Shown piece after piece: positions 1-64,000 of a stretch of DNA of 64,000 bases. The stretch lies in the NCBI GenBank assembly GCA_947626265.1, contig CANQRM010000016.1, forward strand, positions 1 through 64,000, in the 5' to 3' direction. Below the pieces are notes generated by a model. The model made no database searches, was not told the origin of the DNA, and worked only from the letters and a program-made list of their open reading frames with translations. Position numbers and translations under genes: made by a program. Within the stretch, counting starts at the first letter, position 1. Each line of letters opens with the position of its first letter. This DNA is from an uncultured Oscillospiraceae bacterium (GTDB lineage: Bacteria > Bacillota > Clostridia > Oscillospirales > Oscillospiraceae).

Positions 1-380
1 TCCCGGTCGCCGTGGGCGGCCTGGTTCAGGTTCATGAAGTCCATGTCGATCTCCTCGTTGGGGATCTCCTTGTTGTACTGGGTGGCGAAGTGGCAGTAGG
101 GCTTCTGCAGGGCCGCCAGGCCGTTGATCCACATCTTGCTGGGGGAGAAGGTGTGGCACCAGGCGACGATGCCGGCGCAGCTGTCGTCATAGTTGGCCTC
201 CTTGGCCACGTCGGCGATCTCCTTGTTGGTCTTGGCGGTGACCTTGTAGACCAGGGGATAGGGGAGGGCTTTGCTCATCTCGGCGGCCATCTCCTTCGCC
301 CGGGCCTCCACGGTCTCCAATACCTCGGGTCCGTAGAGGAACTGGGAGCCCACCACGAACCAAAATTCATACTTGCTCAT
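1..380 (-). CDS. araA: L-arabinose isomerase, N-terminal part (cut by window edge)
   Basis: Interconverts L-arabinose and L-ribulose in the cytoplasm, the first step of arabinose use. The 126 visible residues begin MSKYEFWFVVGSQFLYGPE and contain the family landmarks VGSQxLYG, NYDDxCAGIVAWCHTFSP, KMWINGL and IDMDFMNLNQAAHGDR, matching the N-terminal third of AraA (about 500 residues in full). The ATG at 380 is preceded by GGAGCG, and the gene follows the FGGY kinase by 13 bp in a sugar-uptake operon. The C-terminal catalytic part lies to the left of the window. Confidence 0.95.
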   Translation of the reverse strand, partial: MSKYEFWFVVGSQFLYGPEVLETVEARAKEMAAEMSKALPYPLVYKVTAKTNKEIADVAKEANYDDSCAGIVAWCHTFSPSKMWINGLAALQKPYCHFATQYNKEIPNEEIDMDFMNLNQAAHGDR

Positions 381-393
381 CTAAACGCGCTCC

Positions 394-1926
394 TTACAGT
401 GTTTCCACGGCGGTCTTCTCCACGGCCAGCAAGGCCTTGTACCGCCCGATATAGGCGTTGAAGCCGTCCACGTCCGCCTTGTCCGGGGCCAGGGTGGCGC
501 CCTTGGCGCCGGCGAAGACGCGGGCGGAGAGGAACTGCTCCAGGCTCTCCCCGCTGCCGTTCAGCATGTAGGCGGCCAGCAGGGCCATGCCGTAGGGGCC
601 GCCTTCGCCGGCGGTCTCCATGCAGGTCACGGGGGCGTTGCAGGCGGCGGCCATATATTTCTGGCCCACCACGGGGGTCTTGAAGAGGCCGCCGTGGCCG
701 GTGAGGGAATCGATGGCCACGTGCTCGGAGGCCAAAATGTCCATGCCGATCTTCAGAGTGGACATGGTGGCGTAGAGCTGGGCCCGGAAGAAGTTTGCCA
801 GGGTGAACTTGGCGTCCGGCGTGCGGACCACCAGGGGCCGGCCCGCGTCCATATGGGTGACGCCCTCGCCGGCGAGATAGTTGCATACCAGCACCCCGCC
901 GCAGTCAGGCTCGCCCTCCATGCTCTTTTCATAGAGCTTGGTGTAGAGCGCGCCGGTGTCGGGCTGAGCGCCGAAGAGCTCCGCCGTCTCCTTCAAAACG
1001 CCCACCCAGGCGTTGGTGTCGTTGGTGCAGTTGTTGCAGTGGACCATGGCCACGGGCTTGCCCGTAGGGGTGGTCACCACGTCGATCTCCTCGTGCACAT
1101 GGGCCAGGGGCTTTTCCAGCACCACCATGGAGAAGATGCTGGTGCCCGCGGACACGTTGCCGGTGCGGGGCGCCACGGCGTTGGTGGCGGTCATGCCCGT
1201 GCCCGCGTCGCCCTCAGGGGGCGCAAAGGGGATGCCCGCCGGCAGAAGACCATCCAGCAGGGCGGCGCCGGATGCGGTGAGAGAGCCCGCGTTCTCGCCG
1301 GCCTGCATCACCCCGGGCAGCACGTCGGAGAGCTTCCAGGGCAGGGCCCGGGGCGCCACCAGGGCGTCGAACTTCGCCATCATCCCGGCGTCATAGGCCT
1401 TGCCGTCGGGGGCGATGGGGAACATGCCGCTGGCCTCGCCCACGCCCACGGCGTTCACGCCGGTGAGCATATAGTGGACATACCCGGCCAGGGTGGTGAT
1501 GTGGCGGATGCGGCTCACATGCTCCTCGCCGTTCAGCACGGCCTGATAGAGGTGGGCGATGCTCCACCGCTGGGGGATGTTGAAACCGAACAGGGCTGTA
1601 AGCTCCGCCGCGGCGGGGCCGGTGATGGTGTTCTGCCAGGTGCGGAAGGGCACCAGCAGATTCCAATCCTCGTCAAAGGCCAGGTAGCCGTGCATCATGG
1701 CGGACACGCCCATGGCGGCGATGCTCTCCCGGTCCTGCACGCCGGAAAGGGCCTTTTTAAGGCCCGCCCAGACCTCGTCCAGGGAGTAGGTCCAAACGCC
1801 GTTTTCATAGGAGCTTGCCCAGGTGTAGTCGCCGGAGGAGACGGGGCGGAACGCCCCGTCTATGGTCACGGCCTTGATACGGGTGGAGCCGAACTCCACG
1901 CCGAGACAGAGTTTGTTGTCGTTCAT
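394..1926 (-). CDS. FGGY-family carbohydrate kinase (probable ribulokinase)
   Basis: A 510-residue cytoplasmic sugar kinase. The N-terminus [18 protein letters not shown] is the FGGY ATPase phosphate-binding motif; [24 protein letters not shown] and [11 protein letters not shown] fit the central and C-terminal lobes. It lies between ABC sugar permeases and araA, so phosphorylation of L-ribulose is the likely job. It is not close to E. coli AraB in sequence and resembles the xylulokinase-like FGGY branch that replaces AraB in many Clostridia, so the substrate is inferred from context. The ATG at 1926 has an AAGGAGAC ribosome site. Confidence 0.85.
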
Positions 1927-1950
1927 GCCGTCTCCTTACTTTAATCTGCT

Positions 1951-2997
1951 TTACTTCTTGTTCTTGCGCATCAGGATGATGCTCTGGATGACCAGGAACA
2001 GGCAGATCATGGCTGCCACGGTGATGTTGGACCACCAGGCCTCATCAAAGCCCATGGTGGAGACGATGCGCTTGATGGTGTTCAGGCTCAGCACGCCGAA
2101 GAACGTGCCGACGATGTTGCCCACGCCGCCGGTGAGGAGCGTGCCGCCGATGATGGAGGAGGCGATGGCGTTCATCTCGTCGCCCGCGCCGTTGGCCACG
2201 TCGCCGCTGCCCACGTGCAGGAAGTAGAGGATGCCGCCCAGGCCCGCCAGCAGACCGCACAGCACATGGGCCAGGAACTTTGTCCGGCGCACGTTGATGC
2301 CCAGCATGTTGGCGCTTTGGTTGTTGCCGCCTACGGCGTAGAAGCTGCGGCCCAGCTTCGTCCAGCGCAGCACGCAGAACAGGATGACGACCACCGCCAG
2401 CGCGATGATCACGCCCACCTCCACGTAGGCGGGCACGTACTGGCCCAGCTTGTTGTTGGAGCCCAGACCGGGCACGGTGACGCGGATGTTTTTGAGGGCC
2501 AGGAAACTCTCGCCGGTCACGCGCACCGGCTCCTTGCTGACGATGGTGGTCATGCCCTTGGCGAAGAACATGCCCGCCAGGGACACGATGAAGGGCTGGA
2601 TGCCCAGATGGGCCACCAGGAAGCCCTGGACGATGCCGAAGGCCAGGCCGATGCCCAGACCGAGCAGCAGCGCTGTGAGGATGCTGCCGCCCTGCAGTTC
2701 CAGGTGGACGGCGCAGCTCATGCACACCAGGCCCGTGACGGCGCCCACGCTGATATCGATGCCGCCGGTGATCATGACGATGCTCATGCCGCAGGACAGC
2801 ACGATGAGCGAGGCGTTGTTGTTGAGGATGTTGAGGAAGCTCTGGGGCTTGGAGAAGCCGCCCTTCAGGAAGACCACGGCGGCGATGTACATGACAAAGA
2901 ACACCAGGACCGTGATGGTGAGCAGCAGGTTGGTATCGCTCATACCGGGGCGGCCGGCCAGCCGTCCCTGCTTATCCACAGCTATATCTTTCGGCAT
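1951..2997 (-). CDS. yjfF: Sugar ABC transporter permease, YjfF-like
   Basis: A 348-residue inner-membrane permease of the ribose/galactofuranose (BPD_transp_2) family. It has about nine hydrophobic segments and the family stretch SCGMSIVMITGGIDISVG, followed by AVGGNNQSANMLGINV and the C-terminal GGTLLTGGVGNIVGTFFG loop. It probably pairs with the adjacent permease (2999-4081) to form the channel, energised by the ATPase at 4078. Only one base separates it from that gene. The N-terminal 15 residues before the first hydrophobic segment are polar, so the exact start is less certain. The substrate is inferred to be a pentose, probably arabinose, from araA downstream. Confidence 0.85.
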   Translation of the reverse strand: MPKDIAVDKQGRLAGRPGMSDTNLLLTITVLVFFVMYIAAVVFLKGGFSKPQSFLNILNNNASLIVLSCGMSIVMITGGIDISVGAVTGLVCMSCAVHLELQGGSILTALLLGLGIGLAFGIVQGFLVAHLGIQPFIVSLAGMFFAKGMTTIVSKEPVRVTGESFLALKNIRVTVPGLGSNNKLGQYVPAYVEVGVIIALAVVVILFCVLRWTKLGRSFYAVGGNNQSANMLGINVRRTKFLAHVLCGLLAGLGGILYFLHVGSGDVANGAGDEMNAIASSIIGGTLLTGGVGNIVGTFFGVLSLNTIKRIVSTMGFDEAWWSNITVAAMICLFLVIQSIILMRKNKK

Positions 2998-2998
2998 A

Positions 2999-4081
2999 TC
3001 ACGCCACCTCCTTTGCGGTCTTGGCGGAGCTCTTCTTCATGCGGGACAGTTTCTCCCGTACCACGGGGGCGCTGAGCACCACCAGCAGGATGACCACCAC
3101 CGCCTTGTAGGCCGGCAGGGCCGTAGAGGGCACATTGTACTTATACAGCGTCGTGGTGAGGAACTGGATGACATAGGCGCCCAGAATGGAGCCGTAGACG
3201 TTGAATTTGCCGCCGCCCAGGCTGTTGCCGCCCAGGGCCACCGCCAGGATGGCGTCCATCTCGATGTTCTCCGCGATGCGGGAGTAGTTGATGGAGCCGC
3301 TGCGGCTGACGCGGATAAAGCCGGCTATGGCCACGCACGCGCCCAGGATAACGTAGGTGAGGAGCTTGATCTTCTTGGGGTCCAGGCCGTTGAGGCGGGA
3401 GGAGTTGGCGTTGATGCCCACCGCCTGGGTGTACAGGCCCAGGTTGGTGAACTTCAGCACCAGCCAGAACACCAGGATCATGAACAGGGTGATGAACACC
3501 GGCGTGGGCACCGGGATGCCGGGCAGGAAGGTGCCCGCGTACTTGAAGGCCACGTCGTTGATGAAGGGGAGCTGGTTGTTGTTGATCCAGGCGGCGATGG
3601 AGCGGCCGGCGGTGAACATGATCAGCGTCGCCACCATGGGCTGGATCTTGAAGTAGGCCACCAGTGCGCCGTTGAAGGCGCCGAAGGCCATGGTCACGAC
3701 GATGCCCGCCAGCACGGCCAGGAACAGGGGCGCCTGCATGGTGTCGGCGCTGACCTGTCCGCCGCAGACAAGCCGGAGTATCACGCTGCCGGCGATGGCC
3801 ATCGTGGCGCCCACGGAGATGTCCTGTCCGCCGGAGGACGCCGTCACCAGCGTCATGCCGATGGCCAGCAGGACCAGCTCGGAGGCGTTGTCCAGCACGG
3901 AGATGATGTTGCCGCTGAGGACCGGGTTGCCAAGGCTGTTTTCCTTCAGGCTGATCGCGAAGAAGGAGGGGTCGGCGATGAGGTTGAACAGCACCAGCGC
4001 CAGCAGCGCGGCTACAGGGATGAACAGCTGATGGCGGGTGAGCCGCCGGAAGAAGCTCTCATTGGAACGTTTTTCCTTCAC
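2999..4081 (-). CDS. ytfT: Sugar ABC transporter permease, YtfT-like
   Basis: A 360-residue membrane permease of the same family as the next gene. It carries LLAIGMTLVTASSGGQDISVGATMAIAG, the equivalent of the GGxDxSVG motif, and AVGINANSSRLNGLDPKKI followed by GGNSLGGGKFNVYGSILGA. It overlaps the ATPase gene by four bases (ATGA), indicating translational coupling. Two different permeases with one ATPase and one binding protein is the YtfQRT-YjfF layout known for furanose sugar uptake. Confidence 0.85.
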   Translation of the reverse strand: MKEKRSNESFFRRLTRHQLFIPVAALLALVLFNLIADPSFFAISLKENSLGNPVLSGNIISVLDNASELVLLAIGMTLVTASSGGQDISVGATMAIAGSVILRLVCGGQVSADTMQAPLFLAVLAGIVVTMAFGAFNGALVAYFKIQPMVATLIMFTAGRSIAAWINNNQLPFINDVAFKYAGTFLPGIPVPTPVFITLFMILVFWLVLKFTNLGLYTQAVGINANSSRLNGLDPKKIKLLTYVILGACVAIAGFIRVSRSGSINYSRIAENIEMDAILAVALGGNSLGGGKFNVYGSILGAYVIQFLTTTLYKYNVPSTALPAYKAVVVILLVVLSAPVVREKLSRMKKSSAKTAKEVA

Positions 4082-5592
4082 TGCTTATCACCTCCTGCGA
4101 TAGTCGCCATGATCTTGCTCTGGGTCAGGTCCTCCCCGGACAGCTCGCCCACCGCCTTGCGGTCGCGCATGACGATGAGCCGGGAGCAGGTGCGCAGCAT
4201 CTCGTCGATCTCAGAGGAGATGAACGTGACGCTCTTGCCCTCCGCCGCCAGCTGCAGGACCAGCTTCTGTATCTCGATCTTGGTGCCGATGTCGATGCCG
4301 CGGGTGGGCTCGTCAAGGATGAGGTATTTCGGGTCGGTGAGCAGCCACCGGGCCACGATGCACTTCTGCTGGTTGCCGCCGGAGAGAGAGTTGATGGGGG
4401 TGTCGGAGGAGGCGGTCTTGATCTCCAGCTTCTTTATGTACTCGTCGGCGAACTTCTCCGCCTGGGCCCGGGAGAAGGGCCGGAAGAAACCCTTCATGAC
4501 CTGCAGGGCCAGGATGATGTTCTCCCGCACGGACAGGTCGCCCACGATGCCGTCGCCCTTGCGGTCCTCGGGCAGATACCCGATGCCGCTCTTCATGGCG
4601 TCCAGGGGCTTGTGGATCTTTACGTCCTTCCCGTCCATCTTCACAGTGCCGCCGGTGACGCGGTCGGCGCCGAAGATGGCCCGGACGCACTCGCTGCGGC
4701 CGGAGCCCAGAAGACCGGTGAAGCCGTTGACCTCGCCCTTGTGGATGGAGAAGTCGAAGGGCTTGATGCCCGCGTTGCTGCTCAGGTCCTTTGCCTCCAG
4801 AACGGGCGTGCCGCTCATGTCGGCAGTAGCGCCGGACTCGCTCTTGATGTCGGCCATGTCGTCCAGGTCCTTGCCCAGCATCTTGCTGACCAGAAGGACA
4901 CGGGGCATGTCTTCGATGACATACTCGCCCACCAGCTGGCCGTCCCGCAGGACGGTGATGCGGTCGCAGACCTCGTAGACCTGCTCCAGGAAGTGGGTGA
5001 CGAAGATGATGCCCACGCCTTTTGCTTTCAGGTCCCGCATGAGACCGAAGAGCTTCTGCACCTCCTGCTCATCCAGGGAGGAGGTGGGCTCGTCGAGGAT
5101 GAGGACCTTGCAGTCCATGTCCACCGCCCGGGCGATAGCCACCATCTGCTGCACGGCGATGGAGCAGTTGGACAGCTGCTGGTTGGGGGCCGCGGGGATG
5201 CCCAGGTCCTTCAATATCTTGCCGGCGCCCTGGTTCATCTTCCGCCAGTTGGTGAAGCTGTCCTTGGTGCGGCCTATATACATATTCTCCGCCACCGTCA
5301 GGTTGGGGCAGAGGGTGATCTCCTGGTAAACGGTACTGATACCGATGTTCTGGGCGTCCTGGGGGGAGCGGATGGTCACGGCCTTGTCGTGGCCGGCCAT
5401 ATAGATCTCGCCCTCATCCTTGGGATAGACGCCCGTCAGGCACTTGATAAGGGTGGATTTGCCCGCGCCGTTCTCGCCCATGAGGGCGTGTATCTCCCCG
5501 GCGCGCAGGGTGAAGTCCACGTCCTGCAGAGCGCGAACGCCCGGAAAGTATTTGCAGATGCCGCGCATTTCCAATAGTGCGCCTTCCTGCAT
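4078..5592 (-). CDS. ytfR: Sugar ABC transporter ATP-binding protein, YtfR-like
   Basis: A 504-residue duplicated ABC ATPase (CUT2 class) that powers sugar import. The N-terminal domain has an intact Walker A (GENGAGKST) and Walker B (VLILDEPTSSLD). The C-terminal domain has the usual degenerate Walker A (GLLGSGRSE), the signature LSGGNQQK and Walker B (YLILDEPTRGID). This asymmetry is typical of the AraG/RbsA/YtfR group. It starts at an ATG preceded by GGAGG and sits between the binding protein and the two permeases. Confidence 0.9.
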   Translation of the reverse strand: MQEGALLEMRGICKYFPGVRALQDVDFTLRAGEIHALMGENGAGKSTLIKCLTGVYPKDEGEIYMAGHDKAVTIRSPQDAQNIGISTVYQEITLCPNLTVAENMYIGRTKDSFTNWRKMNQGAGKILKDLGIPAAPNQQLSNCSIAVQQMVAIARAVDMDCKVLILDEPTSSLDEQEVQKLFGLMRDLKAKGVGIIFVTHFLEQVYEVCDRITVLRDGQLVGEYVIEDMPRVLLVSKMLGKDLDDMADIKSESGATADMSGTPVLEAKDLSSNAGIKPFDFSIHKGEVNGFTGLLGSGRSECVRAIFGADRVTGGTVKMDGKDVKIHKPLDAMKSGIGYLPEDRKGDGIVGDLSVRENIILALQVMKGFFRPFSRAQAEKFADEYIKKLEIKTASSDTPINSLSGGNQQKCIVARWLLTDPKYLILDEPTRGIDIGTKIEIQKLVLQLAAEGKSVTFISSEIDEMLRTCSRLIVMRDRKAVGELSGEDLTQSKIMATIAGGDKQ

Positions 5593-5623
5593 GGTTCATA
5601 CCTCCATTCCTCTGAGAAATCCA

Positions 5624-5654
5624 CACGCGGCGCGGCATGTAGCCGCGCCGCGTG
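5624..5654 (-). terminator. Stable stem-loop between binding protein and ATPase genes
   Basis: Thirteen-base arms CACGCGGCGCGGC and its complement surround a five-base loop. No T-run follows on the minus strand, so it is more likely an mRNA stabiliser or weak attenuator that keeps binding-protein levels above those of the membrane genes. Confidence 0.55.
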
Positions 5655-5689
5655 CTTGTTATGCGAAGTGTTTTATTGGACTGTCACCA

Positions 5690-6649
5690 TCAGGTACCGA
5701 AGGTGTCCACGTCCTCCTGGGTGATGGTCTCGCAGTCGAAGCCCGGCTCGTCGGAGTAGATGATCTTCTCCTCGGGCTCAACACCCTCCATCAGGTCCTT
5801 GATGATCTGGTCGACCTTCTCAGCCTGCATGGGGTTGCACAGGCCCATGTAGTTCCACTCGCCGTTCAGGACGGACTCCATGGCCCACTTGTCGGAGTCG
5901 AAGCCGATGACGATGACGTCGCCGTCCTTGCCGTGGGTGATGCCGTTGGCGTCCAGAGCGGCAACAGCGCCGCGGGCCATGCCGTTGTTCTCAGCGTAGA
6001 TGACGTTGAACTCTTCGCCGGAGTCGATGACGGACTGCACGATGGTGCGGGCGGTCTCCTCGTTCCAGTCGGCGGTCTGCTGGGTCACGTAGTTCCAGTT
6101 GTCCTCAGCCTCGACCTTCTCGTCCAGAGCGCCGGTACGGCCCAGCTGAGCGTCGGAGCCCATGTGGCCCTGGATGTGGATGATGTTGTACTCATCCAGA
6201 CCCTGCTCTTCCAGCCAGGTGACAGCGGTCTCGCCCTCGGCGGCCATGTCGGACACGACGGCGGCGACATAAGCGCTCTCATCGGCCTCCAGCATACGGT
6301 CGAAGAGGATGATCTGGGTGCCGGCGTCAGCGGCGTCCTGCAGGACGGTGTCCCAGCCGGTGGTGGAGCCGGGGGAGAGCAGGAGGAAGTCCACCTCGTC
6401 CTGGATCATCTGCTGGGCAGTAGCGATCTGCTGAGCAGCGTCGTTGTTGTTGTAGAAAGTGGCCTCATAGCCATTCTCTTCGGTGAAGGTGGCGCGCATG
6501 GCCGCGTCGTTGGCGGTGCGGTAGCCGGACTCGTTGGGGTCGTTGTTGATGATGCCGACCTTGATGAGATCGCCGTCAGCGGCGAAGGCGACGGCGCCCA
6601 GGCTCAGGACCATGGCCAGCGCCAGAGCAATAGCGAGGATCTTCTTCAT
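5690..6649 (-). CDS. ytfQ: Sugar ABC transporter substrate-binding protein, YtfQ-like
   Basis: A 319-residue periplasmic-binding-protein type I (Peripla_BP_4). After the signal peptide comes IKVGIINNDPNESGYRTAND, then DFLLLSPGSTTGWDTVL and VIYAENNGMARGAVAALD, as in the galactofuranose-binding YtfQ group. The signal peptide (MKKILAIALALAMVLSLGAVAFA) ends in AFA-AD and has no cysteine, so it predicts cleavage by signal peptidase I and not lipoprotein anchoring, which is odd for a Gram-positive binding protein. It is the first gene of the pentose operon, with its own promoter and AAGGAGAT ribosome site. Confidence 0.88.
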   Translation of the reverse strand: MKKILAIALALAMVLSLGAVAFAADGDLIKVGIINNDPNESGYRTANDAAMRATFTEENGYEATFYNNNDAAQQIATAQQMIQDEVDFLLLSPGSTTGWDTVLQDAADAGTQIILFDRMLEADESAYVAAVVSDMAAEGETAVTWLEEQGLDEYNIIHIQGHMGSDAQLGRTGALDEKVEAEDNWNYVTQQTADWNEETARTIVQSVIDSGEEFNVIYAENNGMARGAVAALDANGITHGKDGDVIVIGFDSDKWAMESVLNGEWNYMGLCNPMQAEKVDQIIKDLMEGVEPEEKIIYSDEPGFDCETITQEDVDTFGT

Positions 6650-6703
6650 GGGGGGTATCTCCTTCCTAAAATTGACTCGGAAATGCCGAGCTTTGATATA
6701 TGT

Positions 6704-6732
6704 ATTAAATCAAAAAAACAATTGGAAGTCAA
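6704..6732 (-). promoter_or_regulatory. Sigma-70-type promoter of the pentose operon
   Basis: On the minus strand TTGACT (6727-6732) and TTTAAT (6704-6709) are separated by exactly 17 bases, about 55 bases upstream of the binding-protein ATG. Confidence 0.75.
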
Positions 6733-6772
6733 TCTGTTTTTTGTCGGTTCCGCCAAATTCGTACCAATTAAT

Positions 6773-6810
6773 AATACAAATTTGCATGTGATTTGTATTT
6801 TTCAATACAA
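6773..6810. promoter_or_regulatory. Candidate AraR-type operator in the divergent intergenic region
   Basis: AATACAAAT (6773-6781) and ATTTGTATT (6791-6799) form a perfect nine-base inverted repeat with a nine-base spacer. A further AATACAA (6804-6810) makes a second inverted repeat with TTGTATT (6793-6799). The core resembles the ATTTGTAC half-site bound by Bacillus AraR. It lies between, and upstream of, both divergent promoters. Confidence 0.6.
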
Positions 6811-6847
6811 GTTTGTGAAATGTGGGTTGGTTGCATTTGAATTATGT

Positions 6848-6875
6848 TTGCAATTTTACGATTTTATGGTAAAAT
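6848..6875 (+). promoter_or_regulatory. Probable promoter of the AraR-like regulator
   Basis: TTGCAA (6848-6853) and TAAAAT (6870-6875) with a 16-base spacer, about 130 bases upstream of the regulator start. Confidence 0.5.
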
Positions 6876-7004
6876 ATGTGTGCGATTTTCAGACGAAGGA
6901 ATTCCAGAAATTGGAAAAGGCTTTTGGCATTTTGCCATGTTCGGACCTCTGCGGGGTCCACAAACAGGGCAAAATCACAAAAACAGGGGGAGGATGGGGC
7001 ACAT

Positions 7005-8072
7005 ATGGCGCTGAAATACAGGATGCTGGCCGACCAGCTGCGGGAGGAGATGCGCCTGCAGGACTGGAAGGCGGGGCGGCGGCTGCCCACGGAGACGGAG
7101 CTGACAGCACGCTTCGGCGTCAGCCGCCAGACGGTACGGAAGGCCCTGCAGGTGCTGGCGGAGGAGGGCGTGGTCCAGTCCCGCCAGGGCAGCGGCACCT
7201 ACACCACCGGCAACATGGGCGGCGGGTCCCGGCAGGTGGCGGTGGTGTCCTCCTTTTTGGACGACTACATCTTTCCCACCGTCCTTCATGACGCCCAGAG
7301 CGTCTTCACCGGCCAGGGCTATTCCACGCTGGTGTTCGCCACGGAGAACCAGGTCAGCCGGGAGCGGGAGATATTGCAGGGGCTTTTGGAGCGGCCGGTG
7401 GGGGGCATACTGGTGGAGGGGTCCAAGACGGCTCTGCCCAACCCCAACTCGGACCTGTACCGCCGGCTGCGGCAGGCGGGGGTGCCCATGGTGTTCCTCC
7501 ACGGGGCCTACGCGGAGCTGCCCGGCATCCCCTGCGTGTCCGACGACAACTACGGCGGCGGCTACAAGCTGGCCCAATACCTTATAGATAAAGGCCACCG
7601 GCGCATCGGCGGCATATTCAAGTCCGACGATGTCCAGGGCCCCCAGCGCTATCATGGCTCCGTCTCCGCCATCCGGGACCAGGGCCTGCCCCTCTCCGAC
7701 AGGCGCTTTTGCTGGTACGACACCCAGGACCGGCAGGAGATGGTGGAGCAGCGGGGCATGCTGCTGCGCCGGTTCCTCACCGAGCGGCTGGAGGACGTGA
7801 CGGCGGTGATATGCTATAACGACGAGGTGGCCTTCCACCTCATCCGGGAGCTGCTGGCCATGGGAAAGCGGGTGCCGGAGGACGTGGCGGTGGTCAGCTT
7901 CGACAACAGCTACTACAGCCAGATCGGCCCCGTGCACATCACCTCCCTCTGGCATCGCCACAGCCGCATGGGCCAGGTGGCGGCGGAGGAGCTGCTGCAC
8001 ATCCTCCAGGGCCAGCCCGGCACCAGCCGGTCCCTGGACTGGGAGCTGGTGGAGCGGGGCAGCAGCCGGTGA
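7005..8072 (+). CDS. araR: GntR/LacI-type arabinose repressor (AraR-like)
   Basis: A 355-residue repressor. An N-terminal GntR winged helix (about 1-70; LPTETELTARFGVSRQTVRKAL) is fused to a LacI-type sugar-binding domain (about 80-355; GGILVEGSKTALPNPN, YLIDKGHRRIGGIFKSDD, VSFDNSYYSQIGP). This fusion is the hallmark of AraR. I chose the ATG at 7005 because GGGGGAGGA lies upstream and the GntR domain begins immediately; a longer frame from 6876 adds 43 unrelated residues. Divergence from the arabinose operon supports local repression relieved by arabinose. Confidence 0.85.
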   Translation: MALKYRMLADQLREEMRLQDWKAGRRLPTETELTARFGVSRQTVRKALQVLAEEGVVQSRQGSGTYTTGNMGGGSRQVAVVSSFLDDYIFPTVLHDAQSVFTGQGYSTLVFATENQVSREREILQGLLERPVGGILVEGSKTALPNPNSDLYRRLRQAGVPMVFLHGAYAELPGIPCVSDDNYGGGYKLAQYLIDKGHRRIGGIFKSDDVQGPQRYHGSVSAIRDQGLPLSDRRFCWYDTQDRQEMVEQRGMLLRRFLTERLEDVTAVICYNDEVAFHLIRELLAMGKRVPEDVAVVSFDNSYYSQIGPVHITSLWHRHSRMGQVAAEELLHILQGQPGTSRSLDWELVERGSSR

Positions 8073-8085
8073 GGGGGCTCAAGCT

Positions 8086-9291
8086 ATGACAAGAGAGGAC
8101 CTTCTGCGGGAGCCGGAGCTGGCGCCCTATGTGCGGCGGGCGTTTTTCGAGGACCTGACCGGCGGGGTACTCGCGGGGGAGGAGGCATTGGCCGCCGCCC
8201 GGCGGCTGGACCTGGACCTGGCGGCGGAGCGCTATGCCATCGCGGTGTTCACCCTGCCCCCCGCCCCGCGGGAGGCGGCGGGGTACCTGGCCGACCCGGC
8301 GGCGGAGACGCGGAGCCGCCTTCTGGCATACTTTTATAAATATTCCGAATATATCCCCATCCCCTGGGGGGCGGACCGGTGCGTGGTGCTCATCCTGGGC
8401 GCCGCGAATGAGATATCGGACCTCATCCGCCGGTGCGTGGACACGGTGCGAAGCGGCTATGCCGCCGGCGGCCCGGCGGGGTGGCATATGGCCGTCAGCG
8501 ACCCGGTGGATTCGCTGGAGGCGCTGCCCGCCTGCCGGCGGCAGGCGGAGGGCCTCTGGGGCATGGGGTGCCTGCGTCCGGATGAACGGGTGTTCCGGCC
8601 CGGACAGACGGCCCCCGCCCCTCCGGCGGATGACGGGGCATTGGGGCTTTTGGACCCGGCGGGGGACGAGAGCGGGCGGATGGAGGCCTTCCTGAAGACC
8701 GGCCGCCGGGAGCAGGTGCGTCCCTTTGTGGAGCGATTCCTGGCCCGGCGGGAGGTGGCCCTGGGGTTTGAGCCCTACCGGCACTACCTGATGCTCTGCG
8801 CCCGGTCCGCCGCGGCCCGGGCGGTGCTGGACATGGACCTTTCCCGGGAGGCACTCCATAAGCGCCTGCCCCCCTGGGAGGAGGACCCCAAGGGCCTGGC
8901 CAGGTATATGGAGGGTGTGCTCGCGGCGGCGCTGGCCCTGCGGGACGAGGCCAAGGGCGCGGTATACGAGGGCGCCTTGGGCCGGGCGGCGGCCTATGTC
9001 CGGGAGCACCGGGCGGACAGGGACCTGTCCCTGGCCGGGGCGGCGGCTTATGCGGGGGTGACGCCGGGGCACCTGTCGGCCCTTTTCCGCAAGAAGCTGG
9101 GCGTGACCTTCACGGAATACGTCACCGCCCGGCGGATGGAGCTGGCCCGGACCCTCCTGCGGGACGGGGGCCTCACCGTGGAGCAGGCGGCCTGGCGGTC
9201 GGGCTTTTCCGACGCCCGGTACTTCAGCACCCTCTTCAAGCGCACCCAGGGCTGCACCCCCACCCAGTTCCGGGCGGGAAAAAATCTTTAA
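8086..9291 (+). CDS. AraC-family transcriptional regulator
   Basis: A 401-residue regulator. The last 100 residues form the two-helix-turn-helix AraC domain (LSLAGAAAYAGVTPGHLSALFRKKLGVTF and LTVEQAAWRSGFSDARYFSTLFK). The first 300 residues match no sensor domain I recognise, although RCVVLILG and the following segment resemble the middle part of YesN-like regulators without a receiver domain. It follows the AraR-like gene by 13 bases, suggesting co-transcription and a role in the same sugar circuit. The ligand is unknown. Confidence 0.8.
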   Translation: MTREDLLREPELAPYVRRAFFEDLTGGVLAGEEALAAARRLDLDLAAERYAIAVFTLPPAPREAAGYLADPAAETRSRLLAYFYKYSEYIPIPWGADRCVVLILGAANEISDLIRRCVDTVRSGYAAGGPAGWHMAVSDPVDSLEALPACRRQAEGLWGMGCLRPDERVFRPGQTAPAPPADDGALGLLDPAGDESGRMEAFLKTGRREQVRPFVERFLARREVALGFEPYRHYLMLCARSAAARAVLDMDLSREALHKRLPPWEEDPKGLARYMEGVLAAALALRDEAKGAVYEGALGRAAAYVREHRADRDLSLAGAAAYAGVTPGHLSALFRKKLGVTFTEYVTARRMELARTLLRDGGLTVEQAAWRSGFSDARYFSTLFKRTQGCTPTQFRAGKNL

Positions 9292-9366
9292 AATTTCATC
9301 ATTCTGTCACAAACGGCCTGCCGGAACGAGGTAGAATAGCCGGCGGGAACAAAAGGAGGCGGCGAT

Positions 9367-10350
9367 ATGATCGAAGTGAGCCACCTGACAAAGCGATACG
9401 GCGCCCATACGGCGGTGGAGGACCTGACCTTCACCGTGGAGAAGGGCGTGGTCTACGGCTTTTTGGGCCCCAACGGGGCGGGCAAGAGCACCACCATGAA
9501 CATCCTGGCCGGGTGCCTGGCCGCCACGGAGGGCACGGTCACCATCGGCGGCCACGACATATTCGACGAGCCCATCGCCGCCCGGCGGCAGGTGGGCTAC
9601 CTGCCGGAGCAGCCGCCGCTGTATATGGGCATGACGCCCCGGGAATATCTCTCCTTCGTGGCCCGGGCCAAGGGCGTGCCCACCCGGGAACTGGACGAAC
9701 AATTGGACCGGGCCATGGCCGTGACCGGCGTTACGGAGGTGGCGGACCGGCTCATCCGGAACCTCTCCAAGGGTTTCCGCCAGCGGGTGGGCGTGGCCCA
9801 GGCCATCCTGGGGGACCCCGCCGTGGTCATATTGGACGAGCCCACCGTGGGACTGGACCCCCTGCAGATCGTGGAGATACGCGCGCTCATCCGCAGGCTG
9901 GGAAAAGACCACACCGTGATACTCTCCAGCCACATATTGAGCGAGGTGCAGGCGGTGTGCGACAGGGTGCTGATGATCCACCGGGGACGCCTGGTGGCCA
10001 GCGGTACCCCGGAGGAGCTGGAGCGGCAGCTCTCCGGCCAGGTGATATTTAAGATCACCGCCAAGGCCGCCCCCGCGGAGGTGCGCCAGGCGCTGGAGTA
10101 TCTGCCCGGCGTGACGCAGGTGACGGCGGAGGCCGGGGCCGACGGCCGGACGGAGGCGGTGGTGGAGACCACGGACGCCGGGGCGGATATGGACGAAAAG
10201 CTGAGCTTCGCTCTCAGCGACCGGCGCATCCCGGTGCTGCGGCTGGAGCGGGAGCAGACCAGTCTGGAGGACGTGTTCCTGGCCCTGGCTCAGGATGAAC
10301 CACAGCAGGATAAGCCCCAAAAACGGGGCGGAAAGGGGGGTAAGGCATGA
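9367..10350 (+). CDS. ABC transporter ATP-binding protein (GldA-like)
   Basis: A 327-residue ATPase. Walker A GPNGAGKST, signature LSKGFRQRVGVAQAI, Walker B VVILDEPTVGLDP and the H-loop SSHILSEV are all intact, and there is a C-terminal extension of about 90 residues. It starts the four-gene module with a GGAGGCG ribosome site, and its stop overlaps the permease start. Modules of ATPase, permease, GldG-like and DUF4340 proteins occur in many bacteria; the cargo is not established outside gliding Bacteroidetes. Confidence 0.88.
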   Translation: MIEVSHLTKRYGAHTAVEDLTFTVEKGVVYGFLGPNGAGKSTTMNILAGCLAATEGTVTIGGHDIFDEPIAARRQVGYLPEQPPLYMGMTPREYLSFVARAKGVPTRELDEQLDRAMAVTGVTEVADRLIRNLSKGFRQRVGVAQAILGDPAVVILDEPTVGLDPLQIVEIRALIRRLGKDHTVILSSHILSEVQAVCDRVLMIHRGRLVASGTPEELERQLSGQVIFKITAKAAPAEVRQALEYLPGVTQVTAEAGADGRTEAVVETTDAGADMDEKLSFALSDRRIPVLRLEREQTSLEDVFLALAQDEPQQDKPQKRGGKGGKA

Positions 10351-11219
10351 CCGCGGTCTATGAGCGGGAGCTGGACAGCCAGCTGAACGGCCTGACCGGC
10401 TACGTATACGGGGCCATCATGCTTCTGTTCGCGGGCATCTACGTGATGGCCTTCAACCTGGAGGGCTCCCCGGATTTTACCGGCGTCCTCTACAGCATGA
10501 AGTGGATCGCCCTCATCACCATTCCCCTTCTCACCATGCGCTCCATCGCCGAGGAGCGGCACCAAAAGACGGACCAGCTCCTGTATAGTCTCCCCCTGGG
10601 CATGACGAAGATCGTGGTGGGAAAGTACCTGGCCCTGGTGACAGTCATGGCTATGCCTCTCGCGGTGATGGCTCTGTATCCCCTGGCTCTGAACGCCGCG
10701 GCCACGGCGGGGCATGTGGCCCTCAAGAGCGCCTATGGCGCCCTCATAGGATACTTCTTTTTAGGCATGGCCCTCACGGCCATCGGGCTTTTCATATCCA
10801 GCCTCATGGAGAACGTGGGCCTGGCGGCGGGAGCGTGCTTTCTTGTGATGCTGGTGCTGCACTTTCTCTCCCCCCTGGCCCGGTTCATCTCCTCATCCGG
10901 GCTTGTGTCCCTTATTGCGTTCACCGTGATCGTGGTCATCGTGGGCCTTCTCTTCTGGCGGGTGACGAAAAACGGGATGTTCGCGCTGGTCCTCTCCCTG
11001 GTGCTGGAGGGGGGCCTGGGGGCATGCTACGCCCTTTGGCCGGACAGGTTTTCCGGCCTTTTCGGCCAGGTAGTGGAGCAGCTTGCCGTTTTCGACAGAT
11101 TCGACAACTTCACCTATGATATATTCGACCTGCGGGCCATCGTCTATTTCCTGTCGGTGACCGGGGTGTTTCTCTTCCTGACCGTGCAGGTCATGGAGCG
11201 CAGGAGGTGGGCCTCATGA
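10347..11219 (+). CDS. ABC-2-type permease (GldF-like)
   Basis: A 290-residue membrane protein with six hydrophobic segments and the ABC-2 landmark MRSIAEERHQKTDQLLYSLP after the second segment, seen in GldF/NosY-type permeases. It overlaps the ATPase by four bases and the next gene by 13 bases. It probably forms the membrane part of the complex with the preceding ATPase. Confidence 0.85.
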   Translation: MTAVYERELDSQLNGLTGYVYGAIMLLFAGIYVMAFNLEGSPDFTGVLYSMKWIALITIPLLTMRSIAEERHQKTDQLLYSLPLGMTKIVVGKYLALVTVMAMPLAVMALYPLALNAAATAGHVALKSAYGALIGYFFLGMALTAIGLFISSLMENVGLAAGACFLVMLVLHFLSPLARFISSSGLVSLIAFTVIVVIVGLLFWRVTKNGMFALVLSLVLEGGLGACYALWPDRFSGLFGQVVEQLAVFDRFDNFTYDIFDLRAIVYFLSVTGVFLFLTVQVMERRRWAS

Positions 11220-12667
11220 GAGCGAAGCTCAGAGCGGCCTTCCGCACCCGGGCCTGGCGGGCGGGGGCCTACAGCCTGTTCGCCGCGGCCATCGTCATCG
11301 CCATGGCGGTGGTGGTGAACCTGGCGGTGAACGCCCTGCCCGCCTCCGCCACCCAGCTGGACATGACCAGCAACGGCCTTTACTCCCTCACCGAGGGCAC
11401 GGAGCAGATATTGGCGGCCCTGGACAAGGACGTGGATATCTATTGGATGGTCCAGGAGGGGTATGAGAACCCCACCATGGAGCAGGTGCTGCAAAAGTAC
11501 GCGGAGTTCGACCGGGTGACGGTGACGAAGGTGGACCCGGTGCGCTATCCCGGCTTCGCGGGGGAATATACCGACGAGGAGGTCACCGCCAACAGCGTGC
11601 TGGTGGTATGCGGTGAGCGGAGCATGTTCATCCCCTACGGGGACATGTGGACCTACTCGGATTACGATACCTACGCCTATTACATGACCTATATGGACAC
11701 GGAGTACCTGGACGTGTTCGCCGGGGAGGGGAAGATCACCTCCGCCGTGGGCTATGTGACCAGCGAGGAGCTGCCGGTGCTGTACTATCTCACCGGCCAC
11801 GGGGAGACGGGGGTGTCCGACAGCGTGCTGGACGCCGTGGCTCTCAATAATATCGAGACGAAGGAACTGGACCTGCTGACCGAGAAGGCCGTGCCCGCGG
11901 ACTGCGGGCTGCTGGCCATCTTCGGCCCGGTGCGGGACCTGACCGACCGGGAGGCGGCACTCATAGCGGAGTACGCCGAAAACGGCGGACAGCTGCTCGT
12001 GACCACCGCCTACACGGCGGAGGAACTGCCCAACTTCACCGCCCTTCTCCGGAGCTTCGGCCTGGAGCTGGTGGGCGGCTATGTGATGGAGGGGGACAGC
12101 CGGTACTATAGCTACGGCTATACGGACCTGGTGCTGCCCGCCATCCGGGACCACGACATCACCGCGCCCCTGACCGGGGCGGAGAGCTACTCCATCGTCA
12201 TGCCCGACAGCCAGGCCATGACCGTCTCTGACCCGCTCCCGGACCCAGAGCTGACGGTGACGCCGCTGCTTGAAAGCTCCGCGGGCAGCTTCGTGAAGCT
12301 GAGCGTGGAGGGCCTGTCCAGCTACGATAAGGTCGACGGCGACCCGGAGGGGCCCTTCGTGCTGGCGGCGGCGGCGGAAAATGGCCGCACCGGCGCGCGG
12401 CTGGTGGTATTCGGCTCCACCCGGTTCATGGAATCGGACTTCAGCGACATGGTCTCCGGGGCCAACCGGGACCTGTTCCTGAACGCGGCCGACTGGCTGT
12501 GCCGGCTGGAGGACAGCATCTCCATCCACCCCAAGCAGCTCACCGCCGATTATCTCACCTTTGACGGCAGCGCGGCGGGGGCCGTGAAGGTGGTCCTGAC
12601 CATCGTGGTGCCCGTGGCCTTCCTGGCGGCGGGGCTGGTCATATTCATACGAAGGAGGCGGCGCTGA
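11207..12667 (+). CDS. GldG-like membrane-anchored ABC-associated protein
   Basis: A 486-residue protein with one N-terminal (about 20-45) and one C-terminal (about 458-480) membrane segment around a large extracytoplasmic domain. ATQLDMTSNGLYSLTEGT, YYLTGHGET and LAIFGPVRDLTDREAALIAEY match the GldG/DUF4350 type (ABC_transp_aux). The C-terminus ends in a basic stop-transfer sequence. It is tightly coupled to the permease upstream and the DUF4340 gene downstream. Confidence 0.82.
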   Translation: MGLMRAKLRAAFRTRAWRAGAYSLFAAAIVIAMAVVVNLAVNALPASATQLDMTSNGLYSLTEGTEQILAALDKDVDIYWMVQEGYENPTMEQVLQKYAEFDRVTVTKVDPVRYPGFAGEYTDEEVTANSVLVVCGERSMFIPYGDMWTYSDYDTYAYYMTYMDTEYLDVFAGEGKITSAVGYVTSEELPVLYYLTGHGETGVSDSVLDAVALNNIETKELDLLTEKAVPADCGLLAIFGPVRDLTDREAALIAEYAENGGQLLVTTAYTAEELPNFTALLRSFGLELVGGYVMEGDSRYYSYGYTDLVLPAIRDHDITAPLTGAESYSIVMPDSQAMTVSDPLPDPELTVTPLLESSAGSFVKLSVEGLSSYDKVDGDPEGPFVLAAAAENGRTGARLVVFGSTRFMESDFSDMVSGANRDLFLNAADWLCRLEDSISIHPKQLTADYLTFDGSAAGAVKVVLTIVVPVAFLAAGLVIFIRRRRR

Positions 12668-14058
12668 TGAAGCGCGGTGCGCGTCTGGCGGTGCTGCTGG
12701 CGGCGCTGGCGGTGCTCATAGGGGCTTGGGTCCTGGCCCAGACCCTGTCCGGCCGCCGGGAGACGGCCCTGGCGGAGCACGCCCACGAGGAACCCATGTC
12801 TCTCGCGGTGGGGCCGGCGGAGGAAGTGAACGCCCTGTCCTGGAACTACTTCGGCGACGCGGTGAACCTTAAGAAGGACGGGGATATATGGGTCAACGCC
12901 GAGGACGGGGCCTGCCCCATCGACAGCGGCGCCGTGGCGCCTCTTGTGGAGGCGGTGGCCTCCGCTTCCGCCGCGGGCGTCATCGAGGACGTGACGGACT
13001 TTGACCAGTACGGCCTGGCCGACCCGGCCTTCGCCGTCATGGCCGCCACGGCGGACAAGGTGATGACGTACTATATCGGCGACTCCAACCCCGCGGGCGT
13101 GTGGTACGTGCGCCTGGAGGGGGAGGATAAGGTGTACTTGGAGGACGGCACCCTGGCGGGCCGGTTCCAGATAGGGCTGGACGACGTGCTGGCCCTGGAG
13201 AGCATCGACATAAAGCCGGAGGACGTGACGGCCCTTTCCGTCCACTCCCAGGCGGGGGACTACTCTATGACCAAGGAGGAGGACCCCGAGAGCATATGGT
13301 ATACCGACGCGTTCCCCTGGTTTTTCCGTGACGGGGAGGGACAAGCCCTCTATCCTTTGGATACCGCCAAGGTCCAGACCTTTGCCGGGGCCCTCACGGA
13401 CCTGGCCCTCACGGAGTGCGTCAGCTGGGATGCGGCCGACGAGGCAGACTACGGCCTGGACGCGCCCCAGGCGGAGGCAGAGCTGTACTGCGGCGAAAAT
13501 GTCCCCGCCGTGACGGTGCAGTTCGGGGCCTATGACGACGGGGACGTATATGTGCGCCTGGGCGGTTCCGCGCTGGTGTACAAAGTACCCGGCACGGTGC
13601 TGGACGGGTTCCTCTACCCGGACACCGAGGCCATGCGGCCCTTGAACCCGCTTGCTTTGAACTGGGACGCCCTCACCGGCGTGACCCTGACCCTGCCGGA
13701 GGCGGCATACGATGTGACTAGGACCATGTCCGCCCAGGAGGGGGAGGAGCCGGAGAGCATCTATACCGAGGGCGGCCGGAGCCTGGACCCGGAGAAGGTA
13801 TCCTCCTGGCTGGACCAGGCGGCGGCCCTGCCCGCGGACAGCCGCACGGGGGCCACCGAGGGGCGGGAGGAGCTCTTCCGCATCACCTTCCGGCAGGACA
13901 ATGAGCTATACCCGGAGGTAACGGCGGTGTTCAGCGGCTATGACAGCGTCCATAGGCTGTGCACGGTGAACGGGGAGGAGTATTACCTCGTCTCCCGGGT
14001 GGCCGCGGACGCGGTGGCAAGCAATGCCGAAGCGTTTTTTAAGGAGACAAAGGAATAA
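12667..14058 (+). CDS. DUF4340 domain protein
   Basis: A 463-residue protein with an N-terminal membrane anchor (about 5-27) and a long extracytoplasmic region holding two DUF4340-like units, each with the pattern GLxxPxxxxxx followed by a YYIGDSNP-like strand (DQYGLADPAF near 118, DYGLDAPQAE near 262). It overlaps the GldG-like gene by one base (TGATG). DUF4340 proteins regularly close this ABC module; the biochemical role is unknown. Confidence 0.82.
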   Translation: MKRGARLAVLLAALAVLIGAWVLAQTLSGRRETALAEHAHEEPMSLAVGPAEEVNALSWNYFGDAVNLKKDGDIWVNAEDGACPIDSGAVAPLVEAVASASAAGVIEDVTDFDQYGLADPAFAVMAATADKVMTYYIGDSNPAGVWYVRLEGEDKVYLEDGTLAGRFQIGLDDVLALESIDIKPEDVTALSVHSQAGDYSMTKEEDPESIWYTDAFPWFFRDGEGQALYPLDTAKVQTFAGALTDLALTECVSWDAADEADYGLDAPQAEAELYCGENVPAVTVQFGAYDDGDVYVRLGGSALVYKVPGTVLDGFLYPDTEAMRPLNPLALNWDALTGVTLTLPEAAYDVTRTMSAQEGEEPESIYTEGGRSLDPEKVSSWLDQAAALPADSRTGATEGREELFRITFRQDNELYPEVTAVFSGYDSVHRLCTVNGEEYYLVSRVAADAVASNAEAFFKETKE

Positions 14059-14062
14059 AAAA

Positions 14063-14089
14063 CCGCCTCCCTCGGCAAGAGGGAGGCGG
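14063..14089. terminator. Bidirectional terminator
   Basis: CCGCCTCCCTC, loop GGCAA and its 11-base complement. An A-run upstream gives a T-run on the minus strand, so it can serve both the DUF4340 module and the convergent gene at 14267. Confidence 0.7.
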
Positions 14090-14096
14090 CTTATAT

Positions 14097-14260
14097 GCCA
14101 GCCCGACGGGCGGCGGGAGCCGGGATACTGTCGGGCCCGTCCGCGCTATTCCAGTCTGTCCCAGGGCGGCTGAGCCCGACAGGGCCCCTCCCGCTAAAGT
14201 TCGCTTCGCTCACCGAGCGCGTGCGGGGCACTGCCGGTTCTCACCGCCCGTCGGGCGAGG
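14097..14260. repeat. Dispersed intergenic repeat, copy 1 (composite)
   Basis: Positions 14175-14255 match 19401-19483 in inverted orientation with only a few mismatches. The unit begins and ends with CCCGAC/GTCGGG inverted termini. The left part (14097-14160) looks like a second, internally deleted copy in the opposite orientation (GCCAGCCCGACGGGCGG). No open frame of interest is present. Confidence 0.7.
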
Positions 14261-14266
14261 CGCCGC

Positions 14267-15151
14267 TTAGAGCGAATCTTCATTTATCCTGTCCGGCGGG
14301 AATTCCAGGGCGTCGGGGTTGGAGAGGAAGTAGCGGAAGTAGCGGAAGGCGGAGCCTATGTAGGCGCTGTCGGCCACCCGGCAGTCGTAGGTCACGGCGT
14401 AGTCCAGGTACTTGTGCTCCGTGACCTGGCCGGTCTTGTCCAGCTCCAGGCCCGTCCGCACCCGGCCCAGGGAGATGGTCACCGGCAGGGCGCCCAGCTC
14501 GTTGAGGCTGCGGCGCACCGGAGGCAGATGGAAGGCCCCCTCGTCGGAGATGAAGGCGGAGCCGTGCCAGGGGCTCTTGTCGGTGAGGGAGGTGGGAAGC
14601 CACCCGTGGCTGTCCAGCCAGCGCAGCACGCCGATGGCGGCCCGCAGGATGAACCGGGGCGTCTTCACCAGCGTGGCGGCCACCCGCTCCAGCTTGTCGG
14701 CGGACTGGTCCGCCTTCAGGTTCTCGGACCTTGCGCCGATCTTCCGGTACACATCCGCTACGGTATCCCCCGGCTGGAAGCGGACGGTGAAGTCCAGACT
14801 GCCGGTATCCGCCCCGCCGGAGCCGCCGGGGGAGAGGATGACGTCGATATTGTTCCGGGCGTAGATGAACCGGCCCGCCACGAACCGGTTCATGGCCGGC
14901 CGCAGGGCGAGCATGCGCACATAGGCGGCCAGCACCACGTGCAGCACCGCCATATTCTCGTCGCCGGCCCGGCGCTTCTCCTTCAGCCACGCCTCGATGG
15001 GGGCGGCGTCCACGCTGTCGGTGAAGCTGCTGGCGGCGTCGGCGGCGTTAAGCATGGTGAAGGGGGACAGCTGGAACAGGGGGGAGATGGTGCGCAGCCG
15101 CCGCCCGTCCTTTCTGTCGGTCATGCGCCGCCGGACATATCGTTCAGCCAT
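14267..15151 (-). CDS. 2-oxoacid dehydrogenase acyltransferase-like (CAT-superfamily) protein
   Basis: A 294-residue protein with the chloramphenicol-acetyltransferase/E2 catalytic fold: NMAVLHVVLAAYVRMLALRPAMNRF, LDFTVRFQPGDTV and the C-terminal YLDYAVTYDCRVADS. It has no lipoyl or subunit-binding domain. In true E2 enzymes the last motif is DHRxxDG; here the catalytic His position is Cys. Stand-alone members of this family occur in Clostridia with unknown function. The ATG at 15151 has a good AGGAGG. Whether it is an active acyltransferase is doubtful. Confidence 0.7.
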   Translation of the reverse strand: MAERYVRRRMTDRKDGRRLRTISPLFQLSPFTMLNAADAASSFTDSVDAAPIEAWLKEKRRAGDENMAVLHVVLAAYVRMLALRPAMNRFVAGRFIYARNNIDVILSPGGSGGADTGSLDFTVRFQPGDTVADVYRKIGARSENLKADQSADKLERVAATLVKTPRFILRAAIGVLRWLDSHGWLPTSLTDKSPWHGSAFISDEGAFHLPPVRRSLNELGALPVTISLGRVRTGLELDKTGQVTEHKYLDYAVTYDCRVADSAYIGSAFRYFRYFLSNPDALEFPPDRINEDSL

Positions 15152-15243
15152 GGGTGACCTCCTGGGATAGATTGCTTATCGAAGTAATTATACCGCAAAA
15201 CGCCCTGTCCGTCAACAAACCGCCATTTTGCGGGGCTTTTGCC

Positions 15244-16566
15244 TCATTCCCGCAGCCCGGGATACACCGCCCGGCGGAAGTAGACGGCTGCCACAATCAG
15301 CATGGCGACCCACCCGGCGGCGCAGGCGTATGCGATGCCCGTGATGCCGAGCCGGCCTATGACCAGCCATGTCACCAGCACCCGGACGGATATCTGGGTG
15401 AGGGTGAGGAAGAGGGTCACCTTCATGTGCTTCATGCCCCGGAAAAAACCCTGTATGCCGTTGGTGAGGGCGGGCAGCCAGTAGAAAAAGGCCATGACGC
15501 GAAAATAGCGCGACCCCTCGTCCAGCGTGGCTGCCTCCCCGGAGAAGAGCCCCAGCATGGGCCGGTGGAGCCACAGGATGACGAGGCATATGAACACGAA
15601 ATAGGCAAGCTCCAGCATGAGCCCCTTGATGAGCCCCTGCCGGACCCGGTCCTTCCGCCCCGCGCCGTCGTTCTGGGCGGTAAAGGTGGTCATGGCGTTG
15701 GCGAGGCTCCGCTCCGGCACCAGGGCGAAGTCCTCGATCTTCCCCACGGCGTTGAAGGCGGCCATGGTGCTGACGCCGAGAGAGTTGACCATGCCCTGGA
15801 TGAAGAGCTTGCCCACCGGCTGGCTGCACTGCTGTAAGGCCGTGGCCGCGCCATAGCGCACCGTCCGGCCCACCAGGGACTTGTCGGGCCGCAGGTCCGC
15901 CCGGCCCAGCTGGAGAAGGTCTATCTTCTCGTATGTATAGGTCACACAGGCCAGCGCGGAGGCCAGGGCGGCCATATCCGTGGCCACGGCGGCCCCCGCC
16001 ACGCCCCAGCGGAACACAGCCACGAACAGGAGGTCCAAAAGCCCGTTCATCACGCAGGAGGCGGCGAGGAACACCGTGGGCGTCCTGGCATCCCCAATGC
16101 TCCGCAGGGCCGCGGCGTAGATGTTGTAGAGGCAGGTGAAGGGCATGCCCAGGAAGATGATGCGCATGTACAAAAGCGCCTCCGGCATGACCTCTTCCGG
16201 CACCTGCATGAGCAGGAATATGGGCCGGGAGAGGGCAAGGCCCAGTATCAAAATGAGCGCGGCCAGGCCCATGCCCAGGGCCAGCATGGCGGCCAGCTCC
16301 TTTTTTAATTGGGCGCAGTCCCCCGCGCCGAAGAAATTGCTCATGAGGACCCCCGCGCCGATGCAGAGGCCCGTCACGCCCAATATGAGCAGGTTCATCA
16401 CCGGGTCCGCCGTGCCCACGGCGGCCAGCGCCCCGTCCCCGGCGAAGCGGCCCACCACCATGCCGTCCACGGCGTTGTAGGCCAGCTGAAAGAGGTTCCC
16501 CAGCACCAGGGGGACGGCGAAGGCGATAAGGCTCCTGGCGATACCGCCTCTGACCATATCCCGCAC
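15244..16566 (-). CDS. MATE-family multidrug/Na+ exporter
   Basis: About 440 residues with twelve hydrophobic segments in two halves, AFAVPLVLGNLFQLAYNAVDGMVVGRF at the start and FNAVGKIEDFALVPERSLANAMTTFTAQNDGAG in the second half, as in NorM/DinF-type MatE transporters. I prefer the GTG at 16566, which follows GGAAGGGGG at normal spacing; an upstream ATG at 16605 would add 13 polar residues that overlap this ribosome site. Substrates cannot be predicted. Confidence 0.85.
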   Translation of the reverse strand: MRDMVRGGIARSLIAFAVPLVLGNLFQLAYNAVDGMVVGRFAGDGALAAVGTADPVMNLLILGVTGLCIGAGVLMSNFFGAGDCAQLKKELAAMLALGMGLAALILILGLALSRPIFLLMQVPEEVMPEALLYMRIIFLGMPFTCLYNIYAAALRSIGDARTPTVFLAASCVMNGLLDLLFVAVFRWGVAGAAVATDMAALASALACVTYTYEKIDLLQLGRADLRPDKSLVGRTVRYGAATALQQCSQPVGKLFIQGMVNSLGVSTMAAFNAVGKIEDFALVPERSLANAMTTFTAQNDGAGRKDRVRQGLIKGLMLELAYFVFICLVILWLHRPMLGLFSGEAATLDEGSRYFRVMAFFYWLPALTNGIQGFFRGMKHMKVTLFLTLTQISVRVLVTWLVIGRLGITGIAYACAAGWVAMLIVAAVYFRRAVYPGLRE

Positions 16567-16696
16567 ACGTCCGCCCCCTTCCGGTTTTTCCCCATTATGG
16601 ACCATTTGCCCCGGAAAAGCAACAAATGCCGCCCCGGCCCTTGCTTTCCAGGTTTGGATGTGCTATACCGTACAGAGTAAAAAAGGGGGGAGCGCC

Positions 16697-17416
16697 ATGA
16701 TGTACGCCATCGTGCTGCTGGCCAGCGCCGTGGGATGCGTGCTCAATACGGTATGCGGCTTCGGCTTCGGGGTCATGGGCATGATCGTCATGCCCTACGC
16801 CATGGGCTCCGCCGTCCATGCCGCGGCGGTCATCAACATGGCCACCTTCGTCCAGGCCACGTTCCTGGCCGTCCGCTACCGGAAGCATATCCGCTGGAAG
16901 CTCCTGGCCGTGCCCATGGCCGCCTATCTCGTGGCCAGCTTTATCGCCGTGCGGGTGGCGGTGGGGATGGATAACGAGCTCATGAAGCGGGTGCTGGGGG
17001 CGTTTTTGATCGTGCTGAGCGCCTACTTCATCTTTGCCGCGAAGCATATAAAGCTCAAGGCCAATACCCGCAACGGCCTCATCGCCGGGGGCATAGGCGG
17101 GGTGATGAGCGGGCTCTTCGCCACCGGCGGGCCCCCTGCCAGCCTCTATTTCTCCGCCACCACGGAGACAAAGGAGGAGTACCTCGCCACCATCCAGGCC
17201 TTTTTCAGCATCTCCAACCTCTATGTGACGGCGGTGCGGTTTTATTCCGGCGTCATCGACGGCACGGTCCTGCGGGCCTTCCTCGTGGCCCTGGGCGGCC
17301 TGGCGCTGGGCAATATCCTGGGCCTGTACGTGTTCAAGCGGGTGGACGTGAACTTCATCCGCAGGGCGATATACGTCATGATGGCCGTCTCCGGCCTCGC
17401 CATGCTGGTATTCTGA
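16697..17416 (+). CDS. TauE/SafE (TSUP) family permease
   Basis: A 239-residue membrane protein with eight hydrophobic segments. The duplicated family motifs are CGFGFGVMGMIVMP in the first half and GGIGGVMSGLFATGGPPASLYF in the second. Members export sulfite or sulfonates or import organic anions. The start at 16697 has GGGGGG six bases upstream; the frame extends to 16658 but lacks a ribosome site there. A strong terminator follows. Confidence 0.85.
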   Translation: MMYAIVLLASAVGCVLNTVCGFGFGVMGMIVMPYAMGSAVHAAAVINMATFVQATFLAVRYRKHIRWKLLAVPMAAYLVASFIAVRVAVGMDNELMKRVLGAFLIVLSAYFIFAAKHIKLKANTRNGLIAGGIGGVMSGLFATGGPPASLYFSATTETKEEYLATIQAFFSISNLYVTAVRFYSGVIDGTVLRAFLVALGGLALGNILGLYVFKRVDVNFIRRAIYVMMAVSGLAMLVF

Positions 17417-17433
17417 CGATTTTCAAATTTTCC

Positions 17434-17461
17434 GCCCCCGGATGAAAAATCCGGGGGCTTT
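17434..17461 (+). terminator. Rho-independent terminator
   Basis: GCCCCCGGAT, loop GAAAA, then ATCCGGGGGC and TTT, directly after the TauE/SafE gene. Confidence 0.75.
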
Positions 17462-17504
17462 CGTGGATATTATGGGTGAAAAGCTTTTCGAGAGGAAACG
17501 GAAC

Positions 17505-17987
17505 ATGTTCACAAAAGAGCAGTTCACATCCTTGGCAAAAAAGCATATGGACATGGTCTTCCGGCTGGCGTTCAGCTATCTGCGCAGCCGGGAGGAGGCG
17601 GACGACGTGGTCCAGAACGTGCTGCTGGCCCTGTGGCGGACGGATAAGCGGTTCGCCAGTGCTGAGCACGTGAAGGCCTGGCTCATCCGGGTGACGGTGA
17701 ACGAGTGCAAAAAGGTCCTGCGCTCCCCCTGGCGGAAGCGGGAGGACCTGGCGGCTTACGAAAACGCGCTGGAATTTCAGGACGAGCGGGACCGGGCGCT
17801 CTATGACGCCATCATGGCTCTGGACGCCAAATACCGGACCGTCATAGTCCTCTACTACTATGAGGGCTATTCCATTGCCGAGACGGCGAAGCTGTTGGGT
17901 ATCCCCGCTCCCACGGCGGGGACGCGGCTTGCCCGGGCCAGGGAGAGACTGAAAGACATGCTGACGGAGGCGGAAAACGATGAATGA
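17505..17987 (+). CDS. ECF-type RNA polymerase sigma factor
   Basis: A 160-residue sigma factor. Region 2 is seen in HMDMVFRLAFSYLRSREEADDVVQNVLLALWR and region 4 in LDAKYRTVIVLYYYEGYSIAETAKLLGIPAPTAGTRLARAR. The ATG at 17505 is preceded by AGAGGAAA; a longer frame from 17442 would start inside the preceding terminator. It overlaps the next gene by eight bases, the usual arrangement of a sigma factor with its membrane anti-sigma factor. Confidence 0.9.
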   Translation: MFTKEQFTSLAKKHMDMVFRLAFSYLRSREEADDVVQNVLLALWRTDKRFASAEHVKAWLIRVTVNECKKVLRSPWRKREDLAAYENALEFQDERDRALYDAIMALDAKYRTVIVLYYYEGYSIAETAKLLGIPAPTAGTRLARARERLKDMLTEAENDE

Positions 17988-19227
17988 ACGTACATCCATA
18001 AGAAGGGCTCTGGAGCCCCTGCACGCCTCCCCGGATACCTTGGAGGAGGTATTGGATATGATCGATAGGGAAAAAGCGGTAAAGCACATGAAAAAGACGG
18101 GCCGCAATACCATGCGGGGCGCGCTGATCGCGGCCATATTGGTGATTGCGCTCAGTGTCACGGCCTACGCCGTGGGGGAGTACACGGGATTTTTCGACAC
18201 GGTGTTCGGCGACGGGGCCCTCAAGAGCTATGAGCCCCAACACGTGGAGCTCACGGATAACGAGGGCAATGTGGTGAAGGAGTATGATACCGCCGGCCAG
18301 GAGCGGGTGCCCGTGGACCAGGAGATGGCCCAGCGGGTGCTGGACGGCAAGGTCGCCAGCTCCGGCGCGTCCCTCACCGTGGGGGACTACACCTGTACGG
18401 TGGAGGACGTAACTATGGCGGACAACGGCGTGGGCGTGATGACCTACACCATCGAGAGCGAAAAGGGCTTCCCTGACCTTCAGGTGACCGACGAGGGAGA
18501 GGGCACATTCTCCCTGGGCGGCGATCCCTGGCTGGCGGCCGGCGACGGGGAGAGCTACGTGCGGGACACGCCCATGGCCTACCCCGAGGGCGAGGGCAGC
18601 ATGGAAAGCTTTGGGCTGGATGTGGACTGCGCCCTGGTGGCCCGGGAGGACACGAAGCTGACGGTGGCGGCCTATATGGCCCTGTTCGATAAAGCGGAGC
18701 TGCCGGAAACGCTGGACGTGTACTTCTTCTTCGGGGACAAGGGGGATTTCTCCGACGAGTACAAGGTCACGGTGAAGCTCGCGGAGCCGGCGGAGACCGT
18801 GAAGATGACGGCGGACGGCTGGATAGCCAAGGTGTCCCCCATGGGCCTGGAGATCACGGCCCCGGAGGGGAACCCCTACGGCAATAACTATGTCTTCGGC
18901 GACATCGTCATCCATATGACCGACGGCAGCGAATATGGAGTGAAGCTGTCCGAGTCCGGCACCATGAATTTCCGCGTCTCCTGCATCGGCGAGGGGGTGA
19001 GCCGCTATGTCTTCAACCGGCTCATCGACCCGGACGCGGTGGAGAACATCACCGCCGTGGGCGACGCCTCCGGCTACCAGGACGAAAATGGCGAGCCCGT
19101 GCCCTACGAGGAGGCCTGGGTCGAGGTGGAACCGGAGCTGGTGGGCGACACGTGGACCAGCGGCGATGCCCTGAAGGAGGGTCTGAGTGAATTCCGCGTG
19201 GACCTGGACCTGACGTTCACGAAATGA
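17980..19227 (+). CDS. DUF4179-type membrane protein, probable anti-sigma factor
   Basis: A 415-residue protein with a short cytoplasmic N-terminus (1-45) that could bind sigma, one membrane segment (ALIAAILVIALSVTAYAVGEY, about 48-68) and a large outside domain beginning with the DUF4179-like GFFDTVFGDGALKSYE. It overlaps the ECF sigma gene, so it is likely the sensor/anti-sigma partner. The signal sensed is unknown. Confidence 0.78.
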   Translation: MNERTSIRRALEPLHASPDTLEEVLDMIDREKAVKHMKKTGRNTMRGALIAAILVIALSVTAYAVGEYTGFFDTVFGDGALKSYEPQHVELTDNEGNVVKEYDTAGQERVPVDQEMAQRVLDGKVASSGASLTVGDYTCTVEDVTMADNGVGVMTYTIESEKGFPDLQVTDEGEGTFSLGGDPWLAAGDGESYVRDTPMAYPEGEGSMESFGLDVDCALVAREDTKLTVAAYMALFDKAELPETLDVYFFFGDKGDFSDEYKVTVKLAEPAETVKMTADGWIAKVSPMGLEITAPEGNPYGNNYVFGDIVIHMTDGSEYGVKLSESGTMNFRVSCIGEGVSRYVFNRLIDPDAVENITAVGDASGYQDENGEPVPYEEAWVEVEPELVGDTWTSGDALKEGLSEFRVDLDLTFTK

Positions 19228-19255
19228 TATGTGGGGCGGCCCCTCGGGGCCGTCC

Positions 19256-19400
19256 TTCCTTATATGGCCCCCTTGTGCAAAGGGGGCTGGCAGCGCGTAA
19301 GCGCTGACTGAGGGATTGTCACGTCACGGACGTTTACAACCCCTCCACCGCACTTCGTGCGGTCCCCCTCCCCTTGCACAGGGGAGGCTTTTTATTGCCA
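19256..19400. repeat. Intergenic palindromic repeat element
   Basis: CCCCCTTGTGCAAAGGGGGC opens and a similar CCCCTTGCACAGGGGAGGC closes the unit, with small internal palindromes CAGCGCGTAAGCGCTG and CCGCACTTCGTGCGG. This style of GC-rich intergenic element is common in Oscillospiraceae genomes as I recall them. It may also terminate the DUF4179 transcript (GGGGAGGCTTTTTA). Confidence 0.6.
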
Positions 19401-19483
19401 GTCCGACGCGCGGTGAGAACCGGCAGTGCCCCGCACGCGCTCGGTGAGCGCAGCGAACTTTAGCGGGAGGGGCCCTGTCGGAC
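19401..19483. repeat. Dispersed intergenic repeat, copy 2
   Basis: 83 bp bounded by GTCCGAC and GTCGGAC and nearly identical to 14175-14255 in reverse orientation. It lies directly after the other repeat family and about 100 bases before cvpA. No gene is inside. Confidence 0.75.
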
Positions 19484-19584
19484 GAGGCCGCGCTATACCT
19501 GCCCTTTCACAATACTTGCGTTTATTGCCATTTGCGGTTATAATAGCAAGGATATTATGTCACTTTGAGAGAGGGGGCGGGCCC

Positions 19585-20274
19585 GTGGAGGCCAGAACGG
19601 TATATGACCTGGTCCTGGCGGCGATCATACTGCTCATCGCCTTTCGTGGCTGGCGGCAGGGCCTGCTCTCGGAGATACTGCGCCTGGCGGGCTGGGTGGC
19701 GGCGGCGGTGCTGGTGACCCGGTACGCCGGCGTCTGGGCCGAGAAGATATACCATACCGTCCTGGAGCCCCGGACGGTGGCGAAGGTGGCGGCGGCCATC
19801 CCCGCGGGAGCGGGGGCGGCCATGGGGAACGTGGCCGCGGCCATGCAGACCATCCAGAATGTCCTCAATTCCATGGGCGGCGTGCTGGGCGGGCAGATCA
19901 TCACCCCCGAGACCGCCGGCGCCATCCTGAACATGGCGGGGCAGGACGCGGCGGGCCTTGCCCGGGCCATATGCGCCACGGTGCTCCAGCCGGTGCTGGT
20001 GAGCCTGGTGCAGATGGTGCTGAGCGCGCTCATCCTGATAGGCTGCCTCATCGTGGCCCGCTTCTTCGCCCGGCTCTTCGCCTCCGGGAAGAGGCGGGAC
20101 TCCATCCTCTCCATGACCAACCGGCTCCTGGGCCTGGCCCTGGGCTTCGGGGAGGGCCTGGTGACCGGCTGGGCCTTCGTGTTTCTGCTGGACGTGGTGA
20201 CGCTGTTCGTCAGCACCTCTTGGCTCAATCAGCAGATCTTGCACAACACGTATCTCGTGAGACTGTTTTTGTGA
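19585..20274 (+). CDS. CvpA-family membrane protein
   Basis: A 229-residue protein whose start YDLVLAAIILLIAFRGWRQGLLSEILRLAGWVAA is the CvpA signature, followed by further hydrophobic helices. CvpA proteins are linked to colicin V production and to envelope homeostasis; the mechanism is unclear. I chose the GTG at 19585 because GAGAGGGGG precedes it; the frame runs upstream into the repeat, which argues against the longer form. Confidence 0.8.
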   Translation: MEARTVYDLVLAAIILLIAFRGWRQGLLSEILRLAGWVAAAVLVTRYAGVWAEKIYHTVLEPRTVAKVAAAIPAGAGAAMGNVAAAMQTIQNVLNSMGGVLGGQIITPETAGAILNMAGQDAAGLARAICATVLQPVLVSLVQMVLSALILIGCLIVARFFARLFASGKRRDSILSMTNRLLGLALGFGEGLVTGWAFVFLLDVVTLFVSTSWLNQQILHNTYLVRLFL

Positions 20275-20284
20275 GGGATAAGAT

Positions 20285-21796
20285 ATGGTAACGAACGTAC
20301 TGGACTATCTGGACGCCTCCGCGGCCCGGCTGCCGGACAAGATCGCCTTCGGCGGGGACAAGAGCGCCCTGACCTTCGCCCAGCTGCGGGACATGGCCCG
20401 CCGGGGCGGGACGTACCTCGCCGGGCGCATCGGCCCCCGCCGGCCTGTGGCGGTGTTCATGGAGAAGACGCCGGAGTGTCTCGCCGCCTTTTTCGCGGCG
20501 GTGAGCGCCGGGTGCTTCTATGTGCCCCTGGACACCAAGATGCCCGCCGAGCGGATCAAGCTCATCTTCGACACCCTCCACCCGGCGTTCGTTTTCTATG
20601 ACGAGAAGAACGCCGACGCGGCTCAGGCCGTGGCGGGCCAGGCGGGCTGCGCCCTCTTTTCCGAGGCCATCAAGACTGAGCCGGACGAGGAAAAATTGGC
20701 TGCTATCCGGGCGGCCCATACGGACACGGACCTATTGTACGTCCTCTTTACCAGCGGTTCCACCGGCGTGCCCAAAGGCGTCACCATCAGCCACCGGTCC
20801 ATGGTGGACTACGCCGACTGGCTCCATGACGCGCTGGATATGAACGAGAGCTGCGTCATCGGCAACCAGGCACCCTTCGTGTTCGACAACTCCACCTTGG
20901 ACATCTATTCCACCCTCAAAAACGGCTGCACCACCTGGATCATCCCCAAGAAGTGCTTCACCTTCCCCAAGAGCATGATGCAGTTTCTCCGGGAGCATGA
21001 GATAGACACCATCTTCTTCGTGCCCTCGGCCCTCATATCCATCGCTAACTCCGGCATATTGGACATAGACCCGCCCGCGCAGCTCAAGCGCGTCTACTTC
21101 TGCGGCGAGGTCATGCCCAACCGCCAGCTCAACATGTGGCGGCGGGCGGTGCCGGGGGCTACGTACTGCAACATGTACGGCCCCACGGAGATCACCGACG
21201 TGTGCGCCTATTACGTGGTGGACCGGGACTTTGACGACGACGACCCCCTGCCCATCGGCAAGGCCTGCGAAAATTCCCGCATCATCCTTTTGAACGACGA
21301 AAATGAGCTGGCAGGGCCCGGCGAGACCGGGGAGCTGTGCGTGCTGGGGACGTGCCTGTCCCTGGGCTATTACAACAACCCCGCCCAGACGGAGAAGGCT
21401 TTTGTGCAGAACCCTCTCAACACCCTCTTCCACGAGCGGATGTACCGCACCGGGGACCTGGCCCGCTATAACGAGCGGGGGGAGATCATGTTCCAGGGCC
21501 GGAAGGACTTTCAGATCAAGCACCAGGGCTGCTACCGCATCGAGCTGGGGGAGATCGAGACGGCGCTCTTAGCCGACCCCGGCGTGTCCAACGGCTGCTG
21601 CCTCTTCGACGGGGAGAAGGACGAGATCGTGTGCGTGTACATGGGCCCGGCGGAGCCGGGGGAGCTGGCCAAGGCTCTCGCGGTGAAGCTTCCCAGCTAC
21701 ATGATGCCCAACCGGTATGTGCATCTGGACAGGCTTCCCATGACCATCAACGACAAGATAGACCGGGTGACCCTTAAAAAGGAACACATCGGATAA
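20285..21796 (+). CDS. Amino-acid adenylating enzyme (DltA/NRPS A-domain type)
   Basis: A 503-residue ANL-superfamily enzyme that activates a carboxylate with ATP. Core motifs are present in order: LYVLFTSGSTGVPKGV (A3), NMYGPTEITDV (A5), MYRTGDLARYNERGEIMFQGRKD (A7/A8) and the A10 lysine in TINDKIDRVTLKK. It is closest in look to D-alanine:carrier ligase and stand-alone A domains. No carrier-protein, DltB or DltD gene lies nearby; the next gene is a tRNA-editing-like protein. Substrate and acceptor are unknown. Confidence 0.82.
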   Translation: MVTNVLDYLDASAARLPDKIAFGGDKSALTFAQLRDMARRGGTYLAGRIGPRRPVAVFMEKTPECLAAFFAAVSAGCFYVPLDTKMPAERIKLIFDTLHPAFVFYDEKNADAAQAVAGQAGCALFSEAIKTEPDEEKLAAIRAAHTDTDLLYVLFTSGSTGVPKGVTISHRSMVDYADWLHDALDMNESCVIGNQAPFVFDNSTLDIYSTLKNGCTTWIIPKKCFTFPKSMMQFLREHEIDTIFFVPSALISIANSGILDIDPPAQLKRVYFCGEVMPNRQLNMWRRAVPGATYCNMYGPTEITDVCAYYVVDRDFDDDDPLPIGKACENSRIILLNDENELAGPGETGELCVLGTCLSLGYYNNPAQTEKAFVQNPLNTLFHERMYRTGDLARYNERGEIMFQGRKDFQIKHQGCYRIELGEIETALLADPGVSNGCCLFDGEKDEIVCVYMGPAEPGELAKALAVKLPSYMMPNRYVHLDRLPMTINDKIDRVTLKKEHIG

Positions 21797-21811
21797 GGCG
21801 GGAGGAGAGAG

Positions 21812-22363
21812 ATGGAGCTTTTCCACGGGTCCCCGGCGGACATGACCGGCCGACTGGACAGAGAGGTGCGGGCCTACGCCCTGCTGGACAAAGTGGGCGT
21901 GGACTTTTACCGCACGGACCACCCGGACGCCCCCTCCACCACCATGGAGGTCTGCGCCCAGGTGGACGCGGTGCTGAACGTACATATCTGCAAGAACCTG
22001 TTTCTCTGCAACCGCCAGCAGACGGATTTTTATCTGCTCATCATGCCCGGCGACAAGCACTTCAAGACGAAGGAGCTTTCCCACCAGCTGGGCGTGAGCA
22101 GGCTCAGCTTTGCCGACGGGGAGCACATGGAGCGGTACCTGGGCGTGTCCCCCGGGAGCGTCACGGTGCTGGGGCTGATGAACGACGCGGAAAACCGGGT
22201 GCGGCTCATCATCGACGAGGACGTACTCAAAGAGGAGTGGTTCGGCTGCCACCCCTGCATGAACACCAGCTCCGTGAAGTTCCGCACGGCGGACCTGACG
22301 GAAAAGCTGCTGCCCGCCATGGACCATGAGCCCACGGTGGTGCACCTCACAGGCGAGGACTGA
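21812..22363 (+). CDS. YbaK/ProX-type aminoacyl-tRNA deacylase-like protein
   Basis: A 183-residue protein of the prolyl-tRNA-editing (YbaK/INS) superfamily. FYRTDHPDAPSTTMEVCAQVDAVLNVHICKNLFLCN and FYLLIMPGDKHFKTKELSHQLGVSRLSFAD match ProXp-type free-standing editing domains that hydrolyse mischarged tRNA(Pro). It follows the adenylating enzyme by 15 bases with GGGAGGAGAG as ribosome site, so the two are probably one operon. True substrate not determined. Confidence 0.82.
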   Translation: MELFHGSPADMTGRLDREVRAYALLDKVGVDFYRTDHPDAPSTTMEVCAQVDAVLNVHICKNLFLCNRQQTDFYLLIMPGDKHFKTKELSHQLGVSRLSFADGEHMERYLGVSPGSVTVLGLMNDAENRVRLIIDEDVLKEEWFGCHPCMNTSSVKFRTADLTEKLLPAMDHEPTVVHLTGED

Positions 22364-22388
22364 ACTGGTAAATAATCCCTGGAAATCG

Positions 22389-22415
22389 GGGCCGGCGTCT
22401 GCCGGCCCTGTCTTT
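22389..22415 (+). terminator. Rho-independent terminator
   Basis: GGGCCGGC, loop GTCT, GCCGGCCC, then TGTCTTTTT. It isolates the adenylating-enzyme operon from the tricarboxylate transporter operon. Confidence 0.85.
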
Positions 22416-22511
22416 TTATGTAAATAAAAAGTTGTATGTGACATTTATTGTGAAATATACAAAATCATCCCGCGTTACAATACAGATTATTGAAAAATGC
22501 ACAAAGACCGT

Positions 22512-22552
22512 ACAACTTTATGAAAAATCATCAAAAATTGATTGAAAGTTGT
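22512..22552. promoter_or_regulatory. Candidate operator of the tct operon
   Basis: ACAACTTT (22512-22519) and AAAGTTGT (22545-22552) form an eight-base inverted repeat overlapping the predicted -35. A third AAAGTTGT lies at 22428-22435. The GntR/LacI regulator at the end of the operon is the obvious candidate binder. Confidence 0.5.
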
Positions 22553-22571
22553 CTCCTGGAAATGGTATAGT
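22542..22571 (+). promoter_or_regulatory. Promoter of the tct operon
   Basis: TTGAAA (22542-22547) and TATAGT (22566-22571), 18 bases apart, about 60 bases before the TctC start. Confidence 0.6.
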
Positions 22572-22633
22572 GTGACCAAAGAAACCACAAGTAACTCACA
22601 CCCTACCCAAAAAATTTGAAAAGGAGACACAAC

Positions 22634-23608
22634 ATGAAGAAGAGTATCCGCCGTCTGTGCCTGGTCCTGGCGCTGGTCATGGTGATGAGCTTCGCCACCG
22701 CCACCTCCGCCTTCGCCGCCGACACCTGGACCGTCACCTGCCCCTGGGCTCCCGATGGCGTCGCCTCTCTGGTCAGCCAGAAGGCCGCCTCCCTGAGCAC
22801 CGAGTATTCCAAGGACATCACCTTGGTGGCCGAGGCCATCAAGGGCGACGCCGCCACCGTCAACACCTGGGTCCTGGACAACGAGGCCAACGACCCCAGC
22901 CTGGTCTTCGTGGGCGAGGGCCTTCTGTCCATCACGGCCACCATGGACCCGGCCAAGCTGCAGTTCGGCTATGAGGATTTCGTGTTCGTCGAGAACCTCT
23001 ATTCCTCCGTGTTCGTGCTGAGCGCGGACGCCAAGCTGGAGATCGAGAACATCGAGGACCTGCAGGCCTATGTGGCCGACGCTGAGGAGATCACCGTGGC
23101 CACCAACGGCGCCACCGGCTCCGAGGCCTTCCTGGCCGCGGCCCTGTTCGGCTCCATGGGCGCGGGCGACGCGCTGAAGCTGGTGCCCTATCAGTCCGCT
23201 GCCGAGGCCGCTCAGGCCGTGTCCCGCGGCGAGACCGATTTCGCCGTCTCCCACCAGTCCCAGATCCTGGAGACCTACAACCAGGGCGGCGTGACCGTGG
23301 TGTGCGCGTTCGATGAGGGCGCCATCGAGAACGGCCCCTTCGCCGGCATCGAGGGCGTGGGCCAGTATGGCTATCCCTATTTCCGCAACCGCTGCTTCAT
23401 CATGGCCCGCGCCGGCACCGACGAGGCGACCGTCGCGGCCCTGAAGGCCCTCTATGACGACATCCTGGCCGACGAGGAAGTGGTGGAGTGGCTGCACGAC
23501 ACCATGCTCCTGGAAGTGGACACCATGACCGTGGAGGACGTGGAGGCCCACGTGGAGAACGTGACCAACATCGTCAACGAGTACATCGACATCGTTCAGC
23601 CCGCCTGA
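22634..23608 (+). CDS. tctC: Tripartite tricarboxylate transporter substrate-binding protein (TctC)
   Basis: A 324-residue extracytoplasmic solute receptor of the Bug/TctC family, which captures carboxylates. The mature start TWTVTCPWAPDGVASLVSQ and NGATGSEAFLAAALFGSMG fit the family. The signal peptide ends SAFA-AD without a lipobox cysteine, like the sugar-binding protein at 5690. The ATG at 22634 follows AAGGAGAC. A strong hairpin directly after the gene probably lets it be made in excess over TctB and TctA. Confidence 0.85.
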   Translation: MKKSIRRLCLVLALVMVMSFATATSAFAADTWTVTCPWAPDGVASLVSQKAASLSTEYSKDITLVAEAIKGDAATVNTWVLDNEANDPSLVFVGEGLLSITATMDPAKLQFGYEDFVFVENLYSSVFVLSADAKLEIENIEDLQAYVADAEEITVATNGATGSEAFLAAALFGSMGAGDALKLVPYQSAAEAAQAVSRGETDFAVSHQSQILETYNQGGVTVVCAFDEGAIENGPFAGIEGVGQYGYPYFRNRCFIMARAGTDEATVAALKALYDDILADEEVVEWLHDTMLLEVDTMTVEDVEAHVENVTNIVNEYIDIVQPA

Positions 23609-23620
23609 GCGGATATCATC

Positions 23621-23655
23621 GGGGGAATGGGCTAAGCCCATTCCCCCTTCTTTTT
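23621..23655 (+). terminator. Intra-operon attenuating terminator
   Basis: Perfect 12-base stem GGGGGAATGGGC with loop TAA, followed by TTCTTTTTT. It lies between tctC and tctB and probably reduces read-through. Confidence 0.8.
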
Positions 23656-23678
23656 TCTGGAAGGGAGGAATATTTCCT

Positions 23679-24173
23679 GTGAAGGGGAAAATGGATAAGC
23701 TGGGCGAAAAGCTGAAAGGGAAGGAGATACGCATCCCCGTGGACCTGACGGTGGGCGTTGTCTTTTTCCTGTTCGCCGTGGTGGTGATGCTGCTCATGCC
23801 CAGCCAGGTGGCCGTGTCCGAGCGGGACGTGGTCAACGGCCGGGCCTTCCCGGAACTGCTGATGTGGCTGATGATGGCCTGCTGCGCCGGGCTCGTCATC
23901 AAGGAGATCGTGAAGATCGTCCGCAAGCAGCCCTTGGAGTATAAGACCATCAATCTGCTGGTGGAGCTCAAGGCCCTCATCATCATCGCTATCCTCATCA
24001 TCACCTACGTGCTGTGCCGGGTGACGGACCTGTTCGTGGTGGGCGCGGTATTCTGCGCGCTGGCGTTCCTTATCTATTTCCGGTGCAAAAAGCCCCTCTA
24101 TTACGTCATCACCGTGGGGCTGGCCGTGGGCATCTGGGCCGCGTTCCGCTTTTTGCTGAACGTGCGCTTTTAA
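23679..24173 (+). CDS. tctB: Tripartite tricarboxylate transporter small membrane subunit (TctB)
   Basis: A 164-residue protein with four hydrophobic segments (about 24-45, 63-80, 93-115, 119-160), the normal TctB size and topology, placed between TctC and TctA. I use the GTG at 23679, which is 10 bases from AAGGGAGGA; an ATG four codons later is the alternative. Sequence conservation in TctB is low, so position in the operon is the main evidence. Confidence 0.82.
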   Translation: MKGKMDKLGEKLKGKEIRIPVDLTVGVVFFLFAVVVMLLMPSQVAVSERDVVNGRAFPELLMWLMMACCAGLVIKEIVKIVRKQPLEYKTINLLVELKALIIIAILIITYVLCRVTDLFVVGAVFCALAFLIYFRCKKPLYYVITVGLAVGIWAAFRFLLNVRF

Positions 24174-24188
24174 AGGAGGGGTCGGAAA

Positions 24189-25697
24189 ATGCTGCAACAT
24201 ATCATCCCGGCCAGCGGCCTGTTATTTACATTGCAGAACATCCTGTGGATCAACATAGGCGTGTTCATCGGCGCGGTCTTCGCCGCCATCCCCGGCCTGA
24301 CCGTCATCCTGTGCGTCATATTGTTCCTGCCCGTGACCTACTCTATGTCCGCCATCCCCGGCATGATGTTCCTTCTGGGCATCTACTGCGCCGGCGGCTA
24401 CGGAGGCAGCGTCTCGGCCATCCTCATCAACACCCCGGGCACGCCCCACGCCGCCGCCACCATGCTGGACGGACACCCCCTGTCCAAGGCGGGGCGCACC
24501 AAGGCGGCGCTGAAGATAGCCCTCTATGCCTCCACCTTCGGCGGCATTTTCTCCGCCCTGGCCCTGCTGTTCCTGGGCCCCCAGGTGGCGAAGCTGGCCG
24601 CCCAGCTGGGCACGCCGGAGTGCTTCATGGTGTGCGTGTTCGGCCTGACCATCATCGCGGGCGTGTCCGGCAAGAGCATGGTCCGGGGCATCATCGCCGC
24701 GTGCCTGGGCCTTCTCATCTCCTGCATCGGCTCGGACCCCATGACCAGCTACGATAGGTTCACCTTCGGCGTCAATAGGCTGTATCTGGGCCTGGACCTG
24801 GCCGTGTGCCTCATCGGCCTGTTCGCCCTGGTGGAGATCGTCTCCCGGGCGGAGCAGAAGCCGGGCGAGCTGCACATGGACACCAAAAAGATGCACGACA
24901 ACGGCGCCATCACGAAGGAGGAGTATAAGCGCATGGCCCGGCCCACGATCATGGGCTCCCTCATCGGCGTGCTGGTGGGCATCATCCCCGGCACGGGCGC
25001 GTCCGAGGCCAGCTGGTTCAGCTACAGCCAGGCCAAGAGCATGTCCAAACACCCGGAGGAGTTCGGCCACGGCTCCGTGGAGGGCGTCGCGGCGGCGGAG
25101 TCCGCCAACAACGCCGTCACCGGCGCCACGCTCATCCCCCTGCTGACCCTGGGCATCCCCGGGGACGGCACGGTGGCCATCATGCTCTCGGCGCTGATGA
25201 TCAACGGCCTGAACCCCGGTCTCTCCCTCTTCACCACCCAGGGCGACATCATGTACGCCATCATGCTGGGCCTCATATTGGTCAACATCTTCATGCTCCT
25301 GCAGGGCAAGATACTGACACCCATTTTCGCGAAGGTGGTGTCCATCCCCCAGGAGATTTTGACCCCCATCATCGTGATATTCTGCTTTGCCGGGGCCTAC
25401 TCGGTGAACAAGAACTATTTCGACGTGTGCGTGGCCCTGGTATTCTGCGTGCTGGCCTGGATACTGCGGAAGCTTGACATGCCCCCGGTGCCCATCCTGC
25501 TGGGCCTGGTGCTGGGCAAGATGACCGAGACCAACTTCCGCCGGGCGCTGCTCATCTCCAACGGCAGCCCCAAGATCTTCGTCAGCAGCGTCTACTGCTG
25601 GATATTCATCGGCCTCATCGTGCTGGCCGTGGGCACCATCCTGCGGGGCAAGATCAAGGATAGAAAAGCCAAGGCCGCCCCACCCAAGGAGGAATGA
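24189..25697 (+). CDS. tctA: Tripartite tricarboxylate transporter large permease (TctA)
   Basis: A 502-residue membrane permease. GVFIGAVFAAIPGLTVILCVILFLPVTY, YCAGGYGGSVSAILINTPGTPHAAATMLDGHPLSKAG and GIIPGTGASEASWFSYSQAKSMSKHPEEFGHGSVEGVAAAESANNA are the two duplicated TctA signature regions. It drives ion-coupled uptake of di- or tricarboxylates or related acids. Ribosome site AAAGGAGGGG. Confidence 0.92.
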   Translation: MLQHIIPASGLLFTLQNILWINIGVFIGAVFAAIPGLTVILCVILFLPVTYSMSAIPGMMFLLGIYCAGGYGGSVSAILINTPGTPHAAATMLDGHPLSKAGRTKAALKIALYASTFGGIFSALALLFLGPQVAKLAAQLGTPECFMVCVFGLTIIAGVSGKSMVRGIIAACLGLLISCIGSDPMTSYDRFTFGVNRLYLGLDLAVCLIGLFALVEIVSRAEQKPGELHMDTKKMHDNGAITKEEYKRMARPTIMGSLIGVLVGIIPGTGASEASWFSYSQAKSMSKHPEEFGHGSVEGVAAAESANNAVTGATLIPLLTLGIPGDGTVAIMLSALMINGLNPGLSLFTTQGDIMYAIMLGLILVNIFMLLQGKILTPIFAKVVSIPQEILTPIIVIFCFAGAYSVNKNYFDVCVALVFCVLAWILRKLDMPPVPILLGLVLGKMTETNFRRALLISNGSPKIFVSSVYCWIFIGLIVLAVGTILRGKIKDRKAKAAPPKEE

Positions 25698-25698
25698 C

Positions 25699-27051
25699 AT
25701 GGCATACAACATCGTATTCTACTTTACCGACCAGCAGCGCTGGGATACCTGCGGCTGCTTCGGCCAGCCCTTGGACATCACTCCCAACCTGGATAAGCTG
25801 GCCGCGGAGGGCGTGAAGTTCGACAACGCCTTCTCCCCCCAGCCGGTGTGCGGCCCCTGCCGGGCCCTGTTCCAGACCGGCCGCTACCCCACGGAGACGG
25901 GGTGCTTCCGCAACAACATCATGCTGCCGCCCAATGTCAAGACCCTGGGCCAATACATAGAGGAGGCGGGCTATGAGACCGCCTACATCGGCAAGTGGCA
26001 CCTGGCCAGCGACGGGGAGCTGGAAAAGCCCCCGGTCATCGACCATACCATAACCGCCATCCCCAGGGAACTGCGGGGCGGCTATACCGGCTACTGGCGC
26101 ACCGCCGACGTGCTGGAGTTCACCTCCCACGGCTATGACGGCTTCGTCTTCGACGAGAACGACAACAAGATCGAGTTCAAGGGCTACCGGGCCGACTGCA
26201 TCAACGACCTGGCCCTGCAGTTCTTCGATACCTACGATAGGAAAAAGCCCTTCTTCATGACTGTCTCCCAGATCGAGCCCCACCACCAGAACGACCACCG
26301 GCACTATGAGGGGCCGGAGGGGTCGAAGGAGAGATTCAAAAACTTCGTCCTGCCCCACGACCTGGAGGTATTGAAGGGCAACGCGGCGGAGGAGTACCCC
26401 GACTATCTGGGCCAGTGCGCCGCCCTGGACGAGAACCTGGGCCGGCTCATCGAGAGGCTGAAGAAAGAGGGCCTCTACGACAACACCGTCATCATTTTCG
26501 CCTCCGACCACGGCAGCCACTTCATGACCCGCAACCGGGACGAGCACCTGAACGGCTACGACGACTACAAGCGCTCCTGCCACGACGGGTGCCTGCACGT
26601 GCCCCTGGTCATCGCCGGCGGCCCCTACAAGGGGGGCGTCGCCATCCAGGACCTGGTGAGCACCGAGAGCCTGCCCAAGACCATCCTGGCCATTGCCGGG
26701 GTGGACGTGGGCGACAAGATGATCGGCGAGAACCTTTTGGACGTGGTGGAGCATAAAGACCCCGCCCGGCCCAACGAGGTGTTCGCCCAGATATCCGAAA
26801 GCCGGGTGGGCCGGTGCGTGCGCACGCCGGAATGGCTCTACGCCGTGTACGCCCCCGGGGTCAACGGCGGCGAGGCCGCCGCGGCGGATGTGTACGCCGA
26901 CGACTTCCTCTACGATATGAAGAAGGACCCTTGGCAGCTTGACAATGTGGTGGCCGACCCGGCTTACGCCGGGGTGAAGGCGGAGCTGCGGCAGAAGCTG
27001 CTGGACTGGATAGAGCGGGCCGAGGGCGTGCGCCCGGCCATCACCGACTGA
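25699..27051 (+). CDS. Sulfatase (formylglycine-type)
   Basis: A 450-residue arylsulfatase-type hydrolase. D11 and Q12 in FYFTDQQRWDT belong to the metal site. C51-G-P-C-R55 fits the C/S-x-P-x-R signature whose first residue is turned into formylglycine. YIGKWHL and FASDHGSHF supply further active-site residues. It has no signal peptide, so it acts in the cytoplasm, presumably on a sulfated compound taken up by the TctABC system, whose gene ends one base before. It needs an anaerobic sulfatase-maturing enzyme, not seen here. Confidence 0.88.
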   Translation: MAYNIVFYFTDQQRWDTCGCFGQPLDITPNLDKLAAEGVKFDNAFSPQPVCGPCRALFQTGRYPTETGCFRNNIMLPPNVKTLGQYIEEAGYETAYIGKWHLASDGELEKPPVIDHTITAIPRELRGGYTGYWRTADVLEFTSHGYDGFVFDENDNKIEFKGYRADCINDLALQFFDTYDRKKPFFMTVSQIEPHHQNDHRHYEGPEGSKERFKNFVLPHDLEVLKGNAAEEYPDYLGQCAALDENLGRLIERLKKEGLYDNTVIIFASDHGSHFMTRNRDEHLNGYDDYKRSCHDGCLHVPLVIAGGPYKGGVAIQDLVSTESLPKTILAIAGVDVGDKMIGENLLDVVEHKDPARPNEVFAQISESRVGRCVRTPEWLYAVYAPGVNGGEAAAADVYADDFLYDMKKDPWQLDNVVADPAYAGVKAELRQKLLDWIERAEGVRPAITD

Positions 27052-27055
27052 GGGC

Positions 27056-28159
27056 GTGGCCATTTTAGAGTCAAAAACGGACAGAGTCTACCGCTGGCTG
27101 CTGGCCTATATCGACGAGAACAAGTTCTCCGGAAGCCAGCGGGTCCCCTCGGAGAACGCCGTGAGCCGCCGCCTCTCCGTGAGCCGGGAGACGGTGCGGG
27201 CCGCCTTTGACCGCCTGGCCCGGGAGGGCGTGGTCTATAAGATCAAGGGCAGCGGCACCTATTTCAACAAGGACCTGGCCCTGAGCCGGGAGCTCAATAC
27301 CGGCGGCGCGCCCCGGCATATCGGGCTCATCCTCCAGGGCCAGGACCAGAGCGCCAATGCCCGGCTCATCGACGGCGTGCGCAGCGTCCTGCCCGCGGGG
27401 GAGGTGGATCTGAGCGTATTTTTGACGGACAACAAGTTCGCCAACGAGCGCCGGTGCCTTCAGACCGTGGCCCATCAGAATTTCAGCGGCTTCATCGTGG
27501 ACGGGGTGAAGGCCAGCCTTTTGAACCCAAACCTGGACTGCTACCAGGACCTCTACCGCCGGCGCATCCCCGTGGTGTTCTACAACAACTACTACAAGGA
27601 CCTGCGCTATCCCCGGGTGATCGTGAACGACACCCAGTGCGCCGGGGAGCTGATGGAGCTTTTGATCGCCGCCGGCCACCGGCATATCGCCGGTATCTTC
27701 GTCTACGACAACTACCAGAGCATCGAGAAGTTCCAGGGCATGTGCGCGGCGCTGAAAAACCACGGCGTGGAGTTCCAGGACGACTACATCAAGTGGTGCG
27801 TGTCCAACGAGGCCCATGACGACAGCTTCATCCGCTCCATCGAGCGGTTTTTGAAGGGCCTGCCCCGGTGCACCGCCGTCGTCTGCTGCAACTATCTCAT
27901 CTACATGCTGGTGCGCCAGGCGCTGGAGCGGATGGGCCGGCGGGTGCCGGAGGACATATCCATCGTGTGCTTCGACTATTCCGGGGACGACTGGGAGGCG
28001 GAGGGGGTCACCTGCTCCGTCCATCAGGGGTTCGAGATGGGAGCCCTGGTGGCCCAGCGGCTCCTTTGGATGATCGACCGGCGGGACTGCGAGGACAAGG
28101 GCTATTCCTACGTCATGGCCCCCAAGATCCACGTGGGCCGGACGGTGAAAACGCTGTAG
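27056..28159 (+). CDS. GntR/LacI-type transcriptional regulator
   Basis: A 367-residue protein with the same layout as the regulator at 7005: GntR winged helix (VPSENAVSRRLSVSRETVRAAFDRLAREGVVYKIKGSGTYF) followed by a LacI-like ligand domain (FIVDGVKASLLNPNLDCYQDLY, LIAAGHRHIAGIFVYDN, DISIVCFDYSGDDW). It starts with GTG four bases after the sulfatase stop, so it is translationally linked to the tct-sulfatase operon and likely controls it in response to its substrate. The ligand is unknown. Confidence 0.82.
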   Translation: MAILESKTDRVYRWLLAYIDENKFSGSQRVPSENAVSRRLSVSRETVRAAFDRLAREGVVYKIKGSGTYFNKDLALSRELNTGGAPRHIGLILQGQDQSANARLIDGVRSVLPAGEVDLSVFLTDNKFANERRCLQTVAHQNFSGFIVDGVKASLLNPNLDCYQDLYRRRIPVVFYNNYYKDLRYPRVIVNDTQCAGELMELLIAAGHRHIAGIFVYDNYQSIEKFQGMCAALKNHGVEFQDDYIKWCVSNEAHDDSFIRSIERFLKGLPRCTAVVCCNYLIYMLVRQALERMGRRVPEDISIVCFDYSGDDWEAEGVTCSVHQGFEMGALVAQRLLWMIDRRDCEDKGYSYVMAPKIHVGRTVKTL

Positions 28160-28171
28160 ATGCAAAGAGAA

Positions 28172-28195
28172 GCCGGGCATATGCCCGGCCTTTTT
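28172..28195 (+). terminator. Rho-independent terminator
   Basis: GCCGGGC, loop ATAT, GCCCGGC, then CTTTTTG at the end of the tct-sulfatase-regulator operon. Confidence 0.85.
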
Positions 28196-28242
28196 GCGTG
28201 CCCGGAGGGGGAACTTTTTTTGCCAAAGGCCTGTCAAATCGG

Positions 28243-28271
28243 TTGCGGCGGAAAAAAGTCCGTGGTATTCT
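28243..28271 (+). promoter_or_regulatory. Putative promoter of the secreted protein gene
   Basis: TTGCGG and TATTCT with a 17-base spacer, about 37 bases before the ATG at 28308. Confidence 0.45.
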
Positions 28272-28307
28272 TAAATCAAACACAAGAAAAACGGAGGGGA
28301 CCGAAAA

Positions 28308-30044
28308 ATGAAAACGCGCAAGAGACTGACGGCACTGGCGCTGGCGGCGCTGATGCTCATCGCTATGGCCCTGACCGCCGGTGCGGCAAACGGAGGGGAC
28401 AGGAGCGTCTTCCTGCCGGAGGGCATTGAACTCACCGCCCCGGACGATGGGGCGGCCGCGGAGGGCTATGTGCTCTATGAAAACGACCATGTCAAATTCT
28501 CCATGGAGGTGCCGGCGGCGTATGAGGTCCTGGAGCCCTACGAGAACATCATGCTGGTGACGGCTGAGGACCCCACGGATTTCCAGGTCCACGCGGAGTA
28601 CGTTTTCGCCACCGTGGACAACAGCCACTTTCTCTATGACGCCCAGGACTTCGCCGGGTTCATCCGGCTGGATGGAAAGCAGCTCACCGACTGGCTGGGC
28701 ACAGAGGACATAGAGGTGCTGGGCTCCGGCTGGGGCGAGGTCTCGGGGAAACAGTGCTATGTGTGCGCGTTCACCATGAACGGCGGCGACAGCTCCGGGG
28801 CTCTCTACCTCTTCGACGGCCAGGGGGACTTCGGCTGCTACTGCGTGACGGCGGTCATCAATGAGAAGTCGGATAACGCCGCCCTCTACGGCCAGCAGCT
28901 GCAGCACATGATCGAGACCTTCACCGTCACCGGCCCCTACCAGATGGAGGGCTATACCCTCTATGAGCGGGAGGACAAGGACGTCCCGGTGGCGTTTTTC
29001 GTCAAGGATGGGGTGTCTGTGTCCGACGGCCCCGACATCTACCCGGTGGACGGCATTTTCACCGACGCGAACATACATATCTACCGGATGTCCTGGGAGG
29101 CCGGAGACGGAATGGAGAAGGCCCTTGCGAGCGTGGGCAGACTGTACATAGATGACTACGGCGGGCACTATGCCGCCCAGAACTCCTATTTCGATCTGGG
29201 CCGCTACAGCTATGGCATGGCGGAGGTGGAATATGAGGATGACGGCAAGACGTACACATACAGAGCGGCGGTGTTCCTCGCCGACGGCTACTATTGGCAG
29301 GTGAGCGAGAAATATACGGCGGAGTACGCCGACGTGGTGAACGACACCTTCAGCGACGTGCTGTTCTCCATGCGGGTGGGTACGCCCGCGCCTGCCCAGG
29401 CGCAGGAGGCGCAGCCGGCCGCTGAGGACACCGGAGCGCCTGCCGCCGCGTCTTACGCCGAGCCCCCCTGGGACGATATCCTTGGGGTCCTGAGCGACAC
29501 CATGGACCGGGATAATTTCTATATGGACTTTGATCAGCAGCCGCTGGTCTGCCAGTCCGACCGGAACGGCGACGGCGTATGGGAGCTGCTCATGGTCTAC
29601 CTCTGCAAAGACGGCATAGACATCTACGCGATGGAAAATGTCTGGCTCATAGACGGGAATGGCCCGAAATGCGTCAGCTCCGGCGTCCTGTTCCATGAGG
29701 TGGGCGGCAACAGCGGGACCCTGTCCATGGCGCAAAAGGACGGGAAACTGTACGCGATCATCCAGACCAGGCAGCCGGACGGGAGCAGCTTCAACGACTT
29801 CGCCAACATCATCTCCCTCAAGGAGGGCGAGGCCGCCCTGGGCGACGAAATGATCTCCATGAACCGCACTGGCGTCTACGGCGACGAGGACAACGGCCAG
29901 TATGTGATCGACGGCGGACCGGTGAGCCGGAGCGAGTATGAGGGCATGCTGAACAGCTTTGACGTCATCTATACCATCGACATCCTGGCCGGCGGCGACG
30001 AGAACTACAGCGATGTGGTCCCGTTCAACACGCTGTTCATGTGA
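28308..30044 (+). CDS. Secreted protein of unknown function
   Basis: A 578-residue protein with a signal peptide (hydrophobic 8-26, cleavage after TAGA). No lipobox. Residues 40-350 contain two similar beta-rich units, each opening with a VLYENDHVKFSMEVPAAYEV- or YTLYEREDKDVPVAFFV-like strand. An Ala/Pro/Gln-rich linker (about 362-384) leads to a C-terminal domain with SDRNGDGVWELLMVYL, which looks like a calcium-loop/FG-GAP strand. A related DLDLDGQQELFTVRMD strand appears in the giant protein at 32916. I do not recognise a named family. Confidence 0.75.
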   Translation: MKTRKRLTALALAALMLIAMALTAGAANGGDRSVFLPEGIELTAPDDGAAAEGYVLYENDHVKFSMEVPAAYEVLEPYENIMLVTAEDPTDFQVHAEYVFATVDNSHFLYDAQDFAGFIRLDGKQLTDWLGTEDIEVLGSGWGEVSGKQCYVCAFTMNGGDSSGALYLFDGQGDFGCYCVTAVINEKSDNAALYGQQLQHMIETFTVTGPYQMEGYTLYEREDKDVPVAFFVKDGVSVSDGPDIYPVDGIFTDANIHIYRMSWEAGDGMEKALASVGRLYIDDYGGHYAAQNSYFDLGRYSYGMAEVEYEDDGKTYTYRAAVFLADGYYWQVSEKYTAEYADVVNDTFSDVLFSMRVGTPAPAQAQEAQPAAEDTGAPAAASYAEPPWDDILGVLSDTMDRDNFYMDFDQQPLVCQSDRNGDGVWELLMVYLCKDGIDIYAMENVWLIDGNGPKCVSSGVLFHEVGGNSGTLSMAQKDGKLYAIIQTRQPDGSSFNDFANIISLKEGEAALGDEMISMNRTGVYGDEDNGQYVIDGGPVSRSEYEGMLNSFDVIYTIDILAGGDENYSDVVPFNTLFM

Positions 30045-30068
30045 CGCGGCGAAAGCGGAGGTATACCT

Positions 30069-30455
30069 ATGACAGACGTGGCGGCGGCGCTCATATGGCA
30101 GGGGGATAGGTTCCTCATCTGCCGGCGGCCGGCCCATAAGGCCCGGGGGCTCCTCTGGGAGTTCGTGGGCGGGAAGGTGGAGCCGGGGGAGACGAAGGAG
30201 CAGGCCCTCGTCCGGGAGTGCCGGGAGGAGCTGGATATTACGGTGGACGTGGGGGACGTATACATGGAGCTGGTCCATGAGTACCCGGACCTCACCGTCC
30301 GGCTGACGCTCTTCAACGCCTCCATCGCCGAAGGGGAGCCGAAGCTTTTGGAGCACAGCGCCATGGCCTGGATACGGCCGGAGGAGATACCGAAGTACGA
30401 CTTCTGCCCCGCGGACGCGGAGATTTTAAAGCGCCTCATGGCGGAAAAAGGATAA
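30069..30455 (+). CDS. Nudix hydrolase (MutT-like)
   Basis: A 128-residue Nudix enzyme. The Nudix box reads GGKVEPGETKEQALVRECREELDI, with all catalytic glutamates (REcrEE) in place. Size and the N-terminal AAALIWQGDRFLICRRP fit (8-oxo)-dGTP diphosphatases that clean the nucleotide pool, though the exact substrate is inferred. It has a GGAGG site and lies 24 bases after the secreted protein gene. Confidence 0.88.
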   Translation: MTDVAAALIWQGDRFLICRRPAHKARGLLWEFVGGKVEPGETKEQALVRECREELDITVDVGDVYMELVHEYPDLTVRLTLFNASIAEGEPKLLEHSAMAWIRPEEIPKYDFCPADAEILKRLMAEKG

Positions 30456-30463
30456 AAAATTAT

Positions 30464-30492
30464 ATCGCCCCGGCCGGGTCGGCCGGGGCGAT
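30464..30492. terminator. Bidirectional terminator
   Basis: ATCGCCCCGGCC, loop GGGTC, and the 12-base complement, in an A/T-rich context on both sides. It separates convergent nudix and PNPOx-like genes. Confidence 0.75.
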
Positions 30493-30526
30493 AATTAACA
30501 TAATATAGTTTACATAAATACTAAAA

Positions 30527-30919
30527 TCAGAACCTGACCGTCTCTGATGGTGCGGTGAAGGAGCTGAAGGTGGCGGCGGCGTCCTGGAAATACAGCACTT
30601 CGGTGTTGCCGTCGTTCTCGTCGTACATGGCCCGCAGGTCGGGGTAGGCGTCCAGCATGCTCTTCCGGGCCTCCACCCGGTCGTCCTCTATGAGTTTCCC
30701 GGCCACCCGGAGCCATGTGCCGTCCTTGTACGCGCATATCTCCGCCTTGGGGTTGGCGGCCAGCTGACGGGCCACGTCCTTGCTCTTGCCGGTCTGGATA
30801 TAGAGCTTTCCCTCGAAGATGTGGACGGTGCCGAAGGGGCGCACCCGGGGCTGGTCCCCGTCCACGGTGGCCAGGTAGTAGGTCCCGGCGGCTTTCAGAA
30901 ATTCGTATACCTTCTCCAT
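30527..30919 (-). CDS. Pyridoxamine 5'-phosphate oxidase-like flavin-binding protein
   Basis: A 130-residue protein of the split-barrel FMN-binding fold: MEKVYEFLKAAGTYYLATVDGDQPRVRPFGTVHIFEGKLYIQTGKSKDVARQL is the usual start of the NimA/PNPOx-like group. Such proteins bind FMN, F420 or heme and often act as small reductases. The next gene on the same strand belongs to another flavin-binding split-barrel family and is 13 bases away, so the two are probably co-transcribed. Confidence 0.82.
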   Translation of the reverse strand: MEKVYEFLKAAGTYYLATVDGDQPRVRPFGTVHIFEGKLYIQTGKSKDVARQLAANPKAEICAYKDGTWLRVAGKLIEDDRVEARKSMLDAYPDLRAMYDENDGNTEVLYFQDAAATFSSFTAPSETVRF

Positions 30920-30932
30920 GAGATGGCCTCCT

Positions 30933-31505
30933 TTACTTCTTCAAAAGCCCGGCGCCGGAGTTCCAGGCCTGGCCCACCTTCTGGTCGGCGGCGTAGTAGC
31001 CGTTGCGCATCTGGTCGAAGCAGAAGGCGTTCAGCTTCGCCGCGTCGATGCGGCCCAGGTCGTCCAGCACCTTCTCGTCCGCCATCACGTTCACTATGCG
31101 CCCCAGCACCCGCAGGCCGTAGGGCTCGTCCTCGAACTTCTCCACGGTGCACTCCAGCGTCAGGGGATACTCCTGGATGACGGGCGCGTCCACCCGGGTG
31201 CTCTTCACGGCGGTAAGGCCGGTGCGCTGGAACTTGTCCGGGGTATCGTTGGCGGAGGCGATGCCCATAAAATCGCTGGCCGCCAGGGTATCCGTGCCGG
31301 GCACGGACAGGGTGAAGGCGCCCCGGGCGCGGAGGTTGGCCACGGTCTTGTGGCTGGCCTCCAGGTTCAGGGCCACCATGTCCTCGGCGCATATGCCGCC
31401 CCAGGCCATCATCATGGCGTCCACGGTGCCGTCCTCGTTGTAGGTGGCGATCATGTAGGTGGGCATGGGATAGAGATACGGCTTCACGCCAAAATCCTTC
31501 ATCAT
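30933..31505 (-). CDS. Flavin reductase-family protein
   Basis: A 190-residue member of the flavin_reduct split-barrel family: YMIATYNEDGTVDAMMMAWGGICAEDMVALNLEASHKTVANLRARGAFTLSVP matches the FMN-binding region of small conserved flavoproteins. I start at the ATG at 31505, preceded by AGGGAG; an extended frame to 31553 lacks a ribosome site. Physiological electron donor and acceptor are unknown. Confidence 0.83.
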   Translation of the reverse strand: MMKDFGVKPYLYPMPTYMIATYNEDGTVDAMMMAWGGICAEDMVALNLEASHKTVANLRARGAFTLSVPGTDTLAASDFMGIASANDTPDKFQRTGLTAVKSTRVDAPVIQEYPLTLECTVEKFEDEPYGLRVLGRIVNVMADEKVLDDLGRIDAAKLNAFCFDQMRNGYYAADQKVGQAWNSGAGLLKK

Positions 31506-31630
31506 TGCAAACGCTCCCTGATCTATAAAATATATGTCCGTTCCATTCCCCAAACGGACAGTCTGATTATATTACGGTCCCCGCTTATATGCAATACGCA
31601 ATCCAGCGCGAATGCCCGTGCCCGTGCGGT

Positions 31631-31825
31631 TTATTTTTTGCTCTGCCGGACCTTTTCCTGCATGGCCAGGATCACGCAGACCAGATTGACAAGGCCCAGC
31701 ACCGCCGCGGTGACGCGCAGGCCCAGGGGCAGCGCCTCGTTTTCATACATCACGAAGCAGACGCCGTCCACCCCGGCCGCCGCGATGATGCTGACGGCTA
31801 CCTGTATCTTTTCTGAGAGCTTCAT
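31631..31825 (-). CDS. Small two-helix membrane protein
   Basis: A 64-residue protein with two hydrophobic segments (about 8-27 and 34-55) and a basic C-terminus (QEKVRQSKK). A very strong GGAGGAGAG ribosome site precedes the ATG at 31825. The frame can be extended to 32122 but that part overlaps the recombinase remnant and has no such site. Function unknown. Confidence 0.6.
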   Translation of the reverse strand: MKLSEKIQVAVSIIAAAGVDGVCFVMYENEALPLGLRVTAAVLGLVNLVCVILAMQEKVRQSKK

Positions 31826-31964
31826 TTTCTCTCCTCCTTTTGATTTCTGTCTCTTTATACGTCCCGCGGGGGCAAAAGGGCTAAAAAACTTTTCTCCCTG
31901 TCCCGAAATGGGGAAAATCGAACCTGAATTGTTGTTGCAAACACGGCGGGGGGGGGGTACAATT

Positions 31965-32096
31965 ATGGAGAGCGTTGCCGTGCCCGCGGCCCCGGAGGCG
32001 CCCGCTCTCCCCTGGCGTATCGTCCGCATCTTTGACGGAACGCGCACAGCGGAACAGGTCGTATCTGACATCATCAAGGTACATGTCGCGTCATGA
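31965..32096 (+). pseudogene. Short mobile-element reading frame beside the recombinase
   Basis: 43 residues, ending IFDGTRTAEQVVSDIIKVHVAS. A short RIFDGxxxAxxVxxDLI pattern is found in small proteins encoded immediately before serine recombinases in clostridial transposons and ICEs. It stops three bases before the recombinase fragment. It is probably part of the same decayed element; it might still be translated. Confidence 0.4.
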
Positions 32097-32099
32097 TAA

Positions 32100-32868
32100 A
32101 TGCAGCGGATGCTTGAGGACATCTACGCCGGCAGGATCGACTGCGTAGTCGTGAAGGACCTTTCCCGCTTCGGCCGGGACTACATCGACATGGGCTATTA
32201 TCTGGAACGGTGGTTCCCCTCACGGGATGTCCGCTTCATCGCGGTCAACGACGCTGTAGACAGCCTCCAGGGCCCTTACGATATGCTCCTGCCGCTGAAA
32301 AACGTCTTCAACACCCAGTACGCTAGGGACATCTCCTCCAAGGTCCGCAGTTCCTTCGCCACCAAGCAGCGGCGGGGTGGATTCGTCGGGGCTTTTGCCT
32401 CCTACGGTTATCTGAAAGACCCCGACAAACTGGACATATGCCACCGTCCACTGTATCCTGCGAAGCCAGGTCTATATAGGCACAGTCGTATCTGGCCGGT
32501 ATGTCCGCCCCGGTATGCACGCGAAGGCAAAGGCCGCCCCAGAGCAGGATTGGATCGTCGTTGCGTGGATGCATGAGCCCATCATCTCCCGGGAGCTGTG
32601 GGATATCGTCCAGGCGCAGATCAGCGCCAATGCCCGTCCCATTGATTTCAAGGGAAATGTGAGCATGTTCGCGGGGCTCCTCACCTGCGGCGACTGCGGC
32701 CGCTCCATGAGCAAGACCACCTGGAACGGACGTGTGACATACTCCTGTGGGTCTTACCACCGCTATGGACGATCCGTCTGCATCAAGGTCAAAATGACTG
32801 CCGAAAAAAACAAACTCAGGTTTCTGCAAGCCCTACGGCTATGGTCTTCCAGATCAGTGCGCACATGA
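32100..32868 (+). pseudogene. Decayed large serine recombinase
   Basis: Three blocks of a site-specific serine recombinase survive. Block one (from 32100) is the second half of the resolvase domain: RIDCVVVKDLSRFGRDYIDMGYYLE through FVGAFASYGYLKDPDK. The first part with the catalytic serine is missing. After about 32430 the frame shifts and most of the recombinase domain is deleted. Block two (about 32438-32580) reads VYIGTVVSGRYVRPGMHAKAKA, and block three contains the zinc-ribbon start LTCGDCGRSM. The coiled-coil C-terminus is lost. Cannot be active. Confidence 0.82.
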
Positions 32869-32915
32869 AAACCCCGGTCGCGGTCAGCGGCCGGGGCTTT
32901 CTGTATCCGGTTTTC

Positions 32916-35900
32916 TCACGAGGCCAGTGGCTGGAACTGATATTTCATGAGCTTGGCGAAATCCTCAGCAGTGGAGCCCTCATAGCCGCAGATGACGCCG
33001 GTATAGGTGCCAAATGTACTGTATTTGTTTATTGCTTCGTCGCTGTTGGTGACCACCGTATAATCGTCATAGATCTCGCACTCCGGGTTCAGGATGGTGA
33101 GCTTGGTCAGGGAGTAGCACCGGAAGAACGCCTGATCCTCGATGCGCTTCACCGACGCGGGCACGGTGACCTCCTCCAGGGACGTGCAGCCCAGGAAGTC
33201 ATTGATGCGGATCACCTTCAACGACTCAGGGAGCCGGATGGATGTCAGTCCGGTGCACTCACGGAAAACTTCTCCACCGATGTCCTCAACGCTGTCCGGG
33301 AGGATGACCTCCTTCAGCCCATCACTGCAGAAGAAAGTCCTATCCTGGACCTTCTTCAAGGGCGCGTCGATCTGCACCCGCTCCAGGACAGAGTTGTGGC
33401 TGAACGCATAGGTTTGGATATCCTCTACCGTCTCCGGCACAATGACCTCCTTCAGTTTCCGAAGATAGGCAAAGGCATTCTCTCCGATGTATCTGACACT
33501 CTCCGGGATGGTATAGCTGTCACCCTCTTTGCCCTCCGGGTATTTCACCAGGATCCCATTTTTCGTGTCGATCAGCACCCCGTCAATCGATGTATAATAC
33601 TGGTTGCCCTCCTCCACGTTGATGGCCGTCAGCGCCGGACATGTGCAGAAAGTGCCCTCCGCAATACTCTCTACCGAAGCGGGGATGGTGATTTCCCTCA
33701 GCGACGAGCATCCGCCGAAAGCATTCCCGAGGGCCGTGACGCTGTCCGGTATCTGCACGCTCTCCAGCGCCGTGCACCCGGTGAACGCCCTGCTCGGGAT
33801 CCTGGTGATGGTCTCCGGCAGGATGACCTCCCGGAGCGTGGCGCAGTCGCTGAAATACGGACCGGAAACAGAGTCGTCGAACTTCACCGGCAGGCCCTGG
33901 ATCTCCGCGGGGATCTGAAGCGTCTCCGCCGTACCCTCGTATCCGTAGATGAACGCCGCATCATCGTCTATCCGATAGAGCAGCCCATCCAGCGAGCCGT
34001 TCTCATCTACCGCGGCCTGCTCCGTCACATCGACATTCTCCTCCTCGCCGACCGGGCTGCGGAAGCTGTCCAGCGTGCCCTCGCAGTCGGTGCGGTGGAG
34101 AACGAACAGCATGTTCCCTTCGCTGTCATACTCGTAGAAGCGCCCCGCCTGGGCCAGCGGGCGGAGCTCACCCTCCGCGGCGGTATACACATCCGGCGCG
34201 GTCAGTGTGCAATACTTATACCGGTCCTCGTCGGTCTGATTGATCCATATGCGCTCGTCATGATCCGCTATGAGCCCGTACTCCGCCAGGATATCCGTGT
34301 ATGCCTCGAAATAGGCTTGCTCCTCTCCGGGCTCAAGTCCATGCCAGTCCGCGTCTGCCACGCTGAAAGACATCACCGTCTGCCAGTGGTTGTCATTGTT
34401 ATACAAGTGCCGTGTAAATCCCCGGAAGTCATCGGGCTCGGTGTCGGCGCGGTATACATACACGTCCCCCTCGCCGTATTCCTCATAGTCTCCCGCGCCC
34501 TCAAAGACCAGCTGGCTGCCGTCATAGGAGAAGAAGTTCACGATCGTCTGCGTCTCGTTCATGGTGGCATAGTCATCCAGGCATATATACCTGACGCCGG
34601 CATAGTCGTATGTGAACACCGTGAACTGGCACATAGCCCCCAGGTTGTCCCCAACGATCTCCGCGCCGGGGAAGAACACCCGCTCCGCCGCCGGTTCGCC
34701 GCTGCCGGGTTCGTATACCGTGAGATACAGGTGGGTGTGGTCTTTGTAACTGCCATCGCCGTACCAGTCGTCGCTGGAATAGTCCATGCGGACGGTGAAA
34801 AGCTCCTGCTGGCCGTCCAGGTCCAGATCCAGGACCGTGGCGCTCAGAAGCCCGGTGATATCGCCGCCTGTCCAGACGGTCGGCGATGACCAGCTTTCGG
34901 ACATGCTTATCTCTTCCGTGCTCATGACGCCGTACTGCTCCGCCAGCGCCCCGATGAACCCGCTCCAGTCCCCCTCCAGGGTGGCGGCCAGGGCGGCTTC
35001 ATCCATGGCCGCGGTATCCTGCGCGCTGTCCGCGGCCGGCTCCGGGGTGTTCAGGATCACGTAGTCCTCGATGATATAGCCCGTGCCGCCCTTATACTCC
35101 ACCTGGTACCAGTTGTCGGACTTGCCGGTGACGGTGAGCGTGACGCCGCGGGATACCTGCCCGAGGGCTTCATAGCCCGTGCCGGGGCCGGAGCGGACGT
35201 TCACATCCTCGCCGTTGACGGCGAGCGTGCCGCCGGCCGGCTGGGCCGGGGCGGGTGCGGCGGCCTGCTGCACATAGTCCTGGATGATATAGCCCGTGCC
35301 GCCGTTATACTCCACCTGATACCAGTCGCCGCTCTTGCCGGTGGAGACGAGTATGGTGCCGCTGTTCACCCGCCCGCGGGACTCATATTCCGTGCCGGGG
35401 CCGGTGCGGATATTGACCTCGTTGCCGGTGACGGTGAGCCGGACGCTTTCTACCGGCGCCGCGGCCGCGGCGGCGGCCGCATCGGCCGGGTCGCCGTAGA
35501 TGAACCGGGTCTCTACGCCTCTGTAGCCGTTATAATAGCTCGCCACCGACGATATATAGCCGTCCTCGCTGTAGGTCAGCTCCATCTCCCCGACCGTGCC
35601 GAGAACGTAGGATTCGACCTCTCTCCCGGCGCTGTCCAGGATATAGGCGACCCGACGCGTGTAGGACGTCATTCCTCCGTATCCGTCGCCCATGGAGCCC
35701 GTCTCGTCCCTCACGCAGAAGCAGGGGTCGTCCACATATGTATACGTTATAGGCGTGAGCCAGTACTCGTCATAGCCCTGGAGCATCCTTCCGTCCGGAC
35801 CGTAAATGAACACGGCGTCTCTCGGCTCCGAGCTGTCTTCATAGCGCCGTATGGCCGTCAGGTTCCCCTGTTCGTCCACGGAGTTTTCAAAGCTGTAGTA

Positions 35901-38270
35901 TCCCGAGGCGTCCTCTCCCACGAAGATCGTCTGCTTCTCCCGGACCACCAGGCCGTTCTCATCGTAGGTGTATTCCTCCGTGGTCCATATATCCTGTATG
36001 CCGGTATAGCTGCTCAAAGCCAGCGTGCCGTCGTCATTGTAGCTGCGCACGAACACGTCCGTTTCATACTCCCCGTCGTCGCGGCTCATGTGCTTGTTCA
36101 GCAGACGGCCCTCCCCGTCGTAGGTATATGTATACACCAGTTTCGTGGACCAGTCGCCATAGGACTGCTCGACGCAGCGGACCGGAAGTCCCGCGTCGTT
36201 ATACTCATAGCTCTTCTTGCCGGAAAGCTCGCCTTTATCGTTGTATGTCTCGACCGCGAGCAGCTTTTTGCCCGTGCCGGTCTGTTCGGACGCGTCGTCC
36301 AGAGACCGGAAGGTATAGCCCCACTTCTGGGCGAAGGCCTCCGCCGTGGAGCCCGGGTACCCGCTTATGATCGTATACGAGGGGTCGCCGACCGTGTAGA
36401 TGTCGTCCCAGCCGGCGTAGTCTTCCGCATTGTTCTCCTTGCCCGTATCCTCGATGGCGCAGTCTCTGCTGAGGATGGTGACGTCCATGATCTGCCGGAA
36501 GATGATCATATTCCGGGCGCCGGTGGTGGCGGAGCATCCGCTGTTGCCAAAGGCGTTGCCGCCGACGGCCGTCACGCCCTCCGGGATGGTCAGAGACGCG
36601 ATCTTGCACCCGGTGAACGCGTTGCTGCCAATGGTCCTGAGCGTGGACGGCAGGGTGACGGATGTGAGCTCCGAGGAGCCAAAGGCGCCGACGCCGACCT
36701 CGGTCAGCCCCTCCGGGAGCGTGACCGACGGGATATGGCTGTAGGTAAAGGCATATTCGCCGATGTATGTGATGCCCTCGCCAAACTCGACCTGCTGTAT
36801 CCGGCACAGGGGCTGACCGTCCGCGCCCGTGCAGATGTCATAGTACAGCCACGGCGCCGAATCCCATTTCTGCCACTCGGCAAAGGAGGATTGGGGCGCG
36901 TACTGGGGATGGGAATAGTCCTTCATCCGGCCGCTGCCGGAGATGGTGAGCACGCCGTCGCCGGACAGCGACCAGGCAAGGCTGCTGCCGGCGTCTCCGC
37001 AGCCGCCGGAGGCGACAACAGTGTTCCCGGCGGCAGACGGCTCTTCCGCGGTATAAGGCTCATCCGTGACCTGGGGCTCCTCTGGGGTATACGGCTCGTC
37101 CGGCACCTGAGGCTCTTCCGTAACGAGCGGCTCCTCCGTAAAATGAGGCTCTGCCGTAGAATGAGATTCTACCGCTCCGCTCCACTCTTCATTCTCTTGC
37201 TCTTCATTCGCGGGTTCTTCCTCTCCGCGGGTATCGGAGGCGGGGAGCTCCGGCCCCAGTTCGCCCTCATAGGCCTCCGCCTCGGCGGTCAGTGCGTCCT
37301 GGTCCATGATCGGCGTGTAGTCGCCGACCTTGAAGTGCTGATATGCCACCAGGCTCTCTTTGCCGGGATCGGACGCATCCAGGACGATATCTTCCCAGTT
37401 TTCCTTTACCTGGTCCATCAGGCCGTCCCGGCCGATGCCCTCCACCAGGTCGTTGTATGCCTCCGGGTCCTCCGCCTCATACTGGTCCAGCCGCTCCGAG
37501 ACCATCTTTTCCGTATCTTCCCAGCGGCCGTCAAAGGTGTCGAGATAGGTCAGATTCCATCTCATATTTTCCGCCAGCCGGGCCAGGTCTGTGCCATAAT
37601 AGGCCTGGATACTGGGCCCGCTCGCAAGGATCCCTTTTCTGTTGTTTATCACGACCCGCATATCCCGTCCGGCAGCGAGGATGGTCGTCCCACTATTTTG
37701 CAGGATCGCTATGGCAGGCACATACAACGTCTTGACGTGCTCCGGGATGAGATATGTCACCGACATGGATTGCCGTATACCGACGACCTCCGCCGTGGCA
37801 GGTATGGCAATATATGTTCCCTGCACGATATCTTCCCGGCCGTACATCAGGTCTGTTGAACGGGCCGTCAGGTCGACGCGGGTGACAGGGCAGCCGCCCA
37901 GTTCCTCCGGTATGATCTCGTCGGGCAGCTTATATGTATCCTCCTTCAGCGAGAACCCCCACACGACGGCCTCGTCTCCCTCCAGGAAGTACAGTATGTC
38001 CCCTTCCCGGCGGAGCCCGAAAAACTGCATGTTGGTGTACGAAGTCCGCTCTTGGATAGACAGCGTGGCCGTGTCGCTGCTCTGAATGCCATGGTGTATC
38101 TCTTCCGCCTGCCTGCAGCCCTCATATGCCTTCCCAAGCCCACTCGCCACCGCGTCGGAATAGACCGCCGCCATCAACTGGTCCGACGCCGCCTTTGCCT
38201 CCTCGTCTATGAACTGGACAAAGACTTCATCGATCCTATCGCTCTCAAGCGCCCAGGAGCCGCCGGCCAC
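32916..38270 (-). CDS. Giant BspA-like leucine-rich-repeat surface protein (main part)
   Basis: 1784 residues continuing, after a frameshift, the lipoprotein start at 38207-38668. Order of parts: a Glu/Pro-rich linker with repeated EEP-type units (about 345-415), LRR_5/BspA-type repeats (about 483-590; LTEVGVGAFGSSELTSVTLP), YD/RHS-like strands (about 670-930; EYNDAGLPVRCVEQSYGDW), two bacterial SH3 domains (about 943-1003 and 1013-1070; NIRTGPGTEYESRGRV, NVRSGPGTGYEALGQV), a calcium-loop-like strand (DLDLDGQQELFTVRMD), and a C-terminal block of LRR_5 repeats (about 1463-1770). Such proteins act in adhesion or cell-wall contact. This frame begins at a GTG that is not a natural start. Confidence 0.8.
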   Translation of the reverse strand: MAGGSWALESDRIDEVFVQFIDEEAKAASDQLMAAVYSDAVASGLGKAYEGCRQAEEIHHGIQSSDTATLSIQERTSYTNMQFFGLRREGDILYFLEGDEAVVWGFSLKEDTYKLPDEIIPEELGGCPVTRVDLTARSTDLMYGREDIVQGTYIAIPATAEVVGIRQSMSVTYLIPEHVKTLYVPAIAILQNSGTTILAAGRDMRVVINNRKGILASGPSIQAYYGTDLARLAENMRWNLTYLDTFDGRWEDTEKMVSERLDQYEAEDPEAYNDLVEGIGRDGLMDQVKENWEDIVLDASDPGKESLVAYQHFKVGDYTPIMDQDALTAEAEAYEGELGPELPASDTRGEEEPANEEQENEEWSGAVESHSTAEPHFTEEPLVTEEPQVPDEPYTPEEPQVTDEPYTAEEPSAAGNTVVASGGCGDAGSSLAWSLSGDGVLTISGSGRMKDYSHPQYAPQSSFAEWQKWDSAPWLYYDICTGADGQPLCRIQQVEFGEGITYIGEYAFTYSHIPSVTLPEGLTEVGVGAFGSSELTSVTLPSTLRTIGSNAFTGCKIASLTIPEGVTAVGGNAFGNSGCSATTGARNMIIFRQIMDVTILSRDCAIEDTGKENNAEDYAGWDDIYTVGDPSYTIISGYPGSTAEAFAQKWGYTFRSLDDASEQTGTGKKLLAVETYNDKGELSGKKSYEYNDAGLPVRCVEQSYGDWSTKLVYTYTYDGEGRLLNKHMSRDDGEYETDVFVRSYNDDGTLALSSYTGIQDIWTTEEYTYDENGLVVREKQTIFVGEDASGYYSFENSVDEQGNLTAIRRYEDSSEPRDAVFIYGPDGRMLQGYDEYWLTPITYTYVDDPCFCVRDETGSMGDGYGGMTSYTRRVAYILDSAGREVESYVLGTVGEMELTYSEDGYISSVASYYNGYRGVETRFIYGDPADAAAAAAAAPVESVRLTVTGNEVNIRTGPGTEYESRGRVNSGTILVSTGKSGDWYQVEYNGGTGYIIQDYVQQAAAPAPAQPAGGTLAVNGEDVNVRSGPGTGYEALGQVSRGVTLTVTGKSDNWYQVEYKGGTGYIIEDYVILNTPEPAADSAQDTAAMDEAALAATLEGDWSGFIGALAEQYGVMSTEEISMSESWSSPTVWTGGDITGLLSATVLDLDLDGQQELFTVRMDYSSDDWYGDGSYKDHTHLYLTVYEPGSGEPAAERVFFPGAEIVGDNLGAMCQFTVFTYDYAGVRYICLDDYATMNETQTIVNFFSYDGSQLVFEGAGDYEEYGEGDVYVYRADTEPDDFRGFTRHLYNNDNHWQTVMSFSVADADWHGLEPGEEQAYFEAYTDILAEYGLIADHDERIWINQTDEDRYKYCTLTAPDVYTAAEGELRPLAQAGRFYEYDSEGNMLFVLHRTDCEGTLDSFRSPVGEEENVDVTEQAAVDENGSLDGLLYRIDDDAAFIYGYEGTAETLQIPAEIQGLPVKFDDSVSGPYFSDCATLREVILPETITRIPSRAFTGCTALESVQIPDSVTALGNAFGGCSSLREITIPASVESIAEGTFCTCPALTAINVEEGNQYYTSIDGVLIDTKNGILVKYPEGKEGDSYTIPESVRYIGENAFAYLRKLKEVIVPETVEDIQTYAFSHNSVLERVQIDAPLKKVQDRTFFCSDGLKEVILPDSVEDIGGEVFRECTGLTSIRLPESLKVIRINDFLGCTSLEEVTVPASVKRIEDQAFFRCYSLTKLTILNPECEIYDDYTVVTNSDEAINKYSTFGTYTGVICGYEGSTAEDFAKLMKYQFQPLAS

Positions 38271-38668
38271 GAGGAGCAGATCTCCCCATCAGCAGCGCTT
38301 TTATACAGATAGAGATAGCCGGCATCCACTTGTTCGTCGACGAGCACCCCTCCATAGATCGCTCCCTGGCGGGTGACATCCGCCCGGCCCCAAGAAAGTC
38401 CTATGGTGTCGCAAGCGGCGTGCAGCTGCTCCTCCAGATTCTCCATAAAAGCGCCCATCGGGTCGGGCTCCGACGCATACTCAGACCCTATACGCAGTCC
38501 CTTGTACTCAGGCTTTGCGCTCGGTTCCCCGGCCACCGGCTCTGCGCTCGGCTCACCGGACTCTGCCCGCGCGCTCGGCGCACTTTGCCCGCCGCAGGCG
38601 GAGAACAGGGAAACGACCATAACAATGCTCAGCAGCAGCGCGATCGGTTTGAATATATTCCTTTTCAT
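38207..38668 (-). CDS. Lipoprotein N-terminus of the giant LRR protein (frameshifted part)
   Basis: Begins MKRNIFKPIALLLSIVMVV and has the lipobox LFSAC, so the protein is a membrane-anchored lipoprotein. After a Ser/Glu/Pro-rich linker comes LEEQLHAACDTIGLSWGRADVTRQG. The true frame is lost in a run of four C (38284-38287 on the plus strand): one extra base there would join ...SAADG to DLLLVAGGSWALES of the 1784-residue frame, giving a protein of about 1917 residues. The break may be real decay, phase variation, or a sequencing error. Confidence 0.7.
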   Translation of the reverse strand: MKRNIFKPIALLLSIVMVVSLFSACGGQSAPSARAESGEPSAEPVAGEPSAKPEYKGLRIGSEYASEPDPMGAFMENLEEQLHAACDTIGLSWGRADVTRQGAIYGGVLVDEQVDAGYLYLYKSAADGEICSSWPAAPGRLRAIGSMKSLSSS

Positions 38669-38754
38669 TCTACGTCCCCACAAAAAAGCGTTTTCAGTGC
38701 TGTTTTACCATGTCGCGCGGTTCCGGCGCAGCCGGGAGCGCGACCGGTATCCTT

Positions 38755-38787
38755 GGGTAAAACAGCGGTTTCAGCGCTGTTTTACCC
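38755..38787. promoter_or_regulatory. Inverted repeat upstream of the giant lipoprotein gene
   Basis: GGGTAAAACAGC (38755-38766) and GCTGTTTTACCC (38776-38787) form a perfect 12-base inverted repeat with a nine-base spacer. A third half-site, GCTGTTTTACC (38699-38709), lies 30 bases before the ATG. Candidate operator, or a transcript hairpin. Confidence 0.45.
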
Positions 38788-38851
38788 CAGCAGCTTCCCA
38801 AAGGGTATTGTTTAATATTATCCTTAACAAATGCTCCCTGGGAAAGAGGAG

Positions 38852-38912
38852 AAAGACCTCTGACCAATGGGGGGTACCCGTTTGCGGGGACCAGACATCT
38901 TCAGAGGTCTTT
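38852..38912 (-). terminator. Probable terminator of the tRNA-Ser gene
   Basis: AAAGACCTCTGA and TCAGAGGTCTTT pair over 12 bases around a 37-base loop that has its own small stem. On the minus strand it lies just past the CCA end of the tRNA fragment and is followed by TCTCCTCTTT. Confidence 0.5.
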
Positions 38913-38917
38913 CGACG

Positions 38918-38973
38918 TGGCGGAAGCGGTGGGATTCGAACCCACGAGACCTTGCGGTCTACCTGATTTCGAG
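38918..38973 (-). tRNA. tRNA-Ser 3' fragment at the integration site
   Basis: On the minus strand the 56 bases contain the anticodon loop CTCGAAA (anticodon CGA), a long variable arm GACC-GCAA-GGTC, a perfect T arm GTGGG-TTCGAAT-CCCAC, acceptor strand CGCTTCC and encoded GCCA. The expected 5' half beginning GGAAGCG is absent; homology stops at the anticodon loop and the integrase gene lies just beyond. This is the remnant left when a mobile element inserted into the tRNA. The element should rebuild a full tRNA at its far end. Confidence 0.8.
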
Positions 38974-38996
38974 AAAGGAGATTTCGAGGAAAACGC

Positions 38997-39075
38997 GATA
39001 TATCCTCATATATCTTCATATCCGCTCATGGCAAAATGCCCGTATTAATAAGAAAATGATATATCCTCATATATC
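38997..39075. repeat. 18-bp direct repeats at the element end
   Basis: GATATATCCTCATATATC occurs at 38997-39014 and 39058-39075, 61 bases apart, directly inside the presumed attachment point. A related TATCTTCATATCC follows the first copy. Position and spacing fit arm-type binding sites of the integrase or excisionase. Confidence 0.5.
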
Positions 39076-39334
39076 GCTATGTAACTTCATATTCGGTGCT
39101 TGGGAGAGGATTTCAACAATTTCACACAGGCGGGAGTAGGGGGGTATAATGATCCGGGTGTGAACTGTTTTGCAGTACTTTGTAACGCTATGGAGGTCAA
39201 AGAACACCCGATTTTTGTTTTTGTATGGTATGACCCATTGTAACTTTGCTATGGTTAAATGTCAATGCTAGAGTTAAACCGGCTCATTGGTGCAGGAGCT
39301 ATCATGCTGTTGTTGTCGATTAAACGAAACGGGC

Positions 39335-39361
39335 GCTGCGGGGAGTGCCCCTCCCCGCAGC
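39335..39361 (-). terminator. Terminator of the integrase gene
   Basis: GCTGCGGGGAG, five-base loop, and its 11-base complement; on the minus strand followed by CGCCCGTTTCGTTT. It lies just downstream of the integrase stop. Confidence 0.6.
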
Positions 39362-39388
39362 AATCGGAAAGAGGAAATATAAATGCCG

Positions 39389-40666
39389 TCATCGGACGGC
39401 ATCGCGGTCTTTTGACTTTTTGGTTGCTAAGCGTTCTGCTTCCCGTGGAAAAACAGTATTGTGGTAGGCTTCTAAGACGATGCTCTTTCGCGGGGCCCTT
39501 ACTTCTACATATCTTGCGGTTACATCAGGCATATTGGTGGATATTCCAAGGGCAGTACTTACACCCTTCAGGGTGTGGCCCAATATCTCCCCGACTGTGT
39601 AAAAGTCGCCGGTCAGTTCGTGCATATTTGTAGCTGCGGTGTGTCGCAGATCGTGAAATCTGATATGGGGCATATCATTGTGTCGTAGAAACTGCGGAAA
39701 TTGAGTGGAGAGATGATCGGGCCGGAGTGGACTTCCATCTGCTTTTGCGACAACGAGATCGTTGTCATAGTATGGCTGGCCGGCAAGCGTTGTAAGCTCT
39801 TTCTGGCGGACCTGTAGTTGTTTCTGTCGGATGAAATAGGATAAGGTCACATCTGTGATGGGAATAGTACGATCATGCGATTTGGTCGGAGCCATTTCCT
39901 CTACGACCTTAGTGCCGGGGGCAAGCCCGAAGGGAAGCTGCTCCACGATGGCAATGGTTTTGTTCTTTAGATCAATATTCTGCCAGCGAAGTCCAAGGAC
40001 TTCACCACGGCGGAGGCCGTATAGCCCGCTCAATACCACGGGCATTTCCCATTCCCCGTTGGCGCACAAGCTCAATAGCTTCTGCACTTGCTCAATGGTA
40101 TAGGGGGGAGGTGTTTTTGCGCTTTTTCCGAATTTAGTCATAATGTCACGCGCAGGATTCCTTTCAATGTAGTGATACTTTATAGCACCTTCCAGAGCAA
40201 CGCTCAAGATACGCTGGGCATATCGGCAGGTGCTGGTGGCTAACCTCTTATCCGACATCTCTTTGAGCATGGCGTCAATGTTTTCGGATGTCAGGCTCCG
40301 CAGAGGAATGTGCCCAATAGAGGGGTTTATATGGGTCGTGATCATACCCTTGTAACTGGAAAATGTGCTGGGGCGAAGATTGGCTTTTCCGTATGTTTCA
40401 AGCCAGAAGGAAAGATAGTCCTTGAGAAGTGTCTTGGCCTGTGTCTGGGTGATGGGGACGTATGAGGGGTTCAGCAGCTTGTTGCGCATTTCTGCTTCGT
40501 GCTGAATGGCAGATTTTTTGGTCGGGAATCCGCGCTTCGCGTAGGTTTTCCTTTTTCCGTCCGGTGCCTTGTAGGAGATAAAGACATCATAGACCGTTCC
40601 TGGACGGTCAGTAGCAACGCCTTCTTCTGTCCTCTTATGCTTGACTTGGCGGGCTGAAATAGCCAT
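39389..40666 (-). CDS. int: Tyrosine recombinase/integrase
   Basis: A 425-residue integrase that catalyses site-specific insertion and excision. The N-terminal part has an AP2-like/Arm domain (VYDVFISYKAPDGKRKTYAKRGFPTKKSAIQHE) and a core-binding SAM-like domain (KTLLKDYLSFWLETYG). The catalytic domain has R in GLRRGEVLGLRW, HxxR in FHDLRHTA, GH in LGHTLKG, and Y in ARYVEV. It sits next to the tRNA-Ser fragment, which it presumably recognises. The start codon overlaps the excisionase stop. Confidence 0.92.
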   Translation of the reverse strand: MAISARQVKHKRTEEGVATDRPGTVYDVFISYKAPDGKRKTYAKRGFPTKKSAIQHEAEMRNKLLNPSYVPITQTQAKTLLKDYLSFWLETYGKANLRPSTFSSYKGMITTHINPSIGHIPLRSLTSENIDAMLKEMSDKRLATSTCRYAQRILSVALEGAIKYHYIERNPARDIMTKFGKSAKTPPPYTIEQVQKLLSLCANGEWEMPVVLSGLYGLRRGEVLGLRWQNIDLKNKTIAIVEQLPFGLAPGTKVVEEMAPTKSHDRTIPITDVTLSYFIRQKQLQVRQKELTTLAGQPYYDNDLVVAKADGSPLRPDHLSTQFPQFLRHNDMPHIRFHDLRHTAATNMHELTGDFYTVGEILGHTLKGVSTALGISTNMPDVTARYVEVRAPRKSIVLEAYHNTVFPREAERLATKKSKDRDAVR

Positions 40667-40908
40667 TACACTGCCTCCTTTGCATCAGTGAGTTTAGGCC
40701 GCGTACAGTTTCTTTGATACCAGTCCAATACGGCTTGCTCAGTTAATAGGTATCGCGTTCCTATCTTGATGTATTCAATTTCTTGGTTTTGGATCAACTC
40801 TCTTAATTTGCAAATCCCAATGCCGGATATCTCGCTCATCTGTTCTACTGTCTTAAAAAGAGGGGTGATTTGCGTACTGACAGGAGCGGGTTTCTTTGTT
40901 CTGGCCAT
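40666..40908 (-). CDS. xis: Excisionase-like helix-turn-helix protein
   Basis: An 80-residue DNA-binding protein with a MerR/excisionase-type winged helix (FKTVEQMSEISGIGICKLRELIQNQEIEYIKIGTRYLLTEQAVLDWYQ). Location directly before, and overlapping, the integrase gene indicates a recombination directionality factor that favours excision. Confidence 0.82.
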   Translation of the reverse strand: MARTKKPAPVSTQITPLFKTVEQMSEISGIGICKLRELIQNQEIEYIKIGTRYLLTEQAVLDWYQRNCTRPKLTDAKEAV

Positions 40909-40910
40909 AA

Positions 40911-41465
40911 TTAAATCTGCCCCCTCTCTTTTGGAGCGAGCAGATAATCATATCCCATTCGTATGCCGCAGAACATACAGGTTTCTTTAACAAGCTGGGA
41001 AGGATCGGCTCTGCGGATATGATAGGCGTTAGTTCGTTGGAATGACCCCAGGCATCTTCCGCACAGTGTCATCGAGAACTGCTTGGTAGGCGATTTTTCT
41101 TTTGAGCGCGGTGTTTCGATCAGGTCGATGCTGACAGCCAGGGCATGAGCCATGCCGGCGATGTGTTCCTTGCTCAAATGCCCGATGTAACCATCCAAAC
41201 GGCTCTTGTCGATGGTGCGGAGCTGTTCCAGAAGAATAATAGACGGGATTTCTAAGCCGTCCTCTCCATTGAGATAGTAGTGTGTCGGCAGATGGGGTTT
41301 CATATCTGCCTTGCTGGTGATAGCTGCCACGATTACAGTCGGGCTATATTTGTTGCCCACATTATTCTGTATGATGACGACGGGGCGATACCCCTCCTGT
41401 TCGGAGCCGACGCCTTTCTGGAGGTCGGCATAGTATATGTCGCCTCGCAAATATGTCCGTTCCAT
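40911..41465 (-). CDS. MazF/PemK-type ribonuclease toxin with C-terminal zinc-ribbon-like tail
   Basis: 184 residues. The first 115 match the MazF/PemK endoribonuclease fold: RGDIYYADLQKGVGSEQEGYRPVVIIQNN, YSPTVIVAAITSK and EQLRTIDKSRLDGYIGHLS, including the conserved E-x-x-x-x-RPVVI and T/S residues. The last 60 residues carry two CxxC pairs (CGRC and CMFC) that could bind zinc. No antitoxin gene lies beside it; the neighbours are excisionase and, at a distance, a sigma factor. The ATG at 41465 has GGGAGGT. It may be a real toxin or a regulator of excision. Confidence 0.78.
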   Translation of the reverse strand: MERTYLRGDIYYADLQKGVGSEQEGYRPVVIIQNNVGNKYSPTVIVAAITSKADMKPHLPTHYYLNGEDGLEIPSIILLEQLRTIDKSRLDGYIGHLSKEHIAGMAHALAVSIDLIETPRSKEKSPTKQFSMTLCGRCLGSFQRTNAYHIRRADPSQLVKETCMFCGIRMGYDYLLAPKERGQI

Positions 41466-42031
41466 TCTTTTGTGACCTCCCGAAAAGAAATAAGGCGGGG
41501 AACCCCGCCTATGTAGAGGCCGAACAAGTTTACATAATATTTGGAGAGATATAATCATCCCTGGTGCTGTTGTTCACCTGCTCGGCCAATATGGGGAGGC
41601 GATCCAATTTGTCCTCGACGCCCCGGATCACCGGTGGGAAGTCATCAGACGGCTGGCGGCTTCAGCTCCACGGGAATCACACCCTCGCGTGGGTCTCACG
41701 CGACTGCCCCCATTGCCTGTGACGGACCTGCGCTTGCCAAACGCAGGGGGCCGCCGACTGTGGCTGGACAGGAGTATCATTGTCCCCATTGCCGGTCATC
41801 GCCGCGCCGGGTGCCGCCCGACGCATATAGTAGCTGTGTGTCGCTCTCTGCCGTCGGCAGATCATGGCGCAGCCTCTAAAGTGGCTCATGCTCATCACAA
41901 TAGCAACGGGAATGTGTCTGATGAATGGGTATGCGGTTGTCAAGGCACCCCATTCACCGCAGCAGCGGAGAACGGGTGGAGGAGAAGTACCCCTCCACCT
42001 GTTTCCTAACTAAAAAGGCAAAACACAGGGT
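41466..42031. other. Stretch without a recognisable gene
   Basis: 566 bases. Short overlapping frames exist on both strands (for example 41689-42009 plus and 41677-41943 minus), but neither has a good ribosome site or a protein pattern I recognise. It may hold a decayed gene or structural DNA of the element. Confidence 0.4.
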
Positions 42032-42535
42032 CTAACTCAACAATTTTTTTATTTTTTCCAAAGCGGCGTAGATTGACTCTTGTACTGTCTGATATTTGCA
42101 TCCCTCCATGTCTGCAATCTGTTTGTATGTCATATCTCCGAAGTAGTAGAGGATCAGCCGGGTGCGCTGCGTTTGGGGCAGATGGGCAATAGCCTCTCGC
42201 AGCTTCTTGCTTTGGATTCGGTGAGATACGATATCCTCAACCGTATCTGGCTTATGGAGCGCCCGTGCGTTCAGCGTTGCCTCTGTCAGCTCAGAGTGCT
42301 CGTAGTGGTTGTCCACCTCGTTGAGAAAAGAGAGGTCATCCAACTCAAAGCGGTCAAACGTGGCGAACAGCTCCTTGCTGATCTCCAGACGGATATTCCT
42401 GCCCTGCCCATCTATGAACGATATATAATAGTGTGATACGAAGGATGCATCTACCATTTCGGAGAGTGTGTATGGATTATCTTCTGCCTTGCGTCTCTTG
42501 GGGCGCGGCTTATTGTTTGGATGGTTGCCATCCAT
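42032..42535 (-). CDS. Sigma-70-like regulatory protein (region 4)
   Basis: A 167-residue protein. The C-terminal 65 residues are a sigma region 4 helix-turn-helix (LREAIAHLPQTQRTRLILYYFGDMTYKQIADMEGCKYQTVQESIYAALEKIKKLL). The N-terminal 95 residues, including YISFIDGQGRNIRLEISKELFATFDRFELDD, are the type seen in small sigma-like proteins of Tn916/ICE elements. It probably controls element transfer genes. The ATG at 42535 follows AGGAGG. Confidence 0.8.
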   Translation of the reverse strand: MDGNHPNNKPRPKRRKAEDNPYTLSEMVDASFVSHYYISFIDGQGRNIRLEISKELFATFDRFELDDLSFLNEVDNHYEHSELTEATLNARALHKPDTVEDIVSHRIQSKKLREAIAHLPQTQRTRLILYYFGDMTYKQIADMEGCKYQTVQESIYAALEKIKKLLS

Positions 42536-43031
42536 TACTATTCCTCCTGTCAGTCTGAATTTTTGGGAAAACTCAGACCGGCAGGGCGGGTCACGACAGC
42601 CGATGGTGCCGACATGGTTCGTGCGGATTCGACAAAGAAAAACGCCGAACACTCCAAAGAAGTATTCGGCGGTCTTATTGAAATCGGATGTGTAGGTCTG
42701 TAATAATCGGCTAAATCCTGCCGATTTGTGTGTGGAATATGCCGCTGCTATGCCGTGGCTTTTTTTCGATTATCACCTGCCCAACAGGTCACGCAGCGCG
42801 TAGGGCCAATTAAATTTGCCATAGCTGTACTCCCCAAAACGACAGCTATGGCATAATTAGGTATACGAATACATCCGCAGAGCCGCCGTTTTTTTTAACG
42901 GCCCTTCGGCGCGTGTTAAAAAAATCTATTTCAAACACATAATCTGCAAGATATTGCGGATTTAATCGGAACGATAGGGTTATAGAAGCCTTGTTCCCGG
43001 TAAGATAAAATGGGAGCGAGGTGAAAGGGTA
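42536..43031. promoter_or_regulatory. Intergenic region with hairpins
   Basis: No gene. GCCATAGCTGT (42818-42828) and ACAGCTATGGC (42842-42852) form an 11-base hairpin; GCCGTT (42885-42890), six T, AACGGC (42897-42902) form another. Promoters for the divergent sigma-like gene and XRE gene should lie here. Confidence 0.45.
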
Positions 43032-43397
43032 ATGCCGGATGAACGACTTGTTACACTTGGAAGGGGACTACGGGAGGCCCGAAAAAGACGCGGCCTTTCA
43101 CAAGAGCAACTATCCGAATTGACCGGCGTATCCACGCGGCATATCGGAGGCATTGAGAACGCGGAGATCAATCCTTCCTTTGAGGTGCTTGCCACCTTGC
43201 TGGATTCTTTGGGGGTAAGCTATGACAGCATCCTTCATCCAGCCACGGAACAGCAGCAGCGGGAGATCCAGGAAATCACCGATTTGTATATGACCGGTTC
43301 TAAAGAGGAGCAGAAAGTGCTGTTGGCGACGATTCGCGCCTTGGGGCGTGAATTGCGGGAAATGGAAAGCTGCCCCGGCAAGAAAGAGCAGAAATAG
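43032..43397 (+). CDS. XRE-family transcriptional regulator
   Basis: A 121-residue protein with an N-terminal lambda-repressor-like helix-turn-helix (LGRGLREARKRRGLSQEQLSELTGVSTRHIGGIENAEINPSFEVLATLLDSLGV) and an about 50-residue helical tail that may dimerise. It is the only plus-strand gene at this end of the element and diverges from the sigma-like gene; it could act as the master repressor of the element. Confidence 0.82.
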   Translation: MPDERLVTLGRGLREARKRRGLSQEQLSELTGVSTRHIGGIENAEINPSFEVLATLLDSLGVSYDSILHPATEQQQREIQEITDLYMTGSKEEQKVLLATIRALGRELREMESCPGKKEQK

Positions 43398-43403
43398 AAT
43401 ATA

Positions 43404-43438
43404 CCCGTCTGCGTCAGAGCCGCAGGCGGGCATTTCTT
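43404..43438 (+). terminator. Terminator of the XRE gene
   Basis: CCCGTCTGCG, loop TCAGAGC, CGCAGGCGGG, then CATTTCTTT. Confidence 0.65.
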
Positions 43439-43490
43439 TGGGTTACGCTGTCGGCTCATCCATATAAAGTGCTGGTAGAGGCGCATAGTC

Positions 43491-43525
43491 AATGTAACCA
43501 ATATGTAACTTTTGTAACTATAACA
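43491..43525 (-). promoter_or_regulatory. GTTACA-repeat promoter, orphan copy
   Basis: On the minus strand TATAGTTACA, GTTACAT and GGTTACA-like units occur in tandem, almost identical to 45481-45505. Here no gene lies downstream on the minus strand, so its target appears to have been lost. Confidence 0.5.
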
Positions 43526-43534
43526 CTAATATTT

Positions 43535-43573
43535 ATGCCTGTGCCCCTTTCCAAGGGGCACAGGCATAATTTT
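43535..43573 (+). terminator. Strong hairpin with T-run
   Basis: ATGCCTGTGCCCCTT, loop TCC, 15-base complement, then AATTTTTT on the plus strand. It lies between the orphan promoter and the XRE gene at 43574. Confidence 0.65.
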
Positions 43574-43786
43574 TTATAATTTTTCTCGGCCCACAAGGTA
43601 ATCAAGAGATACTTGAAAGTAATCCGCGATCACCATCAGCGTTTGTATGGACGGTTCCGCTTCGCCACTTTCGTATTTCCCGATCATATTTTTTGACAAC
43701 CCGCACAGCTCGCTCAATGCTCTTCCGCTGATATTCTTTGCCTCTCGCAGCTTTCGTAAACGGGAGGGGAAAGAATCAGTTGTCAT
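43574..43786 (-). CDS. XRE-family regulator, copy B
   Basis: A 70-residue helix-turn-helix protein (LRKLREAKNISGRALSELCGLSKNMIGKYESGEAEPSIQTLMVIADYFQVSLDYLVGREKL). It is clearly a paralogue of the protein at 45541: both share ELCGLSKN, YEuGExEPS and DYFxVSxDYLxGRE. On the minus strand a GTTACA-repeat promoter follows each of them. It probably binds those repeats. Confidence 0.8.
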   Translation of the reverse strand: MTTDSFPSRLRKLREAKNISGRALSELCGLSKNMIGKYESGEAEPSIQTLMVIADYFQVSLDYLVGREKL

Positions 43787-43851
43787 TCAATCACCATGTT
43801 AGTGGGCAGAATGGAGCCTGGTCTGCTCGTTTTGATGCTCATATATATTAC

Positions 43852-45435
43852 TTACACGCCCATGAAGCGCATGATGAGGGTGCAGACCTCGGCGCGGGTG
43901 GCCACGCCAGCGGGTTTGAGGCTGCCGTCCCCGTAGCCGTTGAGAAGGCCGTTGGACAGCGCCCAAGCTACCGCGTTACGGGCATAACTCTGGACAAGGC
44001 TCCCGTCCGTATACATATAAATGTCATCCGTGGAACTCACCGCAGGGCTACCGGCCATGCGGTACAGCATGGTGACAAGCTGCTCACGGGTGATGGAACT
44101 GTTAGGGGCAAACGCCGTAGTGCTGACGCCGTTAGTCACACCGTTGGCGGACGCCCAGCCAGCCGCAGAGCCGACCTCGCCGCTGGTATCGGAGAACACA
44201 TTGGCCCCGCCGGGGGAACCCATGGCCCGGTAGAGCATGGTCACGGTCTGGCCCCGTGTGGTGGTCCCGTTGGGATTAAAGGTGCTGTCCGTGACGCCTT
44301 TGACGATGCCGCTGGAATAGGCTTTCTCCACGGTATCGGCATACCACACGCCGGAGGCCACATCGGTGAACGTGCCGCCCTTCTGCGTGGTGGTGTCTGT
44401 CGCCGGGGGTGTTTCGGTCTGCGGCTCGGTGGTGTCGGTGGCTTGATAGTGTTCGCCCTGCTTCACGGCGGCGATCACAAATTCATCTGCCTCCAAATCT
44501 ACATGGAGGACATAACAGGTTGTCCCGGCGGGCACACCGGCTGCAGCCGCACCAGTAGGCGCACGTTTTTCGGATATATAGCCTCCCTTGAGTACCTGAA
44601 TTTCATAGCCTGGAGCCGTCCATTCCTCAAAGGCGCTGTCGGTGTATACTACGTTGTAGTCAAAGACATGGCCAAAGGCATACCGGCTGTTTACCTCTTT
44701 TCCGCTGTCAACCATGCCGCCGCCCACGACCCAGCCAGAGTCCTCATTGTAAAACGTGAACGGAACAAGCTCCGGCAGGACCTCATCCGTACCGTTGATG
44801 TGGACGGTGACAGTTCCACTACTAGGGCATTGGATGTCTACTCTGCGCTGTGAACCGATGAACGTATTGATGTAATTCTCGATAATCGTGCCATTGTCAA
44901 CTGTGACATCATGTGTGGCATCTTTCAGCCATACTCGCACTGTGGCACCAGCAGCTACGGTAACTTGTGTGCGGAGAGTGGTGGTGTTCTCCACATAGAT
45001 CGGCGTATTGTCGCCGTAATCAAATGGGTGGGGCTGATACGATGTACCATTAGTTCTCGTTTCATAGTATCTACCATCTGGCCCGTCATAGAAGTAGTCA
45101 TCTACCGCGTCCACTGCACCGTCAAGGATAAAAGTCACGCCACCTGCGGAAACGGGTGCGGCAGAGACGGTCATAATCCCGGCGTCGGCATTTGCGTCCT
45201 CCACGGGGGGTTCCTCCGTAGAGGCGCCCTCTGTAACGGTGGCGTCCTCCGTCACCGCGTCCTCGGCAGGTGCGATCTCATCGGTGGCCGGAGGCGCTTC
45301 CTCCACCGGGGGAGCCTCCTCCACAGCTTCAGCCGGGGGCGGGGCCTCCTGTCCGCCCGCTGCAAAGGCGGGAATGGACAGACTGAGCAGCATTATTACG
45401 GCTAGAATCATACTGATCCATTTCTTGCTCATCAT
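43852..45435 (-). CDS. Secreted S-layer-homology (SLH) protein
   Basis: 527 residues. Signal peptide (about 1-26, PAFA-AG), a Pro/Glu/Ala-rich stretch (about 28-85, EEAPPVEEAPPATDE), a beta-rich domain (about 90-335) and three SLH units at the C-terminus beginning near FTDVASGVWYADTVEKAYSSGIVKG, WASANGVTNGVSTTAFAPNSSITREQ and NAVAWALSNGLLNGYGDGSLKP. SLH domains bind pyruvylated secondary wall polymer, so it should be displayed on the cell wall. The start at 45435 follows AGGAGG. The middle domain is not recognised. Confidence 0.85.
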   Translation of the reverse strand: MMSKKWISMILAVIMLLSLSIPAFAAGGQEAPPPAEAVEEAPPVEEAPPATDEIAPAEDAVTEDATVTEGASTEEPPVEDANADAGIMTVSAAPVSAGGVTFILDGAVDAVDDYFYDGPDGRYYETRTNGTSYQPHPFDYGDNTPIYVENTTTLRTQVTVAAGATVRVWLKDATHDVTVDNGTIIENYINTFIGSQRRVDIQCPSSGTVTVHINGTDEVLPELVPFTFYNEDSGWVVGGGMVDSGKEVNSRYAFGHVFDYNVVYTDSAFEEWTAPGYEIQVLKGGYISEKRAPTGAAAAGVPAGTTCYVLHVDLEADEFVIAAVKQGEHYQATDTTEPQTETPPATDTTTQKGGTFTDVASGVWYADTVEKAYSSGIVKGVTDSTFNPNGTTTRGQTVTMLYRAMGSPGGANVFSDTSGEVGSAAGWASANGVTNGVSTTAFAPNSSITREQLVTMLYRMAGSPAVSSTDDIYMYTDGSLVQSYARNAVAWALSNGLLNGYGDGSLKPAGVATRAEVCTLIMRFMGV

Positions 45436-45480
45436 TCGATACCTCCTATTCGTAAAGGTTGAAATAGCTACACGGTGATT

Positions 45481-45505
45481 ATGTAACTTATTGTAACTAT
45501 AGCAC
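45481..45505 (-). promoter_or_regulatory. GTTACA-repeat promoter of the SLH gene
   Basis: On the minus strand CTATAGTTACAATAAGTTACAT: a -10-like TATAGT merges with two direct GTTACA units, about 50 bases before the SLH start. The flanking XRE protein is the likely binder. Confidence 0.55.
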
Positions 45506-45540
45506 GGTTTTTCCTATCCTGTCCCCAAATACGGGGCTGA

Positions 45541-45756
45541 CTAATTATTATTTTCACGTCCCAGCAGATAATCGATAGATACATCAAAATAGTCTGCTAG
45601 AGCCATCAAGGATTTTGCAGAGGGCTCAATTTCCCCAGCTTCATACCGACCGACTTGGTTCTTCGATAGTCCACAAAGCTCCGCCAAGGTCTTTTTATCA
45701 AGATTTTTTCGTTCCCTAAGTTCACGCAGGCGAACGGAAAACATATTTGTCGCCAT
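45541..45756 (-). CDS. XRE-family regulator, copy A
   Basis: A 71-residue helix-turn-helix protein (LRELRERKNLDKKTLAELCGLSKNQVGRYEAGEIEPSAKSLMALADYFDVSIDYLLGRENNN), paralogous to 43574-43786. I start at the ATG at 45756 because GGTGA lies at normal distance, as before the paralogue; a later ATG at 45744 is possible. It precedes the SLH gene on the same strand, with the GTTACA promoter between them. Confidence 0.78.
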   Translation of the reverse strand: MATNMFSVRLRELRERKNLDKKTLAELCGLSKNQVGRYEAGEIEPSAKSLMALADYFDVSIDYLLGRENNN

Positions 45757-45875
45757 ACAGAGCGTCACCCATACCTTCCATCTGTATTGCCATTGCCTGT
45801 TGATGCAAGTTGTAAATATATCATCAAAAAATGGGAAGTTCCCCAACCACTTTTCGACAGGAGTTGAGAGATATA

Positions 45876-45908
45876 AGCCTTACCCAAGGTCAGACCTTGG
45901 GTAAGGCT
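45876..45908 (-). terminator. Perfect 16-base palindromic hairpin
   Basis: AGCCTTACCCAAGGTC and its exact complement are separated by one base. It lies just downstream of the CHAP-like gene; the T-run after it on the minus strand is weak (TTATAT). Confidence 0.55.
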
Positions 45909-45953
45909 CGCGGGATTACGTTTTTGCTTAAATCACACCATCAGCATTGGGGG

Positions 45954-46658
45954 TCACTTATAATCAGCGTACAGCTGCTTGTCCCAATTGCCATAGGCGG
46001 GATGGGCATAGCCTGTGATACTGGACGACGTGATGCTATACGGAGTCTCAGTCACTCTATCGGAGTAGTTCCCCTCGATGATCCAGATCGTACTGCCGGA
46101 AATTCTGGATACGATGCCCCGGTTTTCACCGTTCCGCATGATAACGATGTCACCGACCCGCACATCGCTGCTGTTGTAGGCCTTGGTGGCCAGGGTGAAG
46201 AGGTTCTGGCTGCACTTTACCATACGGCCCAGCCAGTAGATGAAATAGCCGCCCCAAGCCACGCCATTGTATCCGTAAAAGCGGCCATACTCTGTGTAAT
46301 TGCCGCTTCCGGTAGACGAGCCCTTGAGATCGTTGGCATCGCTGCCCTCATGGTAGCCCCGCTGGGACTTGGCAATCAGAACGATGTCTTCTACCTGCTT
46401 TCCGCTGACGAGCCGCTGTGAAGTACCATCTCCCGGGTTATACCCAGTGTTAAAGCACAGACGCAGATTCTTACAGTAATCACCGCCCGTGTAACCGCCA
46501 GACGATACCGACATGACTTGTGTCCCAAAAGCCGCAACGAGAGCCGGCGTCAGGTTTTCTTCATACTGGGGCTCGGGGGCCGCCGCTAATGCGGTGGCGG
46601 GGAAGATGGCGCAGCACATGGCCATGCACAGGATGAAGCTGATAATACGCTTTTTCAT
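45954..46658 (-). CDS. Secreted CHAP-like protein lacking catalytic Cys and His
   Basis: 234 residues with a signal peptide (about 1-25, TALA-AA). The C-terminal half aligns with the CHAP amidase domain at 61932. There the sequence is VAWCAIFVSWCAEQ and GDHVGIVEKCENGIVYTIEGN; here it is VAWGGYFIYWLGRM and ENRGIVSRISGSTIWIIEGN. So the catalytic Cys is Gly and the His is Arg, while the later EGN is kept. It should fold as a peptidoglycan hydrolase but not cut. It may bind cell wall or act as a decoy or signal. A LytTR box pair lies upstream. Confidence 0.78.
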   Translation of the reverse strand: MKKRIISFILCMAMCCAIFPATALAAAPEPQYEENLTPALVAAFGTQVMSVSSGGYTGGDYCKNLRLCFNTGYNPGDGTSQRLVSGKQVEDIVLIAKSQRGYHEGSDANDLKGSSTGSGNYTEYGRFYGYNGVAWGGYFIYWLGRMVKCSQNLFTLATKAYNSSDVRVGDIVIMRNGENRGIVSRISGSTIWIIEGNYSDRVTETPYSITSSSITGYAHPAYGNWDKQLYADYK

Positions 46659-46820
46659 GGTGTTCCTCCAAGAATATAATAGTAGTATTTTTTTGAGCCC
46701 CTCTCCAAGGGCTGTATGCCGAAGGGATACCGGACCCAGAGTCGATATTCAGGTGGGTTCATAGAGAATCGTCTGTTAGGCCGTAAGCGCTGTGCGCATA
46801 CCCGCAACGCTTATGCTCGG

Positions 46821-46888
46821 ATTATAAAAATCCGATGCTCCTACCGCCACTCTTTATGCACATAAAGCGATTTCTCTTACACGAAATG
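46821..46888 (-). promoter_or_regulatory. Predicted Agr-controlled promoter of the CHAP-like gene
   Basis: Plus-strand boxes GCACATAAAG (46858-46867) and ACACGAAATG (46879-46888) are 21 bases apart. On the minus strand they precede a perfect -10 TATAAT (46821-46826) by 31 bases. There is no good -35, as expected for an activator-dependent promoter. Confidence 0.75.
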
Positions 46889-46940
46889 ATACTGACCATC
46901 TGGGGCGATGAAGATCAGGGTAACATCTGGAGAAAGAGGA

Positions 46941-46978
46941 AAGGACCGCGCACGGCAGATTTGCCATGTACGGTCCTT
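46941..46978 (-). terminator. Terminator of agrD
   Basis: AAGGACCG (46941-46948) pairs with CGGTCCTT (46971-46978), with an inner stem; TTTCCTCTTTC follows on the minus strand. Confidence 0.6.
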
Positions 46979-47019
46979 TCGAACCTCGGTGTCATAGAGA
47001 AAAAGCACAAGAAAGTCTT

Positions 47020-47193
47020 TTATCCTTGCGGCCTAGGCGTCAGTTTGTTGCCTTTCGGTGTTGATTTTGTCGGTCGTTTCGGCTGATATAGTATAGTACT
47101 ACAAAAGGGCGGCCACCCATCGTATTCATAGTTGACTAGGCGATTTACTATATTTTGGAGTGCCACATTTGTTTTCTTATTTTGTTTGTTCAT
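47020..47193 (-). CDS. agrD: Autoinducing peptide precursor (AgrD)
   Basis: 57 residues. An N-terminal amphipathic leader (NKKTNVALQNIVNRLVNYEYDGW) is followed by PPFCSTILYQPKRP and a charged tail. The PPxC...YQPKRP pattern is typical of clostridial cyclic-lactone autoinducer precursors. The signal is likely a thiolactone ring starting at the Cys (C-S-T-I-L-Y region). The start overlaps the end of agrB: the AGGAG ribosome site is inside the last agrB codons, and the ATG is four bases past its stop. Confidence 0.85.
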   Translation of the reverse strand: MNKQNKKTNVALQNIVNRLVNYEYDGWPPFCSTILYQPKRPTKSTPKGNKLTPRPQG

Positions 47194-47197
47194 GTCT

Positions 47198-47758
47198 TTA
47201 GCTCCTTTGTTTAGTAGTATATGCAAAACCCAGCAGTACTGAAGCCAGGATAGCGCCAAAGCAAATCCCGTTGACAATATGGGGCATCGAAAGGGCATAG
47301 CAAAGAAACATAACCAAGAAAACGATTATTACACGTTTTCTTGAAATAACCCTGCATACGAGTATTTCAGTTGGGGAATAGTTCATATTCGGGTGTGGAT
47401 ATGGCGAAAATAACCATATTACTAATGCGCTAGCAGCGGTCATTATCAAAATGGCCCCAAAAGGGAAATCGTATCTTGCACAGGCTAGAATGAGCGATTC
47501 CAAAAGGATAGAACTCAAAAAGCATCTCCCAGGCGTCTTCGCGTGATAGCCATTTGTCATCTGACGCAGATATATGAATGTCCAAAGAAACGAAACGGTG
47601 GTCAGAACGCCAGCTATCAGTATTCCGACTATCACTAGCGGAATGAATGTAACAAATGTATAGAGCTTCTTTTCAATACAGTACCGAAGCATGGGAATGT
47701 CGTCTTCTGCAACGACGTCATGAGAGATACAATATGACAACAACCAATCAACAAACAT
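47198..47758 (-). CDS. agrB: Accessory gene regulator protein B (AgrB)
   Basis: A 186-residue integral membrane cysteine protease that processes and exports AgrD. NGYHAKTPGRCF supplies the catalytic His and Cys at the usual seven-residue distance. About five further hydrophobic segments follow. It is transcribed toward agrD, preceded by a promoter with a LytTR box pair, and separated from the kinase gene by a terminator. Confidence 0.9.
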   Translation of the reverse strand: MFVDWLLSYCISHDVVAEDDIPMLRYCIEKKLYTFVTFIPLVIVGILIAGVLTTVSFLWTFIYLRQMTNGYHAKTPGRCFLSSILLESLILACARYDFPFGAILIMTAASALVIWLFSPYPHPNMNYSPTEILVCRVISRKRVIIVFLVMFLCYALSMPHIVNGICFGAILASVLLGFAYTTKQRS

Positions 47759-47792
47759 ATCCGGGGCCCTTTATAAATAACAGTTTAAATAG

Positions 47793-47859
47793 ATAATACC
47801 ACAAAGAATGATTTGTGCATTGTTTTCTGCACGAAATGAGATTTTTGCTACACGAACTG
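47793..47859 (-). promoter_or_regulatory. Predicted Agr-controlled promoter of agrBD
   Basis: Plus-strand boxes GCACGAAATG (47829-47838) and ACACGAACTG (47850-47859), 21 bases apart, precede -10 TATTAT (47793-47798, minus strand) by 30 bases. This would give positive feedback. Confidence 0.78.
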
Positions 47860-47874
47860 GAACAAAATGAAAAA

Positions 47875-47904
47875 AGACGGCCGTGCTTGCCAGCACAGCC
47901 GTCT
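47875..47904 (-). terminator. Terminator after the sensor kinase gene
   Basis: AGACGGC and GCCGTCT with an inner GTGCT/AGCAC-type stem, followed on the minus strand by TTTTTTC. It separates kinase transcription from agrBD. Confidence 0.8.
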
Positions 47905-47909
47905 CAACA

Positions 47910-49190
47910 TCATCTGGTTGGAATTTCCGCCACAAAGCTAAACCAATAGTCCTGATAGGTCCAAGCATATTCCGCATTCAAGTCATCTAGGAGTCGCTCA
48001 ACATTTTGGAGCCCATAGCCATGATTCTGTTTGTCTGGCTTTGTTGTTCTCGGAATTCCGTTTACAATCTGTACAGGTTCTGTTGTATTGCGGATACTCA
48101 AGGTCATTTTATCAGCCAAGATCATGGAGAGTTGGATCGCTTTCTCGCCTGAATAGCGCTCACAGGCTTCAATGGCGTTATCCAGAAGGTTGGACAGTAT
48201 AACTACGACTTTCTCTGTAGGGATGCTCAGTGCCGCCAAGTCGCTTACCCGGATCTGCATGTCGATCCCATGTTCTTTTGCCGCCTGATACTTTTGATTT
48301 AATATAGCATCTACTATGGGATGATGTGAGTTCACAACAAAGACTCTTGATGTCTGTTTTTCCTGCAAGTCTCGGATATATTGACTAGCGATTTCATACT
48401 GTTGCTTCTCCAAGAGCGAGCTGATCGTATTCATATGATGAGTAAACTCGTGAGAAACAGCTCGCTGAGAATGATAGCTTTGTTCCAAGCTCAAGATATT
48501 TTCTGTTTGAATGTCCATCTGCTGATTCAAAAGAGCTACACGTTGTGAGGCTTTTTCGCTCTTTTCAATTAAGGTGATCATATACATTGTGCCAACGTTT
48601 GCAATTGCAATTGATAAGGTAATTGCCAAGCCTCTTAATGACATATCACTTTCATTACGAGAGTTAAAAACAACAACAAACAGGGAAATATAACTAATAG
48701 CAGGAAAAAGTAGAGTTAAAACTAACCATCTAATTTGCAATTGCTTTTCCGTCGTTTTAGAAAAGAATCGATAGAGGAGCCAGGCAACAAACAAAGCTGA
48801 GAATTTGCTGACAATACCGGCGGAAAGAAACGCATATTTGTGTTGGGTAAGTACATCCATACTAGTTCGCAACAACGCACACCAGATATAAACTACAATG
48901 GCATCAATGACTGTGAGCAGAATACTGGCCATCAATGCAGCCATGATGCGTCTTTGCCATTGCCCGTTATAAAAAAAGAAAGATAGAATAAAATATGTTG
49001 CCGGAGTAAGAAAAGCTATGGGAACGCTTCCTGTATAATATTCTGAAAACCAAAGTATCCAGACAAGAGCTGCGAGAATCAATACATACGAATACTTTTT
49101 CCACTTTTTGTGTTCCATGAAACATTCAAATAGAAGGAACTCGCATATCATTTCCATGGCAATCCAGCAAAGGCTTATCGCTTCAGCCAT
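47910..49190 (-). CDS. agrC: AgrC-type sensor histidine kinase
   Basis: A 426-residue membrane kinase. About six hydrophobic segments in residues 1-210 form the peptide-sensing part. Then comes a coiled coil, the H-box AVSHEFTHHMNTISSLLE, and a GHKL ATPase domain with N-box NLLDNAIEAC and G-box HGYGLQNV. This is the AgrC/HPK10 architecture. I start at the ATG at 49190, which has GGGGAG upstream and overlaps the response-regulator stop by eight bases. It is expected to sense the AgrD-derived peptide. Confidence 0.88.
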   Translation of the reverse strand: MAEAISLCWIAMEMICEFLLFECFMEHKKWKKYSYVLILAALVWILWFSEYYTGSVPIAFLTPATYFILSFFFYNGQWQRRIMAALMASILLTVIDAIVVYIWCALLRTSMDVLTQHKYAFLSAGIVSKFSALFVAWLLYRFFSKTTEKQLQIRWLVLTLLFPAISYISLFVVVFNSRNESDMSLRGLAITLSIAIANVGTMYMITLIEKSEKASQRVALLNQQMDIQTENILSLEQSYHSQRAVSHEFTHHMNTISSLLEKQQYEIASQYIRDLQEKQTSRVFVVNSHHPIVDAILNQKYQAAKEHGIDMQIRVSDLAALSIPTEKVVVILSNLLDNAIEACERYSGEKAIQLSMILADKMTLSIRNTTEPVQIVNGIPRTTKPDKQNHGYGLQNVERLLDDLNAEYAWTYQDYWFSFVAEIPTR

Positions 49191-49920
49191 TAATGATCTC
49201 CCCTTTCCAAAGGAGATAGCGTTCTTTCTGTTCCGCATACTTGGCTGCGCTTGCTTTAAGGGTCATTCCATTATCCAGCTCCGCCTGGTGGCAGGTGTAT
49301 CTTTGGATGTGGGCCATGTTCACCAGGTAGCTTTTATGAATGCGCAGGAAACCTTTTGCGGAAAGATCTTCCTCTAGCTGGCCTATGGAGTTGTTAAATG
49401 TGTAGAACCCCATTTTCTTGGTGTTTGGGAGTTGAATAAAGACGTTGATCTTGTGCAGTTGCGATTCTATGTACAGAATGCTCTTTATGGGTATGTCGAT
49501 TATCTCACCGCTGATTTGGAAACGGATGGATTCGCTTTCTGCTCCAAGGTGCTCTATGGCCTGCTCCAGATAGCGCTCTATCTTCTGCGCCATTTCGCTC
49601 TTCAGAAGATAGCGGAAAGCCCGGACCTCATATCCCTCCGGCGCGTACTCAATGTAATTGGTCAAAAAAATGATGACCGCATCATTCCGAGCCGCCCGAA
49701 GGCGTCTGGCGATGTCAATGCCGTTGTATCGCTTGCCGGTAAAATCAATGTCCAGTATGGCTATGTCGCATTGGACAAGGGTTGATTCACCAATTCCTTC
49801 CATCTCCGTGAATGAATAGACCTTGGCCCGGTCATCGCGCTTTGAAAAGATGTCGTTGACATGCACCCGCAGTTCTTCAAGAAAAACGGCGTCATCATCA
49901 CACAGAAGTACAGTGTACAT
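49183..49920 (-). CDS. agrA: AgrA-type LytTR response regulator
   Basis: 245 residues. The receiver domain (LLCDDDAVFLEEL acidic pocket, phospho-Asp in DIAILDIDF, and LTNYIEYAPEGYEVRAFRYLLK) is followed by a LytTR DNA-binding domain (about 140-240; IRFQISGEIIDIPIKSILYIES, FLRIHKSYLVNMAHIQ). LytTR domains bind pairs of about 9-bp repeats 21 bases apart, which is just what the four promoters here show. The ATG at 49920 sits at the start of the receiver fold; a start nine bases earlier is possible. Confidence 0.87.
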   Translation of the reverse strand: MYTVLLCDDDAVFLEELRVHVNDIFSKRDDRAKVYSFTEMEGIGESTLVQCDIAILDIDFTGKRYNGIDIARRLRAARNDAVIIFLTNYIEYAPEGYEVRAFRYLLKSEMAQKIERYLEQAIEHLGAESESIRFQISGEIIDIPIKSILYIESQLHKINVFIQLPNTKKMGFYTFNNSIGQLEEDLSAKGFLRIHKSYLVNMAHIQRYTCHQAELDNGMTLKASAAKYAEQKERYLLWKGEIING

Positions 49921-50123
49921 ACCTGTCATTACCTTGGCTTTCTGGAAAGTGTCAACCTCACGGAACATTTCAAAGTTGTTTTTATACATGGTACACAAAA
50001 TCCTCCATAATGCAATCAAAACAGGAAAACACCAGTATAATTATACCACATCTGCGCAAAATAACAATTATATTAGAGTCCGGCGTGATAAAATGTTCCT
50101 ATAATATTGTAGGAGTCTTTCAT

Positions 50124-50483
50124 ATGCACGACATTGGGACTCGGCTCAGAGAACTGAGGAAGAGGAAGGGCTGGACTCAAAAGCACCTTGCCCAGTACCT
50201 GCACAAAAGTACTGCCGCTGTCGGCAGTTATGAGCAGAATGTACAAACACCGCCAACTGACGTACTCATTTCACTTGCTGGGCTGTATCACATATCAATT
50301 GACGAATTGCTTGGCTTGACAGGGGAGGAATCATTTACTGTAGATGGGCTAAGCGAACGGCAGAAGGCTGTTTTAGGGTCAATTCTTGACGAATTTCATA
50401 ATCCCACTGGTGATAACCGGGAATTATCACCAGAGCATTTTGGGATTCTGAATGCTCTTATTCAAATATTCATAGGCCAGTGA
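50124..50483 (+). CDS. XRE-family transcriptional regulator
   Basis: 119 residues with an N-terminal helix-turn-helix (IGTRLRELRKRKGWTQKHLAQYLHKSTAAVGSYEQNVQTPPTDVLISLAGLYHISIDELLGL) and a short acidic tail. The ATG at 50124 follows AGGAG eight bases upstream, and TATAAT lies at about 50100. It diverges from the agr kinase operon and is followed by a terminator, so it is an independent gene. Confidence 0.82.
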   Translation: MHDIGTRLRELRKRKGWTQKHLAQYLHKSTAAVGSYEQNVQTPPTDVLISLAGLYHISIDELLGLTGEESFTVDGLSERQKAVLGSILDEFHNPTGDNRELSPEHFGILNALIQIFIGQ

Positions 50484-50514
50484 CGGTGATCTGCGTGATT
50501 GCATAACATTAACG

Positions 50515-50552
50515 ATGGGGCTTCCTGCTTTTTGTCAGGAAGCCCCATTTGG
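50515..50552 (+). terminator. Rho-independent terminator
   Basis: ATGGGGCTTCCTG (50515-50527), loop CTTTTTGT, CAGGAAGCCCCAT (50536-50548), then TTGGGTT. Confidence 0.75.
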
Positions 50553-50623
50553 GTTAAATAGCAAATAATCAGCTTTTGGCCATTGCGCTTTTTCAAATGG
50601 AGCCTGCAATATACGGCCAGTAG

Positions 50624-50691
50624 CAGTTCGTGCAAATTAAATATCAATTGGTGCATGAACAGTTGCGGGGAAGGTCGGACCTCACTATAAT
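50624..50691 (+). promoter_or_regulatory. Predicted Agr-controlled promoter of the plus-strand operon
   Basis: CAGTTCGTGC (50624-50633) and CAATTGGTGC (50645-50654), 21 bases apart, precede a perfect TATAAT (50686-50691) by 31 bases. The boxes have the same orientation to transcription as at the other three sites. Confidence 0.78.
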
Positions 50692-50811
50692 ATGCACAAA
50701 AGCCTTAGAGATGCGCCCATGGATATTGGGCGACACAAACTCCGAAGGTTGCAGATCATGACCTTGGAGAGGGTCGGTAAAAACTACTACTCTATTGCAA
50801 GGAGCGCAAGA

Positions 50812-51228
50812 ATGAAACGTGTCAAAAAGTTAGTCGTGGTAACGCTGGTGGTTATGATGGTTGCTGCCATTTCCGTCCCCGCCATGGCGGCATACGAACC
50901 CTATGCCATTACACTCGCGACAGGAAGTTCGGTAGGGGTGTCAAGCTCAGACATGACCCGGATGGGCACCGGCGGCTGGGCTGTCAATGTTGCGAGCAGA
51001 GCGAACAATAAATACCAAATCACATATGGCCTGCTGCAGCATGGTCTCTATACAGAATGGGATTTCGCCCTTGTGAGTAATACTGTGGCTTCGGCAGGGA
51101 TTGGAACGCTATATGGCACCTATGGTCACAATGTTACGGGCATCGATGTTGATCTCGGCGTTCTCATCAATCAAAACGATGTTAACATGGGCGTCAGAAC
51201 AGTCGGAACATGGACCGCCAATCGCTGA
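50812..51228 (+). CDS. Small secreted protein, first gene of the plus-strand Agr operon
   Basis: 138 residues: signal peptide (hydrophobic 8-24, SVPAMA-AY), then about 112 residues of beta-rich Gly/Asn/Thr-rich sequence (TRMGTGGWAVNVASRANNKY, VGTWTANR at the end). There are no cysteines in the mature part. AAGGAGCG lies before the ATG at 50812. It resembles secreted proteins annotated DUF2712 or lactococcin-972-like in gene context (secreted protein plus ABC exporter/immunity genes), but I cannot assign a family with certainty. Confidence 0.72.
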   Translation: MKRVKKLVVVTLVVMMVAAISVPAMAAYEPYAITLATGSSVGVSSSDMTRMGTGGWAVNVASRANNKYQITYGLLQHGLYTEWDFALVSNTVASAGIGTLYGTYGHNVTGIDVDLGVLINQNDVNMGVRTVGTWTANR

Positions 51229-51301
51229 TCGGCTTGGCGGAATGATGAGTATAAGGGAAAGGATATAACCTTTCCCTTATACTTGTGCTGTAAGAGGAAA
51301 A

Positions 51302-52459
51302 ATGAAAAAATCCAGCTTATATACGGTAGTGTACCTGATACTCATGTCCACGATGCTGTTGGCTTGTGCTAAAACTCCTACGGCTGCATCAGACGAAGCG
51401 AGTATAGCGGAAAATGCAGTTCCACATGAGAATGTTAATATACCGGAGGCGCTGTCCCTTGACGAGGAAAATGCAGAGATACTCAGCAATGCGAGCGGCC
51501 TGGATTTCCATGAGACGGTCCAGCGTACCGATGGCAAAAGAATAAGATTAGACGCGCAGGTGGAAGTAGAGGCCGTTGAGCGGGTAGACTGCTATCAATA
51601 TGAAAATATGACGATCACTGACCAGCAGAAAAGCGATCTTCTTTATGCGTATCTTAACAATCGGGCGTCGGAGGGAGAAGATATATATTTTAATGGTATA
51701 TTTCAGCATTGGCAGTTGAGCAATTCATCTGATCCCGATGATTATTACAAGTACAGTACCACACAATTCTTGGCGGGAGAACATGTTCTCCCGCGGGAAG
51801 ATATATTCATGTTGGAATATGTACCCCGGAATCTAGCCCTCGATCCCTTTGACTACAACCTTTTGACATCCATCAGCGAATCAGGCATGACCACACCTAT
51901 AAAGAACGTGCTTGAAAATTGTGAGGCGCTTTTAACCGCTGTGAGCAGACAAGGTCAGTATGTAGTCGATTACGTCCATGCCTACGGTCAGGACGAGTGC
52001 GTACCCTTTTATAAGGTTGTTTTCAAACAGATAAAGGATGGTATGACCATTACCAGCTATAACGACCTTATTTTTCGGGTGGACGATGACGGAATAGAGA
52101 ATTTCTATGGCCCGGTCTATGGAATTGGCAGGTCTCTGCTCAATAGTCCAATACTTTCAGTCGAACAGGCTGTGGATGTTCTCAAAGAAAATGCAATGCA
52201 GATCTCCTTTGACGAGTTTGGCTACTTCGGGAGTGACGGCGCGTTCATTAGCCTTGTAGGCGACGAACTTACCGTCAGCAGCATCACGCTGGAATACATT
52301 GTCGTTAATCAGGCCGACTGGACAGCGCAAATCGTGCCTGCCTGGAGGTTCAATGTGGGGCAGACAGATGATGAGCGAAATCTGCTCCGTGACCGTGTTA
52401 TTGCGGTGAACGCTGTGACTGGTGAGATCATACAAGGACGGAGGAGCTATAACTTTTGA
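51302..52459 (+). CDS. Lipoprotein of unknown function
   Basis: 385 residues with a lipoprotein signal (TMLLAC; Cys about residue 22). The mature part looks like two alpha/beta units; the end VPAWRFNVGQTDDERNLLRDRVIAVNAVTGEIIQG resembles the last strand of DUF6034/YycH-type lipoproteins. It lies 73 bases after the secreted-protein gene and is coupled to the permease through an overlapping TTG start. It may be an extracellular partner or immunity component of the ABC system. Confidence 0.68.
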   Translation: MKKSSLYTVVYLILMSTMLLACAKTPTAASDEASIAENAVPHENVNIPEALSLDEENAEILSNASGLDFHETVQRTDGKRIRLDAQVEVEAVERVDCYQYENMTITDQQKSDLLYAYLNNRASEGEDIYFNGIFQHWQLSNSSDPDDYYKYSTTQFLAGEHVLPREDIFMLEYVPRNLALDPFDYNLLTSISESGMTTPIKNVLENCEALLTAVSRQGQYVVDYVHAYGQDECVPFYKVVFKQIKDGMTITSYNDLIFRVDDDGIENFYGPVYGIGRSLLNSPILSVEQAVDVLKENAMQISFDEFGYFGSDGAFISLVGDELTVSSITLEYIVVNQADWTAQIVPAWRFNVGQTDDERNLLRDRVIAVNAVTGEIIQGRRSYNF

Positions 52460-53271
52460 GAAAATCATTAAGGCTGCGAATGCGGTCAAACATTTTTTCA
52501 CTGGGTATGCTGGCAAGCGTCACGGCTGGCATCGTACTACTTATGTGGTTCAGTGTGAACACTAACTTGCGATTGCGTCAGATCATTGGCTCTGTGCCGC
52601 TGTTTGACACGGACGAGTACTTTCTGAACGCGATTTACAACTCCCACGCCATGAGCGGGTTTGACCTTTTCGCCCCCATCCTCGCAGTACTACCCGCCTC
52701 TACGCTCTTTTGCGGTGACTATAACAGCGGGTATATCAAGGCTATATTGATTCGTGCGGACAGAACACAGTACATACGGGAGACCGTGCTGTGCTCCACC
52801 ATTGCCGGTGGTCTTGGTGTCTTCTTGCCGAGCCTTATCACCAGCATCTTGTTCATCATCAGCGGAAAATCCCTGTCAGCGGCAAATCTGATGCCCGGCG
52901 AGACGACGCTTCTGGACGGGACGATCTTTGAGAGTGTACAGTTCGTGTGGGGCGGTGGACTTGTTGTCGTGATCTTGTTGGCGTTGGCCTTTCTTTTTGG
53001 TGCTGTATGGTCAAATGTCGGGCTATGCGTTTCCGCCTTTTCTCCTAATCGGTATTTGGCGCTGGCAGCTCCCTTTGCCATATATTTTGGCCTGCATTTG
53101 TTCTGCTATCGCGTGGACTCGCTGCTCATGTTCAGCCCGGTCAATATGCTCATGCCCTTTGTGGACTTCTTGCCCAATATCTTGTATCTGTTTATTTACC
53201 AAGGCGTATTGCTGACGACATCCATCGTTCTGTTTTGCGTGGTCGCCGACAGGAGGTTGAGCGATGTTTAA
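52456..53271 (+). CDS. ABC-2-type permease, plus-strand operon
   Basis: 271 residues with about six hydrophobic segments and the typical loop after the second one (CGDYNSGYIKAILIRADRTQYIRETVL), as in lantibiotic-immunity/bacteriocin permeases. It begins with TTG overlapping the lipoprotein stop and overlaps the next permease by eight bases. Confidence 0.75.
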   Translation: MRKSLRLRMRSNIFSLGMLASVTAGIVLLMWFSVNTNLRLRQIIGSVPLFDTDEYFLNAIYNSHAMSGFDLFAPILAVLPASTLFCGDYNSGYIKAILIRADRTQYIRETVLCSTIAGGLGVFLPSLITSILFIISGKSLSAANLMPGETTLLDGTIFESVQFVWGGGLVVVILLALAFLFGAVWSNVGLCVSAFSPNRYLALAAPFAIYFGLHLFCYRVDSLLMFSPVNMLMPFVDFLPNILYLFIYQGVLLTTSIVLFCVVADRRLSDV

Positions 53272-54124
53272 AATCTGTACCCATCAGCTTCGTCGCTGTA
53301 TAATGTCTACCAGATTCTATGTTGCATTGCTAATTGGTGCGGTCATGCAGATTGTGAGCGTGATGCCTCTTATAGACTATTCAAAAGCGGTCGAAAAACC
53401 GCTCAATCTTTTGGAAGGCTTTGTGTATTTCAACTGCGACACCTTTGCGGCAGCCGCTGCGTTTCTTGGGCTTTTGTTTATGATATCTGATATTCCCTTC
53501 ACATCGCAAGATGAAACTTATACCCTGATGCGGGTGCCTCGAACACAATGGACGATGGGAAAAGTGCTGTACTTATTCAGTATATGCGTTATATACTACA
53601 CAGTTGTTCTTCTGATCGGGATATATTTTCTATCAGAGAACGCATATTTCAGCACAGCTTGGAGCCAGCCCATGTCTTGGCTTGCAAGCAGCAATGCGCT
53701 TAATTATTCGACAGAATATAATGTCTATTTTCCGTATAGCTATATAACGAGTTTGCTCACCCCAGCAAACGCCATGGCGCTATCTTTTTCCCTAAGTGTC
53801 TGTTATGCGTTTGTCATGAGCCTCTTGGTTTTTTTGCTGAACCTGAAGCTTCCTCATGTACTTGCCTACTTTTCAGCCATTATGGTTCATGTTATCAATT
53901 ACAGACTGGCGACAGCATACTCACGTAATTATACTCGATATTCACTTCTGGGGAACAGCCTTCTTATGTACCATGATATCGGTGGCTCTTATGGCAACGG
54001 TTTATATTTGAGGCTCGGGCAATCTTTTTGCATTTACGGTACGCTGATATTGCTGCTGCTGATCCTGCTTTTGTTTGCAATCCGTAGTTATGATTTCAAG
54101 ATCACAGTAGATGTCAAATCGTGA
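53264..54124 (+). CDS. Membrane protein, second ABC permease of the plus-strand operon
   Basis: 286 residues with six hydrophobic segments (about 18-35, 62-82, 102-124, 163-197, 205-225, 255-275). The loop SQDETYTLMRVPRTQWTMGKVLYLF corresponds to the SGY-x-K/R loop of the partner permease. It likely forms a heterodimeric channel with it, driven by the ATPase that follows. Confidence 0.72.
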   Translation: MFKICTHQLRRCIMSTRFYVALLIGAVMQIVSVMPLIDYSKAVEKPLNLLEGFVYFNCDTFAAAAAFLGLLFMISDIPFTSQDETYTLMRVPRTQWTMGKVLYLFSICVIYYTVVLLIGIYFLSENAYFSTAWSQPMSWLASSNALNYSTEYNVYFPYSYITSLLTPANAMALSFSLSVCYAFVMSLLVFLLNLKLPHVLAYFSAIMVHVINYRLATAYSRNYTRYSLLGNSLLMYHDIGGSYGNGLYLRLGQSFCIYGTLILLLLILLLFAIRSYDFKITVDVKS

Positions 54125-54145
54125 TGCTTTCTTAAGGAGCGCAAT

Positions 54146-54790
54146 ATGAATACAATCATAGAAGTACAAGGCGTTTCAAAATCATTTCAAGGGACCAAGG
54201 TGCTGGACAATGTAAATGTTTCCTTTGAGCAGGGACAGATACATGGCATCATAGGTCGAAATGGATCTGGCAAGACACTGCTTATTAAGATAATCTGCGG
54301 ATTTATCCGACCCGACGCCGGTCGCGTGCTCGTGTCAGGAAAAACTGTAGGACACGGTATGACTTACCCAAAGGGTATTGGAGCCATCATTGAAACGCCA
54401 GGATTTTTGCCTTCGCAAAGCGCATATGAGAACCTTCGTTATCTGGCATCGTTTCAAAACACTATCGGCCCAGAGGAAATTCGTCAAGCCATCCAACTGG
54501 TAGGACTTGATCCCTATGATAGGAAACACGTTGGTAAGTATTCGATGGGCATGAAACAGAGACTGGGGCTGGCTCAAGCCATTATGGAAGACCCCGACAT
54601 CCTTATCTTGGACGAGCCGATGAATGGGCTGGACGAACAGGCAGTCGAAGAGGTGCGAAAGCTGCTGCTAGAGTTTAAAGAGAAAGGGAAAACCATCCTC
54701 CTGGCCACCCATGTAGCGGAGGATATAAGTCTTCTCTGTGACAGCGTATATAAAATGGCAGGTGGTGTAATCAGAAAACAGGTTGTATAA
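54146..54790 (+). CDS. ABC transporter ATP-binding protein, plus-strand operon
   Basis: 214 residues with Walker A GRNGSGKT, signature YSMGMKQRLGLAQA, Walker B ILILDEPMNGLD and H-loop LLATHVAED. It is very close in layout to the ATPase at 57632 in the facing operon; both read YSxGMKQRLGxAxA. Small size and the GMKQR signature fit the bacteriocin/lantibiotic-immunity class. Confidence 0.88.
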   Translation: MNTIIEVQGVSKSFQGTKVLDNVNVSFEQGQIHGIIGRNGSGKTLLIKIICGFIRPDAGRVLVSGKTVGHGMTYPKGIGAIIETPGFLPSQSAYENLRYLASFQNTIGPEEIRQAIQLVGLDPYDRKHVGKYSMGMKQRLGLAQAIMEDPDILILDEPMNGLDEQAVEEVRKLLLEFKEKGKTILLATHVAEDISLLCDSVYKMAGGVIRKQVV

Positions 54791-54832
54791 ACATGAATTA
54801 GGTTTTGGTACTCATATGTGAACGGTCGTGCC

Positions 54833-55429
54833 ATGAAAACGAAAAAGTTTGGAAAAGCAAAATAACGACGATACTGATGACTATGGTCATGACTTTGGGA
54901 TACATCTGTGTTCTGGCGGCAGGTGCAGACGCCATAGAAGCGCGCTAACTTGGCTCAGGAACGTCTGGCGGAGGGCCTGGACCGACTTGGAGAGGAGACA
55001 GAGGATTATCTCATGGTCAAGCTCATCAATGATACCGTCAATGACATCACCGTCATCAACATCCGTCCCAACTGGATCTGTGAGTGGTCTGACAACATTC
55101 TGGCCGAAAACGTTGTGCTTGAGGAGGATAAGGAGGTGGTGCTGTGCGTTGAGCTTGATGTCTATGACCTACACTTCACCTTTGATGACTGGACCGTTGG
55201 CGTTATTCACCAGATGGATGTTAACGACATAACTGAAGCTGAGATCCAGCGCCGGTGGAACGGTCTGCCGTATCTTGTGTACACCAGCGTATCCACCGGT
55301 GAGGAAGTGGACACTTCCGACTTTGAAAATCTACGGCTGAAGCGGAGTTCGCTGCGGGCACATGGGCTTACGGCGACATCACTATCGCCAGATTCAGTAA
55401 CAGTTCTTCTAGATGATGATTGCTTCTGA
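54833..55429 (+). pseudogene. Frameshifted secreted protein gene at the end of the plus-strand operon
   Basis: An ATG at 54833 starts MKTKKFGKAK and stops. One extra A in the A-run near 54866 would join it to ITTILMTMVMTLGYICVLAAGADA, a membrane/signal segment. A second break near 54946 shifts into ERLAEGLDRLGEETEDYLMVKLINDTVNDITVI and onward to 55429. The C-terminal part (NWICEWSDNILAENVVLEED) has the beta pattern of small extracytoplasmic proteins. It stands where the facing operon has its DUF5028-like gene. The 160-residue frame from 54950 (TTG) could still be made without a leader. Confidence 0.6.
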
Positions 55430-55503
55430 CACAGTAATATTAACAGAATTATTAGTAGGGATTACTCGAAGATAAAGAACCGCGATTATAATGAGTCAAA
55501 GAA

Positions 55504-55546
55504 CAGGGACTCTAGCAGATTGAATGAAAGTCTGCAGGAGTCCCTG
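55504..55546 (+). terminator. Terminator of the plus-strand operon
   Basis: CAGGGACTC (55504-55512) pairs with GAGTCCCTG (55538-55546), with an inner GCAGA/TCTGC stem. The downstream T-content is modest. Confidence 0.6.
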
Positions 55547-55615
55547 TATAAGTAAGTAATATAGGTAATGTCAAGGATTATGCGCAAAATAGGATGCAGT
55601 CTCTGGCGTGTAAGG

Positions 55616-56584
55616 TCAGCAGGCAATAGCGGCGTCTTCCTCCATGGCCTCCAAGTGCTTCATGTTCATGTATTTCTTATTGCCCCACTGGGTGCCAGCA
55701 ACGTGGCGCAGGCGGGCACAGACAAGCATAAGAGCAGAGTTCCCGTCCGGGAAGCAACCGACCACTCTCGTCCTCCGGCGGATCTCGCGGTTGAGCCGTT
55801 CCAGGACGTTGTTCGTTCGGATGCGTGTCCAATGCTCCGAGGGGAAGTCGGTGTAGGTCAACGTTTCCTCCACGCCGTCCTCTATTTTCTTCGCCGCCTC
55901 AGGCAGCCGCATGGCCCGGAGCATTTCCGCCACCTCTTTCGCCTTCTTCCGGCAGGCGGCCTTGCTCTCCTGGGCGTGGATCGCCTTGAGCATCCTGGCC
56001 ACTGTTTTCATTTTGCCTCTGGGCACGACAGAGAAAACGTTCCGGTAAAAATGGACGGTGCAGCGCAGGTACTTGGCGTCCGGGTATACTTCGCCTACGG
56101 CCTCCAACATCCCCATGCACTTGTCGCCAATAATGAGTTTAACACCGTCCAGTCCCCGGCCGCGGAGCCACTGGAAGAAGCTCACCCAGCTGGACTTGTC
56201 CTCTTTCATCCCCTCGGCAGCGCCCAGGACTTCGCGGTAACCGTCCTCATTGACTGCAATGGCGACCAGAATGGCTACATTTTCATATTCCCCGCCCCAG
56301 TTACGGCGCAGATAGATCCCATCCACATAGACATACGGATACTTCCCGCCCTGCAGCGGACGATTCCGCCAGTCCTCAATATGCACATATGCTTTCTTGT
56401 TCAGCTCGCTGATCGTGGACGGCGAGACCTTCGCTCCCCAGAGGGCTTCCGTTATATCCTCCATCCGGCGTACAGAGACACCTGCCAGATACATCTCTAT
56501 GAGCGCTTCCTCCACGCTGCTCTCCCGCCGGCGGTACCGCTCTATGATGGCCGTCTCGAAGGAAACGCCCTTGAGGCGCGGCAT
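55616..56584 (-). CDS. IS256-family (Mutator) transposase, N-terminally truncated
   Basis: 322 residues, against about 400 for the family. It keeps the DDE region: YVYVDGIYLRRNWGGEYENVAILVAIAVNEDGYREVLG, LIIGDKCMGMLEAVGEVYPDAKYLRCTVHFYRNVFSVVP and the late ERLNREIRRRTRVVGCFPDGNSALMLVCARL. The usual 80-90 residue N-terminal DNA-binding part is missing: in-frame similarity stops at HMPRLKG and a stop codon lies a few codons upstream. I found no clear terminal inverted repeats. It sits exactly between the two converging operons and is probably inactive. Confidence 0.82.
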   Translation of the reverse strand: MPRLKGVSFETAIIERYRRRESSVEEALIEMYLAGVSVRRMEDITEALWGAKVSPSTISELNKKAYVHIEDWRNRPLQGGKYPYVYVDGIYLRRNWGGEYENVAILVAIAVNEDGYREVLGAAEGMKEDKSSWVSFFQWLRGRGLDGVKLIIGDKCMGMLEAVGEVYPDAKYLRCTVHFYRNVFSVVPRGKMKTVARMLKAIHAQESKAACRKKAKEVAEMLRAMRLPEAAKKIEDGVEETLTYTDFPSEHWTRIRTNNVLERLNREIRRRTRVVGCFPDGNSALMLVCARLRHVAGTQWGNKKYMNMKHLEAMEEDAAIAC

Positions 56585-56764
56585 ATGTGGAAGATGAAAA
56601 GGGCAACTTTAAAGAATTGTTTTTTCCCATAGGCAACACACTAGATAGGCGATGAAGATAATCAATAAGTACATAAAAGGTTCATTACGAATGCTGAAGA
56701 TATCATATCTTACAAAAAAGCCGATACATAGAGGGAGAAGCAACTCGCGGTGCGGGCTTATGGG

Positions 56765-56950
56765 TCATACTGACGGCCGCTCCCCTCTGGTGGATTCTAT
56801 TTTATCCAAAACCCTTGTTATGGTGTCCTCCGGGGCCGTGATCTGCCTATATTTTTCTTTGGTCGCTATTATCAGATCCTCAAAAGTATCCCCGGTGGAA
56901 GAAGTGTCATTCACTGGATAGGGATTCTCATTTATAATATGGTATTTCAT
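56765..56950 (-). CDS. Small hydrophilic protein, last gene of the minus-strand operon
   Basis: 61 residues (MKYHIINENPYPVNDTSSTG onward), no membrane segment or known motif. A good AGGAG site seven bases before the ATG and its place 19 bases after the DUF5028-like gene support a real gene. It may once have been longer, since the IS remnant lies just downstream. Confidence 0.5.
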   Translation of the reverse strand: MKYHIINENPYPVNDTSSTGDTFEDLIIATKEKYRQITAPEDTITRVLDKIESTRGERPSV

Positions 56951-56969
56951 AATTAGCTCCTAGATATTA

Positions 56970-57635
56970 TTACGCAACAGAGAGTGTGATCCTTTCGCTC
57001 ACTGGGTGCCATGTTATACTGAGATACATCGGCTCCTCATCCAATCGCTCCCAGCCTCTGGATGTAAATTCAGACCTGTTATAGTCGTAAACGATATTGA
57101 TGGTATTGCTTGAGCCTTGGCGTAAGAATATCCCTAAAGCGTCGCCATAATGGCTGGACAAGTTTTCGTTATAAGCATTAAGCAAAAAGTCGTTTGCCAA
57201 AATTGTCAGCGGTGCATCAAGATTCAATCTGAATTGGGTCCCATCACAAGTTATATTTTCAAGATACGGCCCCTCCGCATCGCTGTCCTCGTTAAAGAAA
57301 GTGGTCGTCACCAGGAGTATTTTTTCCGGCAGGCCGCTGGTGTCCCCCAGCAGAGCGGCTGCCGATTCGCTCGTTTGGCCGAACCGTTCAATAAATTTTT
57401 CGTAAGTAAGCACCTCTGCTTTGTCCGCCCGCACAGAATAGCCGTCCAAAATCTCGCCGGTGTAATCAGCATAATTATCCCCGTAGGGTACGATCTCGCC
57501 CATTTCATGATAGCGCACTTCAAAGCCATATCCCGTGTCCAGCATTTGTGTTATCTGCCGGTTGCGAATGACCGTCGTGCCAATCAGAAGCACTACCGCC
57601 AAAATGATGATGCACAGCTTGGTCCCTCGTTTCAT
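56970..57635 (-). CDS. Membrane-anchored protein, DUF5028-like
   Basis: 221 residues with one N-terminal membrane segment (about 7-23) and an outside domain (DTGYGFEVRYHEMGEIVPYGDNYADYTGEILDGYSV...ITWHPVSERITLSVA). The layout fits DUF5028 proteins that accompany bacteriocin-like ABC operons; I cannot confirm by search. Its start overlaps the ATPase stop by four bases. Confidence 0.65.
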   Translation of the reverse strand: MKRGTKLCIIILAVVLLIGTTVIRNRQITQMLDTGYGFEVRYHEMGEIVPYGDNYADYTGEILDGYSVRADKAEVLTYEKFIERFGQTSESAAALLGDTSGLPEKILLVTTTFFNEDSDAEGPYLENITCDGTQFRLNLDAPLTILANDFLLNAYNENLSSHYGDALGIFLRQGSSNTINIVYDYNRSEFTSRGWERLDEEPMYLSITWHPVSERITLSVA

Positions 57636-58285
57636 GCGGCTGTCCCTCCCTTTGCTCGGTCCATGATCCGCCCATGCTCGATGGTGAAAATAACGTCCGC
57701 CATCGTTTGCAGGCGCTCACGTTCATGGGACGCCACCACCACGAGCGCGCCCCGCGCTCTCTCCTCGCGGATGATCTCGGAAACCAATTCTACCCCGTCG
57801 CCGTCAAGGGCGTTAGTAGGCTCGTCCAGAATAACAATGTCGGGCTTTTCAAAGACGGCGGCGGCGATACCCAGCCGCTGCTTCATGCCCAGGGAATACT
57901 TGCGAAATTTGCGTTTGTCCTCCGGGTCAAGGCCGACGCGGGAGATTTCCTCCCTGATCTGCGCGGTGTTCGCTATGCCGCGCAGGGAGGCGATGAGTTC
58001 CAGATTTTCTAATCCCGTATAAGAGGGCAGAAAGGCGGGATTCTCCAGAAATATCCCGATGGAGGGGGGAAAATCTATATCTGTTCCCAGCGTCTTTCCG
58101 TCGATTTGGACTTCGCCGCTTGTCGGAAGCAGTAGACCGGAGATCAGCCGCATGAGCATGGTCTTGCCGGAACCGTTATATCCTTGCAAGCCATATACCT
58201 GTCCGCTTTCCAGCCGTAGGCTGACACCACTTATTACCTCCGTTTTATGGATGGTCTTGCTCACGTTGCTCAATACGATTTCCAT
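57632..58285 (-). CDS. ABC transporter ATP-binding protein, minus-strand operon
   Basis: 217 residues with Walker A GYNGSGKT, signature YSLGMKQRLGIAAA, Walker B IVILDEPTNALD and H-loop VVASHERE. It is the counterpart of the ATPase at 54146. It follows the permease by one base and is coupled to the membrane-anchored protein downstream. Confidence 0.88.
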   Translation of the reverse strand: MEIVLSNVSKTIHKTEVISGVSLRLESGQVYGLQGYNGSGKTMLMRLISGLLLPTSGEVQIDGKTLGTDIDFPPSIGIFLENPAFLPSYTGLENLELIASLRGIANTAQIREEISRVGLDPEDKRKFRKYSLGMKQRLGIAAAVFEKPDIVILDEPTNALDGDGVELVSEIIREERARGALVVVASHERERLQTMADVIFTIEHGRIMDRAKGGTAA

Positions 58286-58286
58286 T

Positions 58287-59135
58287 TTATAACTCCTTAT
58301 AATCCGGTAAGATATTCCGTCTGCGAAAACAAAATATCCCCGCAGAGACTGAGAGGACGAATACGGCCAGACATATCATCAGACCGACTCGCTCATTCAA
58401 ACCGTCCGCGGCGATTGTCGCAAAGCGGGCCGGGTTGGCATAGTTCCCGATCAACAGCGGCGTAGAGGCGTATGCTGACGCCGCTATCAGGCCCACGGAA
58501 ACAATAAAGCTATAAACGGGCTTAATCAGCAGGCTCAACAGCATTTCCAGCATATCCAGCGCAGCGACAGCCGAAAAAAGAAGCAGCACCACAAAGGCAA
58601 ATTGTTTGACGGTCAGGTTCCCGGCGGCTTCCGTCAGATACACTTCGGCATAGATCGTGCGCAATGCGCCGCCAGATATGTTCATGTCCAGTGCGCCGCC
58701 GGTGCATAGGCAATATGCGGCGGCAGAGCCGCACACCAAGAGAAAGCAAATTACTGTGACTAGAAGATTCCAAAGACATTTGGACAGCCACCAGCGAACG
58801 CGGCTGCCGCTGCGAAGCAATATCTGCGTCCCGACTGTTTTTATATCCCGAAAGGGATAGTTCAGACACGCGAAAAGGGGCAGCACCAACATGGCCACCC
58901 AAAGAGCAGGCAGTTGAAAGCCCTTGTTAGCTTGTATAGCCTCGCGGCTCATGGCCCGCGCCCCCTCAAAGCAGTACATGATATACACAGACCACGACCC
59001 CGTATAATCGTATACCGCCAGCATATTCCGGCACTTGTCACAGAGCAGCACCGTAAGGGCCGGGATCAAAAGCAGGGTCCAGTTGTGCAATATCCCGTTT
59101 TTCAGGTCATAGCGAAAAGCCCTAAAGAATTTCAT
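58287..59135 (-). CDS. Membrane protein, second ABC permease of the minus-strand operon
   Basis: 282 residues with about six hydrophobic segments. FFRAFRYDLKNGILHNWTLLLIPA begins the protein, and RDIKTVGTQILLRSGSRVRWWLSKCLWNLL is the coupling loop. I use the ATG at 59135, preceded by GGGGG and overlapping the previous gene by 14 bases; a longer frame (to 59204) would overlap it more. Confidence 0.74.
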   Translation of the reverse strand: MKFFRAFRYDLKNGILHNWTLLLIPALTVLLCDKCRNMLAVYDYTGSWSVYIMYCFEGARAMSREAIQANKGFQLPALWVAMLVLPLFACLNYPFRDIKTVGTQILLRSGSRVRWWLSKCLWNLLVTVICFLLVCGSAAAYCLCTGGALDMNISGGALRTIYAEVYLTEAAGNLTVKQFAFVVLLLFSAVAALDMLEMLLSLLIKPVYSFIVSVGLIAASAYASTPLLIGNYANPARFATIAADGLNERVGLMICLAVFVLSVSAGIFCFRRRNILPDYKEL

Positions 59136-59970
59136 TCCGTTTCCCCCTGAGATAGTAAACGAAAAACACCGCCGCCAGCAGCACTGCGATAATAGTCCAA
59201 ACATACCAAGCCGGGTTAATTCCGTATGAGATAGCGTGGAGAAGCTGGAACGGATTTTTGTCTAGTCTCTGCCATACGGTGCTGTCAACGGTTTGGTATG
59301 TCCTTTCACTGAGTACGGAACCGGCCAAAAAGAGAATGAACGGTGACAACACGGCGGCGATGGCATGAGGGATAAACATACTCGCTGTCATACCCAGGCA
59401 GGCAAGCGTCCCACCCCAAAAGAAGCAGGTCACGATACGGATCAATACGAACGCCATTGGATGGGTGAAAAATAGATGGCTCAGAAACTGCCATTGCCCA
59501 CCCCCCGTAATGACTGGAGAAGATAGGCAGAGCGGCAGGAACCACATATTCGCAATGAAATTAAGGATCATAGGTATCGCAATCGCCATGCCACCTGATA
59601 GAAACACGACAAAAAACTTGGAAAGCAGATATGTTTTTTTGCTTTCCCGCACGAGGAGATGGTTCATATAGCCAGTGCTCCATTCGCTTCGCAGGGACCA
59701 TGCGTAAGGGAGCGCAGCCAGAAGCGGGAATATGGTGAAGAATACAGCTTCTCCCAACGAAACCTGCAGACCGTCGATCCAGTTTGCAAAAATACTTAAC
59801 GTCGAATACCCTGTCCCGTCGCCATCCAAGTAATTATCCAGCCAAGGCTGGGCCGTCTGACAGTTCTCCACCACATTGATTCCGCAGGCAATCATGCCAA
59901 TGAGGATAGCCCCCCACAACGCCGGGCAGCGGAGCATTTTGTGCAATTCCGCTTTGAATACCGTTTTCAT
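59122..59970 (-). CDS. ABC-2-type permease, minus-strand operon
   Basis: 282 residues with six hydrophobic segments and the loop LRSEWSTGYMNHLLVRESKKTYLLSKFFVV, the same position and character as CGDYNSGYIK... in the permease at 52456. Likely half of a heteromeric ABC channel. It overlaps the next gene and lies nine bases after the lipoprotein. Confidence 0.75.
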   Translation of the reverse strand: MKTVFKAELHKMLRCPALWGAILIGMIACGINVVENCQTAQPWLDNYLDGDGTGYSTLSIFANWIDGLQVSLGEAVFFTIFPLLAALPYAWSLRSEWSTGYMNHLLVRESKKTYLLSKFFVVFLSGGMAIAIPMILNFIANMWFLPLCLSSPVITGGGQWQFLSHLFFTHPMAFVLIRIVTCFFWGGTLACLGMTASMFIPHAIAAVLSPFILFLAGSVLSERTYQTVDSTVWQRLDKNPFQLLHAISYGINPAWYVWTIIAVLLAAVFFVYYLRGKRNEIL

Positions 59971-59979
59971 GTTCCTACC

Positions 59980-60897
59980 TCAAGAAGCCTTTGCTGGGTC
60001 GAGCCAGACATATTCGGCGTTATCGGCCTCGAAATTTCCATAGCTGTTGCTGAGATACAGATGGGTAAAATCATCTTTTTCATTGCCAACAATAAAGGCT
60101 GCCTGATAGGTCAATGTCTCGCCAGGTCGAAGGATAAAATGGTTTTCCGCGCCGTTATAACTCAGCGATGCGTCATATTCGCCGGTGTTTGCGTACCATG
60201 TGGGGTAAATGCTTATACAAGATAGATAACCGGCACCGTTGTCCTCGATCTGACTTGTATCGCACAACTGAAGACTGGCAACATTAAAGATATAATTATA
60301 TACGTCGTTGTTTGGATCATTCGCCGCAGTATGCGCCTTCGCGTCTACATTTTCAACCGTGATGTCCGCCAGCACAACGCGAAGATGATCTGCCAACTGA
60401 CCAGTCTGCATATCCACATAATCTTCACGGCTTTCAAATGCGACCATATCCTCGCCGCTGTCGCCAACAAGATATAGGACTAACTCGTTTTCATCCAACT
60501 CCGAGGGCTCTATGTTCAGTTCCTTTACATTGTCAGAAATCTGATAGCTGTTGACGGTGTAGAGCAGCGTGCCCTGGGCCAGTTCCACTGTGTTATTGAA
60601 ACTCTCGCCCAATGCCAGCGCGTCAATTTCAGCGTCCGGGGCAGTCAGATTCTTCTGCGTAACGGATTGGACGACTTCAGGCGCGGAGGATTCCTGGTCA
60701 GAAGGAGCATATTCATCTGGCTCTCCCTGTGTGGCTTCCGTTATTCCTTTGCTCTCATGCTCTGTGCCGCTCCCGGAACTGGTGTAGCCTTCCGATACCG
60801 GTGACGGCGGCGCTTCTGCGGAGGCATCATTGCTGCACCCTTGGACAGATAAAAGAAGGCAAACCGCTAACAATAGAACATTGACTTTTGTTTTCAT
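59980..60897 (-). CDS. Lipoprotein of unknown function, minus-strand operon
   Basis: 305 residues with lipobox SVQGC (Cys at about 21), a Ser/Glu/Pro-rich spacer (about 25-80), then a beta-rich domain (LYTVNSYQISDNVKELNIEPSELDENE; LRPGETLTYQAAFIVGNEKDDFTHLYLSNS) of the DUF4352/DUF5027 telokin-like kind. It fills the lipoprotein slot as 51302 does in the facing operon, though the two are not similar in sequence. Confidence 0.7.
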   Translation of the reverse strand: MKTKVNVLLLAVCLLLSVQGCSNDASAEAPPSPVSEGYTSSGSGTEHESKGITEATQGEPDEYAPSDQESSAPEVVQSVTQKNLTAPDAEIDALALGESFNNTVELAQGTLLYTVNSYQISDNVKELNIEPSELDENELVLYLVGDSGEDMVAFESREDYVDMQTGQLADHLRVVLADITVENVDAKAHTAANDPNNDVYNYIFNVASLQLCDTSQIEDNGAGYLSCISIYPTWYANTGEYDASLSYNGAENHFILRPGETLTYQAAFIVGNEKDDFTHLYLSNSYGNFEADNAEYVWLDPAKAS

Positions 60898-60979
60898 ACG
60901 ATCTCCTTTCTTAAAGGCGGTGCATATGGAAAACCGTATACACCGCCTAGGTAACTGCCTTGATGTTTAGGTAATCATA

Positions 60980-61480
60980 TTACTGCGTCGCGTCCACATG
61001 GGCATATGCACTGTCAGGACTCCAGACGCCCGTGATAGTGTCGTTGCTGGAGCCAGCACTATAGAAAGCCAGCTTAGCGTAGGAATCACCGCGCTCATTC
61101 ACCAGGTTGTGGATGGAATACTTGACCCCCAATTTGCATGTCACATAACCGACAAGACCGACACCGCTGACGGTCGTGCGATTAACCCAACCATTCTTAC
61201 CACCCGTGCTACTCGTGCCGCCCAGCACTCGGACAAATGTCTTCGAGTATATGCCAGAGGTATAATAGAGGTAAACAGCGGACGTGTCGTTCTTTGCACG
61301 TGCCGCAGAGTCGGGCATCGGGTTATAGCTTCCAGCGGTTGCGGTGAAGCTGAACCCAGTATCCGAAGTATTGGGTGTGGCGGCAAAGGCAGAGATGCAG
61401 AGCGCCGAAGAGAGGACCATCACAACCAGCAGAACAGAAAGAATCCTTCGGCCTGACTTGATGCCAGTTCTTACTTTCAT
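60980..61480 (-). CDS. Small secreted protein, first gene of the minus-strand Agr operon
   Basis: 166 residues: signal peptide (hydrophobic 13-32, SAFA-AT), then a domain with TGFSFTATAGSY, ARAKNDTSAVYLYYTSG, LVNERGDSYAKLAFYSAG and the C-terminal GVWSPDSAY. This pattern fits secreted proteins of the DUF2712 kind found near agr or ABC genes in Firmicutes. AAAGGAGC precedes the ATG at 61480. A LytTR box pair lies upstream. It may be a bacteriocin-like or signalling protein; no toxicity evidence is visible. Confidence 0.73.
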   Translation of the reverse strand: MKVRTGIKSGRRILSVLLVVMVLSSALCISAFAATPNTSDTGFSFTATAGSYNPMPDSAARAKNDTSAVYLYYTSGIYSKTFVRVLGGTSSTGGKNGWVNRTTVSGVGLVGYVTCKLGVKYSIHNLVNERGDSYAKLAFYSAGSSNDTITGVWSPDSAYAHVDATQ

Positions 61481-61623
61481 AACAGTTGCTCCTTTATATA
61501 TTATTTCTAATCACCATATGGTATAAGACTTGCCGGGCCCAAGCAGTTACTTATCTGCACATGGTGTATTAGACGTTTGGTCATTTCAACGTGATTAACC
61601 ATTTCTGCTCTGTATTTTCTTTT

Positions 61624-61690
61624 ATCATACTCAAGTAAACTAAAATATCCATTCTTTAAGCATAAACAGTTATTTTTCTTACACAAACTG
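61624..61690 (-). promoter_or_regulatory. Predicted Agr-controlled promoter of the minus-strand operon
   Basis: Plus-strand boxes GCATAAACAG (61660-61669) and ACACAAACTG (61681-61690), 21 bases apart, precede -10 TATGAT (61624-61629, minus strand) by 30 bases. The boxes are the weakest of the four sites. The rest of 61481-61931 shows no gene. Confidence 0.7.
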
Positions 61691-61931
61691 ATATTTGAGT
61701 ATTCTAAAGTTCTAAAGTATTGACATCAAGGGCAAGAGGCATATATAGTGATAGGAATACAGAGGTGTTTTTCTTTAGGGTATCTCCTCGGTCCTATGAA
61801 TGCTATCAAAACCTCATTGCGCCACAGTGCGTGTAGCAGTTGTTGAAATGCCGTCAGCATCGTTATGATATAGTCAGAGTACACTTCTTCCGCACACCAA
61901 TATGTACCAGCCGCTCTCGCGGCTGGGGATT

Positions 61932-63887
61932 TTAACGAGCGGTGTAGTCCGGGATGCCGTAGCCGCAGATCTGGTAGTAGCCCACAGAGTATTGCACCTG
62001 CCGGCAGCTGTCGCCGGAGTTGCCCTCTATGGTGTAGACGATGCCATTCTCGCACTTCTCCACGATGCCGACGTGATCGCCCCATCCGTCCAGACCATCG
62101 CTGGCCCAGTCGAAGAAGATGATGTCGCCGGGGTTGGGCTCATAATATCTGTCGGCCCACTGGCCCCGGTCCTTGAACCACTGCTGGCCGGTGGGGACGC
62201 CCTCAAAGCGGGGGATGACGCCGGTATCCAGGTAGCCGCATTGTTCAGCGCACCAGGACACGAAAATGGCACACCACGCCACGCGGAAGCTGTAACCGTA
62301 CCACGACCAATATGGCTGGCCGCCCACGTTGCCCACCTGGGACAGCGCCACGGCCACGATGCCGTCATCGCCTATCCCTATACCGTACAGCACTGTGTTC
62401 CATACGGTGCGGTACTCGTCGGAGAGCAGCTCCGTGAGCTGTTTTCGCTGCTTGGCGTTGAAATGGAGCTGGTCGGCCATCTCTCCGGGGGCCTTATGGG
62501 TGACGGTGATATAGAGCGTCACCGTTTCAACGGTGGTCTGTATCTCTATGGGATCGCCGTTCTCGTCCGCGCCGGTTGTCGTTTCCACATGGGAGTCCGT
62601 GGTGGTGCGATAGGAAACAGCGTTCATCTCCCAGAAGATGTCCTCCAGAATATCCCGCTTTCGTTCCGTCATGGATGCAACCTCTTGGGCGTCCGTGGGG
62701 TCGGTGTTGGTCTTGACGGCGTAGACGGCCAGGACCTCCGGCCAGGTAGCGCGGGAGCCGGACATCTCCAGTTCATCATGGGCGACGGAGTTCTTGATGC
62801 CGTCTATCTTCTGCTGGTAGTCGGCGTTGATCTGGCGCACGGCGCTTCGCATGGACAGGCCGGTGCCCGTGTCCTCGCCGGAGAAGAAGATGCCAAACAC
62901 GGAGCCCACAACGAGCCCGATCAGGCACACGACAACAATGATAAGAAAGGCCACGCTGCCCCCGGCTGCGATGGCGGTGACAAGGCTCTTGGTCGCGGCG
63001 ATGATGGCCTTGACGGAGGCGATCACCGCTTTGGTCACGGTCCTGGCGGTCGCGGCGGCTTTCTGAGCGGCGATACGGGCGGCGTGGGCCGTGACCTGGG
63101 CAGTTCTGGCAGCGGCCTGGGCTGACTTCTGCGTTATACGGGCCGTCTGCTCGGCGGTCTTGATACCGGCTTTAACGGAGCGGTCCGCAGTCTTGACCGC
63201 ATATCGCTCTGCCTTGGTCTTTACGGCGCGTTCTGACGCGGAGGCCGCCCGTTCCGCTGTCCGTCCCGCAGTACGCCGGGAAACAGGACGCCCCCGGACA
63301 GAGCGGGGGGCCTGTCCGGGGGTGGTCATGGCTGGTTTGGATGTGATGGGCGTGTCCACGCTGCCGGTTACGGTGCGAGCGACAGGGCCGCCGGGTATGG
63401 TATGAGCGACTGAGTTGCCAGGCACGGTGCCAGCAACGGGGCTGTCGGGTGCGTTGGGAGTGACCGTGCCGCTTGGCGCGGTGCTGGGGGCGTTTGCCTG
63501 GGCCTGCCGCCGAAGCTGCTCCACCTGCCGACGATGCCGGAAGTTGGCCTGGGCCTCCTCCGGCGATTCCACATTTGCGGTCCGGGGGCCGGTCTGGGCC
63601 GTGTTCTCCTCCTGCCGCTTCTTCTGGATGCGCTCCCTTGCGGCGGTGACGGCCCGGTGGCCGGCCCGGTCAAGCTGGTGAACGCCCTCATGGGTGAGAA
63701 CTTCCGTGCTGTTGGTGAACCGCTCAGAGGCGTATTCCTCCGGGGAGCCCTGGGCGGGACGGGCGGTGCCCACCGCGCTTTCTTTGGTGCGGATATAGGC
63801 TTGCTTCATCCGCTGGCCCGCGATGGCCGCCCGGTCCAGGGTCTTTATCGTGCCTCGGACTGCATCCCTGGTCTTGATGTCGGGCAT
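61932..63887 (-). CDS. Conjugation-type CHAP peptidoglycan hydrolase (CD1108-like)
   Basis: 651 residues. A long basic, Ala/Arg/Thr-rich N-terminal part (about 1-310, with repeated ARTAQVTAHAARIAAQKAA-like units) leads to one membrane segment (about 312-337, AFLIIVVVCLIGLVVGSVFG), a linker, and a CHAP domain at the C-terminus (about 525-651). Catalytic residues are intact: Cys in AWCAIF, His in GDHVGIV, and EGN. Such proteins, found in Tn1549/CTn ICEs, open the cell wall for the transfer channel. The ATG follows GGGAGGTG. Confidence 0.82.
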   Translation of the reverse strand: MPDIKTRDAVRGTIKTLDRAAIAGQRMKQAYIRTKESAVGTARPAQGSPEEYASERFTNSTEVLTHEGVHQLDRAGHRAVTAARERIQKKRQEENTAQTGPRTANVESPEEAQANFRHRRQVEQLRRQAQANAPSTAPSGTVTPNAPDSPVAGTVPGNSVAHTIPGGPVARTVTGSVDTPITSKPAMTTPGQAPRSVRGRPVSRRTAGRTAERAASASERAVKTKAERYAVKTADRSVKAGIKTAEQTARITQKSAQAAARTAQVTAHAARIAAQKAAATARTVTKAVIASVKAIIAATKSLVTAIAAGGSVAFLIIVVVCLIGLVVGSVFGIFFSGEDTGTGLSMRSAVRQINADYQQKIDGIKNSVAHDELEMSGSRATWPEVLAVYAVKTNTDPTDAQEVASMTERKRDILEDIFWEMNAVSYRTTTDSHVETTTGADENGDPIEIQTTVETVTLYITVTHKAPGEMADQLHFNAKQRKQLTELLSDEYRTVWNTVLYGIGIGDDGIVAVALSQVGNVGGQPYWSWYGYSFRVAWCAIFVSWCAEQCGYLDTGVIPRFEGVPTGQQWFKDRGQWADRYYEPNPGDIIFFDWASDGLDGWGDHVGIVEKCENGIVYTIEGNSGDSCRQVQYSVGYYQICGYGIPDYTAR

Positions 63888-63902
63888 GGCTCACACCTCC
63901 CA

Positions 63903-64000
63903 TCAGTTGAACGGGTCGTATTCGTCGAAGTTGAAGTAGACGTTGCCGCCTCCCTTCTTGGCGGGGGTCAGCTTCTCGCCGCCGAACACGCCCTCGCCGG
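63903..64000 (-). CDS. C-terminal end of an ICE transfer gene (cut by window edge)
   Basis: The last 31 residues and stop of a frame ending GGGNVYFNFDEYDPFN, 15 bases before the CHAP gene on the same strand. In related ICEs the gene at this place encodes a VirB4-type transfer ATPase, but too little is visible to identify it. Confidence 0.45.
   Translation of the reverse strand, partial: GEGVFGGEKLTPAKKGGGNVYFNFDEYDPFN

Follow-up and report, generated by a model that had tools for sequence, protein, structure and literature searches.

The DNA analysed here, a stretch of 64,000 nucleotides from an uncultured Oscillospiraceae bacterium (hereafter the window), carries an agrACBD gene set surrounded by pairs of short repeats, which raises the question of whether these repeats are the operators through which one Agr system controls a regulon. 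An earlier note had described four such pairs, with starts 21 bp apart and 30 or 31 bp between the end of box 2 and a -10 hexamer, and coordinates, strands and distances were all borne out. The agrBD pair (CAGTTCGTGT-N11-CATTTCGTGC, 47829..47859, minus strand) stands 30 bp from the hexamer TATTAT (47793..47798, minus strand), and the pair of a gene for a 234-aa secreted CHAP-like protein (CATTTCGTGT-N11-CTTTATGTGC, 46858..46888, minus strand) 31 bp from TATAAT (46821..46826, minus strand). The remaining two precede secreted protein/ABC operons: CAGTTTGTGT-N11-CTGTTTATGC (61660..61690, minus strand) lies upstream of the operon at 61480-56970 (op61), 30 bp from TATGAT (61624..61629, minus strand), and CAGTTCGTGC-N11-CAATTGGTGC (50624..50654, plus strand) upstream of that at 50812-54790 (op50), 31 bp from TATAAT (50686..50691, plus strand). 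All eight boxes are 10 bp long with the consensus CANTTYGTGY, and the start-to-start distance is exactly 21 bp in every pair. Peaks at other spacings in the leave-one-out matrix scan raised the idea of a third agrB promoter box, which was left out as unproven. Direct repeats with a period of about 21 bp just upstream of the -35 element are the layout of LytTR-activated promoters: the PlnC/D repeats, each 9 bp long and 12 bp apart, lie upstream of -35 (PMC2714321), those of Streptococcus mutans LytTR regulators lie 4-11 bp upstream of -35 (8 bp for HdrR and BrsR; PMC6193735), and RgaR sites are described by G-51/G-72 (PMC10602386).

The gene content around the sites is that of an Agr system. 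On the minus strand, an agrA-like response regulator gene (49183..50019, probable start 49920) encodes a receiver and a LytTR domain (PF00072, E 1.1e-7; PF04397, E 3.2e-15), agrC (47910..49238) a sensor kinase with a GHKL-type HATPase_c_5 domain (PF14501, E 2.1e-17), and agrB (47198..47758) the peptide processing and export protein (PF04647, E 1.9e-24, 86.5 bits against a cut-off of 23). An AgrD precursor is recognised by its position next to agrB, a cysteine-containing core and a proline-rich charged tail, and the 57-aa ORF adjoining agrB (47020..47193, minus strand; core GWPPFCSTILYQPKRP), identified by translation and by tblastn relatives in L041, L042, L043, L048, L063, L076, L077 and L081, is of this kind. 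The NCBIfam AgrA equivalog model scored 24.4 bits against a cut-off of 400, and the window AgrA is therefore not that equivalog. Divergent from agrA is an XRE-type regulator gene (50124..50483, plus strand, in an ORF from 50010 with probable start 50124; PF01381), with relatives in the same place in L041/L065, L042, L043, L047, L063 and L066.

A pattern fitted to the four pairs matched exactly four times in the window and in none of 100 dinucleotide shuffles, and its four exact matches in the 3.2 Mb host genome all fell inside the window, although these counts are in part circular, the same four sites having served to derive the pattern. As judged by this fitted pattern, the four may be the sole operators of their type in the genome. 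Leave-one-out matrices, which are less circular, placed the held-out site first among 127,937 positions in seven of eight tests (four sites under two scoring schemes) and second in the other, where op50 was beaten by a site in a coding region at 52939; that site, a three-mismatch match of the pattern, falls in a reading frame. With up to three mismatches the fitted pattern gave 45 matches in the host genome and a reversed control 70, so only the exact sites stand out; the inexact ones comprise two-mismatch matches on contigs C32, C11 and C13 and 38 three-mismatch matches. The C32 match was rejected for want of a -10 at the right place (2/6).

The earlier note had also proposed that unrelated regions should not yield as many 21-bp pairs. 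The shuffles yielded none. A scan that took no account of box sequence, asking for 10-mers that agree in 8/10 positions or more at 21 bp and a -10 of 5/6 or better, had six matches in the window, two of them among the four sites and four elsewhere, 0.3 being expected from first-order resampling. Spacing and -10 alone therefore do not single out the sites; sequence and conservation do. In related loci the same scan recovered none of the seven sites described below in L065, L042, L063 and L064. It gave one match each in L103 (before agrA), L049 and L107, matches differing from the described sites in L064, L065, L066 and L081, and none in L042, L043, L047, L048, L063, L108 or the distant AgrA loci L045, L079, L080, L105 and L106.

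Scoring with the window matrix brought out seven further pairs, which scored highest in their loci, at orthologous positions in four other congeneric genomes (L065, L042, L063 and L064). Among them are pairs upstream of agrB (L041/L065, L042 and L063), at the orthologue of the CHAP-like gene (L041/L065) and before a lipoprotein gene (L064), while the third L065 pair precedes a bacteriocin gene of the mediterrocin family (100.3 bits, cut-off 40, searched as the identical L041 copy). All 11 sites have a hexamer at least 4/6 like TATAAT at an offset of 30-32, and in 10 of them nothing better occurs elsewhere in the scanned range (in L063 the best lies at 41); TG occupies the -35 place in 9/11, and columns T4, T8 and G9 are invariant in 22/22 half-sites. 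The box type is common to loci whose AgrA proteins are 65-86% identical. Further out, a record labelled phage with a 38% identical AgrA has GATTTCGTGA-N11-CATTTCGTTA upstream of agrB, barely the top of its record by the window matrix (10.3 against 9.8), and in the distant AgrA loci L047, L081 and L108 the pair is weak, absent or otherwise spaced.

Of 12 loci, 9 had a top pair upstream of agrB with the 21-bp spacing, either singly or in a tie (the others being L047 at 18, L081 at 20 and L108 at 20), and among spacings of 19-23 the best pair was at 21 in eight of nine regions (L047 at 23). L076 apart, the best 21-bp score in L063, L047, L048, L081 and L108 was unremarkable (>5%) when set against 720 random stretches. 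The L043 pair is ambiguous because its top pair differs between two scorings. When 220 bases upstream of 13 other genes of the window and related loci were scored, the known pair ranked first for the operons op50 and op61 and for the SLH genes in L075 and L104, and tied for the L065 bacteriocin gene; no clear pair was seen within those 220 bases for the L065 SLH gene, the window SLH gene adjoining the regulon (43852-45435) or the lipoprotein gene at 51302. Five genes (the CHAP-like genes of the window and L065 and secreted protein genes of L042, L076 and L077) were uninformative because their known pair begins at 225-285.

The targets agree with the earlier note, with one clarification: the CHAP-like gene behind 46858 is that of the 234-aa secreted protein at 45954-46658 (minus strand), not the conjugation-module CHAP gene at 61932-63887. 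Its product has weak matches below cut-off (TIGR02594, E 0.0012; CHAP, E 0.027) and an 86% identical counterpart in L041. The cysteine and histidine usual in CHAP domains were not seen in this protein, which has WGGYF and NRGIV there. The small secreted protein of op50 (50812..51228, plus strand) is an orphan: Pfam gave nothing, NCBIfam a single match at E 0.21, and 299 other sampled genomes of the family no match at E 0.001. It is followed on the plus strand by a lipoprotein (51302-52459), probable permeases (52456-53271 and 53264-54124), these three called from their sequence with no family match, and an ABC ATPase (54146-54790; PF00005). The small secreted protein of op61 (60980..61480, minus strand) has a signal-like N terminus and matches below cut-off to DUF2712 (E 0.017) and two NCBIfam models (E 0.07), and only weak matches, limited to residues 1-102, in 6 of the 299 genomes. 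In the rest of op61 (56970..60897, minus strand), homologous to an operon on host contig C8, a lipoprotein (59980-60897), probable permeases (59122-59970 and 58287-59204), an ABC ATPase (57632-58285) and a DUF5028-like protein (56970-57635, below cut-off) are encoded. Structure models of the op50 secreted protein (50899-51225; mean pLDDT 31.6) and the CHAP-like protein (29.7) were too poor for fold searches.

We consider it likely, at roughly 85%, that the four pairs are operators of the AgrA encoded beside them, with density-dependent antagonism and self-protection as output, on an integrative conjugative element. AgrB and AgrD would produce a cyclic peptide, sensed by AgrC, which would phosphorylate AgrA; AgrA would then bind both boxes on the same DNA face, just upstream of a weak -35, and activate agrBD in a positive feedback together with the secreted CHAP-like gene and the two operons, each combining a small secreted protein with a lipoprotein and a LanFEG-like ABC transporter. 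The four switch sites probably turn on secreted, bacteriocin-like proteins together, and the output is most likely peptide-triggered, density-dependent antagonism plus self-protection. Such a regulon, with predicted signal peptide, operators and targets, would be compact and testable in a poorly studied group of gut Oscillospiraceae, and would link an Agr system on a conjugative element to a bacteriocin-type output.

That the pairs are chance likenesses picked by eye is scarcely credible: the pattern was built from the sites, its three-mismatch matches do not exceed the control and the box-blind scan has four other window matches, but the leave-one-out ranks and empty shuffles speak against chance, and conservation at orthologous promoters, with the same spacing to the -10, already contradicts it. 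It is improbable that the boxes serve another regulator, such as a LytTR protein of the host or the XRE protein encoded divergently at 50124. A related XRE gene does adjoin agrA in six further loci, and with the cut-offs applied the host has four or more additional AgrA-type regulators; however, three host AgrA loci have different boxes beside themselves, 21-bp direct repeats upstream of -35 are the LytTR layout, and the box type is shared by loci whose AgrA is 65-86% identical. These observations, with the receiver-LytTR protein lying beside AgrC, AgrB and AgrD, support the earlier assignment of the regulon to the regulator at 49183.

Doubt attaches more to the output, since the regulon may be real and the secreted, CHAP-like and ABC products change the cell surface or the element's conjugation, which we regard as unlikely though worth weighing. 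SLH-type proteins adjoin AgrA/AgrC loci, peptidoglycan-binding domains occur in the secreted proteins encoded at host loci C1 and C2, and searches of Pfam and NCBIfam gave no bacteriocin family match, including lactococcin 972 (mediterrocin), for the window secreted proteins. Against this stand the mediterrocin-family gene behind the same operator type in L065 and the two ABC ATPases, whose best NCBIfam model is that for lantibiotic protection (TIGR03740; 181.7 bits for op50, below the cut-off of 309.75, and 168.6 bits for op61, also below cut-off).

The three further host AgrA loci (C1, C2 and C8) carry 21-bp pairs as well, in two types distinct from that of the window, CACTTTGCAY and CARTTTACTG, preceding agrB and secreted/lipoprotein/ABC operons at C1 and C2 and an SLH gene at C8. 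Among the matches examined, promoters of these types occurred only beside their own AgrA loci. The C1/C2-type pattern had six matches in the host genome at up to two mismatches, four of them exact, at C1 and C2, and one with two mismatches on C24; a one-mismatch match on C12 was dropped as it lies inside a 1036-aa reading frame. Tentatively, and at a little under even odds, the genome may run several insulated Agr circuits in parallel on a shared operator scaffold: the CANTT half would stay constant, the other half (YGTG, TGCA or TACT) would vary, and the AgrA of each circuit would read its operators and control a separate secreted/ABC or surface-protein operon. Mobile elements would spread such circuits as plug-in modules. 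The different operator types present within a single cell would lend themselves to working out how LytTR domains select DNA.

The circuit type is already known; here it is found on a mobile element. With the gene order of Staphylococcus aureus agr as reference, the window differs in having agrAC apart from agrBD and no box pair before agrAC in our scans, another repeat sequence, and linked secreted/ABC operons as targets. The two share AgrB, AgrD, AgrC and AgrA and paired direct repeats upstream of the promoter (PMC4227749). The plantaricin (pln) regulon of Lactobacillus plantarum, as described in PMC2714321, is similar in its five operons each with a tandem repeat pair of 21-bp period upstream of -35, in its peptide, kinase and response regulators and in its bacteriocin and transport operons, whereas the window has an AgrD-type signal with AgrB, one regulator, a conjugative element and the repeat CANTTYGTGY in place of TACGTTAAT. 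RgaR of Clostridioides difficile likewise activates agrB1D1 along with a small number of other promoters, acting at VirR-like direct repeats with a 21-bp spacing, but with RgaS/RgaR as kinase and regulator, sporulation as output and another repeat sequence (PMC10602386). In Clostridia, phage phiCDHM1 is another mobile element that carries Agr quorum-sensing genes; the abstract on it names agrD, agrB and agrC, to which the window element adds agrA and target operons (PMC3901668). The known cluster of mediterrocin, the lactococcin 972 family member whose relative lies behind the same operator type in L065, also has mobile elements, and the main text of that paper contains no word starting with 'agr' and no 'two-component' (PMC12345188).

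The proposal that the regulon is mobile is supported by the genes on either side, which point to an integrative conjugative element. A tyrosine integrase gene (39389-40666; PF00589, E 1.4e-16) and an xis-like HTH_17 gene (40666-40908; PF12728, 26.0 bits, cut-off 27) lie on one side (39389..40908, minus strand); on the other, the conjugation-module CHAP gene (61932..63887, minus strand; PF05257) is followed in contig C16 (L058) by VirB4-like, coupling-protein and relaxase genes (PF19044, PF02534 and PF03432), so that integrase, relaxase, coupling protein and VirB4-like ATPase are all present, and the end of the contig still holds element genes. Ten stretches of viral contigs matched a pattern and none of them encoded an AgrA relative. 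Searches by tblastn returned 15 plasmid records, all below 60% identity, and 36 phage records, below 60% among the 20 of 36 listed.

The four box pairs that the earlier note had proposed as AgrA operators were all found where it had placed them, each comprising two related 10-bp boxes with starts 21 bp apart. In the direction of transcription they read CAGTTCGTGT-N11-CATTTCGTGC before agrBD, CATTTCGTGT-N11-CTTTATGTGC before the gene for a secreted CHAP-like protein, CAGTTTGTGT-N11-CTGTTTATGC before the operon at 61480 (reverse strand) and CAGTTCGTGC-N11-CAATTGGTGC before the operon at 50812 (forward strand), with gaps of 30, 31, 30 and 31 bp, respectively, between the end of the second box and the -10 hexamer. 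When a matrix built from three of the sites was used to locate the fourth, the omitted site ranked first among 127,937 positions in seven of eight tests and second in the other. The pair pattern (repeat CANTTYGTGY), which was fitted to these sites, had four exact matches in the 3.2 Mb host genome, all inside the window; with up to three mismatches there were 45 matches, versus 70 for the reversed control. The test suggested in the earlier note, a search for box pairs of any sequence at a fixed distance from a -10, did not give a clean result: a sequence-blind scan of the window (10-mers at least 8/10 alike at 21 bp, -10 at least 5/6) recovered two of the four sites together with four other places, with 0.3 expected by simple resampling. 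The case for the four sites is therefore carried by box sequence and conservation.

Of 35 genomes from the genus, five, the host's own among them, carry an AgrA orthologue at an E-value of 1e-40. The other four are represented by loci L065 (which includes L041), L042, L063 and L064, within which the AgrA matches of genomes G326, G310, G320 and G318 fall according to a script check. The top scores of the window's matrix were seven pairs in these loci: L065 has three, at agrB, at a CHAP-like gene and at one more gene, L042 has two, L063 has one upstream of agrB and L064 has one. With the window's four they make a set of 11 sites. The likeness of the boxes in this set is partly selected because the matrix picked them, whereas the -10 and -35 elements were not so selected. 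A TATAAT-like hexamer (at least 4/6) lies at offset 30–32 in all 11 sites. In 10 of them nothing else in the scanned range scores higher, the exception being L063 with a better hexamer at 41. Nine sites have a TG at the -35 place (absent from L063 and L064), about 16–18 bp upstream of the -10, with the L065 agrB site ambiguous. Among the 22 half-sites T4, T8 and G9 are invariant, and the first position is C in 19. The 18-kb contig of L064 gave no match to agrB or agrD, yet agrA and agrC are still present and the pair, within 4982-5123, directly precedes a lipoprotein/ABC operon; this locus is possibly a listener without its own signal. A phage-labelled record from human faeces encodes an AgrA of 38% identity and has boxes 8/10 alike upstream of agrB; with the window's matrix this pair was barely the top of the record (10.3 versus 9.8), and its sequence-blind score was rare (0.28% of 720 random stretches).

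Behind the window's agrBD pair both agrB and agrD are present. The CHAP-like protein (45954-46658) is 86% identical to its L041 counterpart, matches its family weakly and seems to lack the usual catalytic Cys and His; it is perhaps a binding protein and not an enzyme. The operons at 61480 and 50812 are arranged alike: a gene for a small secreted protein comes first, followed by those for a lipoprotein, two probable permeases and an ABC ATPase, a set comparable with LanFEG/LanI. For both ATPases the best NCBIfam model was a lantibiotic-protection subunit, with scores (181.7 and 168.6 bits) below the cut-off of 309.75. A secreted protein encoded with a lipoprotein and a LanFEG-like transporter would be in keeping with a bacteriocin and its self-protection. 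A direct hint of bacteriocin output comes from the third L065 pair, which precedes a mediterrocin-family gene (100.3 bits versus a cut-off of 40, searched as the identical L041 gene); the window's own secreted proteins gave no mediterrocin or bacteriocin family match.

Four matches to the window's AgrA, its own included, were found in the host genome at an E-value of 1e-30, and a query from host contig C1 revealed a fifth AgrA-type regulator. On contigs C1 and C2 a CACTTTGCAY pair at 21 bp precedes agrB, and a like pair on the opposite strand precedes a secreted/lipoprotein/permease/ABC operon, all four pairs lying 30 bp upstream of a -10. A CARTTTACTG pair precedes an SLH gene on contig C8, as it does in L104 from a genus relative. 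Each of these two patterns was likewise fitted to its own sites: CACTTTGCAY had six whole-genome matches with up to two mismatches (control 0), of which the four exact ones all lie at C1 and C2, and CARTTTACTG had one with up to three mismatches (control 0). At the fifth host locus (L103) the sequence-blind scan found ATGCAGGTTT-N11-ATGCGGGTTC with a -10 upstream of agrA (8552, reverse strand), an unproven candidate operator of yet another sequence. The C8 operon is homologous to that at 61480, and the operons of C1 and C2 share homologous ATPase and permease genes with the 50812 operon; the 50812 and C1 lipoproteins, when compared, showed no likeness. Judged from sequence, CANTT is common to the host box types and the bases after it differ; in an alignment the corresponding LytTR domains also diverge after the SYLVN motif.

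The operator picture is less clear at distant AgrA loci. The 21-bp pair was not the best-scoring in L047, L081 and L108, and the sequence-blind scan found no pair in L045, L079, L080, L105 and L106. A perfect 10-bp repeat, CCGTTATTCA, whose copies start 20 bp apart, lies upstream of agrB in L108 (10692-10721) and may represent an additional, differently spaced operator type. SLH-domain-type secreted proteins recur beside AgrA/AgrC loci (window 43852-45435, L075, L103, L104, L106 and L107); in L075 and in L104 one such gene has a box pair to itself. Near the agr locus of L065 (5659-8197) lie two genes for radical SAM proteins, of which one matches SPASM weakly, and a similar-looking gene occurs in L077 near the C2 Agr locus.

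Most likely, AgrB would export the AgrD peptide, AgrC would sense it, and AgrA would then activate the four promoters from paired sites beside a weak -35. This proposed mode resembles that reported for PlnC in L. plantarum (PMC2714321) and for LytTR regulators in S. mutans (PMC6193735). AgrA binding to the four pairs and the peptide response are predictions. The scans found no box pair before agrAC. An XRE-type gene lies divergent from agrA in the window (50124-50483), and related divergent genes adjoin agrA at six further loci (L041/L065, L042, L043, L047, L063 and L066); as a guess, this regulator may set whether the Agr circuit is on.

The mobile element claimed in the earlier note is supported by a tyrosine integrase and xis-like gene on one side (39389-40908) and conjugation genes on the other: a CHAP gene lies past the operons, and the rest of contig C16 has VirB4-like, coupling-protein, DUF3801 and relaxase genes. 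The contig stops at 76,112, and the far end of the element would lie outside it. In L063 the agr locus adjoins a conjugation CHAP gene 69% identical to the window's, and in L065 the last 52 residues of this gene are present at 98% identity. Among the literature matches listed, no title or abstract was noticed that reports mapped operators for an Agr regulon carried by a conjugative element. The element also carries a match to the Rfam pemK RNA (RF02913, 58.2 bits) at 41668-41783, beside a PemK/MazF-type toxin gene.
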